Shown: piece by piece, positions 1 to 64,000 of the stretch
How the letters are laid out: each line of letters opens with the position of its first letter
How positions within the stretch are numbered: position 1 is the first letter of the stretch
Assembly (NCBI GenBank): GCA_001897355.1
Contig: MKST01000007.1
Span: 124,228-188,227 of the forward strand
Direction of reading: 5' to 3'
DNA from: Solirubrobacterales bacterium 67-14
GTDB taxonomy: Bacteria > Actinomycetota > Thermoleophilia > Solirubrobacterales > 70-9
Length of the DNA: 64,000 nt
Notes under the pieces: generated by a model
The model's database searches: none
Seen by the model: the letters and a program-made list of their open reading frames with translations, nothing else
What the model was told of the DNA's origin: nothing
Position numbers and translations under genes: made by a program

Positions 1-52
1 CCGTTCACAGGATTTCAACTCCACCGCTGTATGGCCCTTCTAGCTTGAAGCC

Positions 53-313
53 ATGGAACGGATCGAAAGCAGAGTGGCGAAGGTCGCCAAATCGGACAAG
101 ACCCCCAAGGCGGCAGCTGCGGTGGTGCTATCCGGATCAATCCTCAGCGGAGCCGACAACGTCCAGGCGGTCTCTCTGACCGCGGCAACCCTGGCCGTGG
201 CCGAAATGGCACGAAGCCGCTTCGGCGTGAAAGGCTTGCGCTCGAGTGGCACCCGCAGCTCCGACAAGAAGATCGACGGCCGGATCGGATCGGTCGTCAG
301 CCGCACCCCCTGA
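53..313 (+). CDS. Small hypothetical protein
   Basis: An 86-residue open frame from an ATG at 53. I do not recognise a domain. It is rich in Ala, Ser and Lys/Arg, with a moderately hydrophobic stretch at about residues 20-50 that is not a convincing membrane segment. There is no strong ribosome binding site, and its 3' end overlaps the longest reading of the DUF3817 gene in another frame. Codon use is compatible with the neighbours, so it may be real, but support is weak. Confidence 0.35.
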   Translation: MERIESRVAKVAKSDKTPKAAAAVVLSGSILSGADNVQAVSLTAATLAVAEMARSRFGVKGLRSSGTRSSDKKIDGRIGSVVSRTP

Positions 314-662
314 TCCTCTCTCCCCGGGGGGGTTCGGCAACCGTTTCAGGAGGCTGGTCAACTTCCACCGGATGGAAGTGGTCAGCCTCTGCCATTCGGT
401 CGTCTACACCGGGCTTCTGCTCTGCGCCTTCGTGCTCGGCAAGCCGCAGCCGTTCACCTTCATCCTCGGGCTTTCCCACGGCCTGCTCTGGATCGGCATG
501 TCGATCGCCTCGATCCTCGCGGTCCGCTACCGGGTGATCAACCTGCGTCTCGCCCTGGCCATCACCCTGCTCGGCTGCATCGCGCCCTTCTTCGGCTCGA
601 TCGAGTTTCTGCGCCAGGGTCGCCGGCGTGCCCCCTCCGAGCCGGAGGCGCTGACCTCGTGA
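246..662 (+). CDS. DUF3817-type small integral membrane protein
   Basis: A short membrane protein whose conserved part starts with an FHRMEVVS segment at about residues 40-47. Three hydrophobic helices follow (roughly residues 45-65, 70-90 and 98-115), joined by short loops, with a basic C-terminal tail. This layout matches the DUF3817 family, whose function is unknown. The start is uncertain. The GTG at 246 has a GAAAGG upstream, but the residues before about 36 look unlike the family, so CTG 354 or ATG 372 are alternatives. The stop overlaps the GTG of the next gene, suggesting translational coupling with the deaminase. Confidence 0.6.
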   Translation: MAPAAPTRRSTAGSDRSSAAPPDPLSPGGFGNRFRRLVNFHRMEVVSLCHSVVYTGLLLCAFVLGKPQPFTFILGLSHGLLWIGMSIASILAVRYRVINLRLALAITLLGCIAPFFGSIEFLRQGRRRAPSEPEALTS

Positions 663-1960
663 GCGGAGGACGCGAGCTGCTGCTCACCAACGCCGTGCTC
701 GACGGCGAGCGGGTCGCGCTGACCGCGGAAAACGGAGTGATCACCGCGATCGGGCCGGAAACGGACCTCGACCCGTCAGCCGCGGCAGACGTCGCCGCCG
801 AGACCCTCGACGCCGCTGGCGGCATCCTCAGCCCGCCCCTGGTCAACGGCCACACCCACGCCGCGATGACCCTCTTCCGTGGCCACGGCGACGACCTGCC
901 GCTGATGCGCTGGCTCCAAGAGGCGATCTGGCCGGTCGAGGCAAAGCTGGACGCGGAAGACGTCTACTGGGGCACCCGGCTCGCCTGCCTGGAGATGATC
1001 CGCTCGGGGACGATCGGCTTCTGGGACATGTACTGGCAGCCCGCTTCGACCGCCCGCGCGGTCGAAGACGCCGGGCTGAGAGCGGTGATCGGGCCGCCCC
1101 TCTTCGACCCGCCCGACCGGCCGTTGGAGGAGCGCAACCGGGAACTGGAGGCCCAGCTCGACGAGCTGGCCGGCTTCGGCGACCGGGTCCACGCCGCGGT
1201 CGCCCCTCATGCGATCTACACGGTCGGCACCGCCAGCCTCGAATACGCGGTCTGCTTGGCTGCCGAGCGGGATCTGCCGATCCACATCCACCTTTCCGAG
1301 ACCGAAGGCGAACTCAACGACTGCCTCGATGCGCATAGCAAGCGCCCGGCCGTCTACCTCGACGACCTCGGGATGCTCGGCCCAAACACCACCCTCGCCC
1401 ATGGGGTCTGGCTGAACCGCGAGGAACTGGAACTGATCGCCGACCGTGGCGCGACCGTAACCACCAACCCGGTCGCCAACCAGAAGCTGGCGGTCGGCGG
1501 TGCCTTCCCCTATCCCGAGGCCGCGCGAGCCGGGGCGTCGATCGCGCTCGGCACCGACGGAGCCGGCTCGAACAACTCGCTCGACCTGCTGGCCGACCTC
1601 AAGTCCTTCGCCTTGATCCAGCGGCACGCGGCGGCGGATGCCGAGGCGATTCCGATCGAGGAAGCCTTCGCGATCGCCACCGGCCATCGCTCGGACTTGA
1701 TCGGACGCCTCGGCCGCCCCGCCCTGCCCGCCGGCGATCCGCTCACGGTCGGCGCCCCGGCCGACTTCATCGTGCTCGATCCCGCGACTCCGGAACTGGG
1801 GGTCGGCGACATCACCTCGAATCTCGTCTACTCGGCCAACGGCAATGCGGTGAAGGACACGGTCGTCGACGGCCGGATCCTGATGCGCGACCGAGTGGTC
1901 GAAGGCCACGACGAGATCCTCGCCCGGTCCGCCGAGCGAGCGAGCCGCCTGTTCAGCTGA
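659..1960 (+). CDS. Amidohydrolase, MtaD/TrzA-like (methylthioadenosine/S-adenosylhomocysteine deaminase type)
   Basis: A cytosolic metal-dependent deaminase of the amidohydrolase superfamily, 433 residues, the usual length. The metal-site residues are visible: the NGHTHA pair (His65, His67), His211 in HIHLSETE, His248 in LAHGVWL and Asp300 in LGTDGAGSNN. The SETE and TNPVANQKL signatures are those of the MtaD/TrzN/AtzB group, which deaminates methylthioadenosine, S-adenosylhomocysteine or related purines and triazines. The exact substrate cannot be read from the sequence. The start is the GTG that overlaps the previous stop. A 14-bp hairpin follows at 1990-2027. Confidence 0.85.
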   Translation: MSGGRELLLTNAVLDGERVALTAENGVITAIGPETDLDPSAAADVAAETLDAAGGILSPPLVNGHTHAAMTLFRGHGDDLPLMRWLQEAIWPVEAKLDAEDVYWGTRLACLEMIRSGTIGFWDMYWQPASTARAVEDAGLRAVIGPPLFDPPDRPLEERNRELEAQLDELAGFGDRVHAAVAPHAIYTVGTASLEYAVCLAAERDLPIHIHLSETEGELNDCLDAHSKRPAVYLDDLGMLGPNTTLAHGVWLNREELELIADRGATVTTNPVANQKLAVGGAFPYPEAARAGASIALGTDGAGSNNSLDLLADLKSFALIQRHAAADAEAIPIEEAFAIATGHRSDLIGRLGRPALPAGDPLTVGAPADFIVLDPATPELGVGDITSNLVYSANGNAVKDTVVDGRILMRDRVVEGHDEILARSAERASRLFS

Positions 1961-1989
1961 CGCCAGGCCGCAGGGTGGCTGTGCGCACT

Positions 1990-2027
1990 GGGTCGGATTT
2001 CCGTCGCAGGCACCGGAAATCCGACCC
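1990..2027. terminator. Strong hairpin after the deaminase gene
   Basis: A perfect 14-bp stem (1990-2003 with 2014-2027, GGGTCGGATTTCCG and its complement) closes a 10-base loop 29 bases after the stop at 1960. It sits between convergent genes, so it can act in both directions. There is no U-tract, so intrinsic termination is inferred from position and stem strength only. It lies in the one gene-free stretch above 300 bases (1961-2263). Confidence 0.6.
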
Positions 2028-2121
2028 ACCGCTGGCGAGGTAGGGCATTGAGGGGGTGAACGGGTCGGTACTACCGGCTCTGGCGGCTCAGCCAGCCTCA
2101 GAGGCGGCCCTGGACCACCGA

Positions 2122-2160
2122 GGTTGAAGAAGTGGTCCGTATATGACCAAAAACTCAATC
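2122..2160. repeat. Nested hairpin repeat, copy 1 (downstream of the M23 peptidase)
   Basis: An inner stem TGGTC/GACCA (2133-2137 with 2145-2149) closes a CGTATAT loop. Outside it is a second stem (2122-2127 with 2155-2160) separated by an A-rich internal loop. The right half, ACCAAAAACTCAATCTCGCG, recurs beside the second coiled-coil hydrolase gene (17929-17965), where the arms differ but still pair. It lies about 100 bases 3' of the minus-strand M23 gene. Confidence 0.6.
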
Positions 2161-2263
2161 TCGCGAAGACAAGCTCCCGAGGCTCAGGTACTTGAGCTGC
2201 CGTTTCCCGGCGTCGACGAAGCCACGGCACCCGCAGGTGCGTCCTGGGCGCGTTGCCCGAGCC

Positions 2264-3529
2264 CTACAGGTAGCCGAGAGGGTCCTGGGCCACGCCGTTG
2301 ATGCGGACCTCGAAGTGGAGGTGGGGTCCGGTGGAGCTGCCGGTGTTGCCGGAGTAGCCGATGACCTGGCCCTGGTCGACCGATTGGCCGGCCGAGACGG
2401 CGAAGCCGGACTGGTGGCCGTAACAGGTGGAGAGGCCGCTGCCGTGGTCGATGCAGGTGTAGTTGCCGTAGCCGCCGTTGTAGGAGGCCATGATCACGGT
2501 GCCGCCCTTGGCGGCGCGGATCGGGGTCCCTTCGGGCACGGCGATGTCGATGCCCTCGTGGTAGGTCGAGCCGATCCCGCCGGGTGAGCTGCGGGCGCCG
2601 AAACCCGAGGTCAGGGTGCCGCTGACCGGCCAGATCAGGCCGGCGGCGGAAGGCGAGGTCATCGGGCCGGCGGGCAACACGCTCACGCCGGAGGCGGCCG
2701 CGACCTGCTCGGCGATCTTCTGCTGGAGGTCGGACTCGATGTCCTCGAGGTGGTCGACCTTGCTGTTGATGCTGTTGACCTTGGCCTGGCGTTCGGAGCG
2801 GACCGATTTCAGTTCGGCCTGCTGATCCTGAACCGCCTTGCGAGCCGTCGCGAGGTTCTGCTCCTCGGCTGCGATCTGATCACGGGCGGCCTCGATCGTG
2901 TCCTTCGCCTTCTTGAGGCGGATCACGGTTGCTTCCTGCTGGTCGCGCAGGTCACGCACCCGGCCGACGATCGATTCGTTGCGGTTCTGGATCTGCTCGA
3001 TGTAGCTCGAGCTTTCGATCAGGTCGCTGTAGCTCTTGGTGGTCAGGATCAGGTCGGAGATCCCGGAATCGCCGGCCTTGTAGATCGCGATCAGGCGCTG
3101 CTTCAGCACGCCCAGCGAGCGCTTGAGGCGGGCGGCGAGGATCTTCAGCTGGTGGTAGGCCTTGTCGACCTGGGCCTGGGCGACGTCGAGTTCCTGCTGC
3201 TTGGCCGCCAGACGGAGTTCGGCGTCATGCTCCTGCGCACGGAGGGCCGAGACCTGCGCCTCGTAATTGTCAATCTTGGCGCTGAGGCCGGCGATCTCGT
3301 CGGTCAGCACCCCCTTCTTCTCGTTCTGCTCGGCGATCTTGCTCTGGGTGTCGTTCAGCTGGTCCTCGGTCGAAGCCGACGCGGGACGGCCGCCGACGCT
3401 CAGGACGAGCAGCGGGGCCAGAGCCGCGAATGCCAGTAGCAATGCGGCACGGGCCTTGTTACGACGGACCGCAGAGGGACCGGGATTGAGGGGGTTGAGG
3501 AAGTGCACTCCGGGGCAGTGTAAGGACAT
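2264..3529 (-). CDS. Secreted M23-family cell-wall endopeptidase with N-terminal coiled coil
   Basis: A peptidoglycan endopeptidase of about 421 residues. A basic N-terminus and hydrophobic stretch (about residues 22-48) ending near ASA form a signal peptide. A long coiled coil follows (about 55-290), then a zinc peptidase M23 (LytM) domain. Metal and catalytic residues are present: HEGID (His324, Asp328), His372 in YGHQS and the GPHLHFEV box (His403, His405). The coiled coil plus hydrolase plan resembles EnvC and the RipA/CwlO type, in which the coiled coil controls activity. The coiled coil is clearly related to that of the NlpC/P60 protein at 18024. The ATG at 3529 lacks a good ribosome binding site; a GTG seven codons later is possible. 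Confidence 0.88.
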   Translation of the reverse strand: MSLHCPGVHFLNPLNPGPSAVRRNKARAALLLAFAALAPLLVLSVGGRPASASTEDQLNDTQSKIAEQNEKKGVLTDEIAGLSAKIDNYEAQVSALRAQEHDAELRLAAKQQELDVAQAQVDKAYHQLKILAARLKRSLGVLKQRLIAIYKAGDSGISDLILTTKSYSDLIESSSYIEQIQNRNESIVGRVRDLRDQQEATVIRLKKAKDTIEAARDQIAAEEQNLATARKAVQDQQAELKSVRSERQAKVNSINSKVDHLEDIESDLQQKIAEQVAAASGVSVLPAGPMTSPSAAGLIWPVSGTLTSGFGARSSPGGIGSTYHEGIDIAVPEGTPIRAAKGGTVIMASYNGGYGNYTCIDHGSGLSTCYGHQSGFAVSAGQSVDQGQVIGYSGNTGSSTGPHLHFEVRINGVAQDPLGYL

Positions 3530-3601
3530 GCACACAAAGCGCCGTCCGGCACGAAGGCCTGCAATCCGTTTTGCCGCGGGTGCCCAGCGTAGGATCGTCG
3601 A

Positions 3602-4771
<1,170 letters not shown>

Positions 4772-4783
4772 GCGGGCCTGGCC

Positions 4784-5527
4784 ATGAGCGGAACGATCAA
4801 CCACGGACTGGCCCAACTCGCCGCCGTCGACCAGGGTTTCTTCACCGACCGTTCCGGTGGCGGCTGCATCCAGGACAACAAGCTCTTCTGCCCGGGCTGG
4901 GTGGCCGACAACTACGACCGCTACGTCCACCCCACCCTGCAGCACCTGGTCCTGGTCGGCAGCGCGGTCGCGGCCGGTTTCCTGATCGCCTTCGCCCTCG
5001 CGATCTTCGCCCACCGGCACCGCTGGCTGCAGACCCCGTTCCTGGCCGGCACCGGGATCCTCTACACGATCCCCTCGATCTCCTTCTTCTTTCTGCTCCT
5101 GCCGATCACCGGCCGCGGGGCGCTCACCGCGATCATCGCCCTGACCGCCTTCAACCTGCAGATCATCTTCCGCAACGTCACCAACGGTTTGCGCAATGTG
5201 CCGGCGAACGTGACCGAGGCGGCGACCGGGATCGGCATGACTCCGTCGCAGGTCCTCTGGCGGGTCGAGCTGCCGCTGGCCCTGCCCGAGGTCATTGCCG
5301 GCCTGCGGATCGCCACCGTGAGCACGGTCGCCCTCGCCACTCTGGCCGTCTTCGCCAACGGCGGCGGGCTCGGGACCGAGATCGTCACCGGTTCGAACAT
5401 CACCTTCAAGACCGGGATCATCGTGGCCGGCTCGATCGCCGTGATCATGGCGATCCTTTTCGACGCCGTGCTGCTGCTGATCGGCAAGCTGCTCGCCCCC
5501 TGGAAGCGGAAGCAGGCGCTTGTGTGA
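4784..5527 (+). CDS. opuCB: Osmoprotectant ABC transporter permease (OpuCB-like)
   Basis: An inner-membrane permease subunit of 247 residues with about five to six hydrophobic helices. The BPD_transp_1 coupling loop (EAATGIGMTPSQVLWRVELP, about residues 146-165) docks the ATPase. An unusual N-terminal stretch of about 45 residues carries two cysteines (GGCIQDNKLFCPG) before the first helix. It lies 12 bases after the ATPase gene and overlaps the next permease by four bases, so the subunits are probably co-translated. Two different permeases form the channel in OpuC-type systems. Confidence 0.85.
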   Translation: MSGTINHGLAQLAAVDQGFFTDRSGGGCIQDNKLFCPGWVADNYDRYVHPTLQHLVLVGSAVAAGFLIAFALAIFAHRHRWLQTPFLAGTGILYTIPSISFFFLLLPITGRGALTAIIALTAFNLQIIFRNVTNGLRNVPANVTEAATGIGMTPSQVLWRVELPLALPEVIAGLRIATVSTVALATLAVFANGGGLGTEIVTGSNITFKTGIIVAGSIAVIMAILFDAVLLLIGKLLAPWKRKQALV

Positions 5528-6252
5528 TTCCCCTGCCCGCGCTCACCCTGCCCACCGCTGCCTTCGGGCTCTTCGGCGACGCCTTCAATTTCGTCTTCGA
5601 CGGACGGGAGGCCGAGACCGGCGGGGTCACGGTCGGCGGGACCAGCCAGGTGCTGGATCTGGCGGCCAAGCAGCTTGAGGTGACCCTGCTCGCCCTGGCC
5701 GTGGCGATCCTGTTGGCGATGCCGGTCGGCCTCTGGCTCGGCCACCGCCAGAAGGGCGAGTTTCTTGCCGTCTCGGCCGGCAACGCGGGCCGGGCGATCC
5801 CCGAGCTGGCCCTGATCGCCCTGATGGCGGCCGCGATCGGGGTCGGGCTGGTCAACCTGGTCGTCGCCCTGGCGATCCTGGGGATCCCGCCGATCCTGAC
5901 CAACACCTACGTCGGGATCAGCCAGGTCGACCGCGCGTCGGTCGAAGCGGCCCGCGGGATGGGCATGACCGAGACCGCGATCGTCCGTAAGGTCGAACTG
6001 CCGCTGGCGGTGCCGACGATCATGGGCGGGGTTCGAACCGCGGCGATCAACATCATCGCCACCGCCACGATCGCGCCGCTGGCCGGCATCCTCACCCTCG
6101 GTGACTTCATCATCGCCCGCAACGTCTACGGTGACGCCGGGGTGCTGGCCGGGGCGATCCTGGTCGCCCTGATGGCTCTCGCCCTGGAAGGAACCCTGGC
6201 CGGGATCCAGTGGGCGATGACCTCGAAGGGCCTCAAGCTCAAGCGCTCCTAG
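5524..6252 (+). CDS. opuCD: Osmoprotectant ABC transporter permease (OpuCD-like)
   Basis: The second membrane subunit of the same importer, 242 residues, with a BPD_transp_1 fold. The coupling segment EAARGMGMTETAIVRKVELP (about 141-160) matches the equivalent loop of its partner. The start is a GTG inside the ATPase-permease operon, overlapping the preceding stop by four bases. Hydrophobic helices span most of residues 45-235. A 91-base gap with a good AAGGAGAG ribosome binding site then precedes the binding-protein gene. Confidence 0.85.
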   Translation: MIPLPALTLPTAAFGLFGDAFNFVFDGREAETGGVTVGGTSQVLDLAAKQLEVTLLALAVAILLAMPVGLWLGHRQKGEFLAVSAGNAGRAIPELALIALMAAAIGVGLVNLVVALAILGIPPILTNTYVGISQVDRASVEAARGMGMTETAIVRKVELPLAVPTIMGGVRTAAINIIATATIAPLAGILTLGDFIIARNVYGDAGVLAGAILVALMALALEGTLAGIQWAMTSKGLKLKRS

Positions 6253-6343
6253 GGCCGATCTTGCTTGACCGCCCGCTGAGCCGGATACGGTCTGTCTGAG
6301 AGACCTACCCAGTCCAACACCAGTCAAGGAGAGAGAACGACAG

Positions 6344-7324
6344 ATGCCTGTCAAGAAATTGCGCTACCTGCTGATGATCGCGCTGCTGGCCATGGCCCTC
6401 GGCCTGGTCGCCTGCGGTTCCGATGACGACGGCTCGAGCGACGATTCGTCCGGCTCCGGCGGGACCATCGAAAAGAACGCGGCCAACGCCGACACCCCGA
6501 CCCTGACCGTCGGCTCGAAGAACTTCACCGAACAGATCGTGCTCGGCGAGATCTACGCACAGGCTCTGGAGGCCGCGGGCTACAACGTCAACACCGACCT
6601 CAACCTCGGTTCCGAGACGGTCGCCCTGGCCGCCCTGAAGAAGGGCGAGATCTCCGGCTACCCCGAGTACATCTCCACTGCCCTAACCTCCTTCTTCAAC
6701 ACCGCGCCGGAGAAGGTCCCCGGTGACGTGAACGGCGCCTACGAGATGGCCAAGAAGGACTTGGCCAAGGATGGGATCACGGCCCTCACCCCGACCCCGT
6801 TCGCCAGCGCCAATGCGGTCGGCATGCTGACCTCCAAGGCCGAGGAGCTGGGCGTGACCAAGATCTCCGACCTCGAAGGCAAGAGCCAGGACCTGAAGCT
6901 CTACGGCTCGCCCGAGTGCCGCCAGCGGATCGACTGCCTGCTCGGCCTCCAGAAGTACTACGGGCTGGACTTCAAGTCGTTCACGCCGGTTGACATCGGC
7001 CTCCGCTACACGGTGCTCGACAAGGGCCAGGCCGACCTCTCGATCGTGTTCACCACCGACGCCCAGCTCGGCACCGGTGACGACAAGTACACGATCCTCG
7101 AGGACGACAAGGGCGTGTTGCCGGCCGGCAACGTGATCTTCCTGACCAAGCAGAAGACGATCGACCAGGCCGGCGAGGACTACGCCAAGACGATCGAACT
7201 CGTTCAGGAGGGCCTGACCGAAAAGGTGATGCAGGAGCTCGATGCCCGGGTCGACCTCGACAAGCAGGAGCCTGCCGACGTCGCCCACGAGTACCTCGTG
7301 GCCGGCGGTTACATCTCCGAGTAG
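6344..7324 (+). CDS. opuCC: Osmoprotectant ABC transporter, substrate-binding lipoprotein (OpuAC domain)
   Basis: The extracellular solute receptor of the importer, 326 residues. The N-terminus is a lipoprotein signal with the lipid-accepting Cys24 in LGLVACGSDDD, followed by a Ser/Asp/Gly linker. The mature part begins with LTVGSKNFTEQIVLGEIYAQ, the usual opening of OpuAC-type (glycine betaine/choline) receptors. Aromatic residues expected for binding quaternary ammonium groups are present (for example SGYPEYIST near 104-112). It is the last gene of the operon and is followed by a strong hairpin at 7338-7374. Confidence 0.9.
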   Translation: MPVKKLRYLLMIALLAMALGLVACGSDDDGSSDDSSGSGGTIEKNAANADTPTLTVGSKNFTEQIVLGEIYAQALEAAGYNVNTDLNLGSETVALAALKKGEISGYPEYISTALTSFFNTAPEKVPGDVNGAYEMAKKDLAKDGITALTPTPFASANAVGMLTSKAEELGVTKISDLEGKSQDLKLYGSPECRQRIDCLLGLQKYYGLDFKSFTPVDIGLRYTVLDKGQADLSIVFTTDAQLGTGDDKYTILEDDKGVLPAGNVIFLTKQKTIDQAGEDYAKTIELVQEGLTEKVMQELDARVDLDKQEPADVAHEYLVAGGYISE

Positions 7325-7337
7325 GACCAGCGCCGAA

Positions 7338-7374
7338 GGCGGGGTTGTCAGCAAATAGGTCTGACAACCCCGCC
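7338..7374. terminator. Bidirectional terminator hairpin
   Basis: A perfect 14-bp inverted repeat (7338-7351 with 7361-7374, GGCGGGGTTGTCAG and its complement) with a 9-base loop. It fills the gap between the convergent transporter operon and the lacI-type gene, so it probably ends transcripts from both sides. A long U-tract is absent. Confidence 0.7.
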
Positions 7375-7387
7375 CTCGAGCAAACGC

Positions 7388-8452
7388 TCAGGCGGCGCGA
7401 GCGGTCGACTGCCGGTCGATGATCCCGGTCGGGATGATCACCGGCTCCGGAACGGTGCCGTTGCCGTCGATCAGGTCGATCAGGGAGGACACGGCCGCCT
7501 GCCCGATCGCCTCGGGGTTCAAGGTCACGGCGGTGAGCGGTGGCTCGGCCCAGGCGCTGGCCTGCGAATCGGTGCAGCCGGCGATCATCAAGTCATCGGG
7601 AACGTTCAAGCCTTTGGCCCGGGCGGCCAGCAGGACACCCAGGGCCAACTGGTCGAGCGTGGCATAGATCGCGTCCGGCGGCCGGCTCATCTCCAGCAGC
7701 TGTTCGGCCGCCCTGACGCCCGCTCCTTCGTTGATCGGCCCCTCGACGACCTGGATCATCCTTTCCTGCCCACGGCTCTCACACCACTGCTCGTAGCCAT
7801 GGATGGCATCCCGGGTGTACGAGGTCACGGGTGAGGTCGAGATCAGCCCAATCCGGTCCGCCCCGTGTTCCGCCAGATGGGTCAGGATCGATTCGGTCGC
7901 TTTCACGTGATCGTTGTCCACCCAGCAATCGGCCCGGCCGTCACGAGGTGGGCCGTCACGGCGGCCCGTGGTGACGACGGGAACTCCCGCGGCATCGAGC
8001 GCATCGAGCAGCGGGTCGTCGCTGACCGGGTCGACCACGATCGCCCCGTCGACATCGACCTGGCCGAAGGCATCGGCGCCGATCCGCAGCCCCTCGACCA
8101 CGAGCGCCCGGCCACGTTCGACCGCAGCGCCGGTCGCGGCGCTGAGCAGCTGGATGAAGTAGTCGAAGTCGGCCAGGCCGAACGGGGTCTCCTTGCTGGA
8201 AGAGACGACGATCCCGAGCAGGCCGGACTTGCCGGAGACGAGGTTCCTCGCGTTGGCGTTCGGCCGGTAGCCGAGCTCCTCGGCGATCGCTGCTATCCGT
8301 CGCCGCGTGGCGTCCGGCAGGCGACCCTTGCCGCTCAGGGCGTGGGAGACCGTGGTCGGCGAGACATCAGCCGCAGCGGCCACATCCCTGATCCCGATTT
8401 TCCCGATCGACCCGTCGCCCACAGGCAAATCATAGAACCAATCGCTTGACAC
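7388..8452 (-). CDS. LacI-family transcriptional regulator
   Basis: A DNA-binding repressor of 354 residues. The LacI helix-turn-helix is near the N-terminus (IRDVAAAADVSPTTVSHALS, about residues 21-40), followed by the hinge region ending NLVSGKSG and a periplasmic-binding-protein-like sensor domain. It is transcribed away from the arginase-family operon. Two copies of an AAAAACGTTTTT palindrome lie in the gap, one directly against its GTG start, so it very probably represses both itself and the operon. The GTG at 8452 has no clear ribosome binding site; a GTG 11 codons later would still keep the whole helix-turn-helix. The inducer is unknown, presumably the operon's substrate. Confidence 0.88.
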   Translation of the reverse strand: MSSDWFYDLPVGDGSIGKIGIRDVAAAADVSPTTVSHALSGKGRLPDATRRRIAAIAEELGYRPNANARNLVSGKSGLLGIVVSSSKETPFGLADFDYFIQLLSAATGAAVERGRALVVEGLRIGADAFGQVDVDGAIVVDPVSDDPLLDALDAAGVPVVTTGRRDGPPRDGRADCWVDNDHVKATESILTHLAEHGADRIGLISTSPVTSYTRDAIHGYEQWCESRGQERMIQVVEGPINEGAGVRAAEQLLEMSRPPDAIYATLDQLALGVLLAARAKGLNVPDDLMIAGCTDSQASAWAEPPLTAVTLNPEAIGQAAVSSLIDLIDGNGTVPEPVIIPTGIIDRQSTARAA

Positions 8453-8468
8453 GCAAAAACGTTTTTGT
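8453..8468. promoter_or_regulatory. LacI-type operator O1
   Basis: GCAAAAACGTTTTTGT, a near-perfect palindrome centred on CG at 8460/8461, as LacI-family operators are. It abuts the start codon of the lacI-type gene, so binding would block its transcription or initiation. It shares the GCAAAAACGTTTTT core with O2, 34 bases away centre to centre. Confidence 0.75.
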
Positions 8469-8486
8469 TAGAACAGCCCCGAGGGC

Positions 8487-8502
8487 GCAAAAACGTTTTT
8501 TC
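8487..8502. promoter_or_regulatory. LacI-type operator O2
   Basis: GCAAAAACGTTTTTTC, the second copy of the same palindrome, centred on 8494/8495. It lies 27 bases before the ATG of the arginase-family gene and just upstream of its ribosome binding site (GAAGGAGGAG, 8517-8526). Two sites about three helical turns apart suggest co-operative binding. Confidence 0.75.
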
Positions 8503-8528
8503 TTGCGCAAGGTCGAGAAGGAGGAGTT

Positions 8529-9518
8529 ATGAGCGAAACCGACGTGAAGGCGATCGGCCAGGACGATCCGACCATGTGGAGCAGCCTGCTCCACTCCGGT
8601 CTCAGCAATTCATTTCTCCGCCTCCCACATGTACCGGCCGATTCCGGGGCCCTCCGCGACTACGGGGCAAAGGCCGCCATCTACGGGATCCCCTTCGACG
8701 CGACCAACATCAGCCGCACCGGTGCCAACTACGGTCCGCGCGGGATCAGGGACGTCTCCTGCCAGTTCCTCACCTTCAACGCAACGCTGGGCTTCGACCT
8801 GCTCGAGGTGCTGAATCCGGTCGATTGCGGCGACACCGACATCGTGCTCGCCAACGCCGAGAAGACCTTCGCCCGCGCCCAGGCCGACCTCAGCCAGATA
8901 ATCGCGGCCGGATCCCTGCCCGTCACCTTCGGCGGTGACCACTCGATCACCATCCCGGCGGCGCGGGCGATGACCGCAGCACACGACGACCCGGGACTGG
9001 TCCTGGTCGACATGCACCTCGACACGGCCCCCGATGTCGGCGGCGAACTGCTCAACCACTGCTGCCCGATCACCCGGGCGGTGGATGCCGGGTTCGATCC
9101 GGAGAAGATCGCACTGGTCGGCATCTCGGGCTGGATGAACCCGAAGACGGAGCTGAAGTACTGCGAGGACAACGGCATCACCGTGATCTGGCTGGAAGAG
9201 ATCTGGGAGAAGGGCACCAGCTGGGCCGCCGAGAAGGCGCGCGAGGTGGCCGGTGCCGGCGACGGCATCTACCTTTCCTTCGACGTCGACTCGCTCGACG
9301 CGGCCCACGCACCGGGAACCTGCTGCCCGAGCCCGGGAGGCCTCACCAGCCGCGAGGCAATCGAGCTGGTGCGAGGGGTGTCCAGCGGCGGCCTGCTCGG
9401 AGTGGACGTGGTCGAGGTGGCACCCAGCCTCGACCCGACCCCGGCCACCGCGCTGATCGGCGGACGGATCGCGCTCGAGGCAATGGCCTTCCACGCCGGA
9501 GCCAAACTGCCCCGGTGA
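8529..9518 (+). CDS. Arginase/agmatinase-family ureohydrolase with unusual Cys-Cys-Pro active-site loops
   Basis: A binuclear-metal hydrolase of the arginase superfamily, 329 residues, expected to split urea from a guanidino compound. All six metal ligands are seen: His138 (GGDHS), Asp161, His163 and Asp165 (DMHLD), and Asp252 and Asp254 (SFDVD). Two substrate-side loops are odd. The usual HGTPF is HCCPI (His177-Cys178-Cys179-Pro180), and the usual APGTGTP is APGTCCP (Cys265, Cys266). The substrate is therefore uncertain: agmatine, guanidinobutyrate, guanidine or another ureido compound. It leads an operon with an amidase and a permease and is probably controlled by the divergent LacI regulator. 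Confidence 0.85.
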   Translation: MSETDVKAIGQDDPTMWSSLLHSGLSNSFLRLPHVPADSGALRDYGAKAAIYGIPFDATNISRTGANYGPRGIRDVSCQFLTFNATLGFDLLEVLNPVDCGDTDIVLANAEKTFARAQADLSQIIAAGSLPVTFGGDHSITIPAARAMTAAHDDPGLVLVDMHLDTAPDVGGELLNHCCPITRAVDAGFDPEKIALVGISGWMNPKTELKYCEDNGITVIWLEEIWEKGTSWAAEKAREVAGAGDGIYLSFDVDSLDAAHAPGTCCPSPGGLTSREAIELVRGVSSGGLLGVDVVEVAPSLDPTPATALIGGRIALEAMAFHAGAKLPR

Positions 9519-10306
9519 AGGTCTCGCTCGCCCAGCTCAGCCCCGAAGCAGACCTGGAGCGAGACTGCGAGACGGCCTGCTCGGTGATCGGTTCCCGCCC
9601 GGAATCGGACCTGGTGCTCTTCCCCGAGCTTTTTCTCGGTGGCTATGACACCAAGGATCCGCAGGCTGTCGCGACCACGCTCGATGGTGCGGGCATGAAA
9701 TCGATCGCGGCCGCGTGCGCGGAATCCGGCACCGCCGCCATCGTCGGGTTCACCGAGGACGCCGGCGACGGCGACTTCGCCAACTCGGCCGCGTGTTTCG
9801 ACGCCGACGGAAAGGTGGCCGCGGCCTACCGAAAGGCGAATCTCTTCGGCCCCGGCGAACGGTCGACGTTCGTGGCCGGTGGCTCGATGACCGTGGTTCG
9901 CCTGGCCGGCCGCCCAGTCGGGCCACAGATCTGTTTCGACATGGAGTTCCCGGAGCCGTCGCGCCTCATGGCGCTCGCCGGGGCCGAGATCCTCGCCACG
10001 ATCGCAGCCAACATGGAGCCGTACGCGGGCGACCACCGGCTCGCCGCCCGCGCCCGGGCCCTCGACAACCGGCTCCCGCACCTCTACGCGAACCGGATCG
10101 GGACGCAGTCCGGCCACAGGTTCACCGGCGAGTCATGCGTGATCGCCCCGGACGGCACGGTGCTGGCCGAGCTCGGCCCCGAGGAAGGAATTCTCGATTT
10201 CGAAATCGAGATCGAGCTGGCCCGGCCCGACCGGGACACGTCGTACCTAGAACTGCTCAGAAGCGACCTCGACGTAATCGTCAACGACAACGGAGGAGAA
10301 GCATGA
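9515..10306 (+). CDS. Carbon-nitrogen hydrolase (nitrilase superfamily amidase)
   Basis: A cytosolic amidase/carbamoylase-type enzyme of 263 residues. The Glu-Lys-Cys triad is in place: Glu38 in FPELFLGG, Lys107 in YRKANLF and Cys140 in GPQICFDMEFPE. Family members include N-carbamoylputrescine amidase, omega-amidase and aliphatic amidases. The gene begins at a GTG overlapping the ureohydrolase stop by four bases and itself overlaps the permease gene, so the three products probably act in one pathway. A plausible reading is hydrolysis of an amide or carbamoyl intermediate made from the imported guanidino compound. Confidence 0.85.
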   Translation: MKVSLAQLSPEADLERDCETACSVIGSRPESDLVLFPELFLGGYDTKDPQAVATTLDGAGMKSIAAACAESGTAAIVGFTEDAGDGDFANSAACFDADGKVAAAYRKANLFGPGERSTFVAGGSMTVVRLAGRPVGPQICFDMEFPEPSRLMALAGAEILATIAANMEPYAGDHRLAARARALDNRLPHLYANRIGTQSGHRFTGESCVIAPDGTVLAELGPEEGILDFEIEIELARPDRDTSYLELLRSDLDVIVNDNGGEA

Positions 10307-11919
10307 GTACCGAAAGCGGCGGATCTCCCGCCCTCTTCACGCGCAAGGCCACCGGCCTGGTTCGTGAGGCCAAGACCCGCGACGCCCTTTTCTACAACCT
10401 GCTTTGGTCGAGTGTCGCGCTCACCTTCGCGTTCTACTGGCTGTTCTTCGCTTTCTACCCGGGCGCCAATCCGTACCTGGGCATCCTGATCGCCGCGGGG
10501 CTCGGGCTCCCGGGGTCGTTCCTCTACGCGATGCTGACCCAGATCATGCCCCGGACCGGTGGGGACTACGTCTTCAACAGCCGTGCCCTCCACCCCAGCA
10601 TCGGCTTCGCCGGGAACTTCAGCTACTGCTTCTGGCTCGCGATCGTCATCGGTGTCTACACGACCTATTTCGCGGCCTACGGAATGGGCGCCTGGGGACG
10701 GATGATGTCCGGCTTCACCGGCTCCCACGGATGGCTGAGCTTCGGTGATTGGTTCTCGACCGATTGGGGCCTGTTCATCACCGGGACCGTGGCCCTGCTG
10801 ATCTCCGCCGCGCTGTTCATCCGTGGCGGCACGCGCCTCTTCTTCAAGGTCCAGGCGATCGGCTTCATCATCTACGTCGCCGGGGCTTTCCTGCTGCCGA
10901 TCTTGGTCGGCCTGTTCCAGAGCCAGGCCGGGTTCCTCTCTGCTTTCAACGACTATGCCGCCAACCTCGGGGTGAACGATGCGGTCGGCGCCCTCAAGTC
11001 GTCCGCGACCGATGCCGGTTACGCCTCGTCGGGATTCGATTTCGAAGCCACCGTCAAGTCGGTCTCGATCTTCTGGTTCATCTTCGGCTTCATCTACTCG
11101 AGCAACTATTTCGCCGGAGAGATCAGGGTCACGCGGGGGACCCACCTGAAGTCGATGCCCGGCGCGGTCCTGCTGGTGGTGGTCGCCCTGCTGCTGCTCC
11201 TGCCGGCCTTCCTCGGCCTGATCGACTACGACTTCAACGGCATGCTCGGGTTCGCCGATCCCGCGGCCTACGGATTCACCGCCGGCGCACCCGCCTATCC
11301 GGAGCTGATGGCGATCGCCTCCAACAGCCCCGTCTTCGGGACGGTCATCATCCTCGGCTTCGCGCTGGGGCTGCTGCTCTGGCTGCCGCAGACGCTGCTG
11401 CTGGTCTCGCGTAGCATGTTCGCCTGGTCCTTCGACCGGATCATGCCCGAGAAGCTCTCCTACGTCGAGCCGCGATCCCGGTCGCCGCTGGTGGCGATCG
11501 GGGTGATGTTGCTCCTGAGCATCGGCAGTACCGCCATCTACGCCTTCACCGACTGGTTCAGCGCCGTGTCGGTCCTGCTCGGGCTTTCGCTGACCCTGCT
11601 GATCACCTCGGTCTCGGGCATCGTCCTGCCCTTCCGGCAGCCGGCGATGGTCGAGGGTTCCCCCTACAACCGCAAGGTGCTGGGCGTCCCCCTGATCTCG
11701 CTGGTCGGTTGCCTCGCCCTGCTCGGCTTCGGCACCGCGATCGGAATCATCCTCTGGGACGAAGGCTCCGGGGCCAGCCTCAGCGCCAACCCCGGCAAGC
11801 TCAAGTTGGCCCTGCTGGTCTACGTGGTCGCCTTCGCGGTCTACTGGGTCGCGCGGGCAATCCGCAAGAGCCAGGGGATCGACCTCTCGCTCGCCCACCG
11901 CGAGCTTCCGCCGGAGTAG
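10303..11919 (+). CDS. APC-superfamily amino acid/amine permease
   Basis: An integral membrane transporter of 538 residues with about 12 hydrophobic helices. The early MPRTGGDYVFNSRALHP segment (about residues 84-100) is the typical APC-family loop after the second helix. The start is the ATG at 10303, four bases inside the preceding gene and behind a GGAGGAGAA ribosome binding site. The frame is open further upstream but inside the amidase gene. The context, after a ureohydrolase and an amidase, suggests import of a guanidino or amino compound. Confidence 0.85.
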   Translation: MSTESGGSPALFTRKATGLVREAKTRDALFYNLLWSSVALTFAFYWLFFAFYPGANPYLGILIAAGLGLPGSFLYAMLTQIMPRTGGDYVFNSRALHPSIGFAGNFSYCFWLAIVIGVYTTYFAAYGMGAWGRMMSGFTGSHGWLSFGDWFSTDWGLFITGTVALLISAALFIRGGTRLFFKVQAIGFIIYVAGAFLLPILVGLFQSQAGFLSAFNDYAANLGVNDAVGALKSSATDAGYASSGFDFEATVKSVSIFWFIFGFIYSSNYFAGEIRVTRGTHLKSMPGAVLLVVVALLLLLPAFLGLIDYDFNGMLGFADPAAYGFTAGAPAYPELMAIASNSPVFGTVIILGFALGLLLWLPQTLLLVSRSMFAWSFDRIMPEKLSYVEPRSRSPLVAIGVMLLLSIGSTAIYAFTDWFSAVSVLLGLSLTLLITSVSGIVLPFRQPAMVEGSPYNRKVLGVPLISLVGCLALLGFGTAIGIILWDEGSGASLSANPGKLKLALLVYVVAFAVYWVARAIRKSQGIDLSLAHRELPPE

Positions 11920-11963
11920 GCACGTGGGATTCAGGGTAGGGCGAGACAAGTGAAAGGAGCCTG

Positions 11964-12941
11964 ATGGGTCTGTTCGGAAAAGGCGGCAAGCGGGAAAAGC
12001 CGGTCCGGCTGTTCTATGCCTCCGACATCCACGGAACCGAGGTGCTCTGGAGGAAGTTCCTCAACGCGGCCCGGTCCTACGATTCGCAGGTACTCGTGAT
12101 GGGGGGTGACCTGACCGGCAAGGCGGTCATCCCCCTGGTCGAAAAAGGTGACGGCTACGAAGTCGAACTGTTCGGCGAGCGCCAGTCGGTGAGCGGGGAA
12201 GAGCAGGTCGCCGAACTCGAGCGGCAGATCCGGGGCAAAGGCATGTACCCGCACCGGATGACCGCCGGGGAAGTCGACCGCGTGGCGAGGATGAGCGAAG
12301 ACGAGCGCGAGGACTGGTTCGCGGAAGTCATGTTGAAGACCTTCGACCAGTGGCTCGACCTGGCCGGTGAACGCCTGGCCGGCTCGGGAGCCCGCTGCTT
12401 CGTGATGCCCGGGAACGACGATCCGCCCGGCGTCGCCGAAGCGATCGTCGAGTCCGAGGGAGTCGAGGAATGCGACTCGAAGCTGGTCGAGTTCAACGGG
12501 TACACGATGGTTTCGCTCGGCTACTCGAACCCGACCCCGTTCGATTCTCCGCGGGAGATCTCCGAAGACGAGATCTATCGCCGGGTCAGCGACCTGGCGG
12601 ACCAGTCGCCGGACATTTCCCGCTGCATATTCAACTTGCACGTGCCGCCGTATGACTCGCAACTGGACACGGCGCCGGAACTGGACGAAGATCTGCAAGT
12701 GGTCATGGCCGGATCAGAACCGAAGCAGATCCCCGTCGGGTCGACCGCGGTGCGCGAACTGATCGAGGAGTACCAGCCGCTGCTCAGCCTCCACGGACAT
12801 GTCCACGAGAGCGCCGGGGCGACCCGCATCGGTCGCACCCTCGCGATCAATCCGGGCAGCGACTACCACACGGGCAGGATCTCGGGCTGCCTGTTGGCCC
12901 TGCGCGGAGACGACGTCAAACACCAGTTCGTGAACGGATGA
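11964..12941 (+). CDS. Calcineurin-like metallophosphoesterase
   Basis: A phosphohydrolase of 325 residues with the ordered metal motifs of the family: DIHG (21-24), GGDL (47-50), PGNDD (about 149-153), a histidine in LHVPP and LHGHVHE near 275. A region of about 90 residues between the second and third motifs, rich in Glu and Arg, is larger than in simple phosphodiesterases. It starts 44 bases after the permease with a GAAAGGAG ribosome binding site, and its stop overlaps the nucleotidyltransferase-like gene. Its substrate and its link to the permease operon are unknown. Confidence 0.82.
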   Translation: MGLFGKGGKREKPVRLFYASDIHGTEVLWRKFLNAARSYDSQVLVMGGDLTGKAVIPLVEKGDGYEVELFGERQSVSGEEQVAELERQIRGKGMYPHRMTAGEVDRVARMSEDEREDWFAEVMLKTFDQWLDLAGERLAGSGARCFVMPGNDDPPGVAEAIVESEGVEECDSKLVEFNGYTMVSLGYSNPTPFDSPREISEDEIYRRVSDLADQSPDISRCIFNLHVPPYDSQLDTAPELDEDLQVVMAGSEPKQIPVGSTAVRELIEEYQPLLSLHGHVHESAGATRIGRTLAINPGSDYHTGRISGCLLALRGDDVKHQFVNG

Positions 12942-13705
12942 CCGGAGCGACGATGGGATCCGACGCGATAGAGGCCGAGATCCAGCTCGAAGCGAGGCGG
13001 ATCCTCGATGCCGTCTCGGATCGTGGGCTGGAAGTGAAACTGCTGGGTGGCGTGGCAATCCGAATCGCCCTCGGCGACCGGTTTCCGCCCGTCCTGGCCC
13101 GCGAGTACGGCGACATCGACCTCTTCACCACCAAGCGGTTCTGCTCCGGGGTCGAGTCGCTGCTCGATGAACTCGGCTGGGAGCCTGCCTCCCAGTTCAA
13201 CGCGATCAACGGGAGCCGGCGGCTGCTCTTCTCGGATCCCGGCTCGGATCGCAAGATCGACGTCTTCATCGACGATTTCGAGATGTGCCACAAGCTCCCC
13301 CTGAAGAAGCGCTTCGATCTCCCGGGAGACACGCTCGACCCGGCCGACCTGCTGCTGACCAAGCTCCAGATCATCGAGTTGAACGCCAAGGATCGCGGCG
13401 ATGCCTACGCGATCCTCACCGCCTTCCCCACCGACGGCGGCAGCGAAGGCATCGATATCGGTTGGATCACCGAGCTGACCGCGAGGGATTGGGGGCTGCA
13501 GCACACGCTGGAGTTGAATTTCGGGAGGCTGCGCGGCGGGTTGGCGGAATCCCCGCTCAGCGAGGACCAGCGTTCCCGGGTGGACGCGGCGATCGACCGG
13601 ATCGAAGCGGCGATGGACGAGGCGCCGAAATCGCGGTCGTGGAAGCTACGCGACCGGGTCGGCGAGCGCAAGAAGTGGTACGACGAACCCGAAGAGATCG
13701 ACTGA
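12938..13705 (+). CDS. Nucleotidyltransferase-fold protein
   Basis: A 255-residue protein with the marks of the pol-beta nucleotidyltransferase fold: GG at 37-38, GDIDLF at 58-63 (Asp59, Asp61) and a third acidic position in DRKIDVFID (Asp108). The later part (PADLLLTKLQIIELNAKDR) resembles AbiEii/MNT-like proteins that modify RNA or protein. The product and target are unknown. The ATG overlaps the metallophosphoesterase stop by four bases, so the two are probably made together. No partner antitoxin-like gene is visible. Confidence 0.65.
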   Translation: MTGATMGSDAIEAEIQLEARRILDAVSDRGLEVKLLGGVAIRIALGDRFPPVLAREYGDIDLFTTKRFCSGVESLLDELGWEPASQFNAINGSRRLLFSDPGSDRKIDVFIDDFEMCHKLPLKKRFDLPGDTLDPADLLLTKLQIIELNAKDRGDAYAILTAFPTDGGSEGIDIGWITELTARDWGLQHTLELNFGRLRGGLAESPLSEDQRSRVDAAIDRIEAAMDEAPKSRSWKLRDRVGERKKWYDEPEEID

Positions 13706-13723
13706 GCGGGGCGGCCGGCTTTC

Positions 13724-15127
13724 TCAGCGGCCGATGTGGAAGCCGATCAACTGCGGGATGCGGGCGACCAGCGCGCTGACCGGGTCGACGCTGCGGCCGG
13801 TCAGGTGAGCCTCCTCCTGTCGGCCGATCGCTTCGCGGATCATCGCCCCGCCGATCCAGCGGAAAGGCTCGGGCGGCACCCGGGTCAGGGCGGAGGCCGG
13901 TTCGATGAAGGCGAGTTCCGAGTACTCGTCGCGACGGTCCAAGGCCAGCGAGGCCAGCGAGCGGCCAACCATCTGCGAGGGACCGACCCCGTTGCCGGTA
14001 TAGCCGAAGGCGGCGAAGGCCCGGCCGGACGGCAGCTCGACCACATGCGGCAGGTGGGTTGCGGAAGCGTCGATCGGCCCGCCCCAGGCGTAATCGATCC
14101 GGCGGTCGGCCAGCATCGGGAAGTAGCGCCTGAGCCCGGAGATCACCCCTTCGATCACTTCGGCGTCGAGCTCGGCCCGGCCGAAGCGCCGGCCTCCGGC
14201 AGCGATCCGGCCCCCGCCCCAGCCGAAGGCGATCCGGCCGTCCGGGGTGGTGCGGAAGTAGGTGAGGAGCGAGCGGCAGTCGCTGATCGCCTCTCCCCCG
14301 GTCCAGCCGAGTTCCTCGATCACGTCCGGTACGGGCTCGGTGATCACCATGTGGCTGGAGGCGAGCGTGATGTTGCTCTTGAGCGGCGAGCCCATCCCTG
14401 CCAGGGTCGGCCCGCTGGCGAGCACCAGCCGTCCGGCCCGGGCGAGGCCGGCCGGGGCGGCCACCTTGATCCCGGGTCCGGCGTCTTCGATCCTGAGCGC
14501 GGGGCTCCATTCGAAGAGCTCGACCCCGAGCTGCTCACATGCCGCCCGGATCCCGAAGGCGAGCCGGGCGGGCTGCACGGTGGCGGCGGCGCCGTAGTGG
14601 ACGCCGCCGCGGAAGGCCGGTGAGGCGCAGATCTCCTGGACTTCTTGCGGGGTGAGTTCACGCGGGCCGTCGACGATGCCGGCTTCCCGCATCGCCTTCA
14701 GGTTCGCGTCCCAGGAGCCGTCCCAGGCCGGAGCGGTTGAGACGTTCAGGTAGCCGGACTTGCGAAACCAGGCCTCGACCCCATGCTGGTCCAGGAACTC
14801 CCCGACCTGCGATACCGACCGCTCCGAGGCCCGGGCCAGCTTCAGCGCCGGCAGGCTGCCGTAGCGGGCGACCAGGCTGGCGAAGCTGACCCACATCGCA
14901 TCGACGAAGCCGCCGTTGCGGCCGCTCGGGCCGTGGCCGATCCGGTGTGACTCGATCAGCCCGACGGCGAGGTCGGGCTCAGCGCTTTTCAGGTGGTAGG
15001 CGGTCCAGAGGCCGGTGAAGCCGCCGCCGACCACGATCACGTCGAAATCTCGTTCGCCGTCCAGCGGCGCGAAGCGGGGCTGCCCACCTGCCTCTTCGAT
15101 CCAGTATCCGGTCGCCTTGTGGATCAC
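13724..15127 (-). CDS. FAD-dependent amine/amino-acid oxidase (DAO family)
   Basis: A flavoprotein of 467 residues. The dinucleotide-binding segment DVIVVGGGFTGLWTAYHL is at about residues 28-45. The early SGRNGGF motif (about 68-74) and the C-terminal FGYTGNGVGPSQMVGR are those of the DAO family group that includes gamma-glutamylputrescine oxidase (PuuB), sarcosine oxidase-like and glycine oxidase-like enzymes. It probably oxidises a secondary or primary amine with release of hydrogen peroxide. It is the last of three same-strand genes (MarR, MFS pump, oxidase), with a 37-base gap to the pump. Confidence 0.83.
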   Translation of the reverse strand: MIHKATGYWIEEAGGQPRFAPLDGERDFDVIVVGGGFTGLWTAYHLKSAEPDLAVGLIESHRIGHGPSGRNGGFVDAMWVSFASLVARYGSLPALKLARASERSVSQVGEFLDQHGVEAWFRKSGYLNVSTAPAWDGSWDANLKAMREAGIVDGPRELTPQEVQEICASPAFRGGVHYGAAATVQPARLAFGIRAACEQLGVELFEWSPALRIEDAGPGIKVAAPAGLARAGRLVLASGPTLAGMGSPLKSNITLASSHMVITEPVPDVIEELGWTGGEAISDCRSLLTYFRTTPDGRIAFGWGGGRIAAGGRRFGRAELDAEVIEGVISGLRRYFPMLADRRIDYAWGGPIDASATHLPHVVELPSGRAFAAFGYTGNGVGPSQMVGRSLASLALDRRDEYSELAFIEPASALTRVPPEPFRWIGGAMIREAIGRQEEAHLTGRSVDPVSALVARIPQLIGFHIGR

Positions 15128-15164
15128 GAGAGGCTCAGGCTACTCGTTCGCCCGGCCGTTCGGG

Positions 15165-16397
15165 TCAGGCCGGCTTGAGTTCGCGGCGCTGCCTGTTTCG
15201 ACCGCTGATCCACCAGGCGCCGGCCGCCGCGACCAGACCTGAGATCGAAGCCATGGCCAGGGCCAGGCGCGGGTCGGCCGATTCGGAGATGAAGCCGACC
15301 AGCGGCCCGCCGATCGGCGTGGAGCCGAGGAAGACGACGGAGTAGAGAGCCATCACCCGGCCCCGCATCTCGGGTATGACGGCGAGCTGGATGGTCGAGT
15401 TGATCGCTGCCGCGAAGGTCACCGCCGAAGCGCCGAGCAGGGCGAGGATCGGGATCTCGGAGGCGAGGCTGGGCATCAGCGCGGCGGCCATCGCCAGACC
15501 GCCGAAGGCGAGTGCGGAGGCGGCGATCACACCCATTCCGGTCTTGCCCCGCGCCCCGGTGACCAGGGCGCCGATCACCGAGCCCGCTCCCATCGAGGAA
15601 ACCAGCACCGCGTAGGAGGAGGCGCCGCCCTCGAAGGTGAGCCGGGCCAGCAGGGGCAGGATCACCTGGAAGTTCAGGCCCAGGGTTCCGACCACCGCCA
15701 TCAGCAGCAGGGGCATTGCCAGTTCCGGCGTGTCGAGGACATGCCGGACGGCGGCCCGCACCCGGCCCGGTTCGCGACTGTCGGTGCGGGGCGGTTCGGA
15801 TAGGCGGCGGGGATCCATCCCGTAGAGGGCCCAGATCATGACCAGGTAGGTGGCGGCGTTCAGGCCGAAGCAGGGGGCGACCCCGACCGTGGCGATCAGG
15901 ATGCCCGCCACGGCCGGCCCCGCGACGCGGGCCGAATGCACGATGACGCTGTTCAGGCTGACCGCGTTGACGATGCGGTCGGGGCCGACCATTTCCATGA
16001 CGAAGGCCTGCCGGGCCGGATTGTCGACCGCGAGCAGGGTGCCGCGGATGAGGATCAGGCCGAAGACCATGGCCGGAGTGACCACGCCGGCCGCCGTGAC
16101 CCCGAGCATGACCAGCGGCGGGATCATCATCAACCCCTGGGTCACCATCAGCAGGTTCCGCTTGGCGAAGCGGTCGGCCAGCGAGCCTCCCCAGGCACCG
16201 AGGACCAGGATCGGCAGGAACTGCAGGGCGGTGGCGAGGCCGACCGCGAAGCCGGAGTTGGTCAGGCTGAGGATCAGCCAGACCTCGGCCACGGTCTGCA
16301 TCCAGTTCCCCGAGAGGGAAACGACCTGTCCCTTGAAGTAGCGGCGGAAGTTGGGAACCTTGAGGGAGTCGAAGGACCGCCGCAGTGCCGCGGTCAA
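15165..16397 (-). CDS. MFS transporter (DHA3/EntS-like)
   Basis: A 410-residue major facilitator with about 12 hydrophobic helices. The N-terminal FRRYFKGQVVSLSGNWMQ and the loop between helices 2 and 3, GGSLADRFAKRNLLM, are typical of the DHA3 drug/siderophore exporter group. The start overlaps the stop of the MarR gene by four bases, a classic regulator-pump operon, so it probably exports a toxic compound sensed by the MarR protein. The C-terminus is basic and ends GRNRQRRELKPA. Confidence 0.85.
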   Translation of the reverse strand: MTAALRRSFDSLKVPNFRRYFKGQVVSLSGNWMQTVAEVWLILSLTNSGFAVGLATALQFLPILVLGAWGGSLADRFAKRNLLMVTQGLMMIPPLVMLGVTAAGVVTPAMVFGLILIRGTLLAVDNPARQAFVMEMVGPDRIVNAVSLNSVIVHSARVAGPAVAGILIATVGVAPCFGLNAATYLVMIWALYGMDPRRLSEPPRTDSREPGRVRAAVRHVLDTPELAMPLLLMAVVGTLGLNFQVILPLLARLTFEGGASSYAVLVSSMGAGSVIGALVTGARGKTGMGVIAASALAFGGLAMAAALMPSLASEIPILALLGASAVTFAAAINSTIQLAVIPEMRGRVMALYSVVFLGSTPIGGPLVGFISESADPRLALAMASISGLVAAAGAWWISGRNRQRRELKPA

Positions 16398-16933
16398 CTC
16401 CCCTCCCCTTTGCCGATGCCGGATTCGCGGGGCAATCCGAACTCTCCGGTCCGGTGGCCCTCCAGCGCCTGCGAGAGGATCTCGGCCGCCCGGGCCAGGG
16501 TGTCGGCGTCTTCGGCCGGCATGTCTTCGATCAGGTTGGCCAGCCAGGCGCTCTTGCGTGAGCGGTGCTCGGCCAGATACCGGTGGCCCTCGTCGCTGAC
16601 CGAAAGCAGCGAAGAGCGACGGTCTTCCGGATCCTCACGGCGATCGATCAGGCCCGCGTCGGCCAGCCGGTTGATCGCCCGGGTCATGGTCGGGCGCTGT
16701 ACGCCTTCGATCCGGGCCAACTCGCCCGGGGTGAGCACCTTGTGCCGTTCGATCGAGGCGAGCGTCGCGACCATGGTCGGTGAAAGTCCTCCACCCGCCT
16801 CCTGTCGAAGGCGGCGGGCGGTACGGGTGATCGCGAGTCGAAGCGCGTCGGCTTCCGATCTACGGTCTTCTAACTCCCTTGTCTGACGCTCCGTCTGACT
16901 AATCGTATGACTAAATGAATTTGGCTCTAACAC
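16394..16933 (-). CDS. MarR-family transcriptional regulator
   Basis: A winged helix-turn-helix regulator of 179 residues. The recognition region LTPGELARIEGVQRPTMTRA and the wing DPEDRRSSLLSVSDEG are standard for MarR. It is co-transcribed with the downstream MFS pump and probably represses both until a ligand binds. The GTG at 16933 is the only start upstream of the domain in frame. The first 25 residues are AT-rich in DNA terms and contain GTCAGAC/GTCATAC-like sequences, so the N-terminal codons may overlap regulatory sites. Confidence 0.85.
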   Translation of the reverse strand: MLEPNSFSHTISQTERQTRELEDRRSEADALRLAITRTARRLRQEAGGGLSPTMVATLASIERHKVLTPGELARIEGVQRPTMTRAINRLADAGLIDRREDPEDRRSSLLSVSDEGHRYLAEHRSRKSAWLANLIEDMPAEDADTLARAAEILSQALEGHRTGEFGLPRESGIGKGEGS

Positions 16934-17016
16934 TAGGTATTCCTACTTATTGGTCTATAAGGGAAGCTTACGACCGGAACCTCGTCCGGGAGCTCGACCG
17001 AGAGACTGTTTGCTGT

Positions 17017-17031
17017 GCTAATTAGTTTAGC
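17017..17031. promoter_or_regulatory. Candidate MarR operator in an AT-rich gap
   Basis: GCTAA-TTAGT-TTAGC, a perfect 5-bp inverted repeat in the 181-base AT-rich gap between the marR-type gene and the divergent ion-channel gene. MarR proteins usually bind short palindromes at their own promoter. The assignment rests on position and symmetry only. Confidence 0.4.
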
Positions 17032-17114
17032 GAATTACTTTCCGTAAGTCAACTTGCGCCGGTTTTCGACTTGCGGGTACAGGCGCCCTCGCGCGCGCGT
17101 CGAATACGGCTGCG

Positions 17115-17897
17115 ATGGCCGACGAGAGCTACGAATCAGACGACCAGCAGCCCAGTCCGGGGGCGAGCTCGGGCAAAGACCGCCCGGAACGCGACGAACA
17201 CCATGTGCGAAAGGCGTTCCGAGCCGAACTGACCGGTGGTACGCAGCCGGACAACGGCGTGGAAGGCGAACGGGCGATCAAGGCCGAACGGATCATGAAC
17301 GGGCCGCTGATGGTCGCCGCGGCCCTAACCCTCCCCAGCGTCGCGCTGAGCGAGGCTCATGTCGGTGGCGCCCTCGAGGTGATCGCACAGACCCTGAATT
17401 GGGGCATCTGGATCGCTTTCGCGATCGAGTTCGTGGTGATGCTGGCCCTGGTGCCCGACCGTCGCAAGTACCTCCGCCATCACCCGGTCGAGGTCATCGT
17501 CGTCTTCCTGACGCCTCCCGTGCTTCCGGCCGGCCTTCAGAGCCTGCGGGCGATCCGCCTGCTGCGCCTGTTGCGACTGCTCAAGCTGGCCCAGCTCTCC
17601 AACCGGGTCTTCTCGAACCAGGGCCTGCAGTACGCAGCCCTGCTCACACTCCTGGCCACGGTCGCGGGAGGGTCGGTCTTTCGCGCGTTTGAAGCCAAGA
17701 ACCAGCATCTCAGCGAGTGGGACGGCATCTATTGGGCCTTCACCTCGATGACCACGGTCGGCTCCGAGTTCAACGCCACCACGATCGGCGGCCAGATCAC
17801 CGAGATAGTGATCCTGCTGGTCGGGATCTCCTTCGTAGCGATGCTCACCGGCGCGATCGCCCAAAGGTTCCTCAAACCTTCATCGGATCGGAGCTAG
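17115..17897 (+). CDS. Voltage-gated-like ion channel with a non-canonical selectivity filter
   Basis: A 260-residue membrane protein laid out like a Kv-type channel subunit. It has a charged N-terminal tail of about 55 residues, helices near 62-80 and 94-112, an S4-like segment with repeated Arg/Lys (RAIRLLRLLRLLKLAQ, 145-160), a helix near 172-190, then pore helix, filter and final helix (230-250). The pore helix WAFTSMTTVG is typical, but the expected TVGYGD filter reads T-V-G-S-E-F (214-219), apparently missing Tyr-Gly. It may conduct other ions or be a non-conducting subunit. No regulatory C-terminal domain is present. Confidence 0.75.
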   Translation: MADESYESDDQQPSPGASSGKDRPERDEHHVRKAFRAELTGGTQPDNGVEGERAIKAERIMNGPLMVAAALTLPSVALSEAHVGGALEVIAQTLNWGIWIAFAIEFVVMLALVPDRRKYLRHHPVEVIVVFLTPPVLPAGLQSLRAIRLLRLLRLLKLAQLSNRVFSNQGLQYAALLTLLATVAGGSVFRAFEAKNQHLSEWDGIYWAFTSMTTVGSEFNATTIGGQITEIVILLVGISFVAMLTGAIAQRFLKPSSDRS

Positions 17898-17928
17898 GCT
17901 CCAGACCCGGTGGCTCCGAATCAGTGAA

Positions 17929-17965
17929 ATTGAGGAATTGGTTCGTATAGAACCAAAAACTCAAT
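17929..17965. repeat. Nested hairpin repeat, copy 2 (downstream of the NlpC/P60 hydrolase)
   Basis: Inner stem TTGGTTC/GAACCAA (17938-17944 with 17950-17956) around a GTATA loop. The outer stem is ATTGAG/CTCAAT (17929-17934 with 17960-17965), with a symmetric GAA/AAA internal loop. It shares ACCAAAAACTCAATCTCGCG with copy 1 at 2122-2160. It sits 3' of a minus-strand hydrolase gene and of a plus-strand gene, exactly as copy 1 does. Confidence 0.65.
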
Positions 17966-18023
17966 CTCGCGAGACAGGGAAGCGGCTCAGACTTGAGCGG
18001 GTGAATGCCAGGGGCCTCCGGGG

Positions 18024-19250
18024 CTAGAGGCCGGAGGGGTGGCGGGCCACGAAGGCTGAGGTGTCTTCCCAGCCGAGGTCGCTGGACCAGCTGGGGCCGG
18101 AGCCTCCGGTGCCTGAGGTGTCGAGGCTGATGCCGGCTACGTGCATGAAGGCGTGGCCGGAGTTGCCGTAGACGGTGATCCAGTTGCCTTCGCCTGGTTC
18201 GCCCCAGGTGGTGAGGCCGGTCGAGTCGAGGGGGCTGGAGATCAGACCGCCGCCGTGGAGGGCGTAGCTGACCGTGCCGGAGCAGTCATAGCCGGAAGAT
18301 TCGAAGGAGCCGTGGCCGCCGCCCCATACGTAGGGCAGGTCGATGATCTCGTTGCCGGCCGCGATCACGTCCTTGACCGCCTGGGGCGCGTCGGCCGGCG
18401 GTGAGGCGGTCCCGTCGGCGTTGATCACGGCGACGGAGCCGGATACCGGCGGCACGGCACGCGGGGCCGAGCTGGAGGCCGGGTCCATGGTCAGGTCGGG
18501 CAGCGAGTCCTCGAGCTTGCCGGCCTTCGCTTCCAACGCCTCGATCTTGGCCTTGCGGGAGGCGCTGGCGGCTTCGAACTCGGCCTTCTGCGATTCGACC
18601 GCGTCGCGGGCCGCTTCGGCTTCCTTTGTCTCGGCGGCGATCTCGTCGCGTGCCTTCTGGAGCTTCTTCTCCTGGACCTTCATCTTCTCGACCATCGCCT
18701 TGATCTGGTCGCGAAGGTTCTGGACCCGGGTGACCACCGATTCGTTGCGATCCTGGATCGCGTCGGCGTAGCCGGCGCTGGAAACCAGCTCCCCGAAGTC
18801 GGATGAGGCAAGCACCATCTCTTCCACGTCCGGCGAACCGTTGACGTAGAGAGCGACGACCTGGTCGGAGAGGATCCCGATCGCGCGGTGCAGGCGGGCC
18901 TTTACCTCGGCCAGGTGCTTGCGTTCGCGTTCGAGTTCGGCTTCGACCTTGTCGAGCTCGGCCTGTTTGGCGGCCAGCTCGGCTTCCAGGGCGGAGGCTT
19001 TGGCGCGGAGGCCGGAGAGCTCGCCGATCAGAGAGTCGATCTTGCGGTTGTCATCGGCGACGTGGGCCTTGAGGCCATCGACCGAGCCGTTGATCGCGTC
19101 GATCTTCGATTGGGTCTGCTCGGCGGTCAGGGCGTCGGCCGGTCGCGCCCAGGCGGCGAGGCCGATCACGAAGGCGGCGACGATCAGGGCCGCGGCAACG
19201 CTGAGGCCACGGGCGTGGCCGCTGGGTGTTTGCGGGAGTCTGGTCTGCAT
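18024..19250 (-). CDS. Secreted NlpC/P60 cell-wall hydrolase with N-terminal coiled coil
   Basis: A peptidoglycan hydrolase of 408 residues. Signal peptide at about 13-40 (hydrophobic, ending RPADA), a long coiled coil at about 41-270, a Pro/Ser/Ala linker and a C-terminal NlpC/P60 domain. The catalytic Cys323 lies in YDCSG, with candidate histidines at 366 and 370 (GHAFMH). The plan matches RipA/CwlO-type D,L-endopeptidases that cut stem peptides during division. The coiled coil shares the segment IQDRNESVVTRVQNLRDQ with the M23 protein at 2264 (IQNRNESIVGRVRDLRDQ), so the two are modular paralogues with swapped catalytic ends. The ATG at 19250 has no clear ribosome binding site. Confidence 0.87.
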   Translation of the reverse strand: MQTRLPQTPSGHARGLSVAAALIVAAFVIGLAAWARPADALTAEQTQSKIDAINGSVDGLKAHVADDNRKIDSLIGELSGLRAKASALEAELAAKQAELDKVEAELERERKHLAEVKARLHRAIGILSDQVVALYVNGSPDVEEMVLASSDFGELVSSAGYADAIQDRNESVVTRVQNLRDQIKAMVEKMKVQEKKLQKARDEIAAETKEAEAARDAVESQKAEFEAASASRKAKIEALEAKAGKLEDSLPDLTMDPASSSAPRAVPPVSGSVAVINADGTASPPADAPQAVKDVIAAGNEIIDLPYVWGGGHGSFESSGYDCSGTVSYALHGGGLISSPLDSTGLTTWGEPGEGNWITVYGNSGHAFMHVAGISLDTSGTGGSGPSWSSDLGWEDTSAFVARHPSGL

Positions 19251-19430
19251 AGGGGCTCGCCGGAAAGGAGCGGGCGAGCGGAAGGGACAAAGTAGCGGCA
19301 CTTCCCGCCCCGCCGGTCCTCGTGCCGGCTGCTGGGAAATACCATGCAAATGAAGGAAAACCGCTCTGGAAAGCGACGGCAGGCCGGCTTGGGGCGCTGG
19401 CCGGGCCGGCTCAGGGATCAGACGCGAAGC

Positions 19431-20444
19431 CTAAAGATCGATTTCCGAGACCAGTTCGTAGGACCTGAGCCGGTCCTTCTGGTCGTAGACCATGGTCGAG
19501 ATGATCAACTCATCCGCCCCGGTCCGCCCGATCAGGTCGTTCAGACCGGCCTTCACGGTTTCGGGACCGCCGAATATATGCCCCTTGGCCACCGAAGCGA
19601 CCACGGCTTCCTCGTCCGGGGTGAAATCGTGCGCCTCCGCTTCTTCCGGGGTCGGGAAGCGACCGGGCCGGCCGCTCCTCAGGCGGGCGAAAGCGAGCCG
19701 CGAAGGGCCGGCCAGCCAACGGGCCTCCGCGTCGGTCTCGGCGCAGATCACCCCCACCCCGATCATCACCTTGGGTTGGTCGAGGTACTCGGAAGGTTCG
19801 AAGCGCGAGCGGTAGAGCTCGACCGCAGCCTCGGTGTTGCCGGCGCTGAAGTGGTGGGCGAAGGAGTAGGGCATGCCGAGCAGGCCGGCCACCTGGGCCG
19901 TGTATCCGCTGGAGCCGAGCAGCCAGATCTCCGGCATCGCTCCTTCACCGGGGACGGCGCTGATCGATTGGTAGGGGTGGCCCGGGGGCCACTCGCCGGT
20001 GAAGAAGCCGAGCAGTTCACCCAGTTGACGGGGCAGGTCTTCGTCGGTGAGCGGGTCGACCCCGCGTCGCAGGGCGGCCGCGGTGACCTGGTCGGTGCCC
20101 GGGGCGCGCCCGATCCCGAGGTCGATCCGGCCCGGGTTCAGTGATTCGAGGGTCCCGAACTGCTCGGCGACGACCAGCGGTTGGTGGTTCGGCAGCATCA
20201 CGCCACCCGAGCCGACCCGGATCGTCTCGCTGTTGGCGGCGAGGTGGGCGATGATCACGGCCGGGGCCGAGCTGGCGATCCCGGGCATGTTGTGGTGCTC
20301 GGCCACCCAGTGCCGGTGATAACCGAAGCGCTCGGCTGCGCGGATCAGTTCGGTCGAGTTGGCGAGGGCGACGGCCGGGTCCGCGCCTTCGACCACCGGG
20401 GCGAGGTCCAGTACCGAGAGTTTCGTTTCAGCCGCGTCGCTCAT
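19431..20444 (-). CDS. LLM-class flavin-dependent oxidoreductase
   Basis: A bacterial luciferase-like TIM-barrel oxidoreductase of 337 residues. It starts with [12 protein letters not shown] and has [21 protein letters not shown]-like and [11 protein letters not shown] signatures of the MsnO8-type subgroup, which uses FMNH2 (or F420). The substrate is unknown. It overlaps the stop of the first GH113-like gene by four bases and is therefore the last gene of that unit. It is separated from the NlpC gene by 180 bases in which I see no clear signal. Confidence 0.85.
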
Positions 20445-21580
20445 TGGATGAAGGTGAATTGTCCCGCAGCCAGCTCCCCTTGTGCTTTCTTGCCTTCCGG
20501 CGTGTACTCGATCTCCTGATCCTCTTCTGGGGAGGGGTCAGCCCGCCAGCTCCACCAGCTGATCCCCTTGAGCCAGTCCGAACCGGACAGGCCGTCGAAG
20601 GTCGCCCGGTAGGCGAGCGCCTGGATGTTCTGGTCGGCCGGTTGGTCGGTGACCTCATACGGCGTGGCCGTCGCGCCGACCTGGCTGGGGAAGCCGACCT
20701 CGGTCAGGATCACGGGCCGCTGCCACTGCTCGGACTTCGCCTTGAGTTGATCGCCGATCTTCTGCCAGGCCGTGGTCAGACTCCGCAGAGTCGGCGCGGG
20801 ACCTCCCGCCTCGGAGAGCGGGAAGTAGGCGTCGACCCCGATCGCGTCGAGGTCGTCCCAGAACTGGACCTGGTCGAATTCGTCCCAGTTCGCGGCGTAG
20901 GTGACCGGGCCCATGAACCGGTCGCGGACGGTCTGGATCACTGCCCGCCAGCGCTCGGTCTCGCTGGACATCGTCTTCAGCTCGGTGCCGACCACGAACA
21001 GGTCGAGGGATTGGGAGGAGGCGAAGGACGCGTAGTGGTCGATGAAGCTGCCGTAGGAACGGAACCAGGCATTGCGGTTGGTCGGTTGGATGTCACCCCG
21101 GTAGGAATCGTCGATCACGTCGACGTGCGGCTTCAACACCACCTTCATGCCCTGTTCCCTGATCCACTTGATCGCCTGGATCAGGCTGTCGTCCGAAGGT
21201 GACTTCCCTTCCTGTGGCGCGATCTGGTTTGCGGTGGACGACTGCATGTACCAGGTGGGCACCAGGGTGATCGCGGTGCTGCCGAGGTCGGCCAGGGTCT
21301 TGATGTCCTGTTTGACCACGGGCTGTGAGTAGCCGTCGCTGCTGTAGGCGGTCAGGTTGGCGCCGAGCAGGGGCCCGTCGATCGGCAGGGGGATAGCCTG
21401 GGCGTAGTCGAGGGTCGTGCCTTCCGCGGCGGCCCCGGTGTCCCCCGTCACCGTCAGCGGCTCCCCGGGCCTGGGCGCGTTGGATCCTTCGTCGGTGTTC
21501 AGGACCGTCAACGAGAGCGCGGCCCCGATCAGACCAGCCGTAACTACAACCACGGCGATGACGCGAAGGTGGAGATGCAC
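20441..21580 (-). CDS. GH113-like glycoside hydrolase, membrane-anchored or secreted (paralogue A)
   Basis: A 379-residue protein with an N-terminal hydrophobic segment (about 6-27) and a TIM-barrel like that of GH113 beta-mannanases. Features: [12 protein letters not shown] near 73-84, VVLKPHVDV near 147-155, catalytic acid candidate Glu200 in [13 protein letters not shown] near 231 and nucleophile candidate Glu294 in LTEVGFPS. It should act on a cell-surface or external polysaccharide. The GTG at 21580 is used. A second copy (21666) lies directly upstream, so this is a tandem duplication. It is followed by, and overlaps, the LLM oxidoreductase gene. Confidence 0.78.
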
Positions 21581-21624
21581 GGTTCCACCCTACGCCGATA
21601 CCGAACACTTCTACAAAAAGTTGA

Positions 21625-21656
21625 GGGGCCGGAAAATTATCGTTCAATAAGAACGA
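21625..21656. repeat. Duplicated intergenic hairpin element, copy A
   Basis: GGGGCCGGAAAATTATCG is followed by a stem TCGTTC/GAACGA (21640-21645 with 21651-21656) with an AATAA loop. The same 18-base lead and a differently sequenced but intact stem occur at 22838-22883. Each copy lies just upstream of one GH113-like gene and just after the stop of the gene before it, so it may be a terminator that was duplicated with the gene. Confidence 0.6.
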
Positions 21657-21665
21657 CGCCACCAG

Positions 21666-22790
21666 CTACCCCTGGCCGCTCTTGAACGACCATTGGCCAA
21701 GCGCCAGCTCCCCCTGGGCCTGCTTGCCCTCGGGACTGTATTCGATCTCCGTGCGTTCTTCGGGGGAAGGATCGGCGCGCCAACTCCACCACTCGATTCC
21801 CCGCAGCCAGCCACTGCCCGACAACGCTTTGAAGGTTGCCCGATAGGCGAGGGCCTGAAGCGCCTGGTCCGGAGGCTGGTCAGTGATGTCGTAGGGCTCG
21901 CTCGCGCCACCCACCTGGCTCGGGTAGCCAACCTCGGTCAGGACCACGGGTCGCTCCCAGTGACTGGCGATGTCCCGAAGGTGGTAGGCGATTCCTCGCC
22001 AGGCGCTGACCAATTCGGGAAGCGTCGGGGCCCTGCCGGTGCCCGAGAAGAGCGGGTAGTACGCGTCGGCCCCGATCGCGTCGAGGTCGTCCCAAAAACC
22101 CACCTGCTCGACTTCGTCCCAGTTCGCCGCATAGGAGATCGGGCCGTCGTAGCGCTCCCTGGCCTCGCGAATCACCTCTCGCCACTGCTCCGTATCCGGC
22201 GACATGGTCTTGAGCTCGGTTCCGACCACGAACATATCGACCGACTGCGAGGCCGCAATGTCCGCGTAATGCCTGATGAATTCCCGGTACGACCGGTACC
22301 ACTCACCACGGTCACGAGGGTGGATCTCGCCGCGATAGGTGTGGTCGGCAACATCTATGTGGGGCTTCAGCACCACGCCCAGCCCGGACTCGCCGGCCCA
22401 CTCCATGGCCTGGACCAGGCTGTCGTCAGACGGCGTCTTCCCGTCCTGGCGTTGAATCGTGTCCGAATCCGGCGCGTCCATGTACCAGGTCGGGACCAGG
22501 ACGACCGTGGTCGAACCGAGCGCCGCCAGTTCATTCATGTCCTTACGGACTTCCTCATCGCCATACCCGTCGTCGGAGTAGGCGGTCAGGTTCAAGCCAA
22601 GCAGCGGGTCCGGGATGGGTCGTGGGAACACGTCCGCCTGCTCGAGTGGCATTTCCGATGCCTTGGCTCCCGATTTATCCTGGCGAGCAGCGAAGTTGGC
22701 GGCCTCATCGGTGTTGAAAACGGTCTGGGAGAGCACAATCCCGATCGCCGCGGAGAGGAGGACTACTGTCCAGATAACGGTGGCTTTCAC
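21666..22790 (-). CDS. GH113-like glycoside hydrolase, membrane-anchored or secreted (paralogue B)
   Basis: The tandem partner of the gene at 20441, with the same order of motifs: N-terminal hydrophobic segment, [29 protein letters not shown] (acid candidate), NWDE and LTEVGYPS (nucleophile candidate). A longer frame begins at a TTG at 22835, but that codon lies in the T-rich tail of a terminator hairpin. The GTG at 22790 gives an N-terminus that aligns with paralogue A, so I prefer it (374 residues). Similarity extends along the whole length, including the NTDE segment after the membrane helix. Confidence 0.77.
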   Translation of the reverse strand: MKATVIWTVVLLSAAIGIVLSQTVFNTDEAANFAARQDKSGAKASEMPLEQADVFPRPIPDPLLGLNLTAYSDDGYGDEEVRKDMNELAALGSTTVVLVPTWYMDAPDSDTIQRQDGKTPSDDSLVQAMEWAGESGLGVVLKPHIDVADHTYRGEIHPRDRGEWYRSYREFIRHYADIAASQSVDMFVVGTELKTMSPDTEQWREVIREARERYDGPISYAANWDEVEQVGFWDDLDAIGADAYYPLFSGTGRAPTLPELVSAWRGIAYHLRDIASHWERPVVLTEVGYPSQVGGASEPYDITDQPPDQALQALAYRATFKALSGSGWLRGIEWWSWRADPSPEERTEIEYSPEGKQAQGELALGQWSFKSGQG

Positions 22791-22837
22791 GGTCAGCCAA
22801 ACCGTAGCCGCCAAGTAACCCGCAGACCCAAACAAAA

Positions 22838-22883
22838 GGGGCCGGAAAATTATCGCCCAATAATTCTGGCGATCTCCGGCCCC
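22838..22883 (-). terminator. Intrinsic terminator after the SHOCT gene (duplicated element, copy B)
   Basis: An outer 8-bp stem GGGGCCGG/CCGGCCCC (22838-22845 with 22876-22883) and an inner 6-bp stem ATCGCC/GGCGAT. Read on the minus strand, the stem is followed by TTTTGTTT, the form of a Rho-independent terminator for the SHOCT-domain gene. Its lead sequence is repeated at 21625. Confidence 0.75.
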
Positions 22884-22904
22884 TCGAAAACGAAAGAAGG
22901 TGGC

Positions 22905-23294
22905 TCAGTTGATGAGCTTGGCCTTCATCTTCGCGTACTCCTCGTCGGTGAGGCCGCCACTCTGACGCAGCTGGTCGAGCTTGTGCAGCTCGTCGACCGG
23001 CGTGGTGCTGGCGGTTTCACGGACGTACTCATCGAACTGTTTCTTCGCGTCGGCCTGCTCCTGGATCGCGCGTTCGCGCATGCCCGAGCCGCGAGCGATC
23101 AGGTAGACCAGCGATGTCAGGACCGGTATGAAGATCAGGAAGAGACACCAGACCGCCTTCCACCAGCCGGAGAGCTTGTGATCGCGGAAAAGGTCCATCA
23201 GGATCGTGATGACGATCCAGACCCAGATTACGAAGAAGAAAATCGCCAGCGTGGTGAGCAGCGCTTCACCGAGTCCGTAGTCAGCTAATACCAA
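22905..23294 (-). CDS. Small membrane protein with PLDc_N and SHOCT domains
   Basis: A 129-residue protein. Two hydrophobic helices (about 8-33 and 44-64) with LSGWWKAVWCLFLIFIP between them match the PLDc_N (phospholipase D nuclease N-terminal) membrane module. A charged linker leads to a C-terminal SHOCT motif (LDQLRQSGGLTDEEYAKMKA, about 106-125). Such proteins are common in actinobacteria, and the role is unknown. The TTG start is chosen because AAAGGA lies six bases upstream. A terminator follows directly. Confidence 0.8.
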   Translation of the reverse strand: MVLADYGLGEALLTTLAIFFFVIWVWIVITILMDLFRDHKLSGWWKAVWCLFLIFIPVLTSLVYLIARGSGMRERAIQEQADAKKQFDEYVRETASTTPVDELHKLDQLRQSGGLTDEEYAKMKAKLIN

Positions 23295-23383
23295 CTTGTT
23301 CCTTTCAGGTCATTCGGGACGAGGGCGCTCAGGCTACACCCGAACGGCCCGTCCCCCCTTCATCCCTTACGGATGATTGTTTC

Positions 23384-23983
23384 TTAGCGGGTCTTCTCGG
23401 CCAGCTTCCAGGCAGCCGGCATCAGGACCCCGCCGATCGCGGCCTTGACCAGGCCACCGATGATGAAGACGGTGAAGCCGTAGTGGATGGCCGTCGACCA
23501 GTCGTAGTCCATATGCACCTTGAGGAAGGGGATGCCGAAGCCGAAGACGATGAGCTGGGCGAAGATGAAGGAAGCGAAGGCGGTCAGGAACTTGCGGTCC
23601 TCGCCCCGCTCGGCCAGGCGGCCGACCACGTAGGCCGCAACCAGGTAGCCGAGGAAATAGCCGCTCGAAGCCGAGTTCACGAGCACGTCGAGACCCTCTC
23701 GGCCTTCAGAGTAGACCGGCAGGAACAGGCCCAGCATCAGGTAGAGGAAGATGGCCGAGGCGCCACGCTTGGAGCCGAGGGCAGAACCGATCAGCATCAC
23801 GGCGAGGGTTCCGCCGGTGATCGGGACCGGCGACGGCGGCACCGGGATCGAGATCTGCTGGAAGAGAGCCATGAACAGCGCCCCGCCGAACACCAGGGCA
23901 GCATTCTTGACCCAGGAATTGGCGAAGAGATCGGCGAGGACGGGGACACGGGGAGCTGACACCGTGTTGGAAAGCGTGGACAT
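23384..23983 (-). CDS. bioY: BioY-family biotin transporter (S component)
   Basis: A membrane protein of 199 residues with about six helices. The sequence IPVPPSPVPITGGTLAVML (about 46-64) and the later ASSGYFLGYLVAAYVVGRLAE (about 105-124) are the usual BioY signatures for biotin binding. It may work alone or with an ECF energy-coupling module, which is not in this window. An AAAGGG ribosome binding site precedes the ATG. It is transcribed alone, with no biotin biosynthesis gene beside it. Confidence 0.87.
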   Translation of the reverse strand: MSTLSNTVSAPRVPVLADLFANSWVKNAALVFGGALFMALFQQISIPVPPSPVPITGGTLAVMLIGSALGSKRGASAIFLYLMLGLFLPVYSEGREGLDVLVNSASSGYFLGYLVAAYVVGRLAERGEDRKFLTAFASFIFAQLIVFGFGIPFLKVHMDYDWSTAIHYGFTVFIIGGLVKAAIGGVLMPAAWKLAEKTR

Positions 23984-24043
23984 CGAGACCCTTTCTTAGG
24001 CGGGAAGAACGGCTGAAGCCTACCCGGATGCGAAGCTATAGCG

Positions 24044-24832
24044 ATGCCCGGTTCAACCGCCCCCGAACTCGAGACCGGCCTGCGCCGGGTCAAGGCGATC
24101 AGGTACGTCACGCCCCTGCGGGAAGGCGGTTCACTGCCCGGCCTGGTCGAGGGCGATGACGACGGCACCTGGGTGGTCAAGTTCCGCGGGGCCGGCCAGG
24201 GCGCCGGGGCGCTGGTCGCCGAGGTGGTGGCCGGTGAGATCGCCAGCCGGGTCGGCTTGCCGGTGCCGGAACTGGTGACCGTCGACGTCGCGCCCGAGCT
24301 GGGCCACGCCGAACCGGACCCGGAGATCCAGGAGCTGATCGAGGCCAGCCCTGGACTCAACCTGGGCATGGACTTCCTGCCCGGGTCGCTGCCCTTCACG
24401 CTCTCGCCGGAGGAAGGTTTCGACCCTGGCCTGGCGGCCGAGATCGTCTTCTTCGACGCCCTGGTCACCAACATCGACCGTACCCCGCGCAACCCAAACC
24501 TGCTGACCTGGCACGGCCGGACCTGGCTGATCGACCACGGCGCCGCCTTCTACCGCCAGCACGGCGCCACGCCGCTGGCCGAGACCGCGACCTCCCCCAC
24601 CCCGGTCCTGCGCGAGCATGTCCTGTTGCCGGTCGCCGGCCCCCTGGCCGAGGCGGGCGAGCGGCTGACCGCAGGCATCGAATCGGCGATCGATCCAGCC
24701 CTGGAAGGGGTCCCCGACGAGTGGCTGGGCGAGGATCCGGCGGCGCGGCGCGAGGACTTCCGCCTATTCCTCCAGCGGCGGCTGGCCGGGCAGGCGGGCT
24801 TCATCTCCGAGCTGGAGGGCGATGATGGCTGA
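24044..24832 (+). CDS. HipA-like kinase family protein
   Basis: A 262-residue protein of the HipA/PI3-4-kinase-like fold. The N-terminal part has a glycine-rich nucleotide loop region and the lysine of TWVVKFRGAG (about 42-51). The catalytic loop reads NIDRTPRNPNLL (about 145-156), where N and D match the HipA family pattern, and LIDHGAAF (about 163-170) supplies the metal-binding Asp. It lacks the N-terminal domain and HipB partner of toxin HipA. It overlaps the DUF3037 gene by 11 bases; this pairing recurs in bacteria but its function is not established. Confidence 0.75.
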   Translation: MPGSTAPELETGLRRVKAIRYVTPLREGGSLPGLVEGDDDGTWVVKFRGAGQGAGALVAEVVAGEIASRVGLPVPELVTVDVAPELGHAEPDPEIQELIEASPGLNLGMDFLPGSLPFTLSPEEGFDPGLAAEIVFFDALVTNIDRTPRNPNLLTWHGRTWLIDHGAAFYRQHGATPLAETATSPTPVLREHVLLPVAGPLAEAGERLTAGIESAIDPALEGVPDEWLGEDPAARREDFRLFLQRRLAGQAGFISELEGDDG

Positions 24833-25208
24833 GCCCCGTCCCTTCAGTTACGCGGTGTTGCGGGTCGTCCCTTGCATCGAGCGGGGCGAGCGGCTCAACG
24901 TCGGCCTGGCCCTTTTCTGCCGCCAGCACGACTTCCTCGAGCTCAGGACCGGACTTGACCGGGAGCGCCTGGCGGCGATCGCCCCGGACCTCGACCCCGA
25001 GCCGGTCGAGCAACGTCTCGCCGCGATCAGCCGGGTGATCGCGGGCGACCCGGCCACCGGCGCCCTGGCCGAACTCGATCCCTCCGACCGCTTCGGCTGG
25101 CTGACCGCCCCCTCCTCGACCATCATCCAGAGCTCCGAAGTCCACACCGGCCTGACCCGCGACCCGGCGGCCGAACTGGACAAGCTCTTCGAGAGCCTGG
25201 TCCTTTAG
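24822..25208 (+). CDS. DUF3037 domain protein
   Basis: A 128-residue protein starting FSYAVLRVVPCIERGERLNVG (residues 5-25), the hallmark opening of DUF3037. It continues with LALFCRQHDFLELR and ends with EVHTGLTRDPAAELDKLFESLV. The function is unknown. Overlap with the HipA-like kinase gene implies a shared role, perhaps as its partner or substrate. Only three bases separate it from the acyl-CoA ligase, so it may be part of a three-gene transcript. Confidence 0.8.
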   Translation: MMAEPRPFSYAVLRVVPCIERGERLNVGLALFCRQHDFLELRTGLDRERLAAIAPDLDPEPVEQRLAAISRVIAGDPATGALAELDPSDRFGWLTAPSSTIIQSSEVHTGLTRDPAAELDKLFESLVL

Positions 25209-25211
25209 ATC

Positions 25212-26579
25212 GTGGCCAGACCCCTGCTGTCCGGCGCATTCGAGGCCTTCCGGGACGATCCCTCGCGACCGGCCCTGATCGAGACCGGACGCACCTGGGC
25301 CTGGAGCGAATTCAAGGAAGCGGTCGAAGCGGTCGCACGCGAGCTCGAAAGCAGCCCGGATCGCGGCCCGGTCAGGATCCTCCGTCCCTCGGACAGCTCG
25401 TTCCTGGTCACCTTCCTGGCCGCCGCAACCGCCGGCCGGCCGGCCAGCACCCTCCACCAGGATTGGTCCGCACCGGAACTGGAAGCCGCCATTGCCGACG
25501 TGAGCGGGTTCGAGGCCGACCTGGCCGCGGAGGAGGACGACCCGGTCTTCTACATCGGCTTCACTTCCGGCACCAGCGGACGCCCCAAGCCCTTTGCCCG
25601 CCGGCAGCGGTCCTGGTCATCGAGCTTCGGGCCAGCCGGTGAACTGTTCGGCGTCGAGGCCGGGGACCAGGTCTTCCTGCCCGGCTCGCTCCAGCATTCG
25701 CACTTCCTCTTCGGGGCGGTGTTCGCCCTGGACCGTGGTGCCGCGGTCCGGCTCTTCGAGCGGTTCGACAGTGGGTTGCTGGCCCGAGAGCTGGAAGAGA
25801 CATCCCGAGGGGTGGTCTACCTGGTCCCGACCATGTTGCTGGACCTCGACGGGCTCGAAGCGGGGCCTTTCGGCGGCGTCCATTCAGTGGTCATTTCCGG
25901 AGCCAAGATGGAGCCCCACCACTGGGAGATCGTCCGCCGCCTCTTCCCGCGGGCGCTGGTTGGCGAACTTTACGGGGCATCGGAGTTGAGCTTCGTGAGC
26001 GTGAACACCGGGGGCGAGGCCGCCGACGACCCCGGCTTCGTCGGCCAGCCCTTCCCCGGGGTCGAGATCGAGATCCGGCCGTCCGGCGACACAACCGAAG
26101 ACGGCACCGGCGTGGTCTACGTCCGCAGCCCGTACCTGTTCGACGGCTACGTCGACGGCCCGGAAACGAACTCGCCGGTCGGTCCCGATGGCTTCATGAC
26201 GGTCGGCGACATCGGCCGGCTGACCGAGCGGGGCCTTTCGCTGGTCGGCCGCGCTTCGAACATGTTGATCACCGGTGGCAAGAACGTCCACCCGGAAGAG
26301 GTCGAAGCGCAGCTGGGCCGGCACCCAGGGGTGAGGGAATGCGTCGTGGTGGGAGTCCCCCATCCGCGCTGGGGTGAAGAACTGGTCGCCTTCCTGGTCG
26401 CCGCCGATGACGCCGGTGGCCTGGCCGTCGAGCCGCTGCGGGAATACCTGAAAGAGCGGGTCGCCTCCTACAAGGCGCCGAAACGGTGGTTCCTGGTCGA
26501 GGAGATCCCGCGTACACGGGCGAAGAAGACCGACCGCTCGCCGGAACGGCTCTTCGAGGGCGCGACCGAGATCCCCTGA
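25212..26579 (+). CDS. AMP-forming acyl-CoA synthetase / acid-CoA ligase
   Basis: An adenylate-forming enzyme of 455 residues, shorter than the usual 500-550. The ATP loop TSGTSGRPK (118-126), GELYGASE near 252, the D of MTVGDIGRL near 337 and GRASNMLITGGKNVHPEEVE (about 347-366) are all present. The C-terminal catalytic Lys region reads PRTRAKKTDR. It should convert a carboxylic acid to its CoA thioester; chain type is unknown. The start is a GTG next to the DUF3037 stop. A 23-bp perfect inverted repeat follows it. Confidence 0.83.
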   Translation: MARPLLSGAFEAFRDDPSRPALIETGRTWAWSEFKEAVEAVARELESSPDRGPVRILRPSDSSFLVTFLAAATAGRPASTLHQDWSAPELEAAIADVSGFEADLAAEEDDPVFYIGFTSGTSGRPKPFARRQRSWSSSFGPAGELFGVEAGDQVFLPGSLQHSHFLFGAVFALDRGAAVRLFERFDSGLLARELEETSRGVVYLVPTMLLDLDGLEAGPFGGVHSVVISGAKMEPHHWEIVRRLFPRALVGELYGASELSFVSVNTGGEAADDPGFVGQPFPGVEIEIRPSGDTTEDGTGVVYVRSPYLFDGYVDGPETNSPVGPDGFMTVGDIGRLTERGLSLVGRASNMLITGGKNVHPEEVEAQLGRHPGVRECVVVGVPHPRWGEELVAFLVAADDAGGLAVEPLREYLKERVASYKAPKRWFLVEEIPRTRAKKTDRSPERLFEGATEIP

Positions 26580-26586
26580 CATCCCC

Positions 26587-26635
26587 GGCGAGATCGGAAA
26601 AGTTGGCAATATTTGCCAACTTTTCCGATCTCGCC
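26587..26635. terminator. Perfect 23-bp inverted repeat between convergent genes
   Basis: Arms 26587-26609 and 26613-26635 pair over all 23 bases (GGCGAGATCGGAAAAGTTGG plus CAA in the left arm), with a TAT loop. On the plus strand the right arm carries TTTT; on the minus strand the complement of AAAA does too. It begins only seven bases after the ligase stop and ends ten bases before the oxidoreductase stop, so it is a probable bidirectional terminator. Confidence 0.75.
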
Positions 26636-26645
26636 CTGGCAGGTG

Positions 26646-27614
26646 TCAGGCGGGCCGACAGTCGAGGGTGACCTTGCCGACGCCGGTCCTGGCTTCGACG
26701 GCCCGGTGCGCCTCGGCCGCCTCGGCCAGCGGCAGGACCGGGCCCAGGGTCGGCGCCAGGTTGCCCGCGAGGTTGAGCTCGAACAGCTCGGCCAACGCTT
26801 CCCGCAGCGAAATCGAACCGGGGTGCCCGAGCCATAGGCCCGAGATGCTCCAGCCGTTCTTCAGCATCGCCCCGGTGCTGACCTTCGCCGGGCTGCCGCC
26901 GGCGACCCCGTAGATGATCGCCCGCCCGCCCGGCCGTAGCTGACGCAGCATCGCCATCAGGGTGTCTCCGCCGACCATGTCGACCACCAGGTCGACCTTG
27001 CCGCCTTCGAGCCCGGCTGCGAGTTGATCCTTGAGTTCGGAGCCTTGGTCAGAGCGGACCACCCGCTCCGCCCCGAGTTCGCCTACTTGTCGGGCCTTCT
27101 CCTCGCTGCTGGCGATCACGGTGACCTCGCCCGCGCCGCGGTGGCGGGCGAGCTGGACCAGGAGGTGGGTGACGCCGCTGCCGGCGCCACTGACCAGCAC
27201 CCGCTCGCCCGGGGCGAGTCCTTCTAGCAGCCGCCAGGCGGTCGCCCCCTGGATCACCATCGCCAGGGCGACCTGGTCGGAAACCCGGTCGGGTACGGCT
27301 ACGACATCACCGGTCGGGGCGGCGACCAGCTCGGCGTAGCCACGCCCGTCGAGCAGGGCGACCACGCGGTCGCCCGCCGCGAAGGCCCCTTCCGGGTCGG
27401 CGGACCGTGCCCGGCCGACGACCTCCCAGCCGGGGATCACCGGCAAGGCCTTGCGGCCGAAATACTGCCCCTCCCGCACCAGGACGTCACCGAAGTTGAC
27501 CCCGGCGGTGTCGACCTCGATCAGGGTCTGGCCCGGCCCCGCAACCGGTTCGGGCACCTCCTCGAGCGCCAGAACGGAAGGATCCCCGAACTCGTTTACT
27601 CGAATGGCCAGCAT
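26646..27614 (-). CDS. Zinc-independent quinone oxidoreductase-like (MDR family) alcohol dehydrogenase
   Basis: A 322-residue medium-chain dehydrogenase/reductase. The N-terminal catalytic domain (AGVNFGDVLVREG, about 34-46) lacks the zinc-binding cysteines of true alcohol dehydrogenases. The NADPH-binding domain has VLVSGAGSGVTHLLVQLAR (about 138-156). This matches the quinone reductase/zeta-crystallin group, which reduces quinones or enones with NADPH. It is transcribed toward the acyl-CoA ligase and shares the palindromic terminator with it. Confidence 0.83.
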   Translation of the reverse strand: MLAIRVNEFGDPSVLALEEVPEPVAGPGQTLIEVDTAGVNFGDVLVREGQYFGRKALPVIPGWEVVGRARSADPEGAFAAGDRVVALLDGRGYAELVAAPTGDVVAVPDRVSDQVALAMVIQGATAWRLLEGLAPGERVLVSGAGSGVTHLLVQLARHRGAGEVTVIASSEEKARQVGELGAERVVRSDQGSELKDQLAAGLEGGKVDLVVDMVGGDTLMAMLRQLRPGGRAIIYGVAGGSPAKVSTGAMLKNGWSISGLWLGHPGSISLREALAELFELNLAGNLAPTLGPVLPLAEAAEAHRAVEARTGVGKVTLDCRPA

Positions 27615-27670
27615 CCCGACGAGGCTACCGTTTCATGCTCCGCTAGAACGTCATGGCCGCGACATTCCTC

Positions 27671-27722
27671 TGTCAAGAACAGCGATTCATACTTGTCAAA
27701 AATAACGATTTGGAATTGTCAA
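27671..27722 (+). promoter_or_regulatory. Three direct repeats with 23-base spacing upstream of the AAA_14 gene
   Basis: TGTCAA occurs at 27671, 27694 and 27717, exactly 23 bases apart. The first two copies continue similarly (AGAACAGCGATT and AAATAACGATT). The array is markedly AT-rich and ends 18 bases before the ATG at 27740. Regular spacing of about two helical turns suggests binding of one protein in tandem, or overlapping -35 elements. Confidence 0.6.
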
Positions 27723-27739
27723 AATGGTAGACTTCACTC

Positions 27740-29002
27740 ATGCCCAAGTATCTGCCCCGGCTCGTCGACCTAGAGCTCGACCAGCGCCTGACGTCGAGCG
27801 GTGCCGTGCTGATCGACGGGCCAAAGGGATGCGGGAAGACAGAAACGGCCACCCAGCGGGCGAATAGCGTGGTGCGTTTCGACACCGACGCCGCTGCCCG
27901 TGCGCAGGTCGACCTGGATCCCAGCGGGCTTTTCGAAGAACCCATTCCGATCCTCTTCGATGAATGGCAACGTGCCCCGCAAATCTGGGACCACGTCCGG
28001 CGCCACGTCGATGACCTACGACGGCGTGGCCTCTACATCCTGACCGGTTCCGCAACGCCGACCGATTCCCAAGAGCTGCACTCCGGAGCGGGTCGGATCA
28101 GCACATTGAGGATGCGGCCTATGAGCCTGTTCGAGTCCGGCCACTCGACCGGCGAGGTATCACTCGCGGCTCTACTGCGAGGCGAAGACCAGCGGGCCAA
28201 GCTCACCAAGGTCACTGTCCCTGAGCTCATGACGCGAATCGTGACCGGCGGTTGGCCGACGCTCGTCGGCGAAAACGAGACCTTTGCCAGGCAATGGCTT
28301 GCCGACTATCTCCAGCAGATCGTCGAAGTGGATATCCCCAGCCTAGGCACTACCCGTCGGGCTCCGGAACGACTCCGGCGAACGCTCACGTCCCTCGCCC
28401 GCAGCGTCGGTCAACCGGTAAAGATCTCCGAGCTCGCCAAGGACATCGCCGGCAGCGACGACCCGAAACCAGCCAGGGAGACGGTCAGCGCGTACCTGGA
28501 CGCGCTCGATCGGTTGAAGCTGACCGAGAACTCCCCCTCCTGGCGGCCGCACATGCGCTCTCGTACTCAATTGCGAGATGCGCCGGTCCGCTACTTCGTC
28601 GATCCTTCGATCGGCACGGCAGCACTCGGGGTCGGTTCCAAAGACCTACTCGCCGACCCCAACGCGGCCGGGTTCCAGTTTGAATCGCTTGTGCTCCGGG
28701 ACCTGCGTGTGTACGCACAGCCACTTCGCGCCACGATCTCAACCTGGCGAGAAGTTCACGGCCGAAAAGAAGTCGACGCGATCGTGGAAACGCCAGACTC
28801 CTGGGTCGCCGTCGAAGTCAAGCTCACTGGCGATCAGAAGGTGATCGACGACGCGGCGAGAGGTCTCTTGGACTTCGCCTCAGAGATCGACACCAAGCAT
28901 CACAGAGACCCGGCATCCCTCGTCGTCGTCACTGCTATGGGTGGCGGAGGCAAGCGCGCAGACGGAGTCCACGTGGTGCCGATCACCGCGCTCGGACCCT
29001 GA
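27740..29002 (+). CDS. AAA_14 / DUF4143 ATPase
   Basis: A 420-residue ATPase. Walker A is DGPKGCGKTETA (about 26-37), Walker B is IPILFDEWQRAP (about 69-80), and a sensor-like LTGSATPT is near 94-101. The C-terminal half is DUF4143-like and ends with a PD-(D/E)XK-type core, GRKEVDAIVE then WVAVEVKLT. The family is widespread and horizontally mobile, and its role is unsettled. The gene looks less GC-biased than its neighbours and follows an AT-rich repeat array, which suggests recent transfer. It stands alone on the plus strand between minus-strand genes. Confidence 0.83.
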   Translation: MPKYLPRLVDLELDQRLTSSGAVLIDGPKGCGKTETATQRANSVVRFDTDAAARAQVDLDPSGLFEEPIPILFDEWQRAPQIWDHVRRHVDDLRRRGLYILTGSATPTDSQELHSGAGRISTLRMRPMSLFESGHSTGEVSLAALLRGEDQRAKLTKVTVPELMTRIVTGGWPTLVGENETFARQWLADYLQQIVEVDIPSLGTTRRAPERLRRTLTSLARSVGQPVKISELAKDIAGSDDPKPARETVSAYLDALDRLKLTENSPSWRPHMRSRTQLRDAPVRYFVDPSIGTAALGVGSKDLLADPNAAGFQFESLVLRDLRVYAQPLRATISTWREVHGRKEVDAIVETPDSWVAVEVKLTGDQKVIDDAARGLLDFASEIDTKHHRDPASLVVVTAMGGGGKRADGVHVVPITALGP

Positions 29003-29032
29003 TCAGGCGACTTGGCGTAGCTCACCGACCCT

Positions 29033-29818
29033 CTATTCGAGGAAGCCGGGGAGGTCGGCGATGCTGTCGATCGTGACCGATGGCTCGATTCCGGACTCGG
29101 CCACCTTCTCTGGCTGGTACTTGCCGGTCCGGACCTGGACGGCGGCGATCCCGGCGTTCTGGGCGCCGCCGATGTCGCCTTCGATGTCGTCGCCGACCAT
29201 GATCGTGCGGTCGGCGGCGGCCCCGACGTCGGCCAGGGCCATGCGGTAGAAGTCGATTGAGGGCTTGCCGACCACGACCGCCTCGGTCTCGGCCGCGTAC
29301 TCGAGGGCGGCGGAGAAGGCGCCGACATCCAGCACCAGGCCGTCTTCCCGCTTCCAGTAGCGGTTGTGCTGGAGGGCGATCAGCTCGGCCCCGTCCATCA
29401 TCTGACGGAAGGCGTGGCTGAGGGTTTCCGAGGAGAACATCGGCCCGAGGTCGCCGAGCACTATCGCGTCGGCCTTCTGGTCGGTGCCGACCACGTCGAT
29501 CTCCTCCAGGTCCTCGCGCAGCGACCGGGCGACCATCAGGTTGACCTTCGAGAACCCTTTCTCGCGGCAGTAGCGCACTGCCATCGCGGCCGGGGTGAGC
29601 ACCTCATCCTCCTCGACCTCGAAGCCGGCGTTCCTGACCCGTTGGATCACTTCTTTGCGGGAGATCGAGGAGGTGTTGGTGACCAGTCGGATCCCGTCGG
29701 CCATCTCGCGCAGGCGGCCGAGCGCCTCGGATGCCCCTTCGATCGGGTCGCCTTGGATGTAGAGAACGCCTTCGACGTCGAGCAGGATGGCTTCGGGTTT
29801 TTCGGGCAGAGCGGCCAT
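29033..29818 (-). CDS. HAD-superfamily subfamily IIA phosphatase (LHPP-like)
   Basis: A 261-residue HAD hydrolase. Motif I is LLDVEGVLY (about 11-19), motif II LVTNTSS (about 45-51), and the cap-C2-associated and motif III/IV parts are ALQHNRYW and IMVGDDIEGDIGGAQNAG (about 206-223). It is close to the LHPP-type group of inorganic pyrophosphate/phosphohistidine phosphatases and to NagD. The position two after the nucleophile Asp is Glu rather than the common Asp, a variable site in this subgroup. The ATG at 29818 is preferred over an upstream in-frame start. Confidence 0.82.
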   Translation of the reverse strand: MAALPEKPEAILLDVEGVLYIQGDPIEGASEALGRLREMADGIRLVTNTSSISRKEVIQRVRNAGFEVEEDEVLTPAAMAVRYCREKGFSKVNLMVARSLREDLEEIDVVGTDQKADAIVLGDLGPMFSSETLSHAFRQMMDGAELIALQHNRYWKREDGLVLDVGAFSAALEYAAETEAVVVGKPSIDFYRMALADVGAAADRTIMVGDDIEGDIGGAQNAGIAAVQVRTGKYQPEKVAESGIEPSVTIDSIADLPGFLE

Positions 29819-29890
29819 GCACCAAATGTATTCCGTCGAGCCGGCCCGCACCCTGTCCCGCGGGACAAACCCCAGTCCCGGGCGGGACGG

Positions 29891-30609
29891 TCAGCGGCGT
29901 CGTTCGCAGGCGATCATCCTGCCTTTGCCCGGCCCAGCCTGGCAGCGGTCCTTGCCGGCGCCGCCGTTGATCTTGTCCTTGCCGGGGCCACCGAGCAGCT
30001 TGTCCTTGCCCGGGCCGCCGACGAGTACATCGTTGCCAGCGCCGCCAGCGAGCGAGTCCTTGCCCGGGCCGCCGATCAGCTTGTCTTTGCCGGGGCCACC
30101 GCAGATCAGGTCGTTTCCGGCGAGCCCCTTGATCACGTCGTTCCCGCCCAGGCCGGCGATCACGTCACGCTTCCGGGTTCCCTTGAGGACGTCCCGGTGG
30201 CTGGTGCCGGTGATCGTCGCCTTCTTGCCGAGGCACTTGGCCGTTCGGGACGGAGGAGGCGGAGGTGGAGGAAGCTCTTCTGAGTAGTCGGCGTTGTACC
30301 TGGATATCGCGACCTGATCGCTGTCGTCGGGTTGCCGTTCGGAGCCGGCCATCAGATAGCGGCCCTTGTCGTCGATCAGCATCGTGTTCATGTACATGCG
30401 CCGATCCGGGCGACTCTCCCGGACAAAGCCGTTCTGGCCGAAGGTCTGGTCGAGCGAGCCATCGGTCTTGACCCTCGTGAATAGCCCGTCGACGGTGGAG
30501 TAGTCCTCGCTGTTCGTTATCCCCTGGATCACCAGCCGTCCGAAACTGTCGATGGCGGCGTCATTGAAGAAAGGCGTGAACCAGCCATTGCCAAAGCCGT
30601 TGAAGGGCG
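29891..30609 (-). pseudogene. 5'-truncated delta-60 repeat / RTX-like calcium-binding secreted protein
   Basis: The longest frame begins at a GTG at 30532, but coding similarity does not. Reading upstream in the same frame gives GFGNGWF and [17 protein letters not shown], part of a delta-60 repeat, until the frame runs into the neighbouring thioesterase gene. There is no signal peptide or start. Downstream are one full delta-60 unit ([15 protein letters not shown] then GRYLMAGS), a polyproline linker and a glycine/aspartate nonapeptide region with paired cysteines. A long secreted surface protein has probably lost its N-terminal part, or is made from an unusual start. Confidence 0.65.
29925..30175 (-). 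repeat. RTX-like nonapeptide repeat region
   Basis: About seven to nine tandem GG-x-G-x-D-x-(L/I) units (for example [17 protein letters not shown] and GGAGNDVL), coding for a calcium-binding beta-roll. At the DNA level this gives near-repeats every 27 bases such as CTTGCCCGGGCCGCCGA. It is protein-coding, not a CRISPR array. Confidence 0.8.
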
Positions 30610-31413
30610 TCAGGCCCGGTCGACGAAGAGGATCTGGCTGGCATTGCCGAAGTGGCCATGTTCATCATGCAGACGGGTGGTGGTCAGTCCGCTGCCGTTG
30701 GCGTCGACCTCGGTCCGGGACTCGAGCCCGATCCACTCGCCGGCCGGCTCCCGGAGCAGCGAGACGTTCAGGTCGCAGTTGATGAACAGGTATTCGCCCC
30801 AGCCGACCGGATGGGCGACGCCGTTGCCGAAATCGGCGGCAGCGACCGCGCGCTGGGCGGCACTCAGGGCCTCCCCGGCGACCAGCGGGTAGTCGAGCCG
30901 GATCCAGACCATGCCTTGAGTGCCGATCCGGTCGGGACCGCCTTCGATCGCCACCACCGTGTTGGCGGTGCGGTGGAAGGCGTCAGTTTCGCCGGCCGCC
31001 CAGTGTTCGTGCTCGATCGGCCTGCCCTTTTCCGGGCCGGCGAATGGCTGCTCGACCACTTTGACTCCATCCGGCAGATCGACCTCGCCCCGGCGGATCA
31101 GCACCGCCCGGCCTTCGATCAGGGTGCGCCCGCCGGAGTCGATCGCCACCGAGACCACCCGCTGGCGCCGGCCGGGTTTGACGGTCTCGGCCCGAACCTC
31201 GAGCTCGCCCAAGGTGACCGGGCCGTTGAAGGCCAGTGAGATCGAGGCCAGACGCAGGTCGTCTTCGGCCCCGAGCAGCTCGGCGGCGCGGGCCAGCAGG
31301 CCGGCCGGAGCCCCACCGTGGGCGGCATCCTCCTGCCAGGGACCGCGGGCGAGGCCGGTCAGTTCAAAGTGGCCTTCAGCTTCGAGGGGAACGGCGATGG
31401 CGGTGGTCTCCAC
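30610..31413 (-). CDS. Acyl-CoA thioesterase (TesB-like double hot-dog)
   Basis: A 267-residue protein with two hot-dog domains. The first contains [16 protein letters not shown] (about 33-48) and the second [27 protein letters not shown]-type sequence near 165-190. The form is that of the actinobacterial TesB-like/thioesterase-family proteins that hydrolyse acyl-CoA. Catalytic residues are not obvious by eye. The stop is immediately followed by the broken delta-60 gene in another frame. It is divergent from the GST gene, with a gap of only 33 bases. Confidence 0.75.
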
Positions 31414-31446
31414 CCCGCGAACCCTACGCGTATTTATCCTTCAGCT

Positions 31447-32187
31447 ATGCCCATAGCCGAGAAGGTCACCCTGCATGCCCTGCCTCCTTCGCATCCCTGC
31501 AAGACGGTGGGTGCGGCGCTCGATTACAAGGGGATCGAGTACGAGTGGGTGAACCTCGACTTCGGCAAGCACAACGAGCAGATCGCCGAGCTGTACGGCG
31601 AGGGCAAGACCCGTGTCCCGGGGCTGACCGTCGGTGAGGAGCGGATCCATGGCTCGACCAACATCCTCAAGCGGTTGGAGGAGCTGGCCCCGGAGAACCC
31701 GCTCTACCCGGAGGGCATCGCCGAACAGGTCCGGGAAGCGGAACTGTGGGGAGACGGTGACCTCCAGGACTTCGGCCGGCGCATCCCCTGGGGCGCGCTC
31801 TACTTCCGGCCCGAGAAGCTCGGACGCATGAACGGGATCGACGAGCTCGACCCGGCCGGCACCGACTTCGCGATGAAGTTCACCCGCAGCACCTGGAAGT
31901 ACCACAACATCAGTTCGGTCCAGCTTGCCGAGGATCTAGAGCGGTTGCCGGGGATGGTCGACGAGATCGACGCGATGGCCGAGCAGGGGCTGCTCGATGG
32001 CGAGTACCCGACCGCCGCCGACTTCCAGATCGGCGCCTCGGTCTGGGTGATCGCCACGATCTCCGACGTCCGTCCGGTCTTCGACGGCAGCGCCGCGATC
32101 CGGGTCGCGGAACGCCACTTCGGCGAAGTCCCGGAATTGGTCCCCGCCGGCGCCTATCCCGCCAGCTGGATCAAGCTGCGCGGCTGA
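31447..32187 (+). CDS. Glutathione S-transferase family protein
   Basis: A 246-residue protein with an N-terminal thioredoxin-like GST domain. It opens VTLHALPPSHPCKTVGAALD, with a cysteine near position 17, then KTRVPGLTVGEERIHGSTNI (about 57-76) holding the cis-Pro and the ES/GS-type site. The C-terminal half is helical and GST-C-like. Actinobacteria mostly lack glutathione, so the thiol used is uncertain. The ATG at 31447 is preferred; the frame is open upstream into the divergent gene. Confidence 0.78.
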   Translation: MPIAEKVTLHALPPSHPCKTVGAALDYKGIEYEWVNLDFGKHNEQIAELYGEGKTRVPGLTVGEERIHGSTNILKRLEELAPENPLYPEGIAEQVREAELWGDGDLQDFGRRIPWGALYFRPEKLGRMNGIDELDPAGTDFAMKFTRSTWKYHNISSVQLAEDLERLPGMVDEIDAMAEQGLLDGEYPTAADFQIGASVWVIATISDVRPVFDGSAAIRVAERHFGEVPELVPAGAYPASWIKLRG

Positions 32188-32191
32188 ACGC

Positions 32192-33589
32192 TCAGCCCGA
32201 GGCCGGCTCCGCGGCCGGACTGCCCTGGTCGACCGGCTGGACCCGGGGAGCGACCACGAAGAAGATGATCAGGAAGCCGACTGCGGCGGCGATCGCGTTG
32301 AAGCGGAAGGCGATGTGGAGGCCGCTGACCAGGCCGCTGGCCGAGGAGAACAGGGTCGTGGTCAAGGCGAGGCCGACCGAGCCGCCGGCAACCTGGAACA
32401 TGTAGATGATCCCGCCGGCCAGGCTGGAGCGGGACTCGTCCACCGCGGTCACCCCGATCGTGGTCGCCGACGAGTAGAACAGCCCGACCCCGATCCCGAG
32501 CACGACCATGCCGGGGATGATGCCGCCGATCGAGCCGCTTTCTTTCACCCCGAAGGAGAGCAGCAGCGGTCCGACCGCGATGCAGGCCGCGCCCAGGGTG
32601 ACGATCAGCCTTCCGCCCACCCGGTTGTAGAGCGGGCCGGCGATGAACGAGGTCAGGGCGAAGATCGCCATGAAAGGCAGCAGCCCGAGGCCGGATTCGA
32701 AGGCCGAGAGACCACCGAGCTTCTGCAGGTACTGGGGGATGTAGAAAAGGGCCGAGAAGAAGGTGGCGGACATGAACAGGATCGCCAGGCAGGCCGCCGT
32801 GAAGGCGGTATTGCTCATCACGTCCCGCGGGACCAACGCATGCGCCCCCGCCCGCCGCTCGATCACGCCGAAGAGCGAGACCAGGACCACCGAGACGAAG
32901 ACCGAGATCACGATCCGCGGGTCGCCCCAGCCGAGGTCGACGACCTGGTCCAAGGCCACCATGAAGATGACCAGCCCGAGGGAGATGGTCGCGATGCCGG
33001 CGTAATCGATCTTGCGGTCGTCGGTCTCCGGCCGCGGCTGGTGGATCAGCTTCCAAACCGCCAGGATGGCGACCAGGCAGATCGGGATGTTCAGGAAGAG
33101 GATCGCCCGCCAGGAGACGAACTCGGTCAGCGCGCCGCCGAGCATCGGCCCCAGTGCGTTGCCGATCCCGGCCACGCCGAGGATCAGTCCCCCGGCCAGG
33201 CCCGCCTTGTCTTCCGGCAGCTCGGCGAAGGTCATGCCAAGGATCGCCGGCCAGATCAGCGCCCCGCCGATCCCCATCACGGCCCGGGCGGCGATCAGCC
33301 AGGCCTCGGTCTGGGCGACCGCCGCGGCCAGTGAGGCGACCAGGAAGACGCCGGCCCCGACGAAGAAGGCCTCGCGGCGCCCGAAGAGGTCGGCCAGCCG
33401 GCCGCCGGTCACGATCAGGACGCCGAAGACCAGGGCATAGGCGTTGACCACCCACTGGACCGTGGTGACGCTGGTGTCGAAGTCCTTCTCGATCGCCGGC
33501 AGGGCAACGTTCATCGCGGTGATGTCGTTGGCGATGATGAACACTCCCAACGCCATCGCCCCCAAGGCGAGGTAGGTCGAACGAGTCAC
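32192..33589 (-). CDS. MFS transporter, DHA2 (EmrB/QacA) family
   Basis: A multidrug-type exporter of 465 residues with about 14 hydrophobic helices. Typical signatures are DITAMNVALPAIEKDF near the start (about 22-37), GGRLADLFGRR (about 62-72) and the motif-C-like GVAGIGNALGPMLGGAL (about 139-155). It likely exports drugs or metabolites by proton antiport. The GTG at 33589 follows GGGAGG directly. It is transcribed away from the ferritin-like operon and no regulator gene is attached. Confidence 0.85.
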   Translation of the reverse strand: MTRSTYLALGAMALGVFIIANDITAMNVALPAIEKDFDTSVTTVQWVVNAYALVFGVLIVTGGRLADLFGRREAFFVGAGVFLVASLAAAVAQTEAWLIAARAVMGIGGALIWPAILGMTFAELPEDKAGLAGGLILGVAGIGNALGPMLGGALTEFVSWRAILFLNIPICLVAILAVWKLIHQPRPETDDRKIDYAGIATISLGLVIFMVALDQVVDLGWGDPRIVISVFVSVVLVSLFGVIERRAGAHALVPRDVMSNTAFTAACLAILFMSATFFSALFYIPQYLQKLGGLSAFESGLGLLPFMAIFALTSFIAGPLYNRVGGRLIVTLGAACIAVGPLLLSFGVKESGSIGGIIPGMVVLGIGVGLFYSSATTIGVTAVDESRSSLAGGIIYMFQVAGGSVGLALTTTLFSSASGLVSGLHIAFRFNAIAAAVGFLIIFFVVAPRVQPVDQGSPAAEPASG

Positions 33590-33700
33590 CCTCCCACCTT
33601 ATGTCGGCCGGCCGCGTTACTCAACTTTTCTCGCTGACTGATCCGATCGGCCCCTCGCCGCGTAGTGCGGTTCAACGGCAGCAACCAACGAGGAGGCGAC

Positions 33701-34426
33701 ATGCCGACCCTGAGAAGAAAACGAGACGAAGCGCCGGAGACGACGGAGCTCGAGGAAGCAGCGGCGGAAGAAGCTGCCTCCCGGGGAGTTTCCCGACGCC
33801 AGCTGATGGCCATGGCCGGAGGCTCGGTCGCCCTCGGTGCTTTCCTGGCCGCCTGCGGCGACGATGATTCCGGTTCAAGCGGAAACACCACCCCGGACTC
33901 ATCGGATGGTTCCGACTCGTCGATGGGTGACAACAGCACCGCGCAGTTCGGCGAGGGCGACCTCGGCATCATGAACTACGCCCTCACGCTCGAGTACCTG
34001 GAAACCGCCTTCTATGCGGACGTGGCCAAGAGCGGGCTCTTCAAGGGTGCGGACCTCGAGACGATCCGCAAGTTCGGCAGCCAAGAGGCCGAGCACGTTG
34101 CCGCCCTGACCGCCGCGATCAAGGGCGCAGGCGGCAAACCCGCACCGAAGCCAAAGACCGAGTTCCCGCTGAACAACGCGCAGCAGGTGCTGCGGCTGGC
34201 CTCGACGGTCGAGAACCTCGGCGCCGCGGCATATCTGGGGCAGGCAGGCAAGATCAAGAGCCCCAAGGTACTGGCGGCCGCACTTTCAATCCACAGCGTA
34301 GAAGGGCGTCACGCGGCCGCCCTCAACACCCTGCTGGGCAAGACGCCGGTCCCGGACGGGCCTTTCGCCCAGCCGGCCCAGGCCAGCATGGTCCTGAACG
34401 CGGTCCAGCCGTTCATCGTCGGCTGA
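33701..34426 (+). CDS. Ferritin-like domain lipoprotein with Tat signal
   Basis: A 241-residue exported protein. A twin-arginine signal SRRQLMAMAGGSVALGAFLA ends at a lipobox Cys in LAACGDDD, then a Ser/Asp-rich linker. The remainder is a ferritin-like four-helix domain (Ferritin_2 type) starting LGIMNYALTLEYLETAFY, with Glu and His candidates (LEYLE, QEAEH, VEGRH) for a di-iron site. AGGAGG lies five bases before the ATG. It is the first of two related genes, followed by an ECF sigma factor and its anti-sigma factor. Confidence 0.85.
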   Translation: MPTLRRKRDEAPETTELEEAAAEEAASRGVSRRQLMAMAGGSVALGAFLAACGDDDSGSSGNTTPDSSDGSDSSMGDNSTAQFGEGDLGIMNYALTLEYLETAFYADVAKSGLFKGADLETIRKFGSQEAEHVAALTAAIKGAGGKPAPKPKTEFPLNNAQQVLRLASTVENLGAAAYLGQAGKIKSPKVLAAALSIHSVEGRHAAALNTLLGKTPVPDGPFAQPAQASMVLNAVQPFIVG

Positions 34427-34454
34427 CCCCAGCCGGCAGAAAGGAAGAATCAAG

Positions 34455-35111
34455 ATGAGTGAAATCAAGACCAAGACGAGTGAAATGGAAATGGTCAACC
34501 CCGAACTGGCCGCGATCGAGATCGACGGCGTCGAGCGCAGCGACGTCCTGATGAAGGGCGCCCTGGCCGCCGGTGCGATCTTGGGGCTCGGCGCGATCAG
34601 CCCCTTCGTCAAAGGTGCCCTCGGGGCAGGTGGCGGCAAGAAGGGCGACCTCGAGATCCTCAACTACGCGCTGACCCTCGAGTACCTCGAATCGGCGTTT
34701 TATGCGGAGGCGCTCAAGAAGGCGGGCGTCAAGGGCAAGCTCAAGGAGTTGGTCCAGACTCTTTCGACCGACGAAGATGCCCACGTGAAGGCGCTCAGCC
34801 AGACGATCAGGGATCTGGGTGGCAAGCCGGTCAAGGCGCCAAAGGTCACCTTCCCCTACTCGGACACCGCCGGCTTCACGGCCTTGGCGGAGACGATCGA
34901 GAACGTCGGCGTGAGCGCCTACAACGGGGCCGCCCCGAAGATCTCTTCGAAGGACGTGCTCGAGGCGGCCGGCAGCATCGTCCAGGTCGAAGCGCGGCAT
35001 GCCGCGGCGATCGCGCTCCAGAACGGCAACCAGCCCGCGCCGGATGCCTTCGACAAGACGATGACCGAGGCCCAGGTGCTGAAGGTCGTCCAGCCCTTCC
35101 TCGCGGGCTGA
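34455..35111 (+). CDS. Ferritin-like domain protein, paralogue
   Basis: A 218-residue paralogue of the preceding protein. The shared core is LEILNYALTLEYLESAFYAE, then DEDAHVKAL, ENVGVSAYNGAA and VEARHAAAIAL, with the same Glu/His positions that could hold a di-iron centre. It has a hydrophobic segment (about 34-52) and no lipobox, so it may be a membrane-anchored or cleaved secreted form. AAAGGAAG precedes the ATG. Related proteins are described as dessication-related or stress-induced; the function is not proven. Confidence 0.83.
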   Translation: MSEIKTKTSEMEMVNPELAAIEIDGVERSDVLMKGALAAGAILGLGAISPFVKGALGAGGGKKGDLEILNYALTLEYLESAFYAEALKKAGVKGKLKELVQTLSTDEDAHVKALSQTIRDLGGKPVKAPKVTFPYSDTAGFTALAETIENVGVSAYNGAAPKISSKDVLEAAGSIVQVEARHAAAIALQNGNQPAPDAFDKTMTEAQVLKVVQPFLAG

Positions 35112-35143
35112 TTCGCCGGCAGGGAAGCGGGAACCAACCACCC

Positions 35144-35734
35144 ATGTCCGAACGGGTTTCCGCCCATCCTTCCGACCCGGACGAGGATCTACTCGTCCGG
35201 GTCGCCGGTCGTGACAGGGAGGCATTCGAAACCTTCTACGACCGCTATGAAAGGCGGGCGTTCTCGCTCGCGTACAGGGTCACCGGCGACCGTTCACGAG
35301 CCGAAGACGTGGTCCAGGAGGCCTTCTTCTCGATCTGGAAGAACGCGGGCCGATATGACCCGGCCAGGGGCAGCGCCGGAGCCTGGGCCCTGGGGATCGT
35401 CCGCAACCGCGCGATTGACGTCCTGCGCAGTCGCACCAGCCGGACTCCCGAACTGGACCACGATGACGACGCGACGCTCGAGAACCGGGCCTCCGCCCTC
35501 AAGACCGAGGAGCAGGCCCTGCAGCGGGAGGAGGGCCGCGAGATCCGTTCAAAGCTTTCGGAGTTGCCGGAAAACCAGTCACGAGTGATCGGGTTGGCCT
35601 TCTACGGCGGCTTCAGCCAAACCGAGATTTCCGACCTGCTCGAGCTTCCGCTCGGCACGGTCAAGGGCAGGATGAGACTGGGGATGGAGAAACTCAGGGT
35701 TGAGCTGAGTCCAGGCAAAGGAGAAGTGGCATGA
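35144..35734 (+). CDS. ECF-type RNA polymerase sigma factor (SigK-like)
   Basis: A 196-residue sigma-70 factor with only regions 2 and 4. Region 2 has YRVTGDRSRAEDVVQEAFFSIW-type sequence at about 45-66; region 4 has SQTEISDLLELPLGTVKGRM (about 161-180), the helix-turn-helix that reads the -35 element. It lies 32 bases after the second ferritin-like gene and overlaps the anti-sigma gene by four bases. The pair with an RskA-type anti-sigma factor resembles SigK/RskA of mycobacteria. It probably directs its own operon, including the ferritin-like genes. Confidence 0.88.
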   Translation: MSERVSAHPSDPDEDLLVRVAGRDREAFETFYDRYERRAFSLAYRVTGDRSRAEDVVQEAFFSIWKNAGRYDPARGSAGAWALGIVRNRAIDVLRSRTSRTPELDHDDDATLENRASALKTEEQALQREEGREIRSKLSELPENQSRVIGLAFYGGFSQTEISDLLELPLGTVKGRMRLGMEKLRVELSPGKGEVA

Positions 35735-36471
35735 ACCGGGGGCACGAGAACTTCAAGGAGCAGTTGCCGGCCTATCTGCTGGACGCGCTCGAACCGGCCG
35801 AACGCAGCGGCCTCGAGCACCACCTCGAGGGCTGTGCCGAATGCCGCGCCGAGCTCGTCTGGCTCGAGCCCGCTTCCGAGGTGCTGGCCGATGACGTGGC
35901 CCAGCTCGAGGCCTCACCCGGGCTGAAGGCGAAAGTGATGGCCGCGGTCGACGCGGACCTCGAGGCGAACCCCGCCCCCCGACCTGAACCCGTGGCCGAC
36001 GCGGAACCCCGGCGGGTGGGCCAGCGGCGATCCCGCCGCCCGGGATGGCTGGCTTCCCTTCTGCGTCCAGCGGTGCTCGGCGCCGCCACCGCCGCGCTGG
36101 TGGTCGGCATTGCCCTCGGCGTGGTGCTCGGCCCCGGCGATGACTCGCCTTCCGTCCCAACCCGAGAAGTGGTCACCGGCCAGTCGACGATCGGGGCAGA
36201 CGCGGTGATGGTCGCCTCGAACGGCACCGGCACCCTCAAGCTCACCCACCTCAAACGCCCCGAAGGGGATCAGGTGTACCAGGCGTGGATCCAGCGCGGC
36301 CAGGTGATCGAACCGACCGAGTCGCTGTTCGTGCCGGACCGCGAAGGCTCCGCGGTGGCCAGCATCCCGGACATCGACGGCGTTTCCGCAGTGATGGTCA
36401 GCGCCGAGCCGAAGGGCGGCAGCCCGCAGCCGACCAGCGCCCCGGTGGTCACCGTCTCGCTGCCTGGCTGA
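35731..36471 (+). CDS. Anti-sigma factor, RskA family
   Basis: A 246-residue membrane protein. The N-terminal zinc-binding anti-sigma domain has H-x3-C-x2-C (His31, Cys35, Cys38). One membrane helix at about 113-133 is followed by an extracytoplasmic RskA domain (TGTLKLTHLKRPEGDQVYQAW and VMVSAEPKGGSPQPT parts). It should hold the ECF sigma factor at the membrane until a signal triggers its proteolysis. The start codon overlaps the sigma stop, the usual arrangement for stoichiometric synthesis. Confidence 0.88.
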   Translation: MNRGHENFKEQLPAYLLDALEPAERSGLEHHLEGCAECRAELVWLEPASEVLADDVAQLEASPGLKAKVMAAVDADLEANPAPRPEPVADAEPRRVGQRRSRRPGWLASLLRPAVLGAATAALVVGIALGVVLGPGDDSPSVPTREVVTGQSTIGADAVMVASNGTGTLKLTHLKRPEGDQVYQAWIQRGQVIEPTESLFVPDREGSAVASIPDIDGVSAVMVSAEPKGGSPQPTSAPVVTVSLPG

Positions 36472-36492
36472 ACCCGCCACTAGGCTGGGGGC

Positions 36493-36978
36493 ATGACAGA
36501 TTCAGACCAAACCGAGGAAACCGGCGAGTCGATCACCGCCGCCGGACTGGCGCAGCTCAAGCAGGAACTGGAAGAACTCGAGGGTCCGGCCCGGGAGAAG
36601 ATCGCCGAGCGGCTCAAGGTCGCCCGCGAGCTCGGCGACCTGAAGGAGAACGCCGAGTACCACATCGCCAAGGAAGACCAGGCCCACTTGGAGACCAAGA
36701 TCCAGCGCCTGCGGGAGCGGGAGAAGAACGCCGTGGTGGTGGATGTGGCGCAGGACGGTGACGTCTTCACCTTCGGCCGCACGGCTGAGGTGACCGATGA
36801 TTCCGGCCGTGACCACAAGTGGATGCTGGTCGGTTCGACCGAGGCGAACCTGGCCGAAGGGCGGCTCAGCGCCGAATCCCCGGTCGGCCAGGCGCTGCGC
36901 AATCGGAAGGTCGGAGAAGCGGTGAAGATCGCCACCCCGAAGGGCGAGCGGACCTTCACCATCAACTCCGTCAGCTGA
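36493..36978 (+). CDS. greA: Transcription elongation factor GreA
   Basis: A 161-residue GreA/GreB factor. The N-terminal coiled coil (LAQLKQELEELEGPAREKIA and LGDLKENAEYHIAKEDQ) carries the acidic tip that enters the polymerase channel, and the C-terminal FKBP-like domain includes ESPVGQALRNRKVGEAVKI. It rescues arrested RNA polymerase by stimulating transcript cleavage. It lies 21 bases after the anti-sigma gene with its own start (GGGGGC before ATG), and convergent with the next gene. Confidence 0.9.
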   Translation: MTDSDQTEETGESITAAGLAQLKQELEELEGPAREKIAERLKVARELGDLKENAEYHIAKEDQAHLETKIQRLREREKNAVVVDVAQDGDVFTFGRTAEVTDDSGRDHKWMLVGSTEANLAEGRLSAESPVGQALRNRKVGEAVKIATPKGERTFTINSVS

Positions 36979-36984
36979 TCCGGG

Positions 36985-37809
36985 TCACTTGATCCGGCGG
37001 ACCTCCAGGGTCATGTCGATGGTCCAGCAGCGCCGTACTCCGGTTCCGGTCAGGGCCGGGCACTTCTTCGTCGTCTTTGGCTCCCAATAGGTCGATTCGT
37101 CCCGGATCTCACCGTGCTCCCGGCTGATCCGCCAGGCCTGCTTCTGACCTCGTTTCAAGCCGGCGACCAATTCCAATCCCCGGACCACCCGCAGCGTCTT
37201 CGGTAGCTCATCGACCGAATCCGGGAACGGGTACTTCTTGCCGCAGAAGTCGTAGTTGCTCTTGTGCCACCCGAAATTGAAGGTCATGCTGTCCTTCACC
37301 CCTTCGTCGTAGTCGAAGGCAAAGGGCAGCACCGCCTTCGGCTTCTGGCAGCTCTTGCGGGTCGTCTTCACTCCGTGTGGCTCATTTCCGGTGCACTCCC
37401 CGAGCTCACCGCCGCAAGCTGGAATCTGGTTGAACTTGGAGATGCCCTTGGCTCGGTTGCTGGCCTTGGTGGCCGTCCTGGCGAGCGGTATGAACTGGAA
37501 GGGCGGCTTCGTCATCCCGGTTGGGAACTGGCCCGTGAAGCGAGTCCCGCGGAAGAGGATGCCCTTGCCCCGGGTGTCGAAGCCCGAGGTGACGCTGCCC
37601 TTGCTCTGACTCCAGACCCGGTCTGAGCGTGGGTAGAGCTCGCTCTGGTCGTGCCAATCGTGCGTGTAGATCCCATGGACCTCGACCCGATAGAGGGTGT
37701 TCTCCACCTTGACCTGGCCCTGGGCGACCGAGTTGGCGGCCAGGCCGAAGAAGAGGATCGAGATGAAGGCGAGCGCGAAACGGCGGAAGTTCTTTATGTC
37801 CAGGTCCAT
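36985..37809 (-). CDS. Secreted hypothetical protein
   Basis: A 274-residue protein with a signal peptide (about 7-29, ending SVAQG). The mature part is rich in Lys, Trp and Cys, with several cysteine pairs (IPACGGELGECTGNE, KSCQKPK, KKCPAL, RRCWTID). It appears to be a beta-rich exported protein, and I recognise no family. AAGGAGAAC precedes the ATG at 37809, which supports this start over an upstream one. It converges on greA with a gap of only six bases. Confidence 0.6.
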   Translation of the reverse strand: MDLDIKNFRRFALAFISILFFGLAANSVAQGQVKVENTLYRVEVHGIYTHDWHDQSELYPRSDRVWSQSKGSVTSGFDTRGKGILFRGTRFTGQFPTGMTKPPFQFIPLARTATKASNRAKGISKFNQIPACGGELGECTGNEPHGVKTTRKSCQKPKAVLPFAFDYDEGVKDSMTFNFGWHKSNYDFCGKKYPFPDSVDELPKTLRVVRGLELVAGLKRGQKQAWRISREHGEIRDESTYWEPKTTKKCPALTGTGVRRCWTIDMTLEVRRIK

Positions 37810-37910
37810 GGTGGTTCTCCTTGGGGTTTGTCGATGGATGGAAGGTCGCCGATCACCCTTGCGGCGACTTTGCGCCACTCCGCAAGGTTCCGGGGCCGTA
37901 TCCTTCGTCC

Positions 37911-38186
37911 ATGGCCAAGAAGAATTCGAAAGCGACAAAGGCCGGGATGGCCGTCGGCCTGGTCGGCCGGGCCTGGGAGTACGGCAAGCGGGTCGACTGG
38001 CCCGCGGTCTGGATGCGCGCCCGCTGGCTGACCCACCACACGCAGCGGCTCTACAACAACCTGACCCCGGCCGAACGCAAGGAGTTCCTCGACCTGGTCG
38101 TCCCGACCAAGAGCTCGAAGCTCGTGGCCAAGGAAGACCGCGCCCGGGTCACCGAACTGGTCTCCAAAGCCTTCACCGGCAAGTAG
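37911..38186 (+). CDS. Small conserved-looking hypothetical protein
   Basis: A 91-residue basic protein opening MAKKNSKATKAG, then a short amphipathic stretch VGLVGRAWEYGKRVDW and a Leu/Arg-rich helix. No membrane segment or known domain is recognised. The ATG at 37911 gives a natural N-terminus; the frame is open further upstream, but that part resembles translated non-coding sequence. Function unknown. Confidence 0.55.
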   Translation: MAKKNSKATKAGMAVGLVGRAWEYGKRVDWPAVWMRARWLTHHTQRLYNNLTPAERKEFLDLVVPTKSSKLVAKEDRARVTELVSKAFTGK

Positions 38187-38207
38187 TCCCGGTCTCCACC
38201 GGCAACC

Positions 38208-38224
38208 GACCCCCGGCCGGGGTC
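38208..38224. repeat. GC-rich palindrome in the gap before the DUF1800 gene
   Basis: GACCCC-CGGCC-GGGGTC forms a 6-bp stem with a 5-base loop 22 bases after the stop of the small gene at 38186. It may be a weak terminator. The rest of the 130-base gap shows no other clear feature until the ribosome binding site at 38303. Confidence 0.4.
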
Positions 38225-38302
38225 CGGCCGACGATGCCGCAACTCGTTCGGATATCGGGGTTTGAAGCGGTACAGCTAGGCGACGGCCAGTCGATACGTC
38301 AC

Positions 38303-38310
38303 AGGAGGAG
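38303..38310 (+). promoter_or_regulatory. Ribosome binding site that points to a CTG start
   Basis: AGGAGGAG lies seven to eight bases before a CTG at 38317. No ATG, GTG or TTG occurs in frame between an upstream TGA (38263-38265) and ATG 38422, while similarity to the DUF1800 family begins well before 38422. The strong site therefore argues for initiation at CTG. Confidence 0.6.
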
Positions 38311-38316
38311 ACCAAG

Positions 38317-39654
38317 CTGCCAGCCGTTTACAAGGGGAATTTCGGGGAGCGCGAAGCCCGCAGACTGATCTGCCGGGCCGGCTTCGGGCCGCGCCCGGGC
38401 CAGGAGAAGAAGCTGGCCGCGATGGGCCTGCGGGGAGCCGTGCATTCGCTGACCCGGCCGACCGGGAAGGCCCGGCTGAGCGGTCCGACGCCGGTCGACC
38501 AGAACGGCCTGGCCATCGCCCCGGCCGACGCGGCCGGCCACGACCACCTCTGGTGGCTGGACCGCATGGTCCGCTCCGACCAGCAACTGGTCGAGCGGAT
38601 GGCCCTGATCTTCCACGACTGGTTCGCCACGCTTGGACCGAAGGTCGCCAACCAACGGCTGATGCTGGACCAGTCGAACCTGTTCCGCGGCAACTGCTTC
38701 GGCTCGTTCCTCACGCTCTTCACCCGGGTCACGGTCAACCCGGCGATGCTGATCACCCTCGACGGCCAGAAGAACCGACGCGGCCGGCCCAACGAGAACT
38801 ACGCCCGGGAGATGATGGAGCTCTTCTCGCTCGGTGCCCGCCGCGGCTACACGGAAGGAGACGTCCGGCAGATGGCCCGCGCCCTGACCGGCTGGACCAA
38901 CCGGTACAGCGACCAGCTTGGCGTCTACGACTTCCACTTCGAGCCGAAGCTCCACGATTTCGGGCGCAAGGTCGTCTTCGGCAAGGCCGGCAAGTGGGGC
39001 TGGCGTGACGCTCCCCGGCTCTGCGTGCAGAACCCGAAACATCCTTCCTTCTTCGTCAAGAAGCTGTGGAGCTATTTCGTCTCGCGGCCGCCGAAAAAGG
39101 CGACCCGGCAGCGGCTCGAGCGCATCTACCGCAAGTCCGGCTGGAAGATCCGGCCGGTGGTCGAGGCGATCCTGCTCAGCCCGGAGTTCTACGAGGACGA
39201 CCCGATGGTCAAGCCGCCGGCGGTCTATCTCGCCTCGATGCTGCGGGCCCGTCGGCGCGGGATCGACACGACCGCCTGGGTCCGGCTTTGCGAGCGGGCC
39301 GGCCAACGCCTCTTCAACCCGCCCGACGTGGCCGGCTGGGATGACAGCCACTGGCTCGACACGGCCCGCATGCAGGCCCGCTGGGAGATGACCAACGCGG
39401 TGATCAGACCGGCGGTCGCCGCACTGGCCCGTCCCTATCCGCCGACCGAGACGACCGGGGTCGCCGTCGAGAAGGCGATCGCCTCCTGGAACAACCCCGA
39501 CCTCGAGCAGGGAGAACTGGATGAGATGGCGGATTTCGCCGAACGCACCGCCGCCCTGGCTAATCAGCCGGGCGAGTACTCGAACTTCCGCCGGCTCCGG
39601 CAGGCGGGCCTGCAGCAACTGGTCGGGGTCAGTTCGGGGATGGTGATGATGTGA
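38317..39654 (+). CDS. DUF1800 family protein
   Basis: A 445-residue protein of the DUF1800 family. The early ARRLICRAGFGPRPG (about 17-31) matches the conserved LLxRAGFG opening, which would be lost if the ATG at 38422 were used. NYAREMMELFSLG and FFVKKLWSYFVSRPP are further family hallmarks. Function is unknown, but DUF1800 genes are almost always beside DUF1501 genes, as here, and are thought to act in exported or surface-related processes. The next gene's GTG overlaps the stop by four bases. Confidence 0.82.
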   Translation: MPAVYKGNFGEREARRLICRAGFGPRPGQEKKLAAMGLRGAVHSLTRPTGKARLSGPTPVDQNGLAIAPADAAGHDHLWWLDRMVRSDQQLVERMALIFHDWFATLGPKVANQRLMLDQSNLFRGNCFGSFLTLFTRVTVNPAMLITLDGQKNRRGRPNENYAREMMELFSLGARRGYTEGDVRQMARALTGWTNRYSDQLGVYDFHFEPKLHDFGRKVVFGKAGKWGWRDAPRLCVQNPKHPSFFVKKLWSYFVSRPPKKATRQRLERIYRKSGWKIRPVVEAILLSPEFYEDDPMVKPPAVYLASMLRARRRGIDTTAWVRLCERAGQRLFNPPDVAGWDDSHWLDTARMQARWEMTNAVIRPAVAALARPYPPTETTGVAVEKAIASWNNPDLEQGELDEMADFAERTAALANQPGEYSNFRRLRQAGLQQLVGVSSGMVMM

Positions 39655-41009
39655 GCGGCCCATTCCGCAAAGCCTGCGGTTGTGGCGAGTTCACCCGTAG
39701 CCAGATGCTCCATGCTGCGGCGGCGGAGGCCGGCAAGGGACTGCCGCAGATCGAATCGGGCATGCCGGAACCGGCCGGCACCGGGCTGACCCGTCGTTCG
39801 CTGCTGCTGCGGGGCGCCGGCCTGGCGCTCGCGGTCTACGGCACGAAGCTGGCCCTGCCGGCGCTCGACCAGGGCATTGCCGCCGCCCCTGCTCCGGACC
39901 GGGTACTGGTGTCCGTATTCCTCGACGGCGGCCTCGACGTGATGAGCCTGCTCGCGCCGACCGGCGACCCGCGCTACCGCAAGCTGCGGCCGAACCTCGC
40001 GCTGAAGGCTTCGGAGACCCTGCCCTTCAGCGAAGACCAGCGCCTGCGCTGGCATCCGGCCGCGGCCAACCTGGCCCAGCTCCACCGCGAAGGCAAGGTC
40101 ACCGTCTTTCCCGCGATGGGTTACAGCGGCCCGGACCAGTCCCATTTCACTTCACGCCACTTCTACGAGATCGGTGAAGTCAAGGTCGGCGCCGGCACCG
40201 GCTGGCTCGGGCGCTACCTCGACGTCACCGGCACGCCCGACAACCCGATGCAGGGCCTCTCGCTGGAGAAAGCGCTCTCCCCCACCCTGGCCACGGCCAC
40301 CAACCCGGTCGCCGCGCTCAGCTCGGTCGGCGGCTATGAACTCAGCTCGCCCGCCGGGGAACCGGTCAAGGCCGAGCTCTTCAACAGCTTCGAGCGGATG
40401 GGGGCGCTGCCGGCCGCCAGTGCCGGGCTGCGCCAGCTGCGCGACGCGACCACGCAGACGGCCCAGCTGAGGCGGGAATTGCCGGCCTTGGAGACGACCG
40501 GGGACGGCGGCTACCCGGGCAGCCCGATGGCCGCCCGGCTCAGGCTGCTGACCGAGTACCTCGACCTCGGCCTGCCGATCCGGGTCGCCTCGCTGACCGG
40601 CTCGGGCGGCTACGACACCCACGCCGGCCAGGCGCCGACCCTGAAGGGCAACATCCAGTCGACCTCGGATGCGATCTTCGCCTTCCAGCGGGACCTCGAA
40701 CGCCGTGGCATCGCCGACCGGGTGCTGATCCACGTCTGGAGCGAGTTCGGCCGCCGCCCGGCCGAGAACGGCTCGGCCGGCACCGACCACGGGGCGGCCG
40801 GGATCGGCCTGGTCATCGGCAGCCGGGCCTCGGGCAAGATGGCCGGGGAGTTCCCGGGCCTCGACCGGCTCGACCGGCTCGGCAACCTGCGCCACACCAG
40901 CGACTTCCGCGGGCTGTACTGCGGCCTGCTCGAGCAGTGGTTCGATCAAGACCCGGAGCCGATCGTTCCCGGCGCTTCCGCCTTCAAGCGGCCTCAGGTG
41001 GTCTGGTGA
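39651..41009 (+). CDS. DUF1501 family protein with Tat-like signal
   Basis: A 452-residue protein of the DUF1501 (sulfatase/alkaline phosphatase-like) family. A twin-arginine stretch TRRSLLLRGAGLALAVYG sits at about residues 45-62, after an unusual N-terminal 44 residues with a CGCG motif. The fold part has VLVSVFLDGGLDVMSLL, GYSGPDQSHFTSRHFYE and HVWSEFGRRPAENGSAGTDH, the core metal and phosphatase-like motifs. It is coupled to the DUF1800 gene upstream and the cupredoxin gene downstream. Confidence 0.85.
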   Translation: MSGPFRKACGCGEFTRSQMLHAAAAEAGKGLPQIESGMPEPAGTGLTRRSLLLRGAGLALAVYGTKLALPALDQGIAAAPAPDRVLVSVFLDGGLDVMSLLAPTGDPRYRKLRPNLALKASETLPFSEDQRLRWHPAAANLAQLHREGKVTVFPAMGYSGPDQSHFTSRHFYEIGEVKVGAGTGWLGRYLDVTGTPDNPMQGLSLEKALSPTLATATNPVAALSSVGGYELSSPAGEPVKAELFNSFERMGALPAASAGLRQLRDATTQTAQLRRELPALETTGDGGYPGSPMAARLRLLTEYLDLGLPIRVASLTGSGGYDTHAGQAPTLKGNIQSTSDAIFAFQRDLERRGIADRVLIHVWSEFGRRPAENGSAGTDHGAAGIGLVIGSRASGKMAGEFPGLDRLDRLGNLRHTSDFRGLYCGLLEQWFDQDPEPIVPGASAFKRPQVVW

Positions 41010-41521
41010 GGCGGCTCCTGCTGATCGGCCTGGCCGGCGCCTTGATGGCAGCGGGCACGCTGATGGCAGCCACCGGCCAGGTGGCGGCCCTCGCCAAGGG
41101 CGAGACCTGCGCCAAGATCCGACACTCGAAGATCGTCTGGGTCAAGGTCAAGCGCAACGGCAAGGTGGTCAAGGTCAAACGCAAGAAGGTCTGGTGGGCC
41201 TGCGACCCCTACGAGGCTCCGGGCCCACCGCGGCTCGGCGTCGTCGCCCGCGAGTTCAGGCTCACCTTCAGCCGGCCCTACGTCAAGGCCGGAAAGTTGA
41301 TCCTCGAGTTCAACAACCAGGGCGAGGACGTCCACAACCTGCGGATCACCCGCGGCTCCGGCGGGCCGGTGCTGGCCAGCGTCGATGACACCTCGCCCCG
41401 GCAGCAGAAGACGATCGAGATCCCGCTGAAACCGGGCACCTACCGCCTCTGGTGCGCGCTGCCCAGCCACGCGAAGCTCGGCATGAAGACGCGCCTCAAG
41501 GTCGTCGCCCCGAATAGGTAG
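41006..41521 (+). CDS. Exported cupredoxin-like protein
   Basis: A 171-residue secreted protein: signal peptide at 1-30, a Lys-rich segment with two cysteines (Cys35, Cys66), then a beta-barrel domain. A complete type 1 copper ligand set is visible: His110 (EDVHNL), Cys150, His155 and Met160 in LWCALPSHAKLGM. It may be an electron carrier for, or a partner of, the DUF1800/DUF1501 products. The GTG at 41006 overlaps the DUF1501 stop by four bases and is favoured over an upstream in-frame start inside that gene. Confidence 0.78.
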   Translation: MRRLLLIGLAGALMAAGTLMAATGQVAALAKGETCAKIRHSKIVWVKVKRNGKVVKVKRKKVWWACDPYEAPGPPRLGVVAREFRLTFSRPYVKAGKLILEFNNQGEDVHNLRITRGSGGPVLASVDDTSPRQQKTIEIPLKPGTYRLWCALPSHAKLGMKTRLKVVAPNR

Positions 41522-41552
41522 AGGCGGCGGCCTCGGTATCGTCAAGGCTGAT

Positions 41553-42389
41553 TTGAGTCCGCGCATCCCGATCGTCACCGAAGTCCTCGCGACCGAAAAC
41601 CTCACCCCGCACATGATCCGCATCGTGCTCGGGGCCGATGAGTTGCGCGAGTTCCCGGTCGGGGAGTTCACCGATCACTACGTGAAGCTGCAGCTCCCGC
41701 CGCCCGGCGCGGGCTACGAGGCGCCCTTCGACCCGGTCGAGATCCGCCAGAACTTGCCCAAGGACCAGTGGCACCGGCAACGGACCTACACGGTTCGCGA
41801 GGCCGACCCGGAGGCCGGCACGATCACCGTCGATTTCATCACCCACGGTTCCGGCCTGGCCGGCCCCTGGGCCGAGGCCGCTCGCCCCGGCGACCGGCTC
41901 CAGCTGGTCGGTCCCGGCGGCGCCTACGCCCCGGACCCGGAGGCCGACTGGCACCTGCTGGCCGGCGACGAAGCGGCCATCCCGGCGATCGCGGCCGCCC
42001 TGCCCCGGCTGCCGGCCGGGGTCCCCGCCTTCGTCATCCTCGAGGTCGAGGACGAAACCGAGCAGCGTGGGCTCGAAGCGAGGGCCGGGCTCTCGACCCC
42101 GGCCGGCCTCAGGCTCACCTGGATCCATCGCGACGGAGCCGGCCACACCGACGAGCCGAGGATCCTCAACCTGATCGAGTCCCTGGACCTGCCGGAAGGC
42201 CGCGGCCAGGCCTTCGTCCACGGCGAGGCCGGCATGGTCCGCGAAGTCCGCCGCCACCTGGCCAACGAACGGGGAATGGACCTCGGCCAGCTATCGGCCA
42301 CCGGCTACTGGAAGTACCGCCGCACCGAAGAAGGCTGGCGCGAAGACAAACCCGAGTGGAAGCGCCTCGCCGAAGCGGACGTTACTTAG
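41553..42389 (+). CDS. Siderophore-interacting protein (FAD-binding ferric reductase)
   Basis: A 278-residue flavoprotein of the SIP family, which reduces ferric siderophores in the cytosol with NAD(P)H. The FAD site is HRQRTYTVREAD (about 74-85), followed by FITHGSGLAGPWAEAARPGD, and the C-terminal nicotinamide part ends with LSATGYWKYRRTEEGW (about 249-264). A TTG start is chosen because AAGG lies five bases upstream. It overlaps the convergent desaturase gene by eight bases at the 3' end. No siderophore synthesis genes are nearby. Confidence 0.87.
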   Translation: MSPRIPIVTEVLATENLTPHMIRIVLGADELREFPVGEFTDHYVKLQLPPPGAGYEAPFDPVEIRQNLPKDQWHRQRTYTVREADPEAGTITVDFITHGSGLAGPWAEAARPGDRLQLVGPGGAYAPDPEADWHLLAGDEAAIPAIAAALPRLPAGVPAFVILEVEDETEQRGLEARAGLSTPAGLRLTWIHRDGAGHTDEPRILNLIESLDLPEGRGQAFVHGEAGMVREVRRHLANERGMDLGQLSATGYWKYRRTEEGWREDKPEWKRLAEADVT

Positions 42390-43281
42390 CGAGTTTCTCG
42401 GCCTGGCGTTCCGGGGTGATGCGGACGACCTTCTTGGCCAGGCCCACCTTTTCCATTGCCTTGATCACCCAGGCACTGGGATCCAGCTCCCATTTCTTCA
42501 GGCCGTGGTTGGCTGAGCGGGGGAAGGCATGGTGGTTGTGGTGCCAGGCCTCGCCGAGCGAGGGCAGGGCGAGCCAGAAGACGTTGGTCGACTCGTCGTC
42601 CACGTCGAAGCGGCGCGTGCCGAGGAAGTGGCAGACCGAGTTGATCGACCAGGTGATGTGGTGGACGAAGAAGACCCGGACCAGGCCGCCCCAGAGGAAC
42701 CCGCCGGCCGCGCCGGCCAGGGTGCCGGTCACGAGATAACCGAGCCCGGCCGGGATCAGCAGGCCGAGCACCACCCAGAGCACGAACCAGTCGCTGATGA
42801 ACTTCATGCCCCGGTCCTCGTAGAGATCCTTCGCGTACTTCTTCTGGTCGGCCTTGCCGTGTTCGGTGAAGGTCCAACCGACGTGGGCGTGGAAGAGGCC
42901 CTGCAGCACTCCCTTGACCCCGCCGTCGTGGCCGACGTGGGGGCTGTGCGGGTCGCCTTCCTGGTCGGTGTGGGCGTGGTGCTTGCGGTGGTCGGCGACC
43001 CAGGTCGTGACCGGACCCTGCACCGCCATCGAGCCGAGGATCGCGAACAGGTACTCGACCGGCTTGAAGGTCTGGAATGAGCGGTGGGTCAGCAGACGGT
43101 GGAAGCCGACCGTGATGCCCAGCGCGGTGACCAGGTACATGCCGACCATGATGATCAGGTCGGCCGGGGTGACGATCTGATTCCAGAACAGGATGATCGC
43201 GGCGATCGTGGCGAGGAAGGGGATCACCACGGCGAAAAGGTTGACGACCTTGTCCAAGGTCGGCATTTCATGCTGGGTCAT
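42382..43281 (-). CDS. Acyl-CoA/fatty acid desaturase (delta-9 type)
   Basis: A membrane di-iron desaturase of 299 residues. The three histidine boxes are HRLLTH (61-66), HRKHH (98-102) and WHHNHH (about 248-253), separated by hydrophobic hairpins. It introduces a double bond into fatty acyl chains and so tunes membrane fluidity. The AT-rich region before its ATG at 43281 (43340-43370) probably contains the promoter but overlaps the divergent regulator frame. Confidence 0.87.
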   Translation of the reverse strand: MTQHEMPTLDKVVNLFAVVIPFLATIAAIILFWNQIVTPADLIIMVGMYLVTALGITVGFHRLLTHRSFQTFKPVEYLFAILGSMAVQGPVTTWVADHRKHHAHTDQEGDPHSPHVGHDGGVKGVLQGLFHAHVGWTFTEHGKADQKKYAKDLYEDRGMKFISDWFVLWVVLGLLIPAGLGYLVTGTLAGAAGGFLWGGLVRVFFVHHITWSINSVCHFLGTRRFDVDDESTNVFWLALPSLGEAWHHNHHAFPRSANHGLKKWELDPSAWVIKAMEKVGLAKKVVRITPERQAEKLAK

Positions 43282-44530
43282 GCGTGAAATCTATGTTGAC
43301 GAGGCTAGTATTTCTTGGCTTGGATCAAACCCATCTGCGCCAATTGTTATAAATATTCTTATAAGAACTGCGCGTCAAGAACCCTGGCGGGACCTGGACC
43401 CCGAAGTCGCCGACGTAATCGAGCCCGAGCTCTCGGGGATCGCCGACGAGATCCTCGACGCGATCGGCCACGAAATCCCCGAGTACGCCCGCCCCCTGGA
43501 AGGCTCGTTCGGCCGGGCGGTGCACCGCGGGGTCGACGAGGCCCTGGGCCAGTTCATGGGCCTGGTCCGCGAGCCGGACCGGGACCGGCGCGCGAGCCGC
43601 AAGGTGTACGTGATCCTCGGCCGTGGCGAGTACCGCCAGGGCCGCCTGCTGGACTCGCTGCAGTCCGCCTACCGGATCGGTGCCCGCATCGCCTGGCGGC
43701 GGATCGCGGCCGCCAGCCTCGAGGCGGGCCTGGACGGCAAGACGCTGAGCCTGCTGGCCGAATCGATCTTCGTCTACATCGACGAGCTTTCCGCTGACTC
43801 CACGGAGGGCTACGCCGAAGCACAGTTCAAGCAGCAGGGAGCACGGCTGAGGAGGGAGCGCCAGCTGGTCACGCTGATGCTCCGCGAACCGTCGGCCAAT
43901 CCCGAAGAACTCAGGGCGGCTGCCCGGATGGCCGCCTGGCAGATCCCCAAGAGCCTGGCGGCGGTTGCCTGCCACGAACGCGACCTGGCCGAGGTCACCC
44001 GAGTCCTCCCCATCGGCGTGATCTCGGCCACAGTCGACGGTTACGGCTGCCTTGCCATTCCCGACCCGGGCGGGCCGGGGCGTCACCAGCAGGTCAGCAC
44101 CACGCTGGCCGGGCGGGCCAGCGCCATGGGCCCGACCGTCGCCCCAGGCCGGCTGTCCGAATCCTGGCAGCTGGCCCGGGTCGCCTTCGATGCGGCGACA
44201 TCCGGGGCACTGCCGGCCGACCGGCTGATCCGGGCGGAGGACCACCTGGTCGACCTCGCCCTCTACCGGAGCCGCGACCTGATCGCCCGGCTACGGGAGC
44301 AGACCATGGCCCCGGTCGGCGACCTCACCCCCAAGGCGCAGGCCCGCATGGCCGAGACCGCCCTCGCCTACGTGGAGAATTCCGGTAACGCGGCCGAGAT
44401 GGCCCGCAGCCTGAACATCCACCCCCAGACCGCCCGCTACCGGATTGCCCGGCTACGCGAGCTCTTTGGCGACGACCTCGACCGGCCCGACCGCCGCCTC
44501 GCCCTCGAGCTTTCGCTGCGCTCCCGCTGA
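43280..44530 (+). CDS. PucR/CdaR-like helix-turn-helix regulator
   Basis: A regulator of about 416 residues. The middle is a GGDEF-like/sensor region typical of PucR-type proteins, and the C-terminal helix-turn-helix reads ALAYVENSGNAAEMARSLNI, then HPQTARYRIARLRELFG. Related actinobacterial proteins often sit beside desaturase or lipid genes. The N-terminus is uncertain: the ATG at 43280 overlaps the divergent desaturase start, and the first 35 residues are encoded by AT-rich DNA that looks like a promoter. The true start may be a non-ATG codon near 43360-43400. Confidence 0.72.
   Translation: MREIYVDEASISWLGSNPSAPIVINILIRTARQEPWRDLDPEVADVIEPELSGIADEILDAIGHEIPEYARPLEGSFGRAVHRGVDEALGQFMGLVREPDRDRRASRKVYVILGRGEYRQGRLLDSLQSAYRIGARIAWRRIAAASLEAGLDGKTLSLLAESIFVYIDELSADSTEGYAEAQFKQQGARLRRERQLVTLMLREPSANPEELRAAARMAAWQIPKSLAAVACHERDLAEVTRVLPIGVISATVDGYGCLAIPDPGGPGRHQQVSTTLAGRASAMGPTVAPGRLSESWQLARVAFDAATSGALPADRLIRAEDHLVDLALYRSRDLIARLREQTMAPVGDLTPKAQARMAETALAYVENSGNAAEMARSLNIHPQTARYRIARLRELFGDDLDRPDRRLALELSLRSR
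43344..43370. promoter_or_regulatory. AT-rich palindromic region between desaturase and regulator
   Basis: A perfect 12-bp palindrome TTCTTATAAGAA (43356-43367) and two TTATAA copies lie in a strikingly AT-rich stretch about 75 bases before the desaturase start. It is a candidate promoter/operator for the desaturase. It lies inside the longest frame of the divergent regulator. Confidence 0.45.
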
Positions 44531-44647
44531 AATCCGAGGCCGCTCCTTTCCGGTTAGATTCTGTGCGCCGTTCGGTTTCCCTGAATGGATTTTCCGAGCC
44601 CCGGGTACGGAGAGAGAAACGGGGCACAGGCAAAGGAGAAGTCACAG

Positions 44648-45346
44648 TTGACTCGATTGGCAGCAGGTCGGACGACCCATCTGGAACCGGAAGAGATCGC
44701 AACCGAGACGCTGCGGCTCTTCGACCAGGGTGGTGACCCGAGCATCCGTCAACTCGCGACGGCGCTCAACGTCACTCCTTCCGCGATCTACCATCACTAT
44801 GGCTCGCGGTCCGAAATCGTCCAGGCGGCGGTCGAGCTGGTCTGGACGGAGGTGCTCACGCAGACCACCCTCGAGGTCGGCAATCCCTTCGAGGCGGACC
44901 CGGTCGAGGTGCTCACCGCGGTCGGGCTGTTCGCCCGGCGGGGCTTCCTCCGGCACTACGCGATCACGCCTTACATGTCGGCGATCCCTCAATCCGACGA
45001 CCTTTCGGCCGGCGGCATGGCCCTTTTCGCCAACGTCTTCGAGCGGCTCGGGGTGAGTGGCGAAGCGGCCGGCGACGCCTTCCACTACTACGCCAGCTAC
45101 TGCTTCGGGAACGCGCTCTACGCGGCGAGCCGGCTGATCGCCAACAAGATGCTGGGGGCCGAGCATCCCAGCCACGAAACGCTTGAAGCCAGGCGCCGGG
45201 AGGCCGGGGTAACGGATACCTCGCAGGAGGAGACCCGGGCCGCGATGGACGCGATCCTCGACCTTTCCGAGAGTGACCCGGAACGCGACGAGAAGCTTTT
45301 CGTGCTCGGCCTGAAGCAGATCCTCGAAGGGTTCGCCAAAGTCTGA
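44648..45346 (+). CDS. TetR-family regulator
   Basis: A 232-residue TetR regulator. The helix-turn-helix is SIRQLATALNVTPSAIYHHY (about 32-51), followed by a ligand-binding domain rich in hydrophobic and aromatic residues. A TTG start at 44648 is chosen because AAGGAG lies nine to ten bases upstream; an ATG at 44585 has none. It precedes an enoyl-CoA hydratase gene by 34 bases and may control lipid or CoA-ester genes. No palindrome is obvious in front of it. Confidence 0.83.
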   Translation: MTRLAAGRTTHLEPEEIATETLRLFDQGGDPSIRQLATALNVTPSAIYHHYGSRSEIVQAAVELVWTEVLTQTTLEVGNPFEADPVEVLTAVGLFARRGFLRHYAITPYMSAIPQSDDLSAGGMALFANVFERLGVSGEAAGDAFHYYASYCFGNALYAASRLIANKMLGAEHPSHETLEARRREAGVTDTSQEETRAAMDAILDLSESDPERDEKLFVLGLKQILEGFAKV

Positions 45347-45380
45347 GCCCTCGACGGGGCTGGGCCATAGAGTTCCCGGC

Positions 45381-46154
45381 ATGTCACTCGTCACAACCGA
45401 GCGGGACGGCCCGATGGCCGTGATCACGCTCGACTCGCCGCCGCTCAATCTCTTCGACCGTACGATGACCACGGAGTTGATCGCCGCGATCGACCAGGTC
45501 CAGGACGACCCGCCCCGAGGGCTCCTGATCCGGGCCGAGGGCAAGGTCGTCTCCGGCGGGGTCAACGTCCAGGAGTTCAAAGGACTCTCGGAGGCCGAAG
45601 GCATCCGGCTCTGGGAGCAGCTGCTCGGGCTGGTCGACCGGGTCGAGGGGCTCCCCTTCCCGGTCGTCTTCGCCGCCCATGGCCTGACCCTGACCGCCGC
45701 CTTCGAGCTTTCGCTGGCCTGCGACCTGATCGTCGCCGCCGAGTCCGCCCAGTTCGGGCTGGTCGAGATCGTGGTCGGGCTGACCCCCTCGATGGGCGGC
45801 CCTCAGCGACTGGCCGAACGGGCCGGCTCCGGCCGGGCCCGCCAGCTGGTGATGACCGGCGGCCTCTTCGATGCCACGACCCTGGAGCGCTGGAACGTGG
45901 TCAACGAGGTCAGGCCGGATGACGAGCTCGACCAGTACGCGCGCAAGCTGACCAGCCGCCTGGCGAACGGGCCGACCCTCGCCCACGCGATGACCAAGCG
46001 GATCGTCCGGGCCTGGCGCGACGAAGGCATGGCCGGCGCGGACCGGGTCACCCGGCGCGACGCCGCCGCACTCTTCGAGACCGAGGACCTGAAGAACGCG
46101 GTCGACTCGTTCCTCGAGAACGGCCCGGGCAAGGCTACCTACGAGGGACGCTGA
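45381..46154 (+). CDS. Enoyl-CoA hydratase/isomerase family protein
   Basis: A crotonase-fold protein of 257 residues. The oxyanion-hole segments are GGVNVQEFKG (about 58-67) and AHGLTLTAAFELSLACD (about 98-114), and EIVVGLTPSMGGPQRLAERAG (about 128-148) covers the usual catalytic glutamate region, where the second Glu is replaced by Ser/Met-type residues. It probably acts on an acyl-CoA, but the exact reaction is open. It follows the TetR gene and precedes an MFS gene on the same strand. Confidence 0.82.
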   Translation: MSLVTTERDGPMAVITLDSPPLNLFDRTMTTELIAAIDQVQDDPPRGLLIRAEGKVVSGGVNVQEFKGLSEAEGIRLWEQLLGLVDRVEGLPFPVVFAAHGLTLTAAFELSLACDLIVAAESAQFGLVEIVVGLTPSMGGPQRLAERAGSGRARQLVMTGGLFDATTLERWNVVNEVRPDDELDQYARKLTSRLANGPTLAHAMTKRIVRAWRDEGMAGADRVTRRDAAALFETEDLKNAVDSFLENGPGKATYEGR

Positions 46155-46175
46155 TTTCCCACTTATGATGGGCTG

Positions 46176-47822
46176 ATGGCTGACTCTTCCGACCAGCCCT
46201 CAGACACCTCGTCGCGGAGCAAGATGTGGATCACGCTGATCGCGATGACGGTCAGCTCGGCCATGATCCTGGTCGACCAGACCTCGGTGCCACTGGCGAT
46301 CCCGCACGCGATGCAGGATCTCGGCGGGAACCCGTCCCTCGGTTCCTGGATCCTCACGGCGAACATGCTGCCGTTGGCCGCTTTCATGGTGCTGGGAGGT
46401 CGGCTCGGGGACATCTTCGGCCTGCGGAAGATTTTCCTGATCGGCGCGATCATCTTTGCCGGATCGTCGGCCCTGGCCGGATTCGCGCAGGACGTTCCCT
46501 GGATCATCACCGCCCGGGCGATCCAGGGCGCCGGGGCCGCCTTGATGATGCCGACCGCGGTGGCGATCGTCAGTGCAACCTTTCCTCGTGACGAGAAGGG
46601 CAAGGCACTCGGCCTGCTGGCCGGATTCGCCGCCTTCGCAGCCGCGCTCGGCCCGGTGATCGGCGGCGGCCTCGCCTCGATCGACTGGCGGCTCGTCTTC
46701 CTCGTCAACACTCCCCTGGCGATCGTCACCGTCCTGCTGACGCTCAACGCGACCCAGCCGCTCAAACTGAACGAGCACGCCTCCCGGAACCTCGACCTGC
46801 CCGGGGTCACGGTCTTCTCGATCGGCATCGTCGGCATCGTCTACGGGCTGAGCCAGGCGGCTCAGCTCGGGATCGGGGATGCTCAGGTCCTCGTCCCGCT
46901 GGGGATCGCGGTGGCCGCCTTCGTCGGATTCTGGTTCGTCGAGAAGCGCAGCACCAGCCCGATGATCGAGTTCCGGCTCTTCCGCCACCTCAACTTCCTC
47001 GCTTCCAACATCAGCCAGTTCCTCGCCGGGATGATCGAGCTCGGCACGGCTTACCTGCTGCCCTATTTCCTGCTGATGATGATCGGGCTCTCGCCGATCG
47101 CCGCCGGTATCGCCCTGATCCCGGCGACGGTGCCGATCATGCTCGCCGGGCCGCTGGCGGGCAAGATGTTCGACCGGGTCGGCGGCCGGGTTCCCCTGGC
47201 CACCGGGTTCCTCGTGCTGGCCGCCTCCGGCATCGCCTTCGCCCTTGCGGTGAGCCACCGCGAGTACGTCTACTTGCTCCCGGGGCTGATTCTGCAGGGC
47301 ATCGGCCTCGGCATGGTGCTGACCGTGAACGACCCGACCGGGCTCGATTCGGTGCCGCCCGAGGACCAGGGCCAGGCCGCAGGGGTGATCAACACGAGCG
47401 AGCAGCTCGGCGGGGCGGTTGGCATCGCCGTGCTTTCGGCCGTCCTGATCAGTGACTCGATCCACCGGACCAACGAGCAGCTGGCCGCCAAAGGAGTCCA
47501 TCCGACCGCGGCCCAGACCGCCGAGTGGAAGGACTTCATCCAGAAGATCAATGCGGAAGGCCTCGGCAACATCGACATCTCGAACCAGCCCGAGACGATC
47601 CGCTTCGCCCTGAACGATGTCCTGAACGCCCACGTCGCCGGATACGAAGCGGTCTTCTACACGACGGCCGGGATCGCCCTGCTCGGGGCCCTTTTCTGCT
47701 TCTTCTTGGTCCGCAGGTCAGACCGCGTCGAGGAGGGCCGAATCTTCATCCGCCGCTCCCGCTGGGTCACCTCGAACACAGGCCGCACCCCAGCAATCAC
47801 CAAACACCCGCCGACGGACTAA
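46176..47822 (+). CDS. MFS transporter, DHA2 family, 14 helices
   Basis: A 548-residue exporter with about 14 hydrophobic helices. Signatures include SAMILVDQTSVPLAIPHAM (about 28-46), GGRLGDIFGLRKIFL (about 75-89) and a motif-C-like GFAAFAAALGPVIGGGLA. A hydrophilic loop of about 60 residues before the last helix is usual in the EmrB/QacA group. It may be co-transcribed with the enoyl-CoA hydratase gene (21-base gap). Its stop overlaps that of the convergent potA-type gene by four bases. Confidence 0.85.
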   Translation: MADSSDQPSDTSSRSKMWITLIAMTVSSAMILVDQTSVPLAIPHAMQDLGGNPSLGSWILTANMLPLAAFMVLGGRLGDIFGLRKIFLIGAIIFAGSSALAGFAQDVPWIITARAIQGAGAALMMPTAVAIVSATFPRDEKGKALGLLAGFAAFAAALGPVIGGGLASIDWRLVFLVNTPLAIVTVLLTLNATQPLKLNEHASRNLDLPGVTVFSIGIVGIVYGLSQAAQLGIGDAQVLVPLGIAVAAFVGFWFVEKRSTSPMIEFRLFRHLNFLASNISQFLAGMIELGTAYLLPYFLLMMIGLSPIAAGIALIPATVPIMLAGPLAGKMFDRVGGRVPLATGFLVLAASGIAFALAVSHREYVYLLPGLILQGIGLGMVLTVNDPTGLDSVPPEDQGQAAGVINTSEQLGGAVGIAVLSAVLISDSIHRTNEQLAAKGVHPTAAQTAEWKDFIQKINAEGLGNIDISNQPETIRFALNDVLNAHVAGYEAVFYTTAGIALLGALFCFFLVRRSDRVEEGRIFIRRSRWVTSNTGRTPAITKHPPTD

Positions 47823-48907
47823 CTCAGGACCATGCAGTGCTCGGGGTGCCAGCCGACCTTCACCTTCTGGCCGACCTCCCACTGCTCGTCGGCCCGCATC
47901 CGGTAGGTCGCCTGTTCGAGGGCGACCAAGCGGCTGCCGTTGCCGAGCTTGAGCGTGAGCTGGTTGCCGACCCCGAGGTAGACCTTGCTCTCGATCTCCC
48001 CTTCGACCGTGAACATGTCGGGCTCGATCGCGTAGGCGTCGGCACCGATCTCATCCACCGCCACCTTCTCGGGCCGGACCGCGATCTGGATCGTGTCGCC
48101 GTTCCCGGCGCCGTCCAGTCCGGGCACCGGCAGGCAGTCGTCGCCGATCCGCACCTTCCCGCCCGGCTCAACCTTGCCCTCGAGCAGGTTCGAGACCCCG
48201 ATGAACCCGGCCACGAACTCCTCGCGGGGATGCTCGTAGATTTCCTCTGGCGGCCCGCATTGGGCGACCCGACCGTCGCTCATCACGGCGATCCGGTCGG
48301 ACATCGAGAGCGCCTCTTCCTGGTCGTGGGTGACGTAGACGAAGGTGATCCCGACCTCGCGCTGGATCGCCTTCAGCTCGATCTGCATCTGGCGGCGGAG
48401 TTTGAGGTCGAGGGCGCCGAGCGGCTCGTCGAGCAGCAGCACCCGGGGGCGGTTGACCAGGGCGCGGGCCAGGGCGACCCGCTGGCGCTGGCCGCCGGAG
48501 AGCTCGTTCGGTCGGGCGGCGGCCCGGCTCGAAAGGTCGACCAGCTCGAGCGCCTCGGCGACCCGGGTCACGATCTCGTCCTTCGCCACCTTCTTGCGCT
48601 TGAGCCCGAAGGCGACGTTGCCTTGGACGTCCAGGTGCTCGAAGAGGGCGTAGCTCTGGAAGACCATGTTGACGTTGCGCTGGTGGGGCGGCACATCCTC
48701 GACCGGGTCGCCCTCGAGCAGGATCCTGCCCGCGGTCGGCACCTCGAACCCGGCCAGCATCCTCAGCGTGGTCGTCTTGCCGCAGCCGGAAGGGCCGAGC
48801 AGGGAGAAGAACTCGCCCTGGGCGATCGAGAGGTCGACGTCATCGACCGCGGTGAAATCACCGAACCGCTTGGTCACGTTCTCGATTCGGATTGCCTCTT
48901 CGGCCAT
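47819..48907 (-). CDS. Polyamine-type ABC transporter ATP-binding protein (PotA-like)
   Basis: A 362-residue ATPase with Walker A GPSGCGKTT (about 39-47), LSGGQRQR (about 135-142), Walker B LLLDEPLGALD (about 155-165) and a C-terminal TOBE domain. The sequence type is that of spermidine/putrescine or related amine importers. It is the last gene of the operon that runs Rieske oxygenase, flavoprotein, TetR, PotD, PotB, PotC, PotA, with no gaps over 35 bases. Substrate is inferred from the operon, not proven. Confidence 0.87.
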   Translation of the reverse strand: MAEEAIRIENVTKRFGDFTAVDDVDLSIAQGEFFSLLGPSGCGKTTTLRMLAGFEVPTAGRILLEGDPVEDVPPHQRNVNMVFQSYALFEHLDVQGNVAFGLKRKKVAKDEIVTRVAEALELVDLSSRAAARPNELSGGQRQRVALARALVNRPRVLLLDEPLGALDLKLRRQMQIELKAIQREVGITFVYVTHDQEEALSMSDRIAVMSDGRVAQCGPPEEIYEHPREEFVAGFIGVSNLLEGKVEPGGKVRIGDDCLPVPGLDGAGNGDTIQIAVRPEKVAVDEIGADAYAIEPDMFTVEGEIESKVYLGVGNQLTLKLGNGSRLVALEQATYRMRADEQWEVGQKVKVGWHPEHCMVLS

Positions 48908-48908
48908 C

Positions 48909-49733
48909 TCACTCCTCCGCTCCGGTCAGTACCTTGACCCCGCTCTCGCGGCGCCCGAACAGCCTCGGAACCAGGACCGCCAGGGCGACGGCGCTGATCG
49001 AGACGACCATCATCAAAGTGCCGACCGCGTTGATGGTCGGCGAGACGCCGAACCTGATCATCGACCAGATCCGCACCGGCAGCGGCTGCGCGTCCTCGCC
49101 GGTGGTGAAGAAGGAAAGGACGAAATCGTCGAAGGAGAGCGCAAAGACGAGCAGCCCGGCGGCGACGATCGCCGGCCAGAGCGAGGGCACCAGGACCAGG
49201 CGCACCGATTCCCACTTGCTCGCGCCGAGGTCCTGCGCCGCGTCTTCGACCTCGGTCCCGATCGTCGCCAGCCGGCCGCGGACCACGATCGTCACGTAGG
49301 AGATCGAGAAGGTGATGTGGGCCAGCACGATGGTCCAGATCGAGAGCGTGATCCCGAGCTGGGAGAAGATCAGCAGGGCCGAGATGCCGGCCACGATCTC
49401 GGGGGTGATCAGCGGCACCAGCATCAGGATGTTGAACCCCTTGGCGGTGCCGGAATGGGCCCGGACCAGGCCGATCGCCAGAGCGGTGCCGACGATGGTC
49501 GAGATCACCATGGTCAGGACCGCGATCTGCACCGAAGTCAGCAGCGAGTCCATCAGGGTCGGGTCGTTGAAGAAGTCCGAGTACCAGCGGAAGGAGAACC
49601 CCTGCATGACCTGGAGCGACTTCTCGCTGTTGAACGAGAAGACGATCACGATGACGATCGGGATGAACAGGTAGAGGTAGACCAGCCCGGTGAAGACCCG
49701 GAGGAAACGCGGCTTGTAGAAGGGCTCGGACAC
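48909..49733 (-). CDS. ABC transporter permease (PotC-like)
   Basis: A 274-residue membrane subunit with six helices. It opens with a PRFLRVFTGLVYLYLFIPIV helix, and the coupling loop EDAAQDLGASKWESVRLVLV (about 162-181) contacts the ATPase. It belongs to the binding-protein-dependent transport family of PotC. One base separates its stop from the PotA-like start codon, and three bases separate its start from the PotB-like gene. Confidence 0.87.
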   Translation of the reverse strand: MSEPFYKPRFLRVFTGLVYLYLFIPIVIVIVFSFNSEKSLQVMQGFSFRWYSDFFNDPTLMDSLLTSVQIAVLTMVISTIVGTALAIGLVRAHSGTAKGFNILMLVPLITPEIVAGISALLIFSQLGITLSIWTIVLAHITFSISYVTIVVRGRLATIGTEVEDAAQDLGASKWESVRLVLVPSLWPAIVAAGLLVFALSFDDFVLSFFTTGEDAQPLPVRIWSMIRFGVSPTINAVGTLMMVVSISAVALAVLVPRLFGRRESGVKVLTGAEE

Positions 49734-49736
49734 CCG

Positions 49737-50585
49737 TTACAGCACCTCCGCCTCGCCGCGGCTCGCCCGCCGCAGGTAGAAGACCATCCAGACCGCCAGG
49801 AAGAGCATCATGATCACGGTCAGGGCCGAGCCGAAGGGCCAGTTCGAGGCGGCGAAGAACTGGTCCTGGATCAGGTTGCCGACCATGTAGGTGTCCGGCC
49901 CGCCGAGCAGCTGAGCGGAGACGAAGTCACCGACCGCGGGCAGGAAGACGAGCACGCAGCCGGCCAGGATCCCGGCCTGGGTCGCCGGCAGGGTCACGTG
50001 GAGAAAGGTGCGGAAGGGCGAACCGTAGAGATCCTTGCCGGCCTCGATCACCGAGGGGTCCATCCGCTCGATCGAGCCGTAGAGCGGCAGGATCATGAAG
50101 ATGATGTAGCCGTAGACCAGCCCGCCGATCACGGCGAAGGGCGTGTTGATGAACTGGATCGGCTGCTGGGAGAGACCGAGGTCGACCAACAGGTTGTTGA
50201 CCAGCCCCTGGTCGGAGAGCAGGGCGACCCAGGCGTAGGTGCGGACCAGGTAGTTGACGAAGAAGGGGATGACCAGGGCGGCCAGCAGCGCGTAGCGGTA
50301 GCGGCCGCCGTGGCGGGCGATGAAGTAGGCGACCGGGTACCCGACCAGCAGGCAGAGGATGACCGTGGCCAGCGCGTAGCCGACCGAGCGGAGCAGGACC
50401 GGGACGTAGGTCGGGTCGAAGACGTCCTTGTAGTTGTCGAGCGTGAAGCCGTAGACCCCGCGGCCGAAGTCGTCGACATGGCCGAAGGAAAGGGCAAGGA
50501 CGAGGCAGAGCGGGACCGCGAAGAGCAAGGCGATCCACACCCCGCCGGGAAAGATGAACCAGTCCCAGAAGCGCTTGCTGGTCAA
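49737..50585 (-). CDS. ABC transporter permease (PotB-like)
   Basis: A 282-residue permease with six predicted helices. It has the N-terminal WFIFPGGVWIALLFAVPLCL helix and a coupling loop EAGKDLYGSPFRTFLHVTLP (about 181-200). It forms the second half of the membrane channel with the PotC-like subunit. It starts ten bases after the binding-protein gene in the same operon. Confidence 0.87.
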   Translation of the reverse strand: MTSKRFWDWFIFPGGVWIALLFAVPLCLVLALSFGHVDDFGRGVYGFTLDNYKDVFDPTYVPVLLRSVGYALATVILCLLVGYPVAYFIARHGGRYRYALLAALVIPFFVNYLVRTYAWVALLSDQGLVNNLLVDLGLSQQPIQFINTPFAVIGGLVYGYIIFMILPLYGSIERMDPSVIEAGKDLYGSPFRTFLHVTLPATQAGILAGCVLVFLPAVGDFVSAQLLGGPDTYMVGNLIQDQFFAASNWPFGSALTVIMMLFLAVWMVFYLRRASRGEAEVL

Positions 50586-50595
50586 CGCTCCCCCC

Positions 50596-51705
50596 TCATG
50601 CCTTCACCTCGGTCCAGATCCGGGTCCACTCCTGCCGGGCCTCGGGGCTGTCGAGCCGGTACTCCATCGCCGAGTCGGCCAGCTGGTCGAGGTTCACGTC
50701 GATCGAAGGGTCGTCCTTGACCAGCTTGGCGAACGCTTCCCGGCCGCCCGCGACGGGCATCGGATAGCCGTTCCACATCACGTTCTTGTAGGCGTTCTCG
50801 GGCTTCAGCACCCAGTCCATGAACATCATTGCCGTGCCCGGGCTCTTCGAGGTGATCGGGATGCACATCAGGTCGGAGCCGACCGGCACCCCTTCCTTGC
50901 AGGTCTCGTAGGCGAAGATCGAGGGGTCGTCGACCTGGTTCCTGGCGTTGACCACATCGCCGTTCCAGGCCTGGGTCAGGGCCGCCGCCCCGGAGACCAG
51001 GTTCTGGACCGAGTTGGTGGAGAAGCCGCGCAGTCCCTTCTTCTGGTCGAGCAACGTGTCCTTCGAGGTTTGCAGCTGGTCCGACTTGTCGGTGTTGAGG
51101 TAGAAGCCGTTGAGCAGGTTGGCCTGGCCGATCCCCTCCTGAAAGTCATCGAGCATGAAGATGCGGCCCCAGGCCTGCTCGTTCGAGAGGTCGTTCCAGG
51201 AGCCGGTCAAGGTGTCGACCTCGTTCGTGTTCCAGGCGATCCCGGTCGTGTAGTAGGCGTAGGGGACCGAGAACTCGGAGTTCGGGTCGTACCAAGGGTC
51301 GTCGTAGAACTTGGAGAGCGTGTCGGCGTTCTTCAGCCGGGAACGGTTGAAGGGCCGGATCAGTTGTTCGTTCCGGAGCCGGAGCACATACTCGGTCGAG
51401 GGGAAGATCAGGTCGTAGGAACCGCCCGCCCGCAGCTTGGTCATCATCGCTTCGAGGTTGTCGAAGTTGACCTCGTTCACCGCTACCCCGTACTTGTCGG
51501 CGAAGCTCTTCTTGATCGAGGGATCCATGTACTGGGCCCAGTTGAAGATCATCAGGTCACCGTCGATCTTCGGCTCGACCACATCTCCGGCCGCCGACTT
51601 GTCGATCGGCCGCTCGACCGTGCAGCCGCTCAGCCCGTAGGCCGTGGCCAGCAGTCCCGCCCCGGCCAGCAGCAACTGCCGCCGATTGAGCCCTATGTCA
51701 CCCAT
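50596..51705 (-). CDS. ABC transporter substrate-binding lipoprotein with Tat signal (PotD-like)
   Basis: A 369-residue extracellular receptor. The N-terminus has NRRQLLLAGAGLLATAYG, a twin-arginine-type signal, ending in a lipobox Cys (LSGCTVERP, near residue 28). The mature part has FNWAQYMDPSIKKSFADKYG and IFPSTEYVLRLRNEQLI, typical of PotD/PotF-type polyamine receptors. GGGGGA lies about nine bases before the ATG at 51705, so this start is preferred over a TTG three codons earlier. Ligand specificity cannot be read by eye. Confidence 0.87.
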   Translation of the reverse strand: MGDIGLNRRQLLLAGAGLLATAYGLSGCTVERPIDKSAAGDVVEPKIDGDLMIFNWAQYMDPSIKKSFADKYGVAVNEVNFDNLEAMMTKLRAGGSYDLIFPSTEYVLRLRNEQLIRPFNRSRLKNADTLSKFYDDPWYDPNSEFSVPYAYYTTGIAWNTNEVDTLTGSWNDLSNEQAWGRIFMLDDFQEGIGQANLLNGFYLNTDKSDQLQTSKDTLLDQKKGLRGFSTNSVQNLVSGAAALTQAWNGDVVNARNQVDDPSIFAYETCKEGVPVGSDLMCIPITSKSPGTAMMFMDWVLKPENAYKNVMWNGYPMPVAGGREAFAKLVKDDPSIDVNLDQLADSAMEYRLDSPEARQEWTRIWTEVKA

Positions 51706-51738
51706 CCCGCACAATCCCCCGTGTCGTGCGGTCCCCGG

Positions 51739-52374
51739 TCACTCGGTCAAGGCCTCCGGCTCGATCCCGAGTTCCCTGGCAATTCGTGTGGCTGCCAGCA
51801 CCCTCACCCTTTCGACGTCCATGTCCGGGTCCTCCATCAGGGCTCTTATCCCCAGCCCGTCGAGCAGGCCGATCGCAACATCGGCACTGGCCTCGGGATC
51901 CTCCGTCTCGAACTCCCCACGTTTCACACCGTAACGGATGACCTCCAGCATCCAGTCCCGATAGCTGGCATAGAGCCGTCGGCCGAGCGGCCGGGATTCT
52001 TCGTGGCGAGCTGCCCGCAGCCAGAGTTCGAGCCAGAGCAGCCACTCCTGATGCTGGCGACCCTCGATCGGCAGGCACTCGTCGATCATCACCTTGAGCT
52101 GCTCCACCGCGGACGCGTTGGGGTCGACCGGCTGACCGAAACGGTCCTCCGCGGCCAGCTCGTAGGAATGCATCAGCGCTTCCTCGAGCAGATCCTCACG
52201 GGTCGAGAAGTAGTGGTGGACCAGTGCGGTCGAGGCTCCGGCCCGCATCGCGACCCGGGCGATCCGCATGTCGTCGATCCCCTCCTCGGCGATCACGGCG
52301 CAGGCCGCTTCGAGGATCCGGTCGCGAGCGGTCTTCGCCGCGCCTGCAGTCGCGCCGTCCGGTGCCGCGGGCAT
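51739..52374 (-). CDS. TetR-family regulator of the amine operon
   Basis: A 211-residue TetR protein, helix-turn-helix MRIARVAMRAGASTALVHHY (about 34-53) and a ligand domain. Its gene sits between the flavoprotein and the transporter genes, so it is co-expressed with the genes it most likely controls. A shared inverted repeat at 55280-55297 and 60254-60271 is the best candidate for its operator. ATG 52374 has AAGG five bases upstream; a TTG at 52392 that overlaps the flavoprotein stop is an alternative. Confidence 0.83.
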   Translation of the reverse strand: MPAAPDGATAGAAKTARDRILEAACAVIAEEGIDDMRIARVAMRAGASTALVHHYFSTREDLLEEALMHSYELAAEDRFGQPVDPNASAVEQLKVMIDECLPIEGRQHQEWLLWLELWLRAARHEESRPLGRRLYASYRDWMLEVIRYGVKRGEFETEDPEASADVAIGLLDGLGIRALMEDPDMDVERVRVLAATRIARELGIEPEALTE

Positions 52375-52388
52375 CGGTGCCTTCGCGT

Positions 52389-54044
52389 TCAAGCGGCCTC
52401 CGCTCCGATCGTCAAACCGACGTCGGCCAGCACCGCCTCGGCCGCGTTGCGCCCGTTGAGCGCGATCACGCTGCCGGCCGGGTGGGTGGCGGCACCGGAC
52501 ATGTAGAGGCCGGGGATCGGGGTTCGGGAACTGAGCCGGCCCTCCCACATCTGGTCCGGCGTCACCTCTCCCTGGAAGATGTTCCCCCCGGTCAGGCCGA
52601 CACGCGATTCGATGTCCGGCGGGCCGAGGACTTCGTGACTGATCACGCATTCACCATAGTCGGGCGCGAAGCGGCTGATCAGGTCGATGAACTGCTGCGC
52701 AACGCCTTCGCGGGCGGCGTCCCAGTCGCTGCCGCTGATCTCGTAGGGCGCGTACTGCCCGAAGACGCTCATCAGGTGCTTGCCCTCCGGCGCGACAGTC
52801 GGGTCGTACCCGGTCTGGATGTAGATCTCGGCGAAGGCGACCGCCGGTTCGCCGGACGCGCATTTCTCGAAGGCCGCCTGGGCTTCGTCCATCGGCCCGC
52901 AGGCGTCGATCGTCGCCTGGGCCGGCCAGGTCTCGCCCGGGGCGGCCGCCCATTCCGGTAGCCGGGAGAGCGCCGCGTTGAACTTGACCACCGGGCTGCG
53001 GATCTTCCAGGCCTCCAGGCGGCTCTTGAAGGTGGGGTCGATGCCTTCGGCGGACTCGGCTTCGAGCATGCCCAGGGTCCGTTTCGGGTCGGCGTTGGAG
53101 ACCACGTTGCGGGCCCGGACCATGGTGCCGTCCTCGCAGATCACGCCCTCGCCGGGGACGATCCCGGCGACCTCGACCCCACAGGCGATCTGCGCCCCGG
53201 CCTCGAGGGCGGCGTCGGCGATCGCGAAGCTGACCATGCCCATGCCACCTTCGACGTAGCCCCAGACCGGTCCCTGGCCTTCGAGGTCGCCCTGGTAGTG
53301 CATCAGCTTGATCGAGGCGGTGCCCGGCTCGTACGGCCCGCCCCAGGTTCCGATCACGCCCTGGCCGTAGAGGGCGGTCTTCAGCTTCTCGTCCTCGATG
53401 TAGCGGTTCAGCACCTCGGCGATCGAGTCCTCGAAGACCAAGTCGACCATCTCCTGGTCGTCGAGGATCTCCTCGATCTGGGCCCGGGTCGGGGTGTCCC
53501 CGACCCAGGTGTCGCGCTCGCCTTTGCGCAGCTTGATCCGGGTCTGGTCGAAGAGTTCCTCGTAGGCCCAGTAGCCCTTCTGGTCGGCCTCGCTCACCCC
53601 GAGCGCGTCGAGGTTCGCTCTAGTCTTCGCGTCGTCTAGGAACTGGCCGAATGCGGTCCCATCTTCGAATGGCACCCAGAGGTTGGGGTCGGCGGTGAAG
53701 AAGCGCAGGCCGCGGCGGCGCAGCTCGAGCTCGTCGATCACCAGGTTGTCGAGCAGCCCGACCACGTAGGCGCAGGGACTGACCAGGTAGCCGTCGCCGA
53801 AGGGCTCCTCCAGCGTGCAGGCGCCCCCGATCTGGTCGCGGCGTTCGAGCACCAGCACCTCCTGGCCGGCCCGGGCGAGATAGGCCGCGGCGGTCAGGCC
53901 GTTGTGCCCGGCCCCGACCACGATCGCATCCCAGTCCTTCGCCGCGAGAGCGGAGAGTGGCTCCGGCATTCCGAGCTTGCCCAGCTTCGCCGCAACCGGG
54001 TTCGCGTTTACGGGATCCCCGGTCGCCTTCAGCGGGTCGCTCAC
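52389..54044 (-). CDS. FAD-dependent oxidoreductase, PYROXD2/phytoene-desaturase-like (copy 1)
   Basis: A 551-residue flavoprotein. The FAD motif DAIVVGAGHNGLTAAAYLAR (about 39-58) is followed by VLERRDQIGGACTLEE (about 64-79), and the C-terminal GLYMSGAATHPAGSVIALNG closes the FAD domain. This is the PYROXD2/CrtI-like group of amine- or polyene-oxidising enzymes, with substrate unknown. It overlaps the Rieske gene by four bases, so the two probably act together. A paralogue is encoded at 60296 under the same predicted operator. Confidence 0.85.
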   Translation of the reverse strand: MSDPLKATGDPVNANPVAAKLGKLGMPEPLSALAAKDWDAIVVGAGHNGLTAAAYLARAGQEVLVLERRDQIGGACTLEEPFGDGYLVSPCAYVVGLLDNLVIDELELRRRGLRFFTADPNLWVPFEDGTAFGQFLDDAKTRANLDALGVSEADQKGYWAYEELFDQTRIKLRKGERDTWVGDTPTRAQIEEILDDQEMVDLVFEDSIAEVLNRYIEDEKLKTALYGQGVIGTWGGPYEPGTASIKLMHYQGDLEGQGPVWGYVEGGMGMVSFAIADAALEAGAQIACGVEVAGIVPGEGVICEDGTMVRARNVVSNADPKRTLGMLEAESAEGIDPTFKSRLEAWKIRSPVVKFNAALSRLPEWAAAPGETWPAQATIDACGPMDEAQAAFEKCASGEPAVAFAEIYIQTGYDPTVAPEGKHLMSVFGQYAPYEISGSDWDAAREGVAQQFIDLISRFAPDYGECVISHEVLGPPDIESRVGLTGGNIFQGEVTPDQMWEGRLSSRTPIPGLYMSGAATHPAGSVIALNGRNAAEAVLADVGLTIGAEAA

Positions 54045-55240
54045 GCCTCCACCCTTTCTTTCAGCTCCTCCATGTACCTGGTGGCAACCAGGTTGTCGAA
54101 CTCGTGCACCGTCCCCTCCTCCGCCGAGTAGCGCCCCGCCGTGTAGCCGGTCGTGCCGACGCCCTTCTGGGTCAGCTCGCAGACGTACCAGTCCTGACGG
54201 TTGGTCTGGTCCCAGAACTCGATCGCATCGGAGGGGTCAAAGCCCTCCGCCTCGACCGCCCGCTTTTCGAAGAACCACTCGCAGATCACCTCGGTCCGGC
54301 CGGGCGCTCGCGGATAGAGGGTGTGGAGCATCACGTAGTCGGGGTGCATCGAGACCAGGGCGTTCGGGAAGAGCGCGAAGTAGAGGATCGTCTTCTCGTC
54401 CTGCTCGGAGAGGCCTTCGATCCGGGGCCGGTTGCCGGCGTGGCCGCCTTCCTTGCCCATGGTCGCCGCATCCTCGGCGGTGAGGAACATCGAGCCGCCG
54501 CACCAGGCGCCGTCGCCCTGCATTTCCTCGCCGCTCATGTAGTTGGAGAGCGCGTTCAGCTCCGGGTGCACTCCGGGGCAGTGGAGGCACTCGTTGTAGT
54601 TCTCGGCGATGCCCTTCCAGTTGGCGTTCACCTCGTAGTCGATGCGGCCGCCGCTGAGCAGTTCGGCGTTGCGGTAGCGCTCGAGATGGTCGATCAAGTT
54701 GCCGACATGCTGGTCCGGCGCGGGCGCCTCGCCACCCAGGTCGACCAGGATCAGCCCGCCGAGCGTGGCCAGCCGGACCGGGATCAACCCGTAGCAGGAC
54801 TTGTCGAAATCGTCGACCCCGTCCATGTGCGGCGCGGCGACGAGCGAGCCGTCGAGGGCGTAGGACCAGGCGTGGTACGGGCACTGGATCCGTCGCTTGA
54901 CCTGGCCGTCGGACGCCTCGACCACCCGCGCCCCGCGATGCCGGCAGACGTTGAGGAAGGCATGGGGATGACCGTCCTCTCCGCCGACCACGACCACCGA
55001 GTCCGGGCCCATCTCCCGACGGATGAACTTGCCCTGCTCACTGACCTGGGAGATGTGCCCGAGGCAGATCCAACCGTCGTGGAAGAGGTGTTTCATCTCC
55101 CAGTCGAAGACCTCCTGGTCGACGAAGGCAGCCGGCGGCAGCATCGAGGCGGTCTCCAGGGGGCGCAATGCCCGACCCACGTCTGCCGGGTTCAGAGGAA
55201 GGGTTCCGTTCCGGTTGCCGCTGCGGTTGACCATGCTCAT
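54041..55240 (-). CDS. Rieske non-heme iron oxygenase, alpha subunit
   Basis: A 399-residue ring-hydroxylating-type oxygenase. The Rieske 2Fe-2S ligands are Cys99, His101, Cys120 and His123 (CRHRG, CPYHAW). The catalytic iron site has NYNECLHCPGVHPEL with His220 and His225. The bridging residue before it is Glu217, where naphthalene dioxygenase has Asp; I recall a bridging Glu being reported for quaternary-amine oxygenases such as CntA. It should hydroxylate or N-dealkylate an amine. No reductase gene is adjacent. It is the first gene of the seven-gene operon, with GAGGAG before the ATG. Confidence 0.85.
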   Translation of the reverse strand: MSMVNRSGNRNGTLPLNPADVGRALRPLETASMLPPAAFVDQEVFDWEMKHLFHDGWICLGHISQVSEQGKFIRREMGPDSVVVVGGEDGHPHAFLNVCRHRGARVVEASDGQVKRRIQCPYHAWSYALDGSLVAAPHMDGVDDFDKSCYGLIPVRLATLGGLILVDLGGEAPAPDQHVGNLIDHLERYRNAELLSGGRIDYEVNANWKGIAENYNECLHCPGVHPELNALSNYMSGEEMQGDGAWCGGSMFLTAEDAATMGKEGGHAGNRPRIEGLSEQDEKTILYFALFPNALVSMHPDYVMLHTLYPRAPGRTEVICEWFFEKRAVEAEGFDPSDAIEFWDQTNRQDWYVCELTQKGVGTTGYTAGRYSAEEGTVHEFDNLVATRYMEELKERVEA

Positions 55241-55267
55241 CTCGCTCCTCAGGGTCGCCTTGAGGCG

Positions 55268-55309
55268 ATGTTAGCGCTGGTTGACCTTGTAGTCAATCGC
55301 ATGTACTCT
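55268..55309. promoter_or_regulatory. Divergent promoters overlaid by TetR-type operator, site 1
   Basis: GTTGAC-CTTGTA-GTCAAT (55280-55297) is an inverted repeat with one mismatch. Each arm supplies a -35: TTGACC forward, with TACTCT 17 bases on (55304-55309), toward the acyl-CoA dehydrogenase. On the minus strand TTGACT is followed, also after 17 bases, by TAACAT (55268-55273), toward the Rieske gene. A repressor bound here would silence both directions. The same repeat recurs at 60254. Confidence 0.75.
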
Positions 55310-55351
55310 GAGTCCATTCCGCTTGGATAAACGAGTTCGGCGAGGGAGTCA

Positions 55352-56545
55352 ATGAACCAGACAGCCACAATCCCCGGAGACCAGGGCCTGACGGACGAGG
55401 CGCTCGACCTCCAGCGAAGAGCCCGCAACTACGTCGAGGACGTGCTGATCCCGCTCGAACAGGAGGCGGAACTGCTGCATGGCAGGCTGCCCGAAGAGAC
55501 CATCCGGCTGGTCAAGGAAAGAGCCCTCGCGGCCGGCCTGACCGGCGGCCTCCACAAGTCCGAGAACGGCGGCCAAGGCTGGTCGAAGACCGAATGGTTT
55601 CTGGTCGAAGAGCAGCTCGGCCGCTCGACCAACGCGATCTCCTGGCACATCCCCAACGGCTACAACGTCTGGGACCTGGCCGCGGAAAAGCACGTCGAGA
55701 AATGGTTGAAGCCGCTGCTGCGCGGCGAGGCCCGAGACGCCTACGCGGTGACCGAACGGGGCGCCGGTTCGGACCCCTCCGGGATCGAGACGACCGCGGT
55801 CCGCACCGAAGGCGGCTTCCGGATCAACGGCGAGAAGTGGTTCGTGACCTCCGGCGACGTCGCCGACGTGCTGGTCGTGATGGCCAATCTCGACGAGGGC
55901 GGTGAGCTTCTCCCCACCCTGTTCGTGGTCGACAAGTCGCTGGGCGGGGTCGAGACGATCGAGGATCCGGGCTTCACCCATTCCTACCCGGATGGTCACC
56001 CGACGATCCGCTTCGAGGACGTCGAGGTCGAGGAGGACGACGTGATCGGCGGGGTCGGCGGTGGCGATGAGGTCCAGAAGGCTTGGTTCGCGGAAGAGCG
56101 CCTCGGGATCGCTGCCCGCGGGATCGGTTCGATGTGGCGGCTGCTCGAAGAGACGGTCGAGTGGGCCGTCACCCGCGAACAGGGCGGCTCGCGGATCATC
56201 GATTACCAGGGGGTCTCCTTCCCCTTGGCCGATTCGGCGACCGACGCCGCGGCGGGCCGCCTGCTCACCCTCGAGGTGGCCCGGCTGATCGACGCCGGCG
56301 CCGACCCGAAGGTCTGCCACAACAAGGCTTCGATGGCCAAGCTGTTCGTCTCCGAAGCGGCCTGGCGCTGCGCCGACCGCTGCGTCCAGATCTTCGGCGG
56401 CCGCGGCTACCGTCGCGACAACGTCGCCGAAAGATTCCTGCGCGAGCTCCGGGTCGACCGGATCTGGGAGGGAACCAGCGAGATCCAGCGCCTGATCATC
56501 GCCCGCGGCCTCGAAAAACGCGGAGTAGAAGCCCTGATCCAGTGA
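55352..56545 (+). CDS. Acyl-CoA dehydrogenase
   Basis: A 397-residue FAD-dependent dehydrogenase. It has AVTERGAGSDPSGIET (about 132-147), GEKWFVTSGDVADV (about 160-173) and the C-terminal RIWEGTSEIQRL with the Glu used as catalytic base in the family. It should introduce a 2,3 double bond into an acyl-CoA formed downstream of amine breakdown. It is the first gene of the divergent operon, and the CoA synthetase start overlaps its stop by four bases. Confidence 0.87.
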   Translation: MNQTATIPGDQGLTDEALDLQRRARNYVEDVLIPLEQEAELLHGRLPEETIRLVKERALAAGLTGGLHKSENGGQGWSKTEWFLVEEQLGRSTNAISWHIPNGYNVWDLAAEKHVEKWLKPLLRGEARDAYAVTERGAGSDPSGIETTAVRTEGGFRINGEKWFVTSGDVADVLVVMANLDEGGELLPTLFVVDKSLGGVETIEDPGFTHSYPDGHPTIRFEDVEVEEDDVIGGVGGGDEVQKAWFAEERLGIAARGIGSMWRLLEETVEWAVTREQGGSRIIDYQGVSFPLADSATDAAAGRLLTLEVARLIDAGADPKVCHNKASMAKLFVSEAAWRCADRCVQIFGGRGYRRDNVAERFLRELRVDRIWEGTSEIQRLIIARGLEKRGVEALIQ

Positions 56546-58707
56546 TCCGGCCGACCCCGCTTCTGAGGCCTGGTTCGGTGGCTGTCGTGGGGGCGACCGA
56601 GCGGCCCGGATCCTATGGCGACACCGTGGTCCGCAACCTCGACGTGGCCGGCTTCCCCGGCGACCTCTACTGCGTGAATCCGGGCCGCGAGAGCGTGCAC
56701 GGCCACCCCTGCGTCCCTTCGCTCCGTGACCTGCCCTCGCCGGTCGACGCGGTGGTCGTCGCCGTGCCCGCCCCGGCCGTGAATCCGGCGATCCGGGAGG
56801 CGATCGAGACCGGCTGCGGCGGCGCCGTCGTGGTCTCGGCCGGTTTCGGCGAGACCCCGGCCGGGACCGGGCTGGAGAGCGAGCTTTCCTCGCTCGCCCG
56901 GGCCGCCGGCTTCCCGGTCTGCGGGCCGAATGGCAACGGCGTGATCAACCTCGGTCACCGGGCTCCGCTCTGGGGCGATTCGGTCCCGGCCGGACTCGAG
57001 GCGGGCGGCGTCGCGATGATCTCCCAGTCCGGCAACGTCGCGGTCAACGCGATCGGCTCGAAGCGAGGCATCCGGTTTCACACCGTGGTCTCGACCGGCA
57101 ACCAGGCGGTGCTCGGCACGGGCGACTGGCTCGGTGCGATCGCCGAACTCGAGGGGGTCCGGGCGATCGCCCTCTTCCAGGAGACCGACGGCGACGGCGC
57201 CGAACTGGCCGAGGGGCTGGCCGTCTGCGCCGAGCGCGAGATCGGCGTCGCCGTGCTCAAGGTCGGCACCTCCCAGGCCGGCCAGGCCGCCGCAGCCGCC
57301 CACACCGGCGCGATCGCGGGTGACCAGAGAGTGTTTCGCGCCCTGGTCGAAGAGGCTGGTGCGGCCTGGGCCACCGACCCACACGAGTTGCTGGAGATCA
57401 CCCGCGTCCTGGCCGAGCCCCGGGCCCGGCCCCGGCGCCCCGGGCCGCCCCGGTCCGGCCTCGCCATCCTCACCTGCTCGGGTGGCGATTCGGGCATCGC
57501 CGCCGACCAGGCCGAGGGGATCGGCCTGCAGTTGGCGGAACTGGACGGCGAAACCCAGGGCCGGCTGCGGGAGCTGCTGCCCGAGGCGGCCACGGTCGGA
57601 AATCCGCTCGACTACACCTCGCTGCTCTGGTTCGAGACCGACCGCCTGGCCGAGATCGTCGAGGCGGTCGGCAGCTGCGAACCGGTCGAGCAGATGCTGA
57701 TCTTCCACGACCACCCGGCCGACCTCCGTCCCGAGCATGAATCCGAGTGGGGAGCGGTGCGGCGCGCCCTGGCCGAGGGAGCCCTCCGTTCCGGCTGCCC
57801 GGCCCTTTTCGCCTCCACCCTGCCCGATCTGGTCTCGGCCGACGGCCGGCGGGAACTGGCCGAGACCGGGATCCCCATGGTCGGCGGGATGCGGGCGGCC
57901 CTTGCCGCGGCCGCGGCCAGCCAGCGGCTCGGCCGGATGGAGAGGGGCGCAGTCGCGGAGCAGCTCGGAGCGATCGCCGCCGCAACGCGAAACACCTCGG
58001 AAAACGGCATCGAAGGGGACGGCTCGTGGCTTGCCGAGCATCGAACCAAGTCGATCCTCCGGGATGCCGGGGTCTCCGTTCCGCTTTCCCTCACTGCCCT
58101 CTCCCCCGCCGCCTGCCTGACCGCGGCCGCCGGCCTGTCCTTCCCACTTGCCCTGAAGCTGTCCGGTCCGGGCATTCGGCACAAGTCCGAGCTGGGAGCG
58201 GTCCGGATCGGGATCGCGGACGACGCCGAATTGCTTCATCACGCCGAAGACCTGATGTCGATCGCCGGCCAGATCCACCTCGAAGCGGGGTTGGCCGGCG
58301 AGCCATCCGCCGAGCCACCGCTCTTCCTGGTCGAGGAGATGGCCGGGACCGGGATCGAGCTGATCGTCACCGCCCGCAGTGACGCGGTGATCCCTTCGCT
58401 GACCGTCGGTCTCGGCGGGATCTGGGCCGAGCAGCTGGCCGACGGCGTCGTGGTCCCCCTGCCGGCTTCGCCGGTGCAGGTGAGGGAAGCGTTGCCTCGC
58501 CTCAAGGCGTTCGGCCTGCTCGAAGGTAGCCGTGGCAGCCGACCGGTCGACCTCGACGGACTGGCGGAGTTCGCCTCGAAGCTAGGCCGGCTACTGCTCG
58601 ACTACCGCGACGAGGAGGGCCGGGGCTTCGACCTGATCGAACTCAACCCGGTCGTGGCCGGGCCGGACGGCACGATCGCCCTCGACGCACTCGCCCACCT
58701 GGCCTGA
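56542..58707 (+). CDS. ADP-forming acyl-CoA synthetase (fused alpha/beta, acetate-CoA ligase type)
   Basis: A 721-residue fusion. The N-terminal CoA-binding Rossmann domain opens RPGSVAVVGATERPGSYGDT (about 10-29), the ligase domain has ISQSGNVAVNAIGSKRG, and the C-terminal ATP-grasp_5 part has LALKLSGPGIRHKSELGAV and FDLIELNPVVAGPDG. It makes an acyl-CoA, or recovers ATP from one, with ADP as product. A GTG at 56542 that overlaps the dehydrogenase stop is the start; a much longer open frame upstream lies inside that gene. Confidence 0.83.
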   Translation: MIRPTPLLRPGSVAVVGATERPGSYGDTVVRNLDVAGFPGDLYCVNPGRESVHGHPCVPSLRDLPSPVDAVVVAVPAPAVNPAIREAIETGCGGAVVVSAGFGETPAGTGLESELSSLARAAGFPVCGPNGNGVINLGHRAPLWGDSVPAGLEAGGVAMISQSGNVAVNAIGSKRGIRFHTVVSTGNQAVLGTGDWLGAIAELEGVRAIALFQETDGDGAELAEGLAVCAEREIGVAVLKVGTSQAGQAAAAAHTGAIAGDQRVFRALVEEAGAAWATDPHELLEITRVLAEPRARPRRPGPPRSGLAILTCSGGDSGIAADQAEGIGLQLAELDGETQGRLRELLPEAATVGNPLDYTSLLWFETDRLAEIVEAVGSCEPVEQMLIFHDHPADLRPEHESEWGAVRRALAEGALRSGCPALFASTLPDLVSADGRRELAETGIPMVGGMRAALAAAAASQRLGRMERGAVAEQLGAIAAATRNTSENGIEGDGSWLAEHRTKSILRDAGVSVPLSLTALSPAACLTAAAGLSFPLALKLSGPGIRHKSELGAVRIGIADDAELLHHAEDLMSIAGQIHLEAGLAGEPSAEPPLFLVEEMAGTGIELIVTARSDAVIPSLTVGLGGIWAEQLADGVVVPLPASPVQVREALPRLKAFGLLEGSRGSRPVDLDGLAEFASKLGRLLLDYRDEEGRGFDLIELNPVVAGPDGTIALDALAHLA

Positions 58708-58756
58708 GCCGTTTGGCGACGACGGGCCGTCAGGCCACCACCGGGCTTGTTGTCGA

Positions 58757-60190
58757 TCAGATCGGGCGGTTGGAGCTTTGCGGGGCCGGGTGGCCGTGGA
58801 CCCTTGCGGCGGTGATCTCCAGGCCCTCGCGGAGGATCCCGGCGATCTCCTCGAAGAGGGCTCCTTCGGCGACCAGGGGCGGAGCGATCTGGATGATCGG
58901 GTCGGCCCGGTCGTCGAGGCGGCAGAGCAGGCCGCGCTCCCAGAGAGCTTCCGAGAGTACGTTCTTGAACAGCGCCTCCGACTCCTCGCCCTTGAAGGGC
59001 TCCTTCGTCGCCTGGTCGCGGACCAGTTCGATCGCCCAGAAATGCCCGGTGCCGCGGACCTCGCCGACGATCGGGATGTCGAGCAGGGACTTCAGCGAAG
59101 CCTCGGCTACCGGCGCGTTGGCGTTGACGTTGGCCAGCACGTTTTCGCGTTCGAGGATCTCCAGTGCTTTGAGGGCGACCGCCGAGCCGACCGGGTGGCC
59201 GCCGAAGGTGTAGCCGTTGTTGTAGTCGGCGCGGCCGTCGAAGAACGGCTCGGCGACCTTGTCGCTCATCAGCACGCCGCCCATCGAGAAGTGGGCGCCG
59301 GTCAGGCCCTTGGCGAAGGTGACCAGGTCCGGCACATAGTCGAACTTCTGGCCGCCGAACCAGGTGCCGATCCGGCCGTAGCCGCAGATCACCTCGTCCG
59401 AGCAGAGCAGGATGTCGTGCTCGTCGCAGATCTTCCTCAGGCCCTGCCAGTAGCCGGCCGGGGGCATGAAGCAGCCGCCCGCGTTCTGGACCGGTTCGGC
59501 GATCATCATCGCGATCGTCGAGGGATCCTCGAACTCGATCGTCTCCTCGACCTCGTCGAGCAGCGCCCGGCAGAAGGCCGCCTCGTCGTCACCGTCCGGA
59601 TGCCGGTAGGAGCTGGTGTTGCTGACGTGGACGGTCGGAATGCCGAGCGGGTCGAAGGGGGTGCGGCAGACCGGGATCCCGGTGAAGGAAAGCGCGCCCA
59701 TGGTCACCCCGTGGTAGGCGTCCTTGCGGGCGATCACCTTGCGACGCCGCTCGTGCCCGTTCGCCTGCTGCCACTGGACCGCCATCTTCCAGGCCGCCTC
59801 GACCGACTCCGAACCGCCCGAGGTGAAGTAGACCTTGTTCATGCCCTCCGGGGCGAGCGAGGCGATCTTCTCGGCCAGCTCGATCGAAGGCGGATGGGCG
59901 ACCGTCCAGTTGGTCGCGTAGGGCAGCTGCTTCATCTGCTCATGTGCCGCCTCGCCGATCTCGTCGCCGTGGGAATGGCCGAGCGAGGCGCAGTAGAGGC
60001 CGGAGAGGCCGTCGATGTAGCGGTTGCCCTCGTCGTCGAAGACGTGGACCCCCTCGCCCCTCTCGATGATCGTGATGCCTTCCTCGACCGCCGATTTCAT
60101 GTCGGAGAAATGCAGCATCAGATGCTGCTTCGCCGAGGTTTCCAGATCCACCTTGGTGGTGGCTTCAGCAGTACCGCTCTCTCCCGTCAT
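58757..60190 (-). CDS. Class III (omega) aminotransferase
   Basis: A 477-residue PLP enzyme of the aspartate aminotransferase family, class III. The substrate and cofactor segments are YFTSGGSESVEAAWKMA (about 119-135), DEVICGYGRIGTWFG and TFAKGLTGAH, whose Lys should bind PLP. This group includes putrescine-pyruvate and beta-alanine-pyruvate transaminases. The ATG at 60190 is used although the frame is open upstream. Predicted operator site 2 lies 64 bases before it, shared with the divergent flavoprotein gene. Confidence 0.87.
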   Translation of the reverse strand: MTGESGTAEATTKVDLETSAKQHLMLHFSDMKSAVEEGITIIERGEGVHVFDDEGNRYIDGLSGLYCASLGHSHGDEIGEAAHEQMKQLPYATNWTVAHPPSIELAEKIASLAPEGMNKVYFTSGGSESVEAAWKMAVQWQQANGHERRRKVIARKDAYHGVTMGALSFTGIPVCRTPFDPLGIPTVHVSNTSSYRHPDGDDEAAFCRALLDEVEETIEFEDPSTIAMMIAEPVQNAGGCFMPPAGYWQGLRKICDEHDILLCSDEVICGYGRIGTWFGGQKFDYVPDLVTFAKGLTGAHFSMGGVLMSDKVAEPFFDGRADYNNGYTFGGHPVGSAVALKALEILERENVLANVNANAPVAEASLKSLLDIPIVGEVRGTGHFWAIELVRDQATKEPFKGEESEALFKNVLSEALWERGLLCRLDDRADPIIQIAPPLVAEGALFEEIAGILREGLEITAARVHGHPAPQSSNRPI

Positions 60191-60253
60191 GGCTCTGAGT
60201 CTATTCCCCGGCCCGCTTCGACCCGGGACTTTACTTATAGTTCCATAGCTCGA

Positions 60254-60271
60254 ATTGACCTTGTAGTCAAT
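60254..60271. promoter_or_regulatory. TetR-type operator, site 2
   Basis: ATTGAC-CTTGTA-GTCAAT is a perfect inverted repeat identical in its core and spacer to site 1 (55280-55297), followed by the same TCGCA. On the minus strand TTGACT with a 17-base spacer and TATGGA (60242-60247) form a promoter for the aminotransferase. In the plus direction a TTGACC -35 is present but no good -10 follows. Confidence 0.75.
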
Positions 60272-60295
60272 CGCACTTTGGGGTAGGGTCGGGCC

Positions 60296-61975
60296 ATGGA
60301 GGCCCACACGATGTCCCCCGGTAGCGCCCCCTCGACCCCGGCGGCGAGCGGCGGAATCCCCTCGCAGTACGACGCGATCGTGGTCGGCGGCGGCCACAAC
60401 GGCCTGACCACCGCGGCCTATCTCGCCCGGGCCGGCATGAAGACCCTGGTCCTCGAACGCAGGCGGATCCTCGGCGGCGCCTGCGTGACCGAAGAGGTCT
60501 GGCCCGGAGCCCGCGTTTCGCGCTGCTCCTACGTGGTTTCCATGCTGCAAGAGAAAGTCGTCTCCGACCTGCGGCTGAAGGACTTCGGCTACAAGGCCTA
60601 CCCCCTCGACCCGGCCTACGCGGCGATGACCGAGGACGGGCCGATCTTCTTCTTCAACGAGGTCGAGCGGACGGTCGAGTCGATCCGCCGCTTCTCACCG
60701 AAGGATGCCGACAACTACCAGGCCTTCGAGGAACTGCTCGAAAGCACGGCCGAGTTCCTGCGGCCGATGCTGCTGCGCGAGCCCCCGGCCCTCGGTTCGA
60801 AGTCACCCGGTGACATCGCGGGCCTGATCCGCGAAGGGGCCCGCATGGCGGGTCTCGGCAAACGCGACATCGCCAACCTGGTGCGCATCTTCACGATGTC
60901 GGTCGGTGACCTGCTCGACGACTGGTTCGAGTTGGATGCCCTGAAAGGCTCGATCGCCTCGACCGGCGTGGTCGGGGTCTGGGCCGGCCCCCGCACCCCC
61001 GGCACCGCCTACAACCTGCTCCACCACGCACTGGGGGAGCTCGACGGCATGGGCGGCGTCTGGGGTCAGGTGGTGGGCGGCATGGGTGCGATCTCGAACG
61101 CGATCGCCCGCTCGGCCCAATCTCATGGGGCGACGATCCTCACCGACGCGGAGGTCGCTTCGATCGACATCGAGGGCGGCCGGGTCGTCGGCGTGACCCT
61201 CGCCGACGGCGACAGCTATCGCGCTCCGGTCGTTGCCTCCGGCGCCCACCCCAGGACGACCATCCTCGACCTGGTCGGCGGCCGGCACTTCGACGACGAC
61301 GTGCGGACCGACATGGAGCGCTACCGCACCCGCGGTGGCTCGGTCAAGGTCAACTACGTCCTGAACGAGGCGCCCGAGTACGCGAACGTGACCCCGGAAG
61401 AGCAGAAGATGCTGCTCGGCGCCGGGGTCAACATCTGCCCCTCGATCGACTACCTCGAGGCCGCCTGGCAGGACGCGCTCCGGGGCCGTCCCGCCGCGGC
61501 GCCCTACATCGAGGCCGAGTTCCCCTCCTCGATCGACGACTCCCTGACCGACGACGACCGGGTGATCATGACCATGTTCACCCAGTACGGGCCTTCCGAA
61601 GAAGCGGAATGGGCGGAGGGCGACCGCGAACGCTACGGCGAGACCTGCATCGACATGCTGAGCCGGTTCGCCCCGAACTTCCGCGAGGCGATCGACCAGT
61701 ACGAGGTGCTCGCCCCGCCGGATCTGGAGAGGATCTTCGGCCTCCAGGGCGGCTCGATCTTCCAAGGCGAGCAGGGCATGAACCAGATGGCCTTCATGCG
61801 GCCGACCCCGGACATGGCCCAGTACGCCACCCCGGTCGGCGGCCTCTACCTCTGCGGCGCCGGCACCCATCCCGGCGGGGGCGTGACCGCGGCCTCCGGC
61901 CACAACGCCGCCCACCGCATCCTCAAGGACCGGCGCTCGGTGCGCTGGCCCTGGCGTCGCTCGGCCAAAGCCTGA
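60296..61975 (+). CDS. FAD-dependent oxidoreductase, PYROXD2/phytoene-desaturase-like (copy 2)
   Basis: A 559-residue paralogue of the protein at 52389. The FAD motif is DAIVVGGGHNGLTTAAYLAR (about 24-43), then LVLERRRILGGACVTEEVWP, and the C-terminal YLCGAGTHPGGGVTAASGHNA closes the FAD domain. It probably oxidises a related amine intermediate. It starts 25 bases after the shared operator. An ATG five codons later is a possible alternative start. Confidence 0.83.
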   Translation: MEAHTMSPGSAPSTPAASGGIPSQYDAIVVGGGHNGLTTAAYLARAGMKTLVLERRRILGGACVTEEVWPGARVSRCSYVVSMLQEKVVSDLRLKDFGYKAYPLDPAYAAMTEDGPIFFFNEVERTVESIRRFSPKDADNYQAFEELLESTAEFLRPMLLREPPALGSKSPGDIAGLIREGARMAGLGKRDIANLVRIFTMSVGDLLDDWFELDALKGSIASTGVVGVWAGPRTPGTAYNLLHHALGELDGMGGVWGQVVGGMGAISNAIARSAQSHGATILTDAEVASIDIEGGRVVGVTLADGDSYRAPVVASGAHPRTTILDLVGGRHFDDDVRTDMERYRTRGGSVKVNYVLNEAPEYANVTPEEQKMLLGAGVNICPSIDYLEAAWQDALRGRPAAAPYIEAEFPSSIDDSLTDDDRVIMTMFTQYGPSEEAEWAEGDRERYGETCIDMLSRFAPNFREAIDQYEVLAPPDLERIFGLQGGSIFQGEQGMNQMAFMRPTPDMAQYATPVGGLYLCGAGTHPGGGVTAASGHNAAHRILKDRRSVRWPWRRSAKA

Positions 61976-62008
61976 CCTGCGGCGCCCGCGGGCGCCGGGC
62001 CATGGGTT

Positions 62009-62611
62009 CTACTCCTCGACCATCACGTCGAGGTCGACCAGGTCGGCCAGGTTTGCGTTCAGGGCCTGGTCGTCGCGGCAGGCGACGGCCGGGGCCAGCA
62101 CCGAGCACTCGTAGCCGAGCGAAACCGCATTGACCAGGGTGGCCCGCACGCTGCGGGAGAGGTCTACCCCGCAGCCGACGATCTTCGAGACCCCCGATTC
62201 GCGCAGCTTCAAGTCCAGGTCGGTGCGGAAAAAAGCCGAGTAGGAAGGGGTGACCACGCTCAGGTCCTCCGGCTTCGGTTCGAGACCGTCGACCAGGGCG
62301 GCCCCACGGGTGCCGGCCACCGCGTAAGGGTTCCGCTCGAAGCTTGGCTTGCGGGAAGGTTCGACGTTCGACCCGTCGGCCGAGTGGGCGCGGACGGTCC
62401 AGACGATCAGGTCACCCTGATTCCTCATCCGCTCGGCCGCCGTGGCGACGGCGGGGATGATCTCCGTCGCGCCGGGCACCTGGCGGGGCGCTCCCCGCTC
62501 GACGAAGTCGTTCTGCATGTCCATCACCAGGAGGGCGGTTCGGGACCCCTCCGGTAACGGCGCCGCAGCGGAAACTCCCAGGGGTCCCGGAAGGCTTTGC
62601 GCGGCATACAT
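62009..62611 (-). CDS. Isochorismatase-fold protein lacking the usual catalytic Lys and Cys
   Basis: A 200-residue cysteine hydrolase-fold protein. The first catalytic Asp is kept in LLVMDMQNDF (about 27-36). The Lys expected in the VxK-x-x-YSAF strand is Thr (VVTPSYSAFFRTDLD), and the Cys expected at TNVCVEST is Ser (CGVDLSRSVRAT). It is therefore either inactive, a binding protein, or uses altered chemistry. AGGAAG lies upstream; the ATG at 62611 and a TTG directly before it are both possible. It converges on the flavoprotein gene (33-base gap) and has no copy of the operator. Confidence 0.75.
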   Translation of the reverse strand: MYAAQSLPGPLGVSAAAPLPEGSRTALLVMDMQNDFVERGAPRQVPGATEIIPAVATAAERMRNQGDLIVWTVRAHSADGSNVEPSRKPSFERNPYAVAGTRGAALVDGLEPKPEDLSVVTPSYSAFFRTDLDLKLRESGVSKIVGCGVDLSRSVRATLVNAVSLGYECSVLAPAVACRDDQALNANLADLVDLDVMVEE

Positions 62612-62765
62612 CAATTTCGTACTTCCTCTCCCTAATAGTCCGCCAATTAACGCTCAAGAACGGGCACTACCCCGAACGCGCTACCGGGAATCTACAACCC
62701 CCGGCAAGGTTTTATACCGAGAACTGAACTTTTTGGGTCTCCAGTTCGGAACCCGGCGACCACGC

Positions 62766-64000
62766 TCAGATGCGCAGGTCCCGTTCCAGCAACTCGTTTC
62801 CGCGTTCCAGCTCCTCCCGGGTCGCCTTGCTGACCGAGGCGACACCGAGCTCCCGGTTGATCCGGGCGTTGATCTGCTGGTAGCTCTCTCCGGTCTTGCG
62901 GGAAACGTCGGCGACCAGTTCCTTGCGCTCCTCCCTCAGCCGCTCCCGGATCGCGTAGGCGGATTCCGATTTCGGAGCGAGCGATTTGAGCGGCTTCTTC
63001 TTCGCCGGGGCCGGCGCCAGGGTCTTCTCCGCTTTCGGTCCCGTGTCGAGGTCGTCGGTGGCGAAGAGCTGCATCGTGGTCTGGGCGAGGATCGCGTCGT
63101 CGAGCTCGGCCCCGGTCGAGCTGAGCGCCGTGAAGGCCTCACCCGGCTCGGAGCGCTCGGGCAGTTCCTGGTCTAGCTCCTCCAGCTCATCGGCCAGCTC
63201 CGGCCCGAGTTCGATCGCGTGGCGCCGTTCCTTCTCGATCTCGAAGGCGAGTTGCTTGAGCCGGCTGTCGGCCGGCAGCAGCAGGTAGCTCATCTGCCGT
63301 TTGGGGGCAGGGGTGGTGCGGATGAAGCGGCCCACCACCTGGCGGAAGAAGAGTTCGGTCCGCGCCGCGGTCGCGTAGACGCCGACCCGCAGCCGGGGAA
63401 TGTCCACCCCCTCGGAAACCATCAGGACCGAGACCAGCCAACGCTGGTCAGATTCCGAGAAGGCCGCGATCCTGGCGCTGGCCCCGGGCTCGTCGCTCAT
63501 CACGATCTCCGGTTCCTCACCGGTGATGAAGGTGATCCGACGGGCGATCGCCCGGGCGTGGTCTTGGTCGGAGGCGACCACCAAGCCACCGGCATCGGCG
63601 TGGCCGGCGGCCCGCACCTCGCTCAGCCGGGCGTCGGCGTCGCGCAGCACCTCGCCCATCCAGTCGCCGTCCGCGGCCAGGGCGGTCCGCAGCCGCCGGG
63701 CCGTTTCCGCGGCCGGCAGGACGAGGTCGAAGTCCGCGTTCCAGACCTTGCCGTCGCTCGACCACTCCATCTCGCCGTCGTAGGGCAGGAAGGTGATCGG
63801 CCGGCAGACCCGGTCGACCAGGGCATCCGGGTAGCCGTAGGTGAAGTCGGCGCTGCTGACCCCATCCTCGTCGTAGCTGACCCAGGGGATCGCCTCGTTG
63901 TCGGAGCGGAACGGGGTGCCGGAGAGCAGGAGCCGGAAGGTGGCGTGGTCGAAGGCCCGGCGGGCGCTGACCCCCCAGCTCGCCTGATCCCCCATGTGGT
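62766..64000 (-). CDS. DEAD/DEAH-type superfamily II helicase, C-terminal part (runs off the window)
   Basis: The 3' part of a helicase; the gene continues beyond 64000. The sequence opens just after motif II (HMGDQASWG) and has motif III-like LLLSGTPFRSD, the domain-2 motifs VVASDQDHARAIAR, MVSEGVDIPRLRVGVYAT and RTELFFRQVVGRFIRTT with the arginine finger. A Lys/Glu-rich C-terminal extension of about 180 residues follows, without a recognised domain. It resembles restriction- or repair-associated helicases, but the role cannot be fixed from this part. The 154-base gap before the isochorismatase gene has no clear signal. Confidence 0.82.
   Translation of the reverse strand, partial: HMGDQASWGVSARRAFDHATFRLLLSGTPFRSDNEAIPWVSYDEDGVSSADFTYGYPDALVDRVCRPITFLPYDGEMEWSSDGKVWNADFDLVLPAAETARRLRTALAADGDWMGEVLRDADARLSEVRAAGHADAGGLVVASDQDHARAIARRITFITGEEPEIVMSDEPGASARIAAFSESDQRWLVSVLMVSEGVDIPRLRVGVYATAARTELFFRQVVGRFIRTTPAPKRQMSYLLLPADSRLKQLAFEIEKERRHAIELGPELADELEELDQELPERSEPGEAFTALSSTGAELDDAILAQTTMQLFATDDLDTGPKAEKTLAPAPAKKKPLKSLAPKSESAYAIRERLREERKELVADVSRKTGESYQQINARINRELGVASVSKATREELERGNELLERDLRI

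Follow-up and report, generated by a model that had tools for sequence, protein, structure and literature searches.

Eleven genes under one common palindrome in an actinobacterium resemble an importer plus enzymes for methylated-amine use

Eleven genes of Solirubrobacterales bacterium 67-14, placed under one common palindrome, look like an importer and a set of enzymes with which this actinobacterium would use methylated amines. They lie in the window, by which we mean the whole stretch of 64,000 nucleotides that was analysed, and belong to an assembly of 3.23 Mb that is about 95% complete. Our preferred reading, to which we assign a probability of roughly 0.6, is that of a TetR-repressed regulon with two promoters that would take up a quaternary or N-methylated cationic amine, demethylate it at the nitrogen by stepwise oxidation, remove the amino nitrogen and continue with CoA-dependent breakdown. 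The gene arrangement described in an earlier, sequence-only reading was recovered (Table 1), i.e. a seven-gene operon on the minus strand (from the Rieske oxygenase to the PotA-like ATPase, in which neighbours overlap or lie apart by no more than about 35 bases), a divergent pair of an acyl-CoA dehydrogenase (ACAD) and an ADP-forming acyl-CoA synthetase, and beyond this pair a class III aminotransferase (AT3) and a second flavoprotein, each of the family claimed. Gene order likewise placed the importer genes within the oxygenase operon. Both flavoproteins (referred to as PYRX1 and PYRX2) are ones that we take to be PYROXD2-like.

Table 1. Features of the locus, with positions counted from the first letter of the window.
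Feature	Position	Strand	Basis or remark
PotA-like ATPase	47819-48907	minus	TIGR01187, 380 bits (cut-off 356)
PotC-like permease	48909-49733	minus	profile search
PotB-like permease	49737-50585	minus	profile search
PotD-like substrate-binding protein	50596-51714	minus	profile search; lipobox by eye
TetR regulator, BetI-type C-terminal domain	51739-52374 (ATG 52374) or 51739-52392 (TTG 52392)	minus	proposed repressor at both operators
PYRX1, PYROXD2-like flavoprotein (CrtI/CrtO/amine-oxidase superfamily)	52389-54044	minus	proposed N-methylamine dehydrogenase; putative function
Rieske oxygenase alpha subunit, Group V type	54041-55240	minus	signature E217 C218 H220 C221 H225
Operator copy 1, TTGACCTTGTAGTCAA	55281-55296	no strand	between Rieske and ACAD
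Acyl-CoA dehydrogenase (ACAD)	55352-56545	plus	profile search
ADP-forming acyl-CoA synthetase	about 56542-58707	plus	GTG 56542 overlaps ACAD stop; later starts possible
Class III aminotransferase (AT3), 477 aa	58757-60190	minus	PRK06541, 624 bits (cut-off 574)
Operator copy 2, identical to copy 1	60255-60270	no strand	between aminotransferase and PYRX2
PYRX2, second PYROXD2-like flavoprotein	60296-61975	plus	putative function

The earlier proposal that these genes form one regulon gained direct sequence support, since the same perfect 16-base palindrome, TTGACCTTGTAGTCAA, is present in both divergent promoter regions of the locus and also at the promoters of relatives. The assembly contains two perfect copies, none with one mismatch and five with two mismatches, compared to zero for the reversed control, and shuffled windows yielded a mean of 0.16 matches at up to three mismatches. 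On the minus strand, a promoter-like match (TTGACT-17-TAACAT) has its –35 element inside operator copy 1. Seven of the eight family-f1 genomes with the operon (that of the window, L039–L043 and L051) carry an exact TTGAC-N6-GTCAA at the oxygenase promoter, and the eighth (L052) carries a one-base variant of it. Copy 2 occupies the same place in L042, L059, L060 and L154, and in the last of these the operator was predicted between AT3 and PYRX2 before it was found there. The operator is kept where the TetR of the locus is the sole TetR inside the operon (the window, L043 and L059). This TetR would be the binder of the palindrome, with release upon encountering a ligand. Its C-terminal domain (PF13977, BetI-type) scored above the Pfam cut-off, and against the BetI model itself (TIGR03384) the protein reached 75 bits, below the cut-off of 201.

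The Rieske oxygenase carries the [2Fe-2S] ligands CxH...CxxH (C99, H101, C120 and H123) as well as E217, C218, H220, C221 and H225 (corresponding to the bridging Glu, a Cys-x-x-Cys pair and the iron histidines), all of which are invariant in six orthologues. The D350 column is Asp in 19 of 19 aligned rows, its role as third iron ligand being assigned by position only. In the available text of PMC10952381, the Group V signature denotes quaternary-ammonium oxygenases, and the Cys pair is present in some Group V members. Judged by its residues, the Rieske of the locus carries this signature and would be of the quaternary-ammonium oxygenase type. Its best relatives of solved structure are 4qup and 3vca, both of which we take to be Stc2, and the carnitine monooxygenase 6y8j. 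Like Stc2 (stachydrine demethylase) and CntA (carnitine monooxygenase), it combines E-C-x-H-C-x3-H at the mononuclear iron with the Rieske ligands, but it scores only about 160 and 130 bits, respectively, and stands in another gene context. Its best NCBIfam model was GbcA (NF058607), at 213 bits and below the cut-off of 670. L051 and L052 keep the operon and the operator, but their Rieske lacks the Cys pair, and a search of viral contigs with the patterns of the Rieske revealed no relative. The Pfam name of the family (ring-hydroxylating alpha subunit) would point to oxidation of an aromatic amine or aromatic ring, a reading that we regard as highly improbable given the Group V signature and given that no beta subunit, dihydrodiol dehydrogenase or ring-cleavage gene was present among the 16 window genes scanned; aromatic ring oxidation was ruled out as a candidate on these same grounds.

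The anticipated co-occurrence in relatives was indeed observed in a neighbourhood comparison, in which the Rieske was recurrently found near a Pot-type importer, a class III aminotransferase, an ADP-forming CoA ligase, an ACAD and PYROXD2-like flavoproteins. Much of the gene set recurs, reshuffled, in other actinobacterial loci and, minus ACAD and CoA ligase, in Rhodobacterales. Because the first ORF caller was tuned to the codons of this genome and missed genes elsewhere, neighbour counts were redone on six-frame ORFs. Leaving aside the nearest kin (L059–L062), 56 of 76 loci (L063–L138) carried the Group V signature, and the stretches fetched for these 56 contained PYRX in 19, AT3 in 15, PotB plus PotC in 14, the CoA ligase in 12, a GcvT-type gene in 11 and ACAD in 8 cases. 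The 20 loci without the signature yielded PYRX once, PotB plus PotC once, and AT3, CoA ligase, GcvT-type gene or ACAD not at all, although this contrast is not clean because these 20 are also more distant relatives. Relatives additionally carry a 4-methylaminobutanoate-oxidase-like gene, an aminobutyraldehyde dehydrogenase (PRK13473 over its cut-off) and an alanine dehydrogenase, and at individual loci the importer is down to a PotA remnant (L043) or PYRX1 is absent (L039). Four of six alphaproteobacterial plasmid stretches (from Parasedimentitalea, Rhizobium sp. SL42, Shinella zoogloeoides and Fuscovulum) unite the same families in one locus, with tandem flavoproteins, aminomethyltransferase, aminotransferase, TetR, Pot-type importer and Rieske. 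Unlike the locus studied here, these clusters (annotated by family only) include an aminomethyltransferase and have no ACAD or CoA ligase annotated. The remaining two stretches have a single flavoprotein, after which a GcvT gene follows in one case.

Flavoproteins of this kind often adjoin aminomethyltransferases of the folate type. Within one alphaproteobacterial family (that of genome G182), PYRX matches above 800 bits were found in 31 of 151 genomes, and the same 31 carried a GcvT-like gene, always within 2 kb of PYRX. The Rieske counted here, which likewise lacks the Cys pair, was present in those 31 genomes and in five others of the 151. The Fisher test of the 151 genomes was limited to PYRX above 800 bits, present in 31 of the 35 genomes where PYRX matched at all, and gave values that ignore kinship; the four other matches were weaker (338–420 bits) and the GcvT-like match was absent from their genomes. 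Among the matches listed, PYRX of at least 380 bits had a Rieske within 10 kb in 22 of 38 cases, against 0.79 expected, and 12 of 13 GcvT-like genes above 200 bits adjoined PYRX; both counts are lower bounds from the best matches, with the genomes of 40 of the 80 loci chosen and 23 matches of one search entered (19 above 130 bits plus four more near PYRX). The clusters of L066 and L069 contain a DAO-GCV_T fusion and no PYRX. The genomes of both have PYRX adjoining a GcvT-like gene on another contig, so the fusion is no plain replacement.

As for the window's own flavoproteins, PYRX2 shared a group of the tree with flavoproteins from mycobacterial and acidimicrobial clusters (SH-aLRT 91), and PYRX1 formed its own long-branched clade, apart from flavoproteins adjoining aminomethyltransferases. 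PYRX1 and PYRX2 scored 175 and 250 bits against CrtO (NF045689, cut-off 1000) and 92 and 115 bits against CrtI (TIGR02734, cut-off 238), and a carotenoid function was ruled out by these cut-offs together with the gene neighbourhood. By fold, PYRX1 comes nearest to carotenoid desaturases and then to amine oxidases, a comparison that was left out of the evidence for amine oxidation. GCV_T genes number only two in the assembly, both outside the locus, so folate coupling receives no support from the locus in this lineage. The weakest link of our explanation is the part assigned to PYRX1 of the window itself.

The importer resembles the spermidine/putrescine importer PotABCD of E. coli in having all four subunit families, with PotA above the subfamily cut-off (TIGR01187), but PotB, PotC and PotD fall under the equivalog cut-offs (115 bits against 582 for PotD). 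Ordinary polyamine catabolism would have PotABCD importing putrescine or spermidine, the flavoproteins acting as polyamine oxidases, AT3 as a putrescine or polyamine:pyruvate aminotransferase and the Rieske catalysing a side step. Besides the PotA score, such a reading accommodates the solved relatives of AT3 (which include putrescine and polyamine:pyruvate aminotransferases), the aminobutyraldehyde dehydrogenase near some relatives' loci, the putrescine oxidase among the fold neighbours of PYRX1, and a PotD that retains most of what we presume to be the polyamine-binding residues of E. coli PotD. However, two PotD pocket positions differ from the E. coli protein (Y to E and W to G) in all nine aligned rows, and this reading offers no explanation for the Group V signature, for aminomethyltransferases as neighbours, for the DAO-GCV_T fusions or for the 4-methylaminobutanoate-oxidase-like gene; we consider polyamine catabolism unlikely.

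The operator that CoA ligase and ACAD have in common with the Rieske would also suit a carnitine/butyrobetaine-type route, in which the ligase would activate the acid end first, ACAD would act on the betainyl-CoA, and the product would go to the Rieske, the flavoproteins and the aminotransferase. This route is furthermore in line with CntA and GbcA being among the nearest known relatives of the Rieske and with a 3-hydroxyacyl-CoA dehydrogenase gene close to the loci of two relatives (L043 and L051), but ACAD reached only 135 bits against the crotonobetainyl-CoA dehydrogenase model (cut-off 540) and a Pot-type receptor is unusual for betaines, and we hold this route to be quite unlikely. ACAD was also ruled out as a glutaryl-CoA dehydrogenase (117 bits against a cut-off of 470).

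Returning to the N-demethylating regulon, we infer its reactions, step order and ligand from the gene content, operator, Group V signature and co-occurrence seen in the sequence. The PotABCD-type importer would take up the cation, the Rieske oxygenase would remove the first methyl from the quaternary nitrogen as formaldehyde, and the two flavoproteins would oxidise the dimethyl and monomethyl amine forms. AT3 would turn the primary amine into an aldehyde, from which an aldehyde dehydrogenase encoded outside the locus would make the acid, and the ADP-forming synthetase and ACAD would initiate beta-oxidation. At both divergent promoters, TetR may be freed from the palindrome by the substrate or by a product. 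The route had been called complete, which did not hold, since the 61 window ORFs gave no match for an aminobutyraldehyde-type aldehyde dehydrogenase, alanine dehydrogenase or aminomethyltransferase, and no Rieske reductase was found among the 16 window genes scanned by profiles. Some of these genes (the aldehyde and alanine dehydrogenases) sit near relatives' loci; in the stretches of the own genome fetched outside the window, the best aldehyde dehydrogenase was 36–38% identical and alanine dehydrogenase was not found.

Glycine betaine is converted to glycine by GbcAB, DgcAB and sarcosine oxidase. The proposed route resembles this pathway in that a Rieske would demethylate a quaternary amine before flavoprotein demethylations, and the related L066 and L069 have the DAO-GCV_T fusion. 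Unlike that pathway, the locus has PYROXD2-like flavoproteins instead of DgcA or sarcosine oxidase, and adds a Pot importer, an aminotransferase and beta-oxidation genes. The earlier designation of the substrate as an amine stood and was narrowed by the Group V signature and by the N-demethylation genes adjoining related flavoproteins. A C4 methylated diamine or betaine is suggested by the 4-methylaminobutanoate-oxidase-like, aminobutyraldehyde dehydrogenase and alanine dehydrogenase genes of relatives, and we tentatively name an N-methylated putrescine-type diamine or its betaine, 4-trimethylaminobutanoate, a possible though rather doubtful choice. A literature search revealed no such cluster by title and start of abstract among the matches listed, in which carnitine and butyrobetaine papers came up.

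The human PYROXD2 locus is associated with levels of N6-methyllysine, N6,N6-dimethyllysine and dimethylamine. In the available text of one plasma study, its link with N6,N6-dimethyllysine is the strongest association (PMC9730628), and passages of two other papers term human PYROXD2 poorly characterised (PMC8777681, PMC3706909). Among the matches listed for literature since 2021, none was seen assigning PYROXD2 an enzyme activity, and a search linking it to demethylases found nothing relevant. It is conceivable, though short of probable, that PYROXD2-like flavoproteins are widespread, unrecognised N-methylamine demethylating dehydrogenases that act downstream of Rieske oxygenases and in many lineages pass the C1 unit to a GcvT-like aminomethyltransferase, and that human PYROXD2 is the mitochondrial demethylase acting on methylated lysines or related amines. 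The regulon comes with a predicted operator, and it offers a testable function for flavoproteins that current annotation names after carotenoid enzymes or simply calls 'NAD(P)/FAD-dependent oxidoreductase'. The neighbourhoods of the eleven genes in other bacteria hint at the role of this poorly understood flavoprotein family, possibly including human PYROXD2.

The window belongs to C7, one of 12 contigs in a 3.23 Mb assembly. The gene positions, families and tight spacing claimed in the sequence-only reading were borne out by gene calls, family profile scans and start codons, and the eleven-gene locus is real and conserved. It comprises a minus-strand operon (Rieske oxygenase, PYRX1, TetR, PotD, PotB, PotC, PotA), a divergent acyl-CoA dehydrogenase (ACAD) and ADP-forming CoA ligase, and a class III aminotransferase (AT3) with PYRX2, where PYRX denotes a PYROXD2-like flavoprotein. 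At this locus the nearest named relative is a Solirubrobacterales MAG (L059), whose Rieske protein is 85% identical; there PucR, TetR and ECH genes again adjoin the operon. The EmrB-type transporter of the window scored above the TIGR00711 cut-off.

Features of the locus and its flanks, in window coordinates
Feature	Position	Strand	Remark
PucR-type regulator, second TetR, enoyl-CoA hydratase (ECH), EmrB-type efflux transporter (MFS)	43193-47822		flanks gene set
Operon TetR	51739-52374	-	likelier operator binder
PYRX1	52389-54044	-	
Predicted operator copy 1	55281-55296		TTGACCTTGTAGTCAA
AT3	58757-60190	-	
Predicted operator copy 2	60255-60270		TTGACCTTGTAGTCAA
PYRX2	60296-61975	+	
Isochorismatase-family hydrolase	62009-62614		convergent with PYRX2; flanks gene set

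That the gene set forms one regulon, as had been proposed, gained support from an operator common to both divergent promoter regions: a 16-base TTGAC-N6-GTCAA palindrome, identical in both divergent intergenic regions. Across the assembly this sequence matched perfectly at two places and with two mismatches at five, never with one mismatch, and its reversed control gave no matches. Scanning the window with up to three mismatches revealed, besides the two exact operators, three sites at three mismatches, none of the five lying before the isochorismatase-family gene or the MFS/ECH/TetR block. Between 55100 and 60500, one sigma-70-type promoter match was found (0.3 expected), reading toward the Rieske operon; its –35 falls within operator copy 1, the placement expected of a repressor site.

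A class-wide draw of 149 genomes yielded, among the matches listed, 10 members of the window's own family, six of which carry a close Rieske. Two others (G133 and G136) have the operon with a different Rieske, G005 has a distant Rieske match only (91 bits), and the same-genus G059 gave no Rieske match; neither of the latter two gave a PYRX match at 1e-50. The exact palindrome stands at the oxygenase promoter in 7/8 operon-bearing genomes of the family, G133 having a one-base variant, and this count includes G041 although its Pot genes amount to a PotA remnant. In that genome's locus (L043) the importer has shrunk to about 100 residues of PotA, with Rieske, PYRX1, TetR and operator retained. 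In loci L051 and L052 the Rieske is replaced by a 29-31% identical protein lacking the Cys pair, while operon and operator (in L052 a one-base variant) are kept. For G093, a second operator was predicted between AT3 and PYRX2 and then found there (L154); none occurred in eight other stretches around further PYRX genes (L155-L162), in one of which (L155) ACAD and ligase are followed by PYRX2, all on one strand. Some relatives have a second TetR inside the operon. Because the window, L043 and L059 have a single TetR there yet keep the operator, the operon TetR is the likelier binder. By this predicted operator the locus is one regulon.

The solved structures closest to the window Rieske were 4qup and 3vca, which we take to be the stachydrine demethylase Stc2, with 3n0q and CntA, the carnitine monooxygenase, next in rank. 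Among NCBIfam models, glycine betaine monooxygenase matched best, at a score far under cut-off. The iron-site signature of the window Rieske, E-C-x-H-C-x3-H, is invariant in six orthologues. Excerpts of PMC10952381 give quaternary ammonium compounds as the substrates of Group V Rieske oxygenases, and state that only some Group V members have the Cys pair, CntA and Stc2 being the two solved cases.

The sequence-only reading had proposed comparing gene neighbourhoods, and the window's families indeed recur together in relatives' loci. Eighty loci were fetched with the Rieske alignment and 76 counted (L063-L138). The 56 bearing the signature contained PYRX (19), class III aminotransferase (15), PotB and PotC (14), CoA ligase (12), a GcvT-type (folate-type aminomethyltransferase) gene (11) and ACAD (8), and 13 held at least three of five window families; the 20 loci without it, which are also more distant relatives and thus a confounded contrast, had PYRX once, PotB and PotC once, and no aminotransferase, ligase, GcvT-type gene or ACAD. 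The order aminotransferase-TetR, then ACAD-ligase-Rieske, recurs in L074, L069, L066, L082 and L083 (Kineosporia, nanopelagic and three further actinobacterial; the TetR of L082 appears in only one of two gene listings), with ACAD 60-65% and aminotransferase 50-52% identical to the window's. Mycobacterial loci (L070, L077, L080, L090) combine ligase, flavoprotein, TetR, Pot genes, aminotransferase and Rieske. A Thermoplasmata archaeon MAG (L064) has a PYROXD2-like gene next to two Rieske genes that both carry the Group V signature.

In four of six annotated plasmid stretches (Rhodobacterales, Rhizobiaceae), two adjacent PYRX genes are followed by an aminomethyltransferase, with aminotransferase, TetR, Pot-type importer and Rieske beside them; L144 has a single PYRX and then GcvT, and L143 a single PYRX followed by neither. 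Among the matches listed in 40 genomes reached via Rieske loci (selected because they have a Rieske relative, regardless of where it lies), 22/38 PYRX matches of at least 380 bits had a Rieske within 10 kb versus 0.79 expected; weaker bands gave 2/11, 1/8 and 3/45 versus 0.36, 0.27 and 0.48, and 12/13 GcvT-like genes above 200 bits adjoined PYRX. In 151 genomes of the family of G182, the only one selected for these genes, PYRX matched at 1e-90 in 35 and exceeded 800 bits in 31; the same 31 had a GcvT-like gene, always within 2 kb. A Rieske, not of the Cys-pair kind, occurred in 36, including all 31 (same contig in 28); Fisher values for co-occurrence with PYRX were 6e-33 and 2e-27, kinship ignored. 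The L066 and L069 clusters, in which no PYRX was seen, contain an 817-822 aa DAO-GCV_T fusion, presumably the dimethylglycine dehydrogenase layout, and in their genomes (G151, G154) PYRX and a GcvT-like gene adjoin each other on a different contig. A GcvT-matching protein of fusion length is present in L082 and L083, and L083 also has PYRX and a separate GcvT-type gene. In the window's family, a GcvT-like gene directly precedes a PYROXD2-like gene (L160). Together, plasmid tandems, genome counts, fusions and L160 point to oxidative N-demethylation as the probable PYRX role. In the tree, tandem PYRX proteins fall in two separate clades and PYRX2 groups with actinobacterial proteins (SH-aLRT 91); PYRX1 forms its own clade, making function transfer to PYRX1 the weakest link.

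Further PYROXD2-like genes lie in other settings. An unlinked locus of the same genome (L053, G000:C11:346500-366000) has PotA, two binding proteins, PotC, PotB and a 38% PYROXD2-like gene in a row, and a relative (L162) has PotD, PotC and PotB with another at 38%. A 40% protein (L054, G000:C7:53000-72500, at 8969-10699) neighbours, as judged by eye, peptide-type ABC importer-like genes and a LacI-type regulator. L044 (G148:C4:35500-55000), with a 40% Rieske, its own Pot-type genes, an aminomethyltransferase and an NADH:flavin oxidoreductase-type protein, looks like a parallel demethylation locus.

W, Y, D, E, W, D and Y of the PotD-like protein align with E. coli PotD positions that we take to be polyamine-binding, whereas E and G replace Y and W throughout the nine aligned rows, which represent eight genomes; in L040 a Y takes the place of the first W. 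Behind PotA, L039, L042 and L043 have a flavoprotein resembling 4-methylaminobutanoate oxidase (L042, 236 bits; L043, 249 bits; that of L039 is 55% identical to L042's). Aminobutyraldehyde dehydrogenases in L039, L051 and L156 scored 701-707 bits (PRK13473 subfamily cut-off 615) and fell under the TIGR03374 equivalog cut-off; alanine dehydrogenase, whole or partial, occurs in L039, L051, L155 and L156. A C4 methylated diamine or betaine would fit as a candidate substrate. Since no more than two GCV_T genes occur in the assembly (298 bits, strong; 92 bits, weak; both on contig C3), the methyl groups may be released as free formaldehyde in this lineage.

No published description of such a cluster was found in the open-access papers searched. 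One plasma study found its strongest association at PYROXD2, with N6,N6-dimethyllysine, and a further one there with N6-methyllysine (PMC9730628). PYROXD2 is also a locus for missing N2-acetyl-N6,N6-dimethyllysine, significance being lost after diabetes adjustment in one of two cohorts (PMC13352909). It has been linked with dimethylamine (cited in PMC3706909) and trimethylamine (cited in PMC8777681), the excerpted text of the latter calling its precise function little known. The locus is best read as methylated-amine catabolism with a proposed flavoprotein demethylase, and the bacterial PYRX neighbourhoods, given a putative kinship to PYROXD2, independently predict the same chemistry as the PYROXD2 associations.
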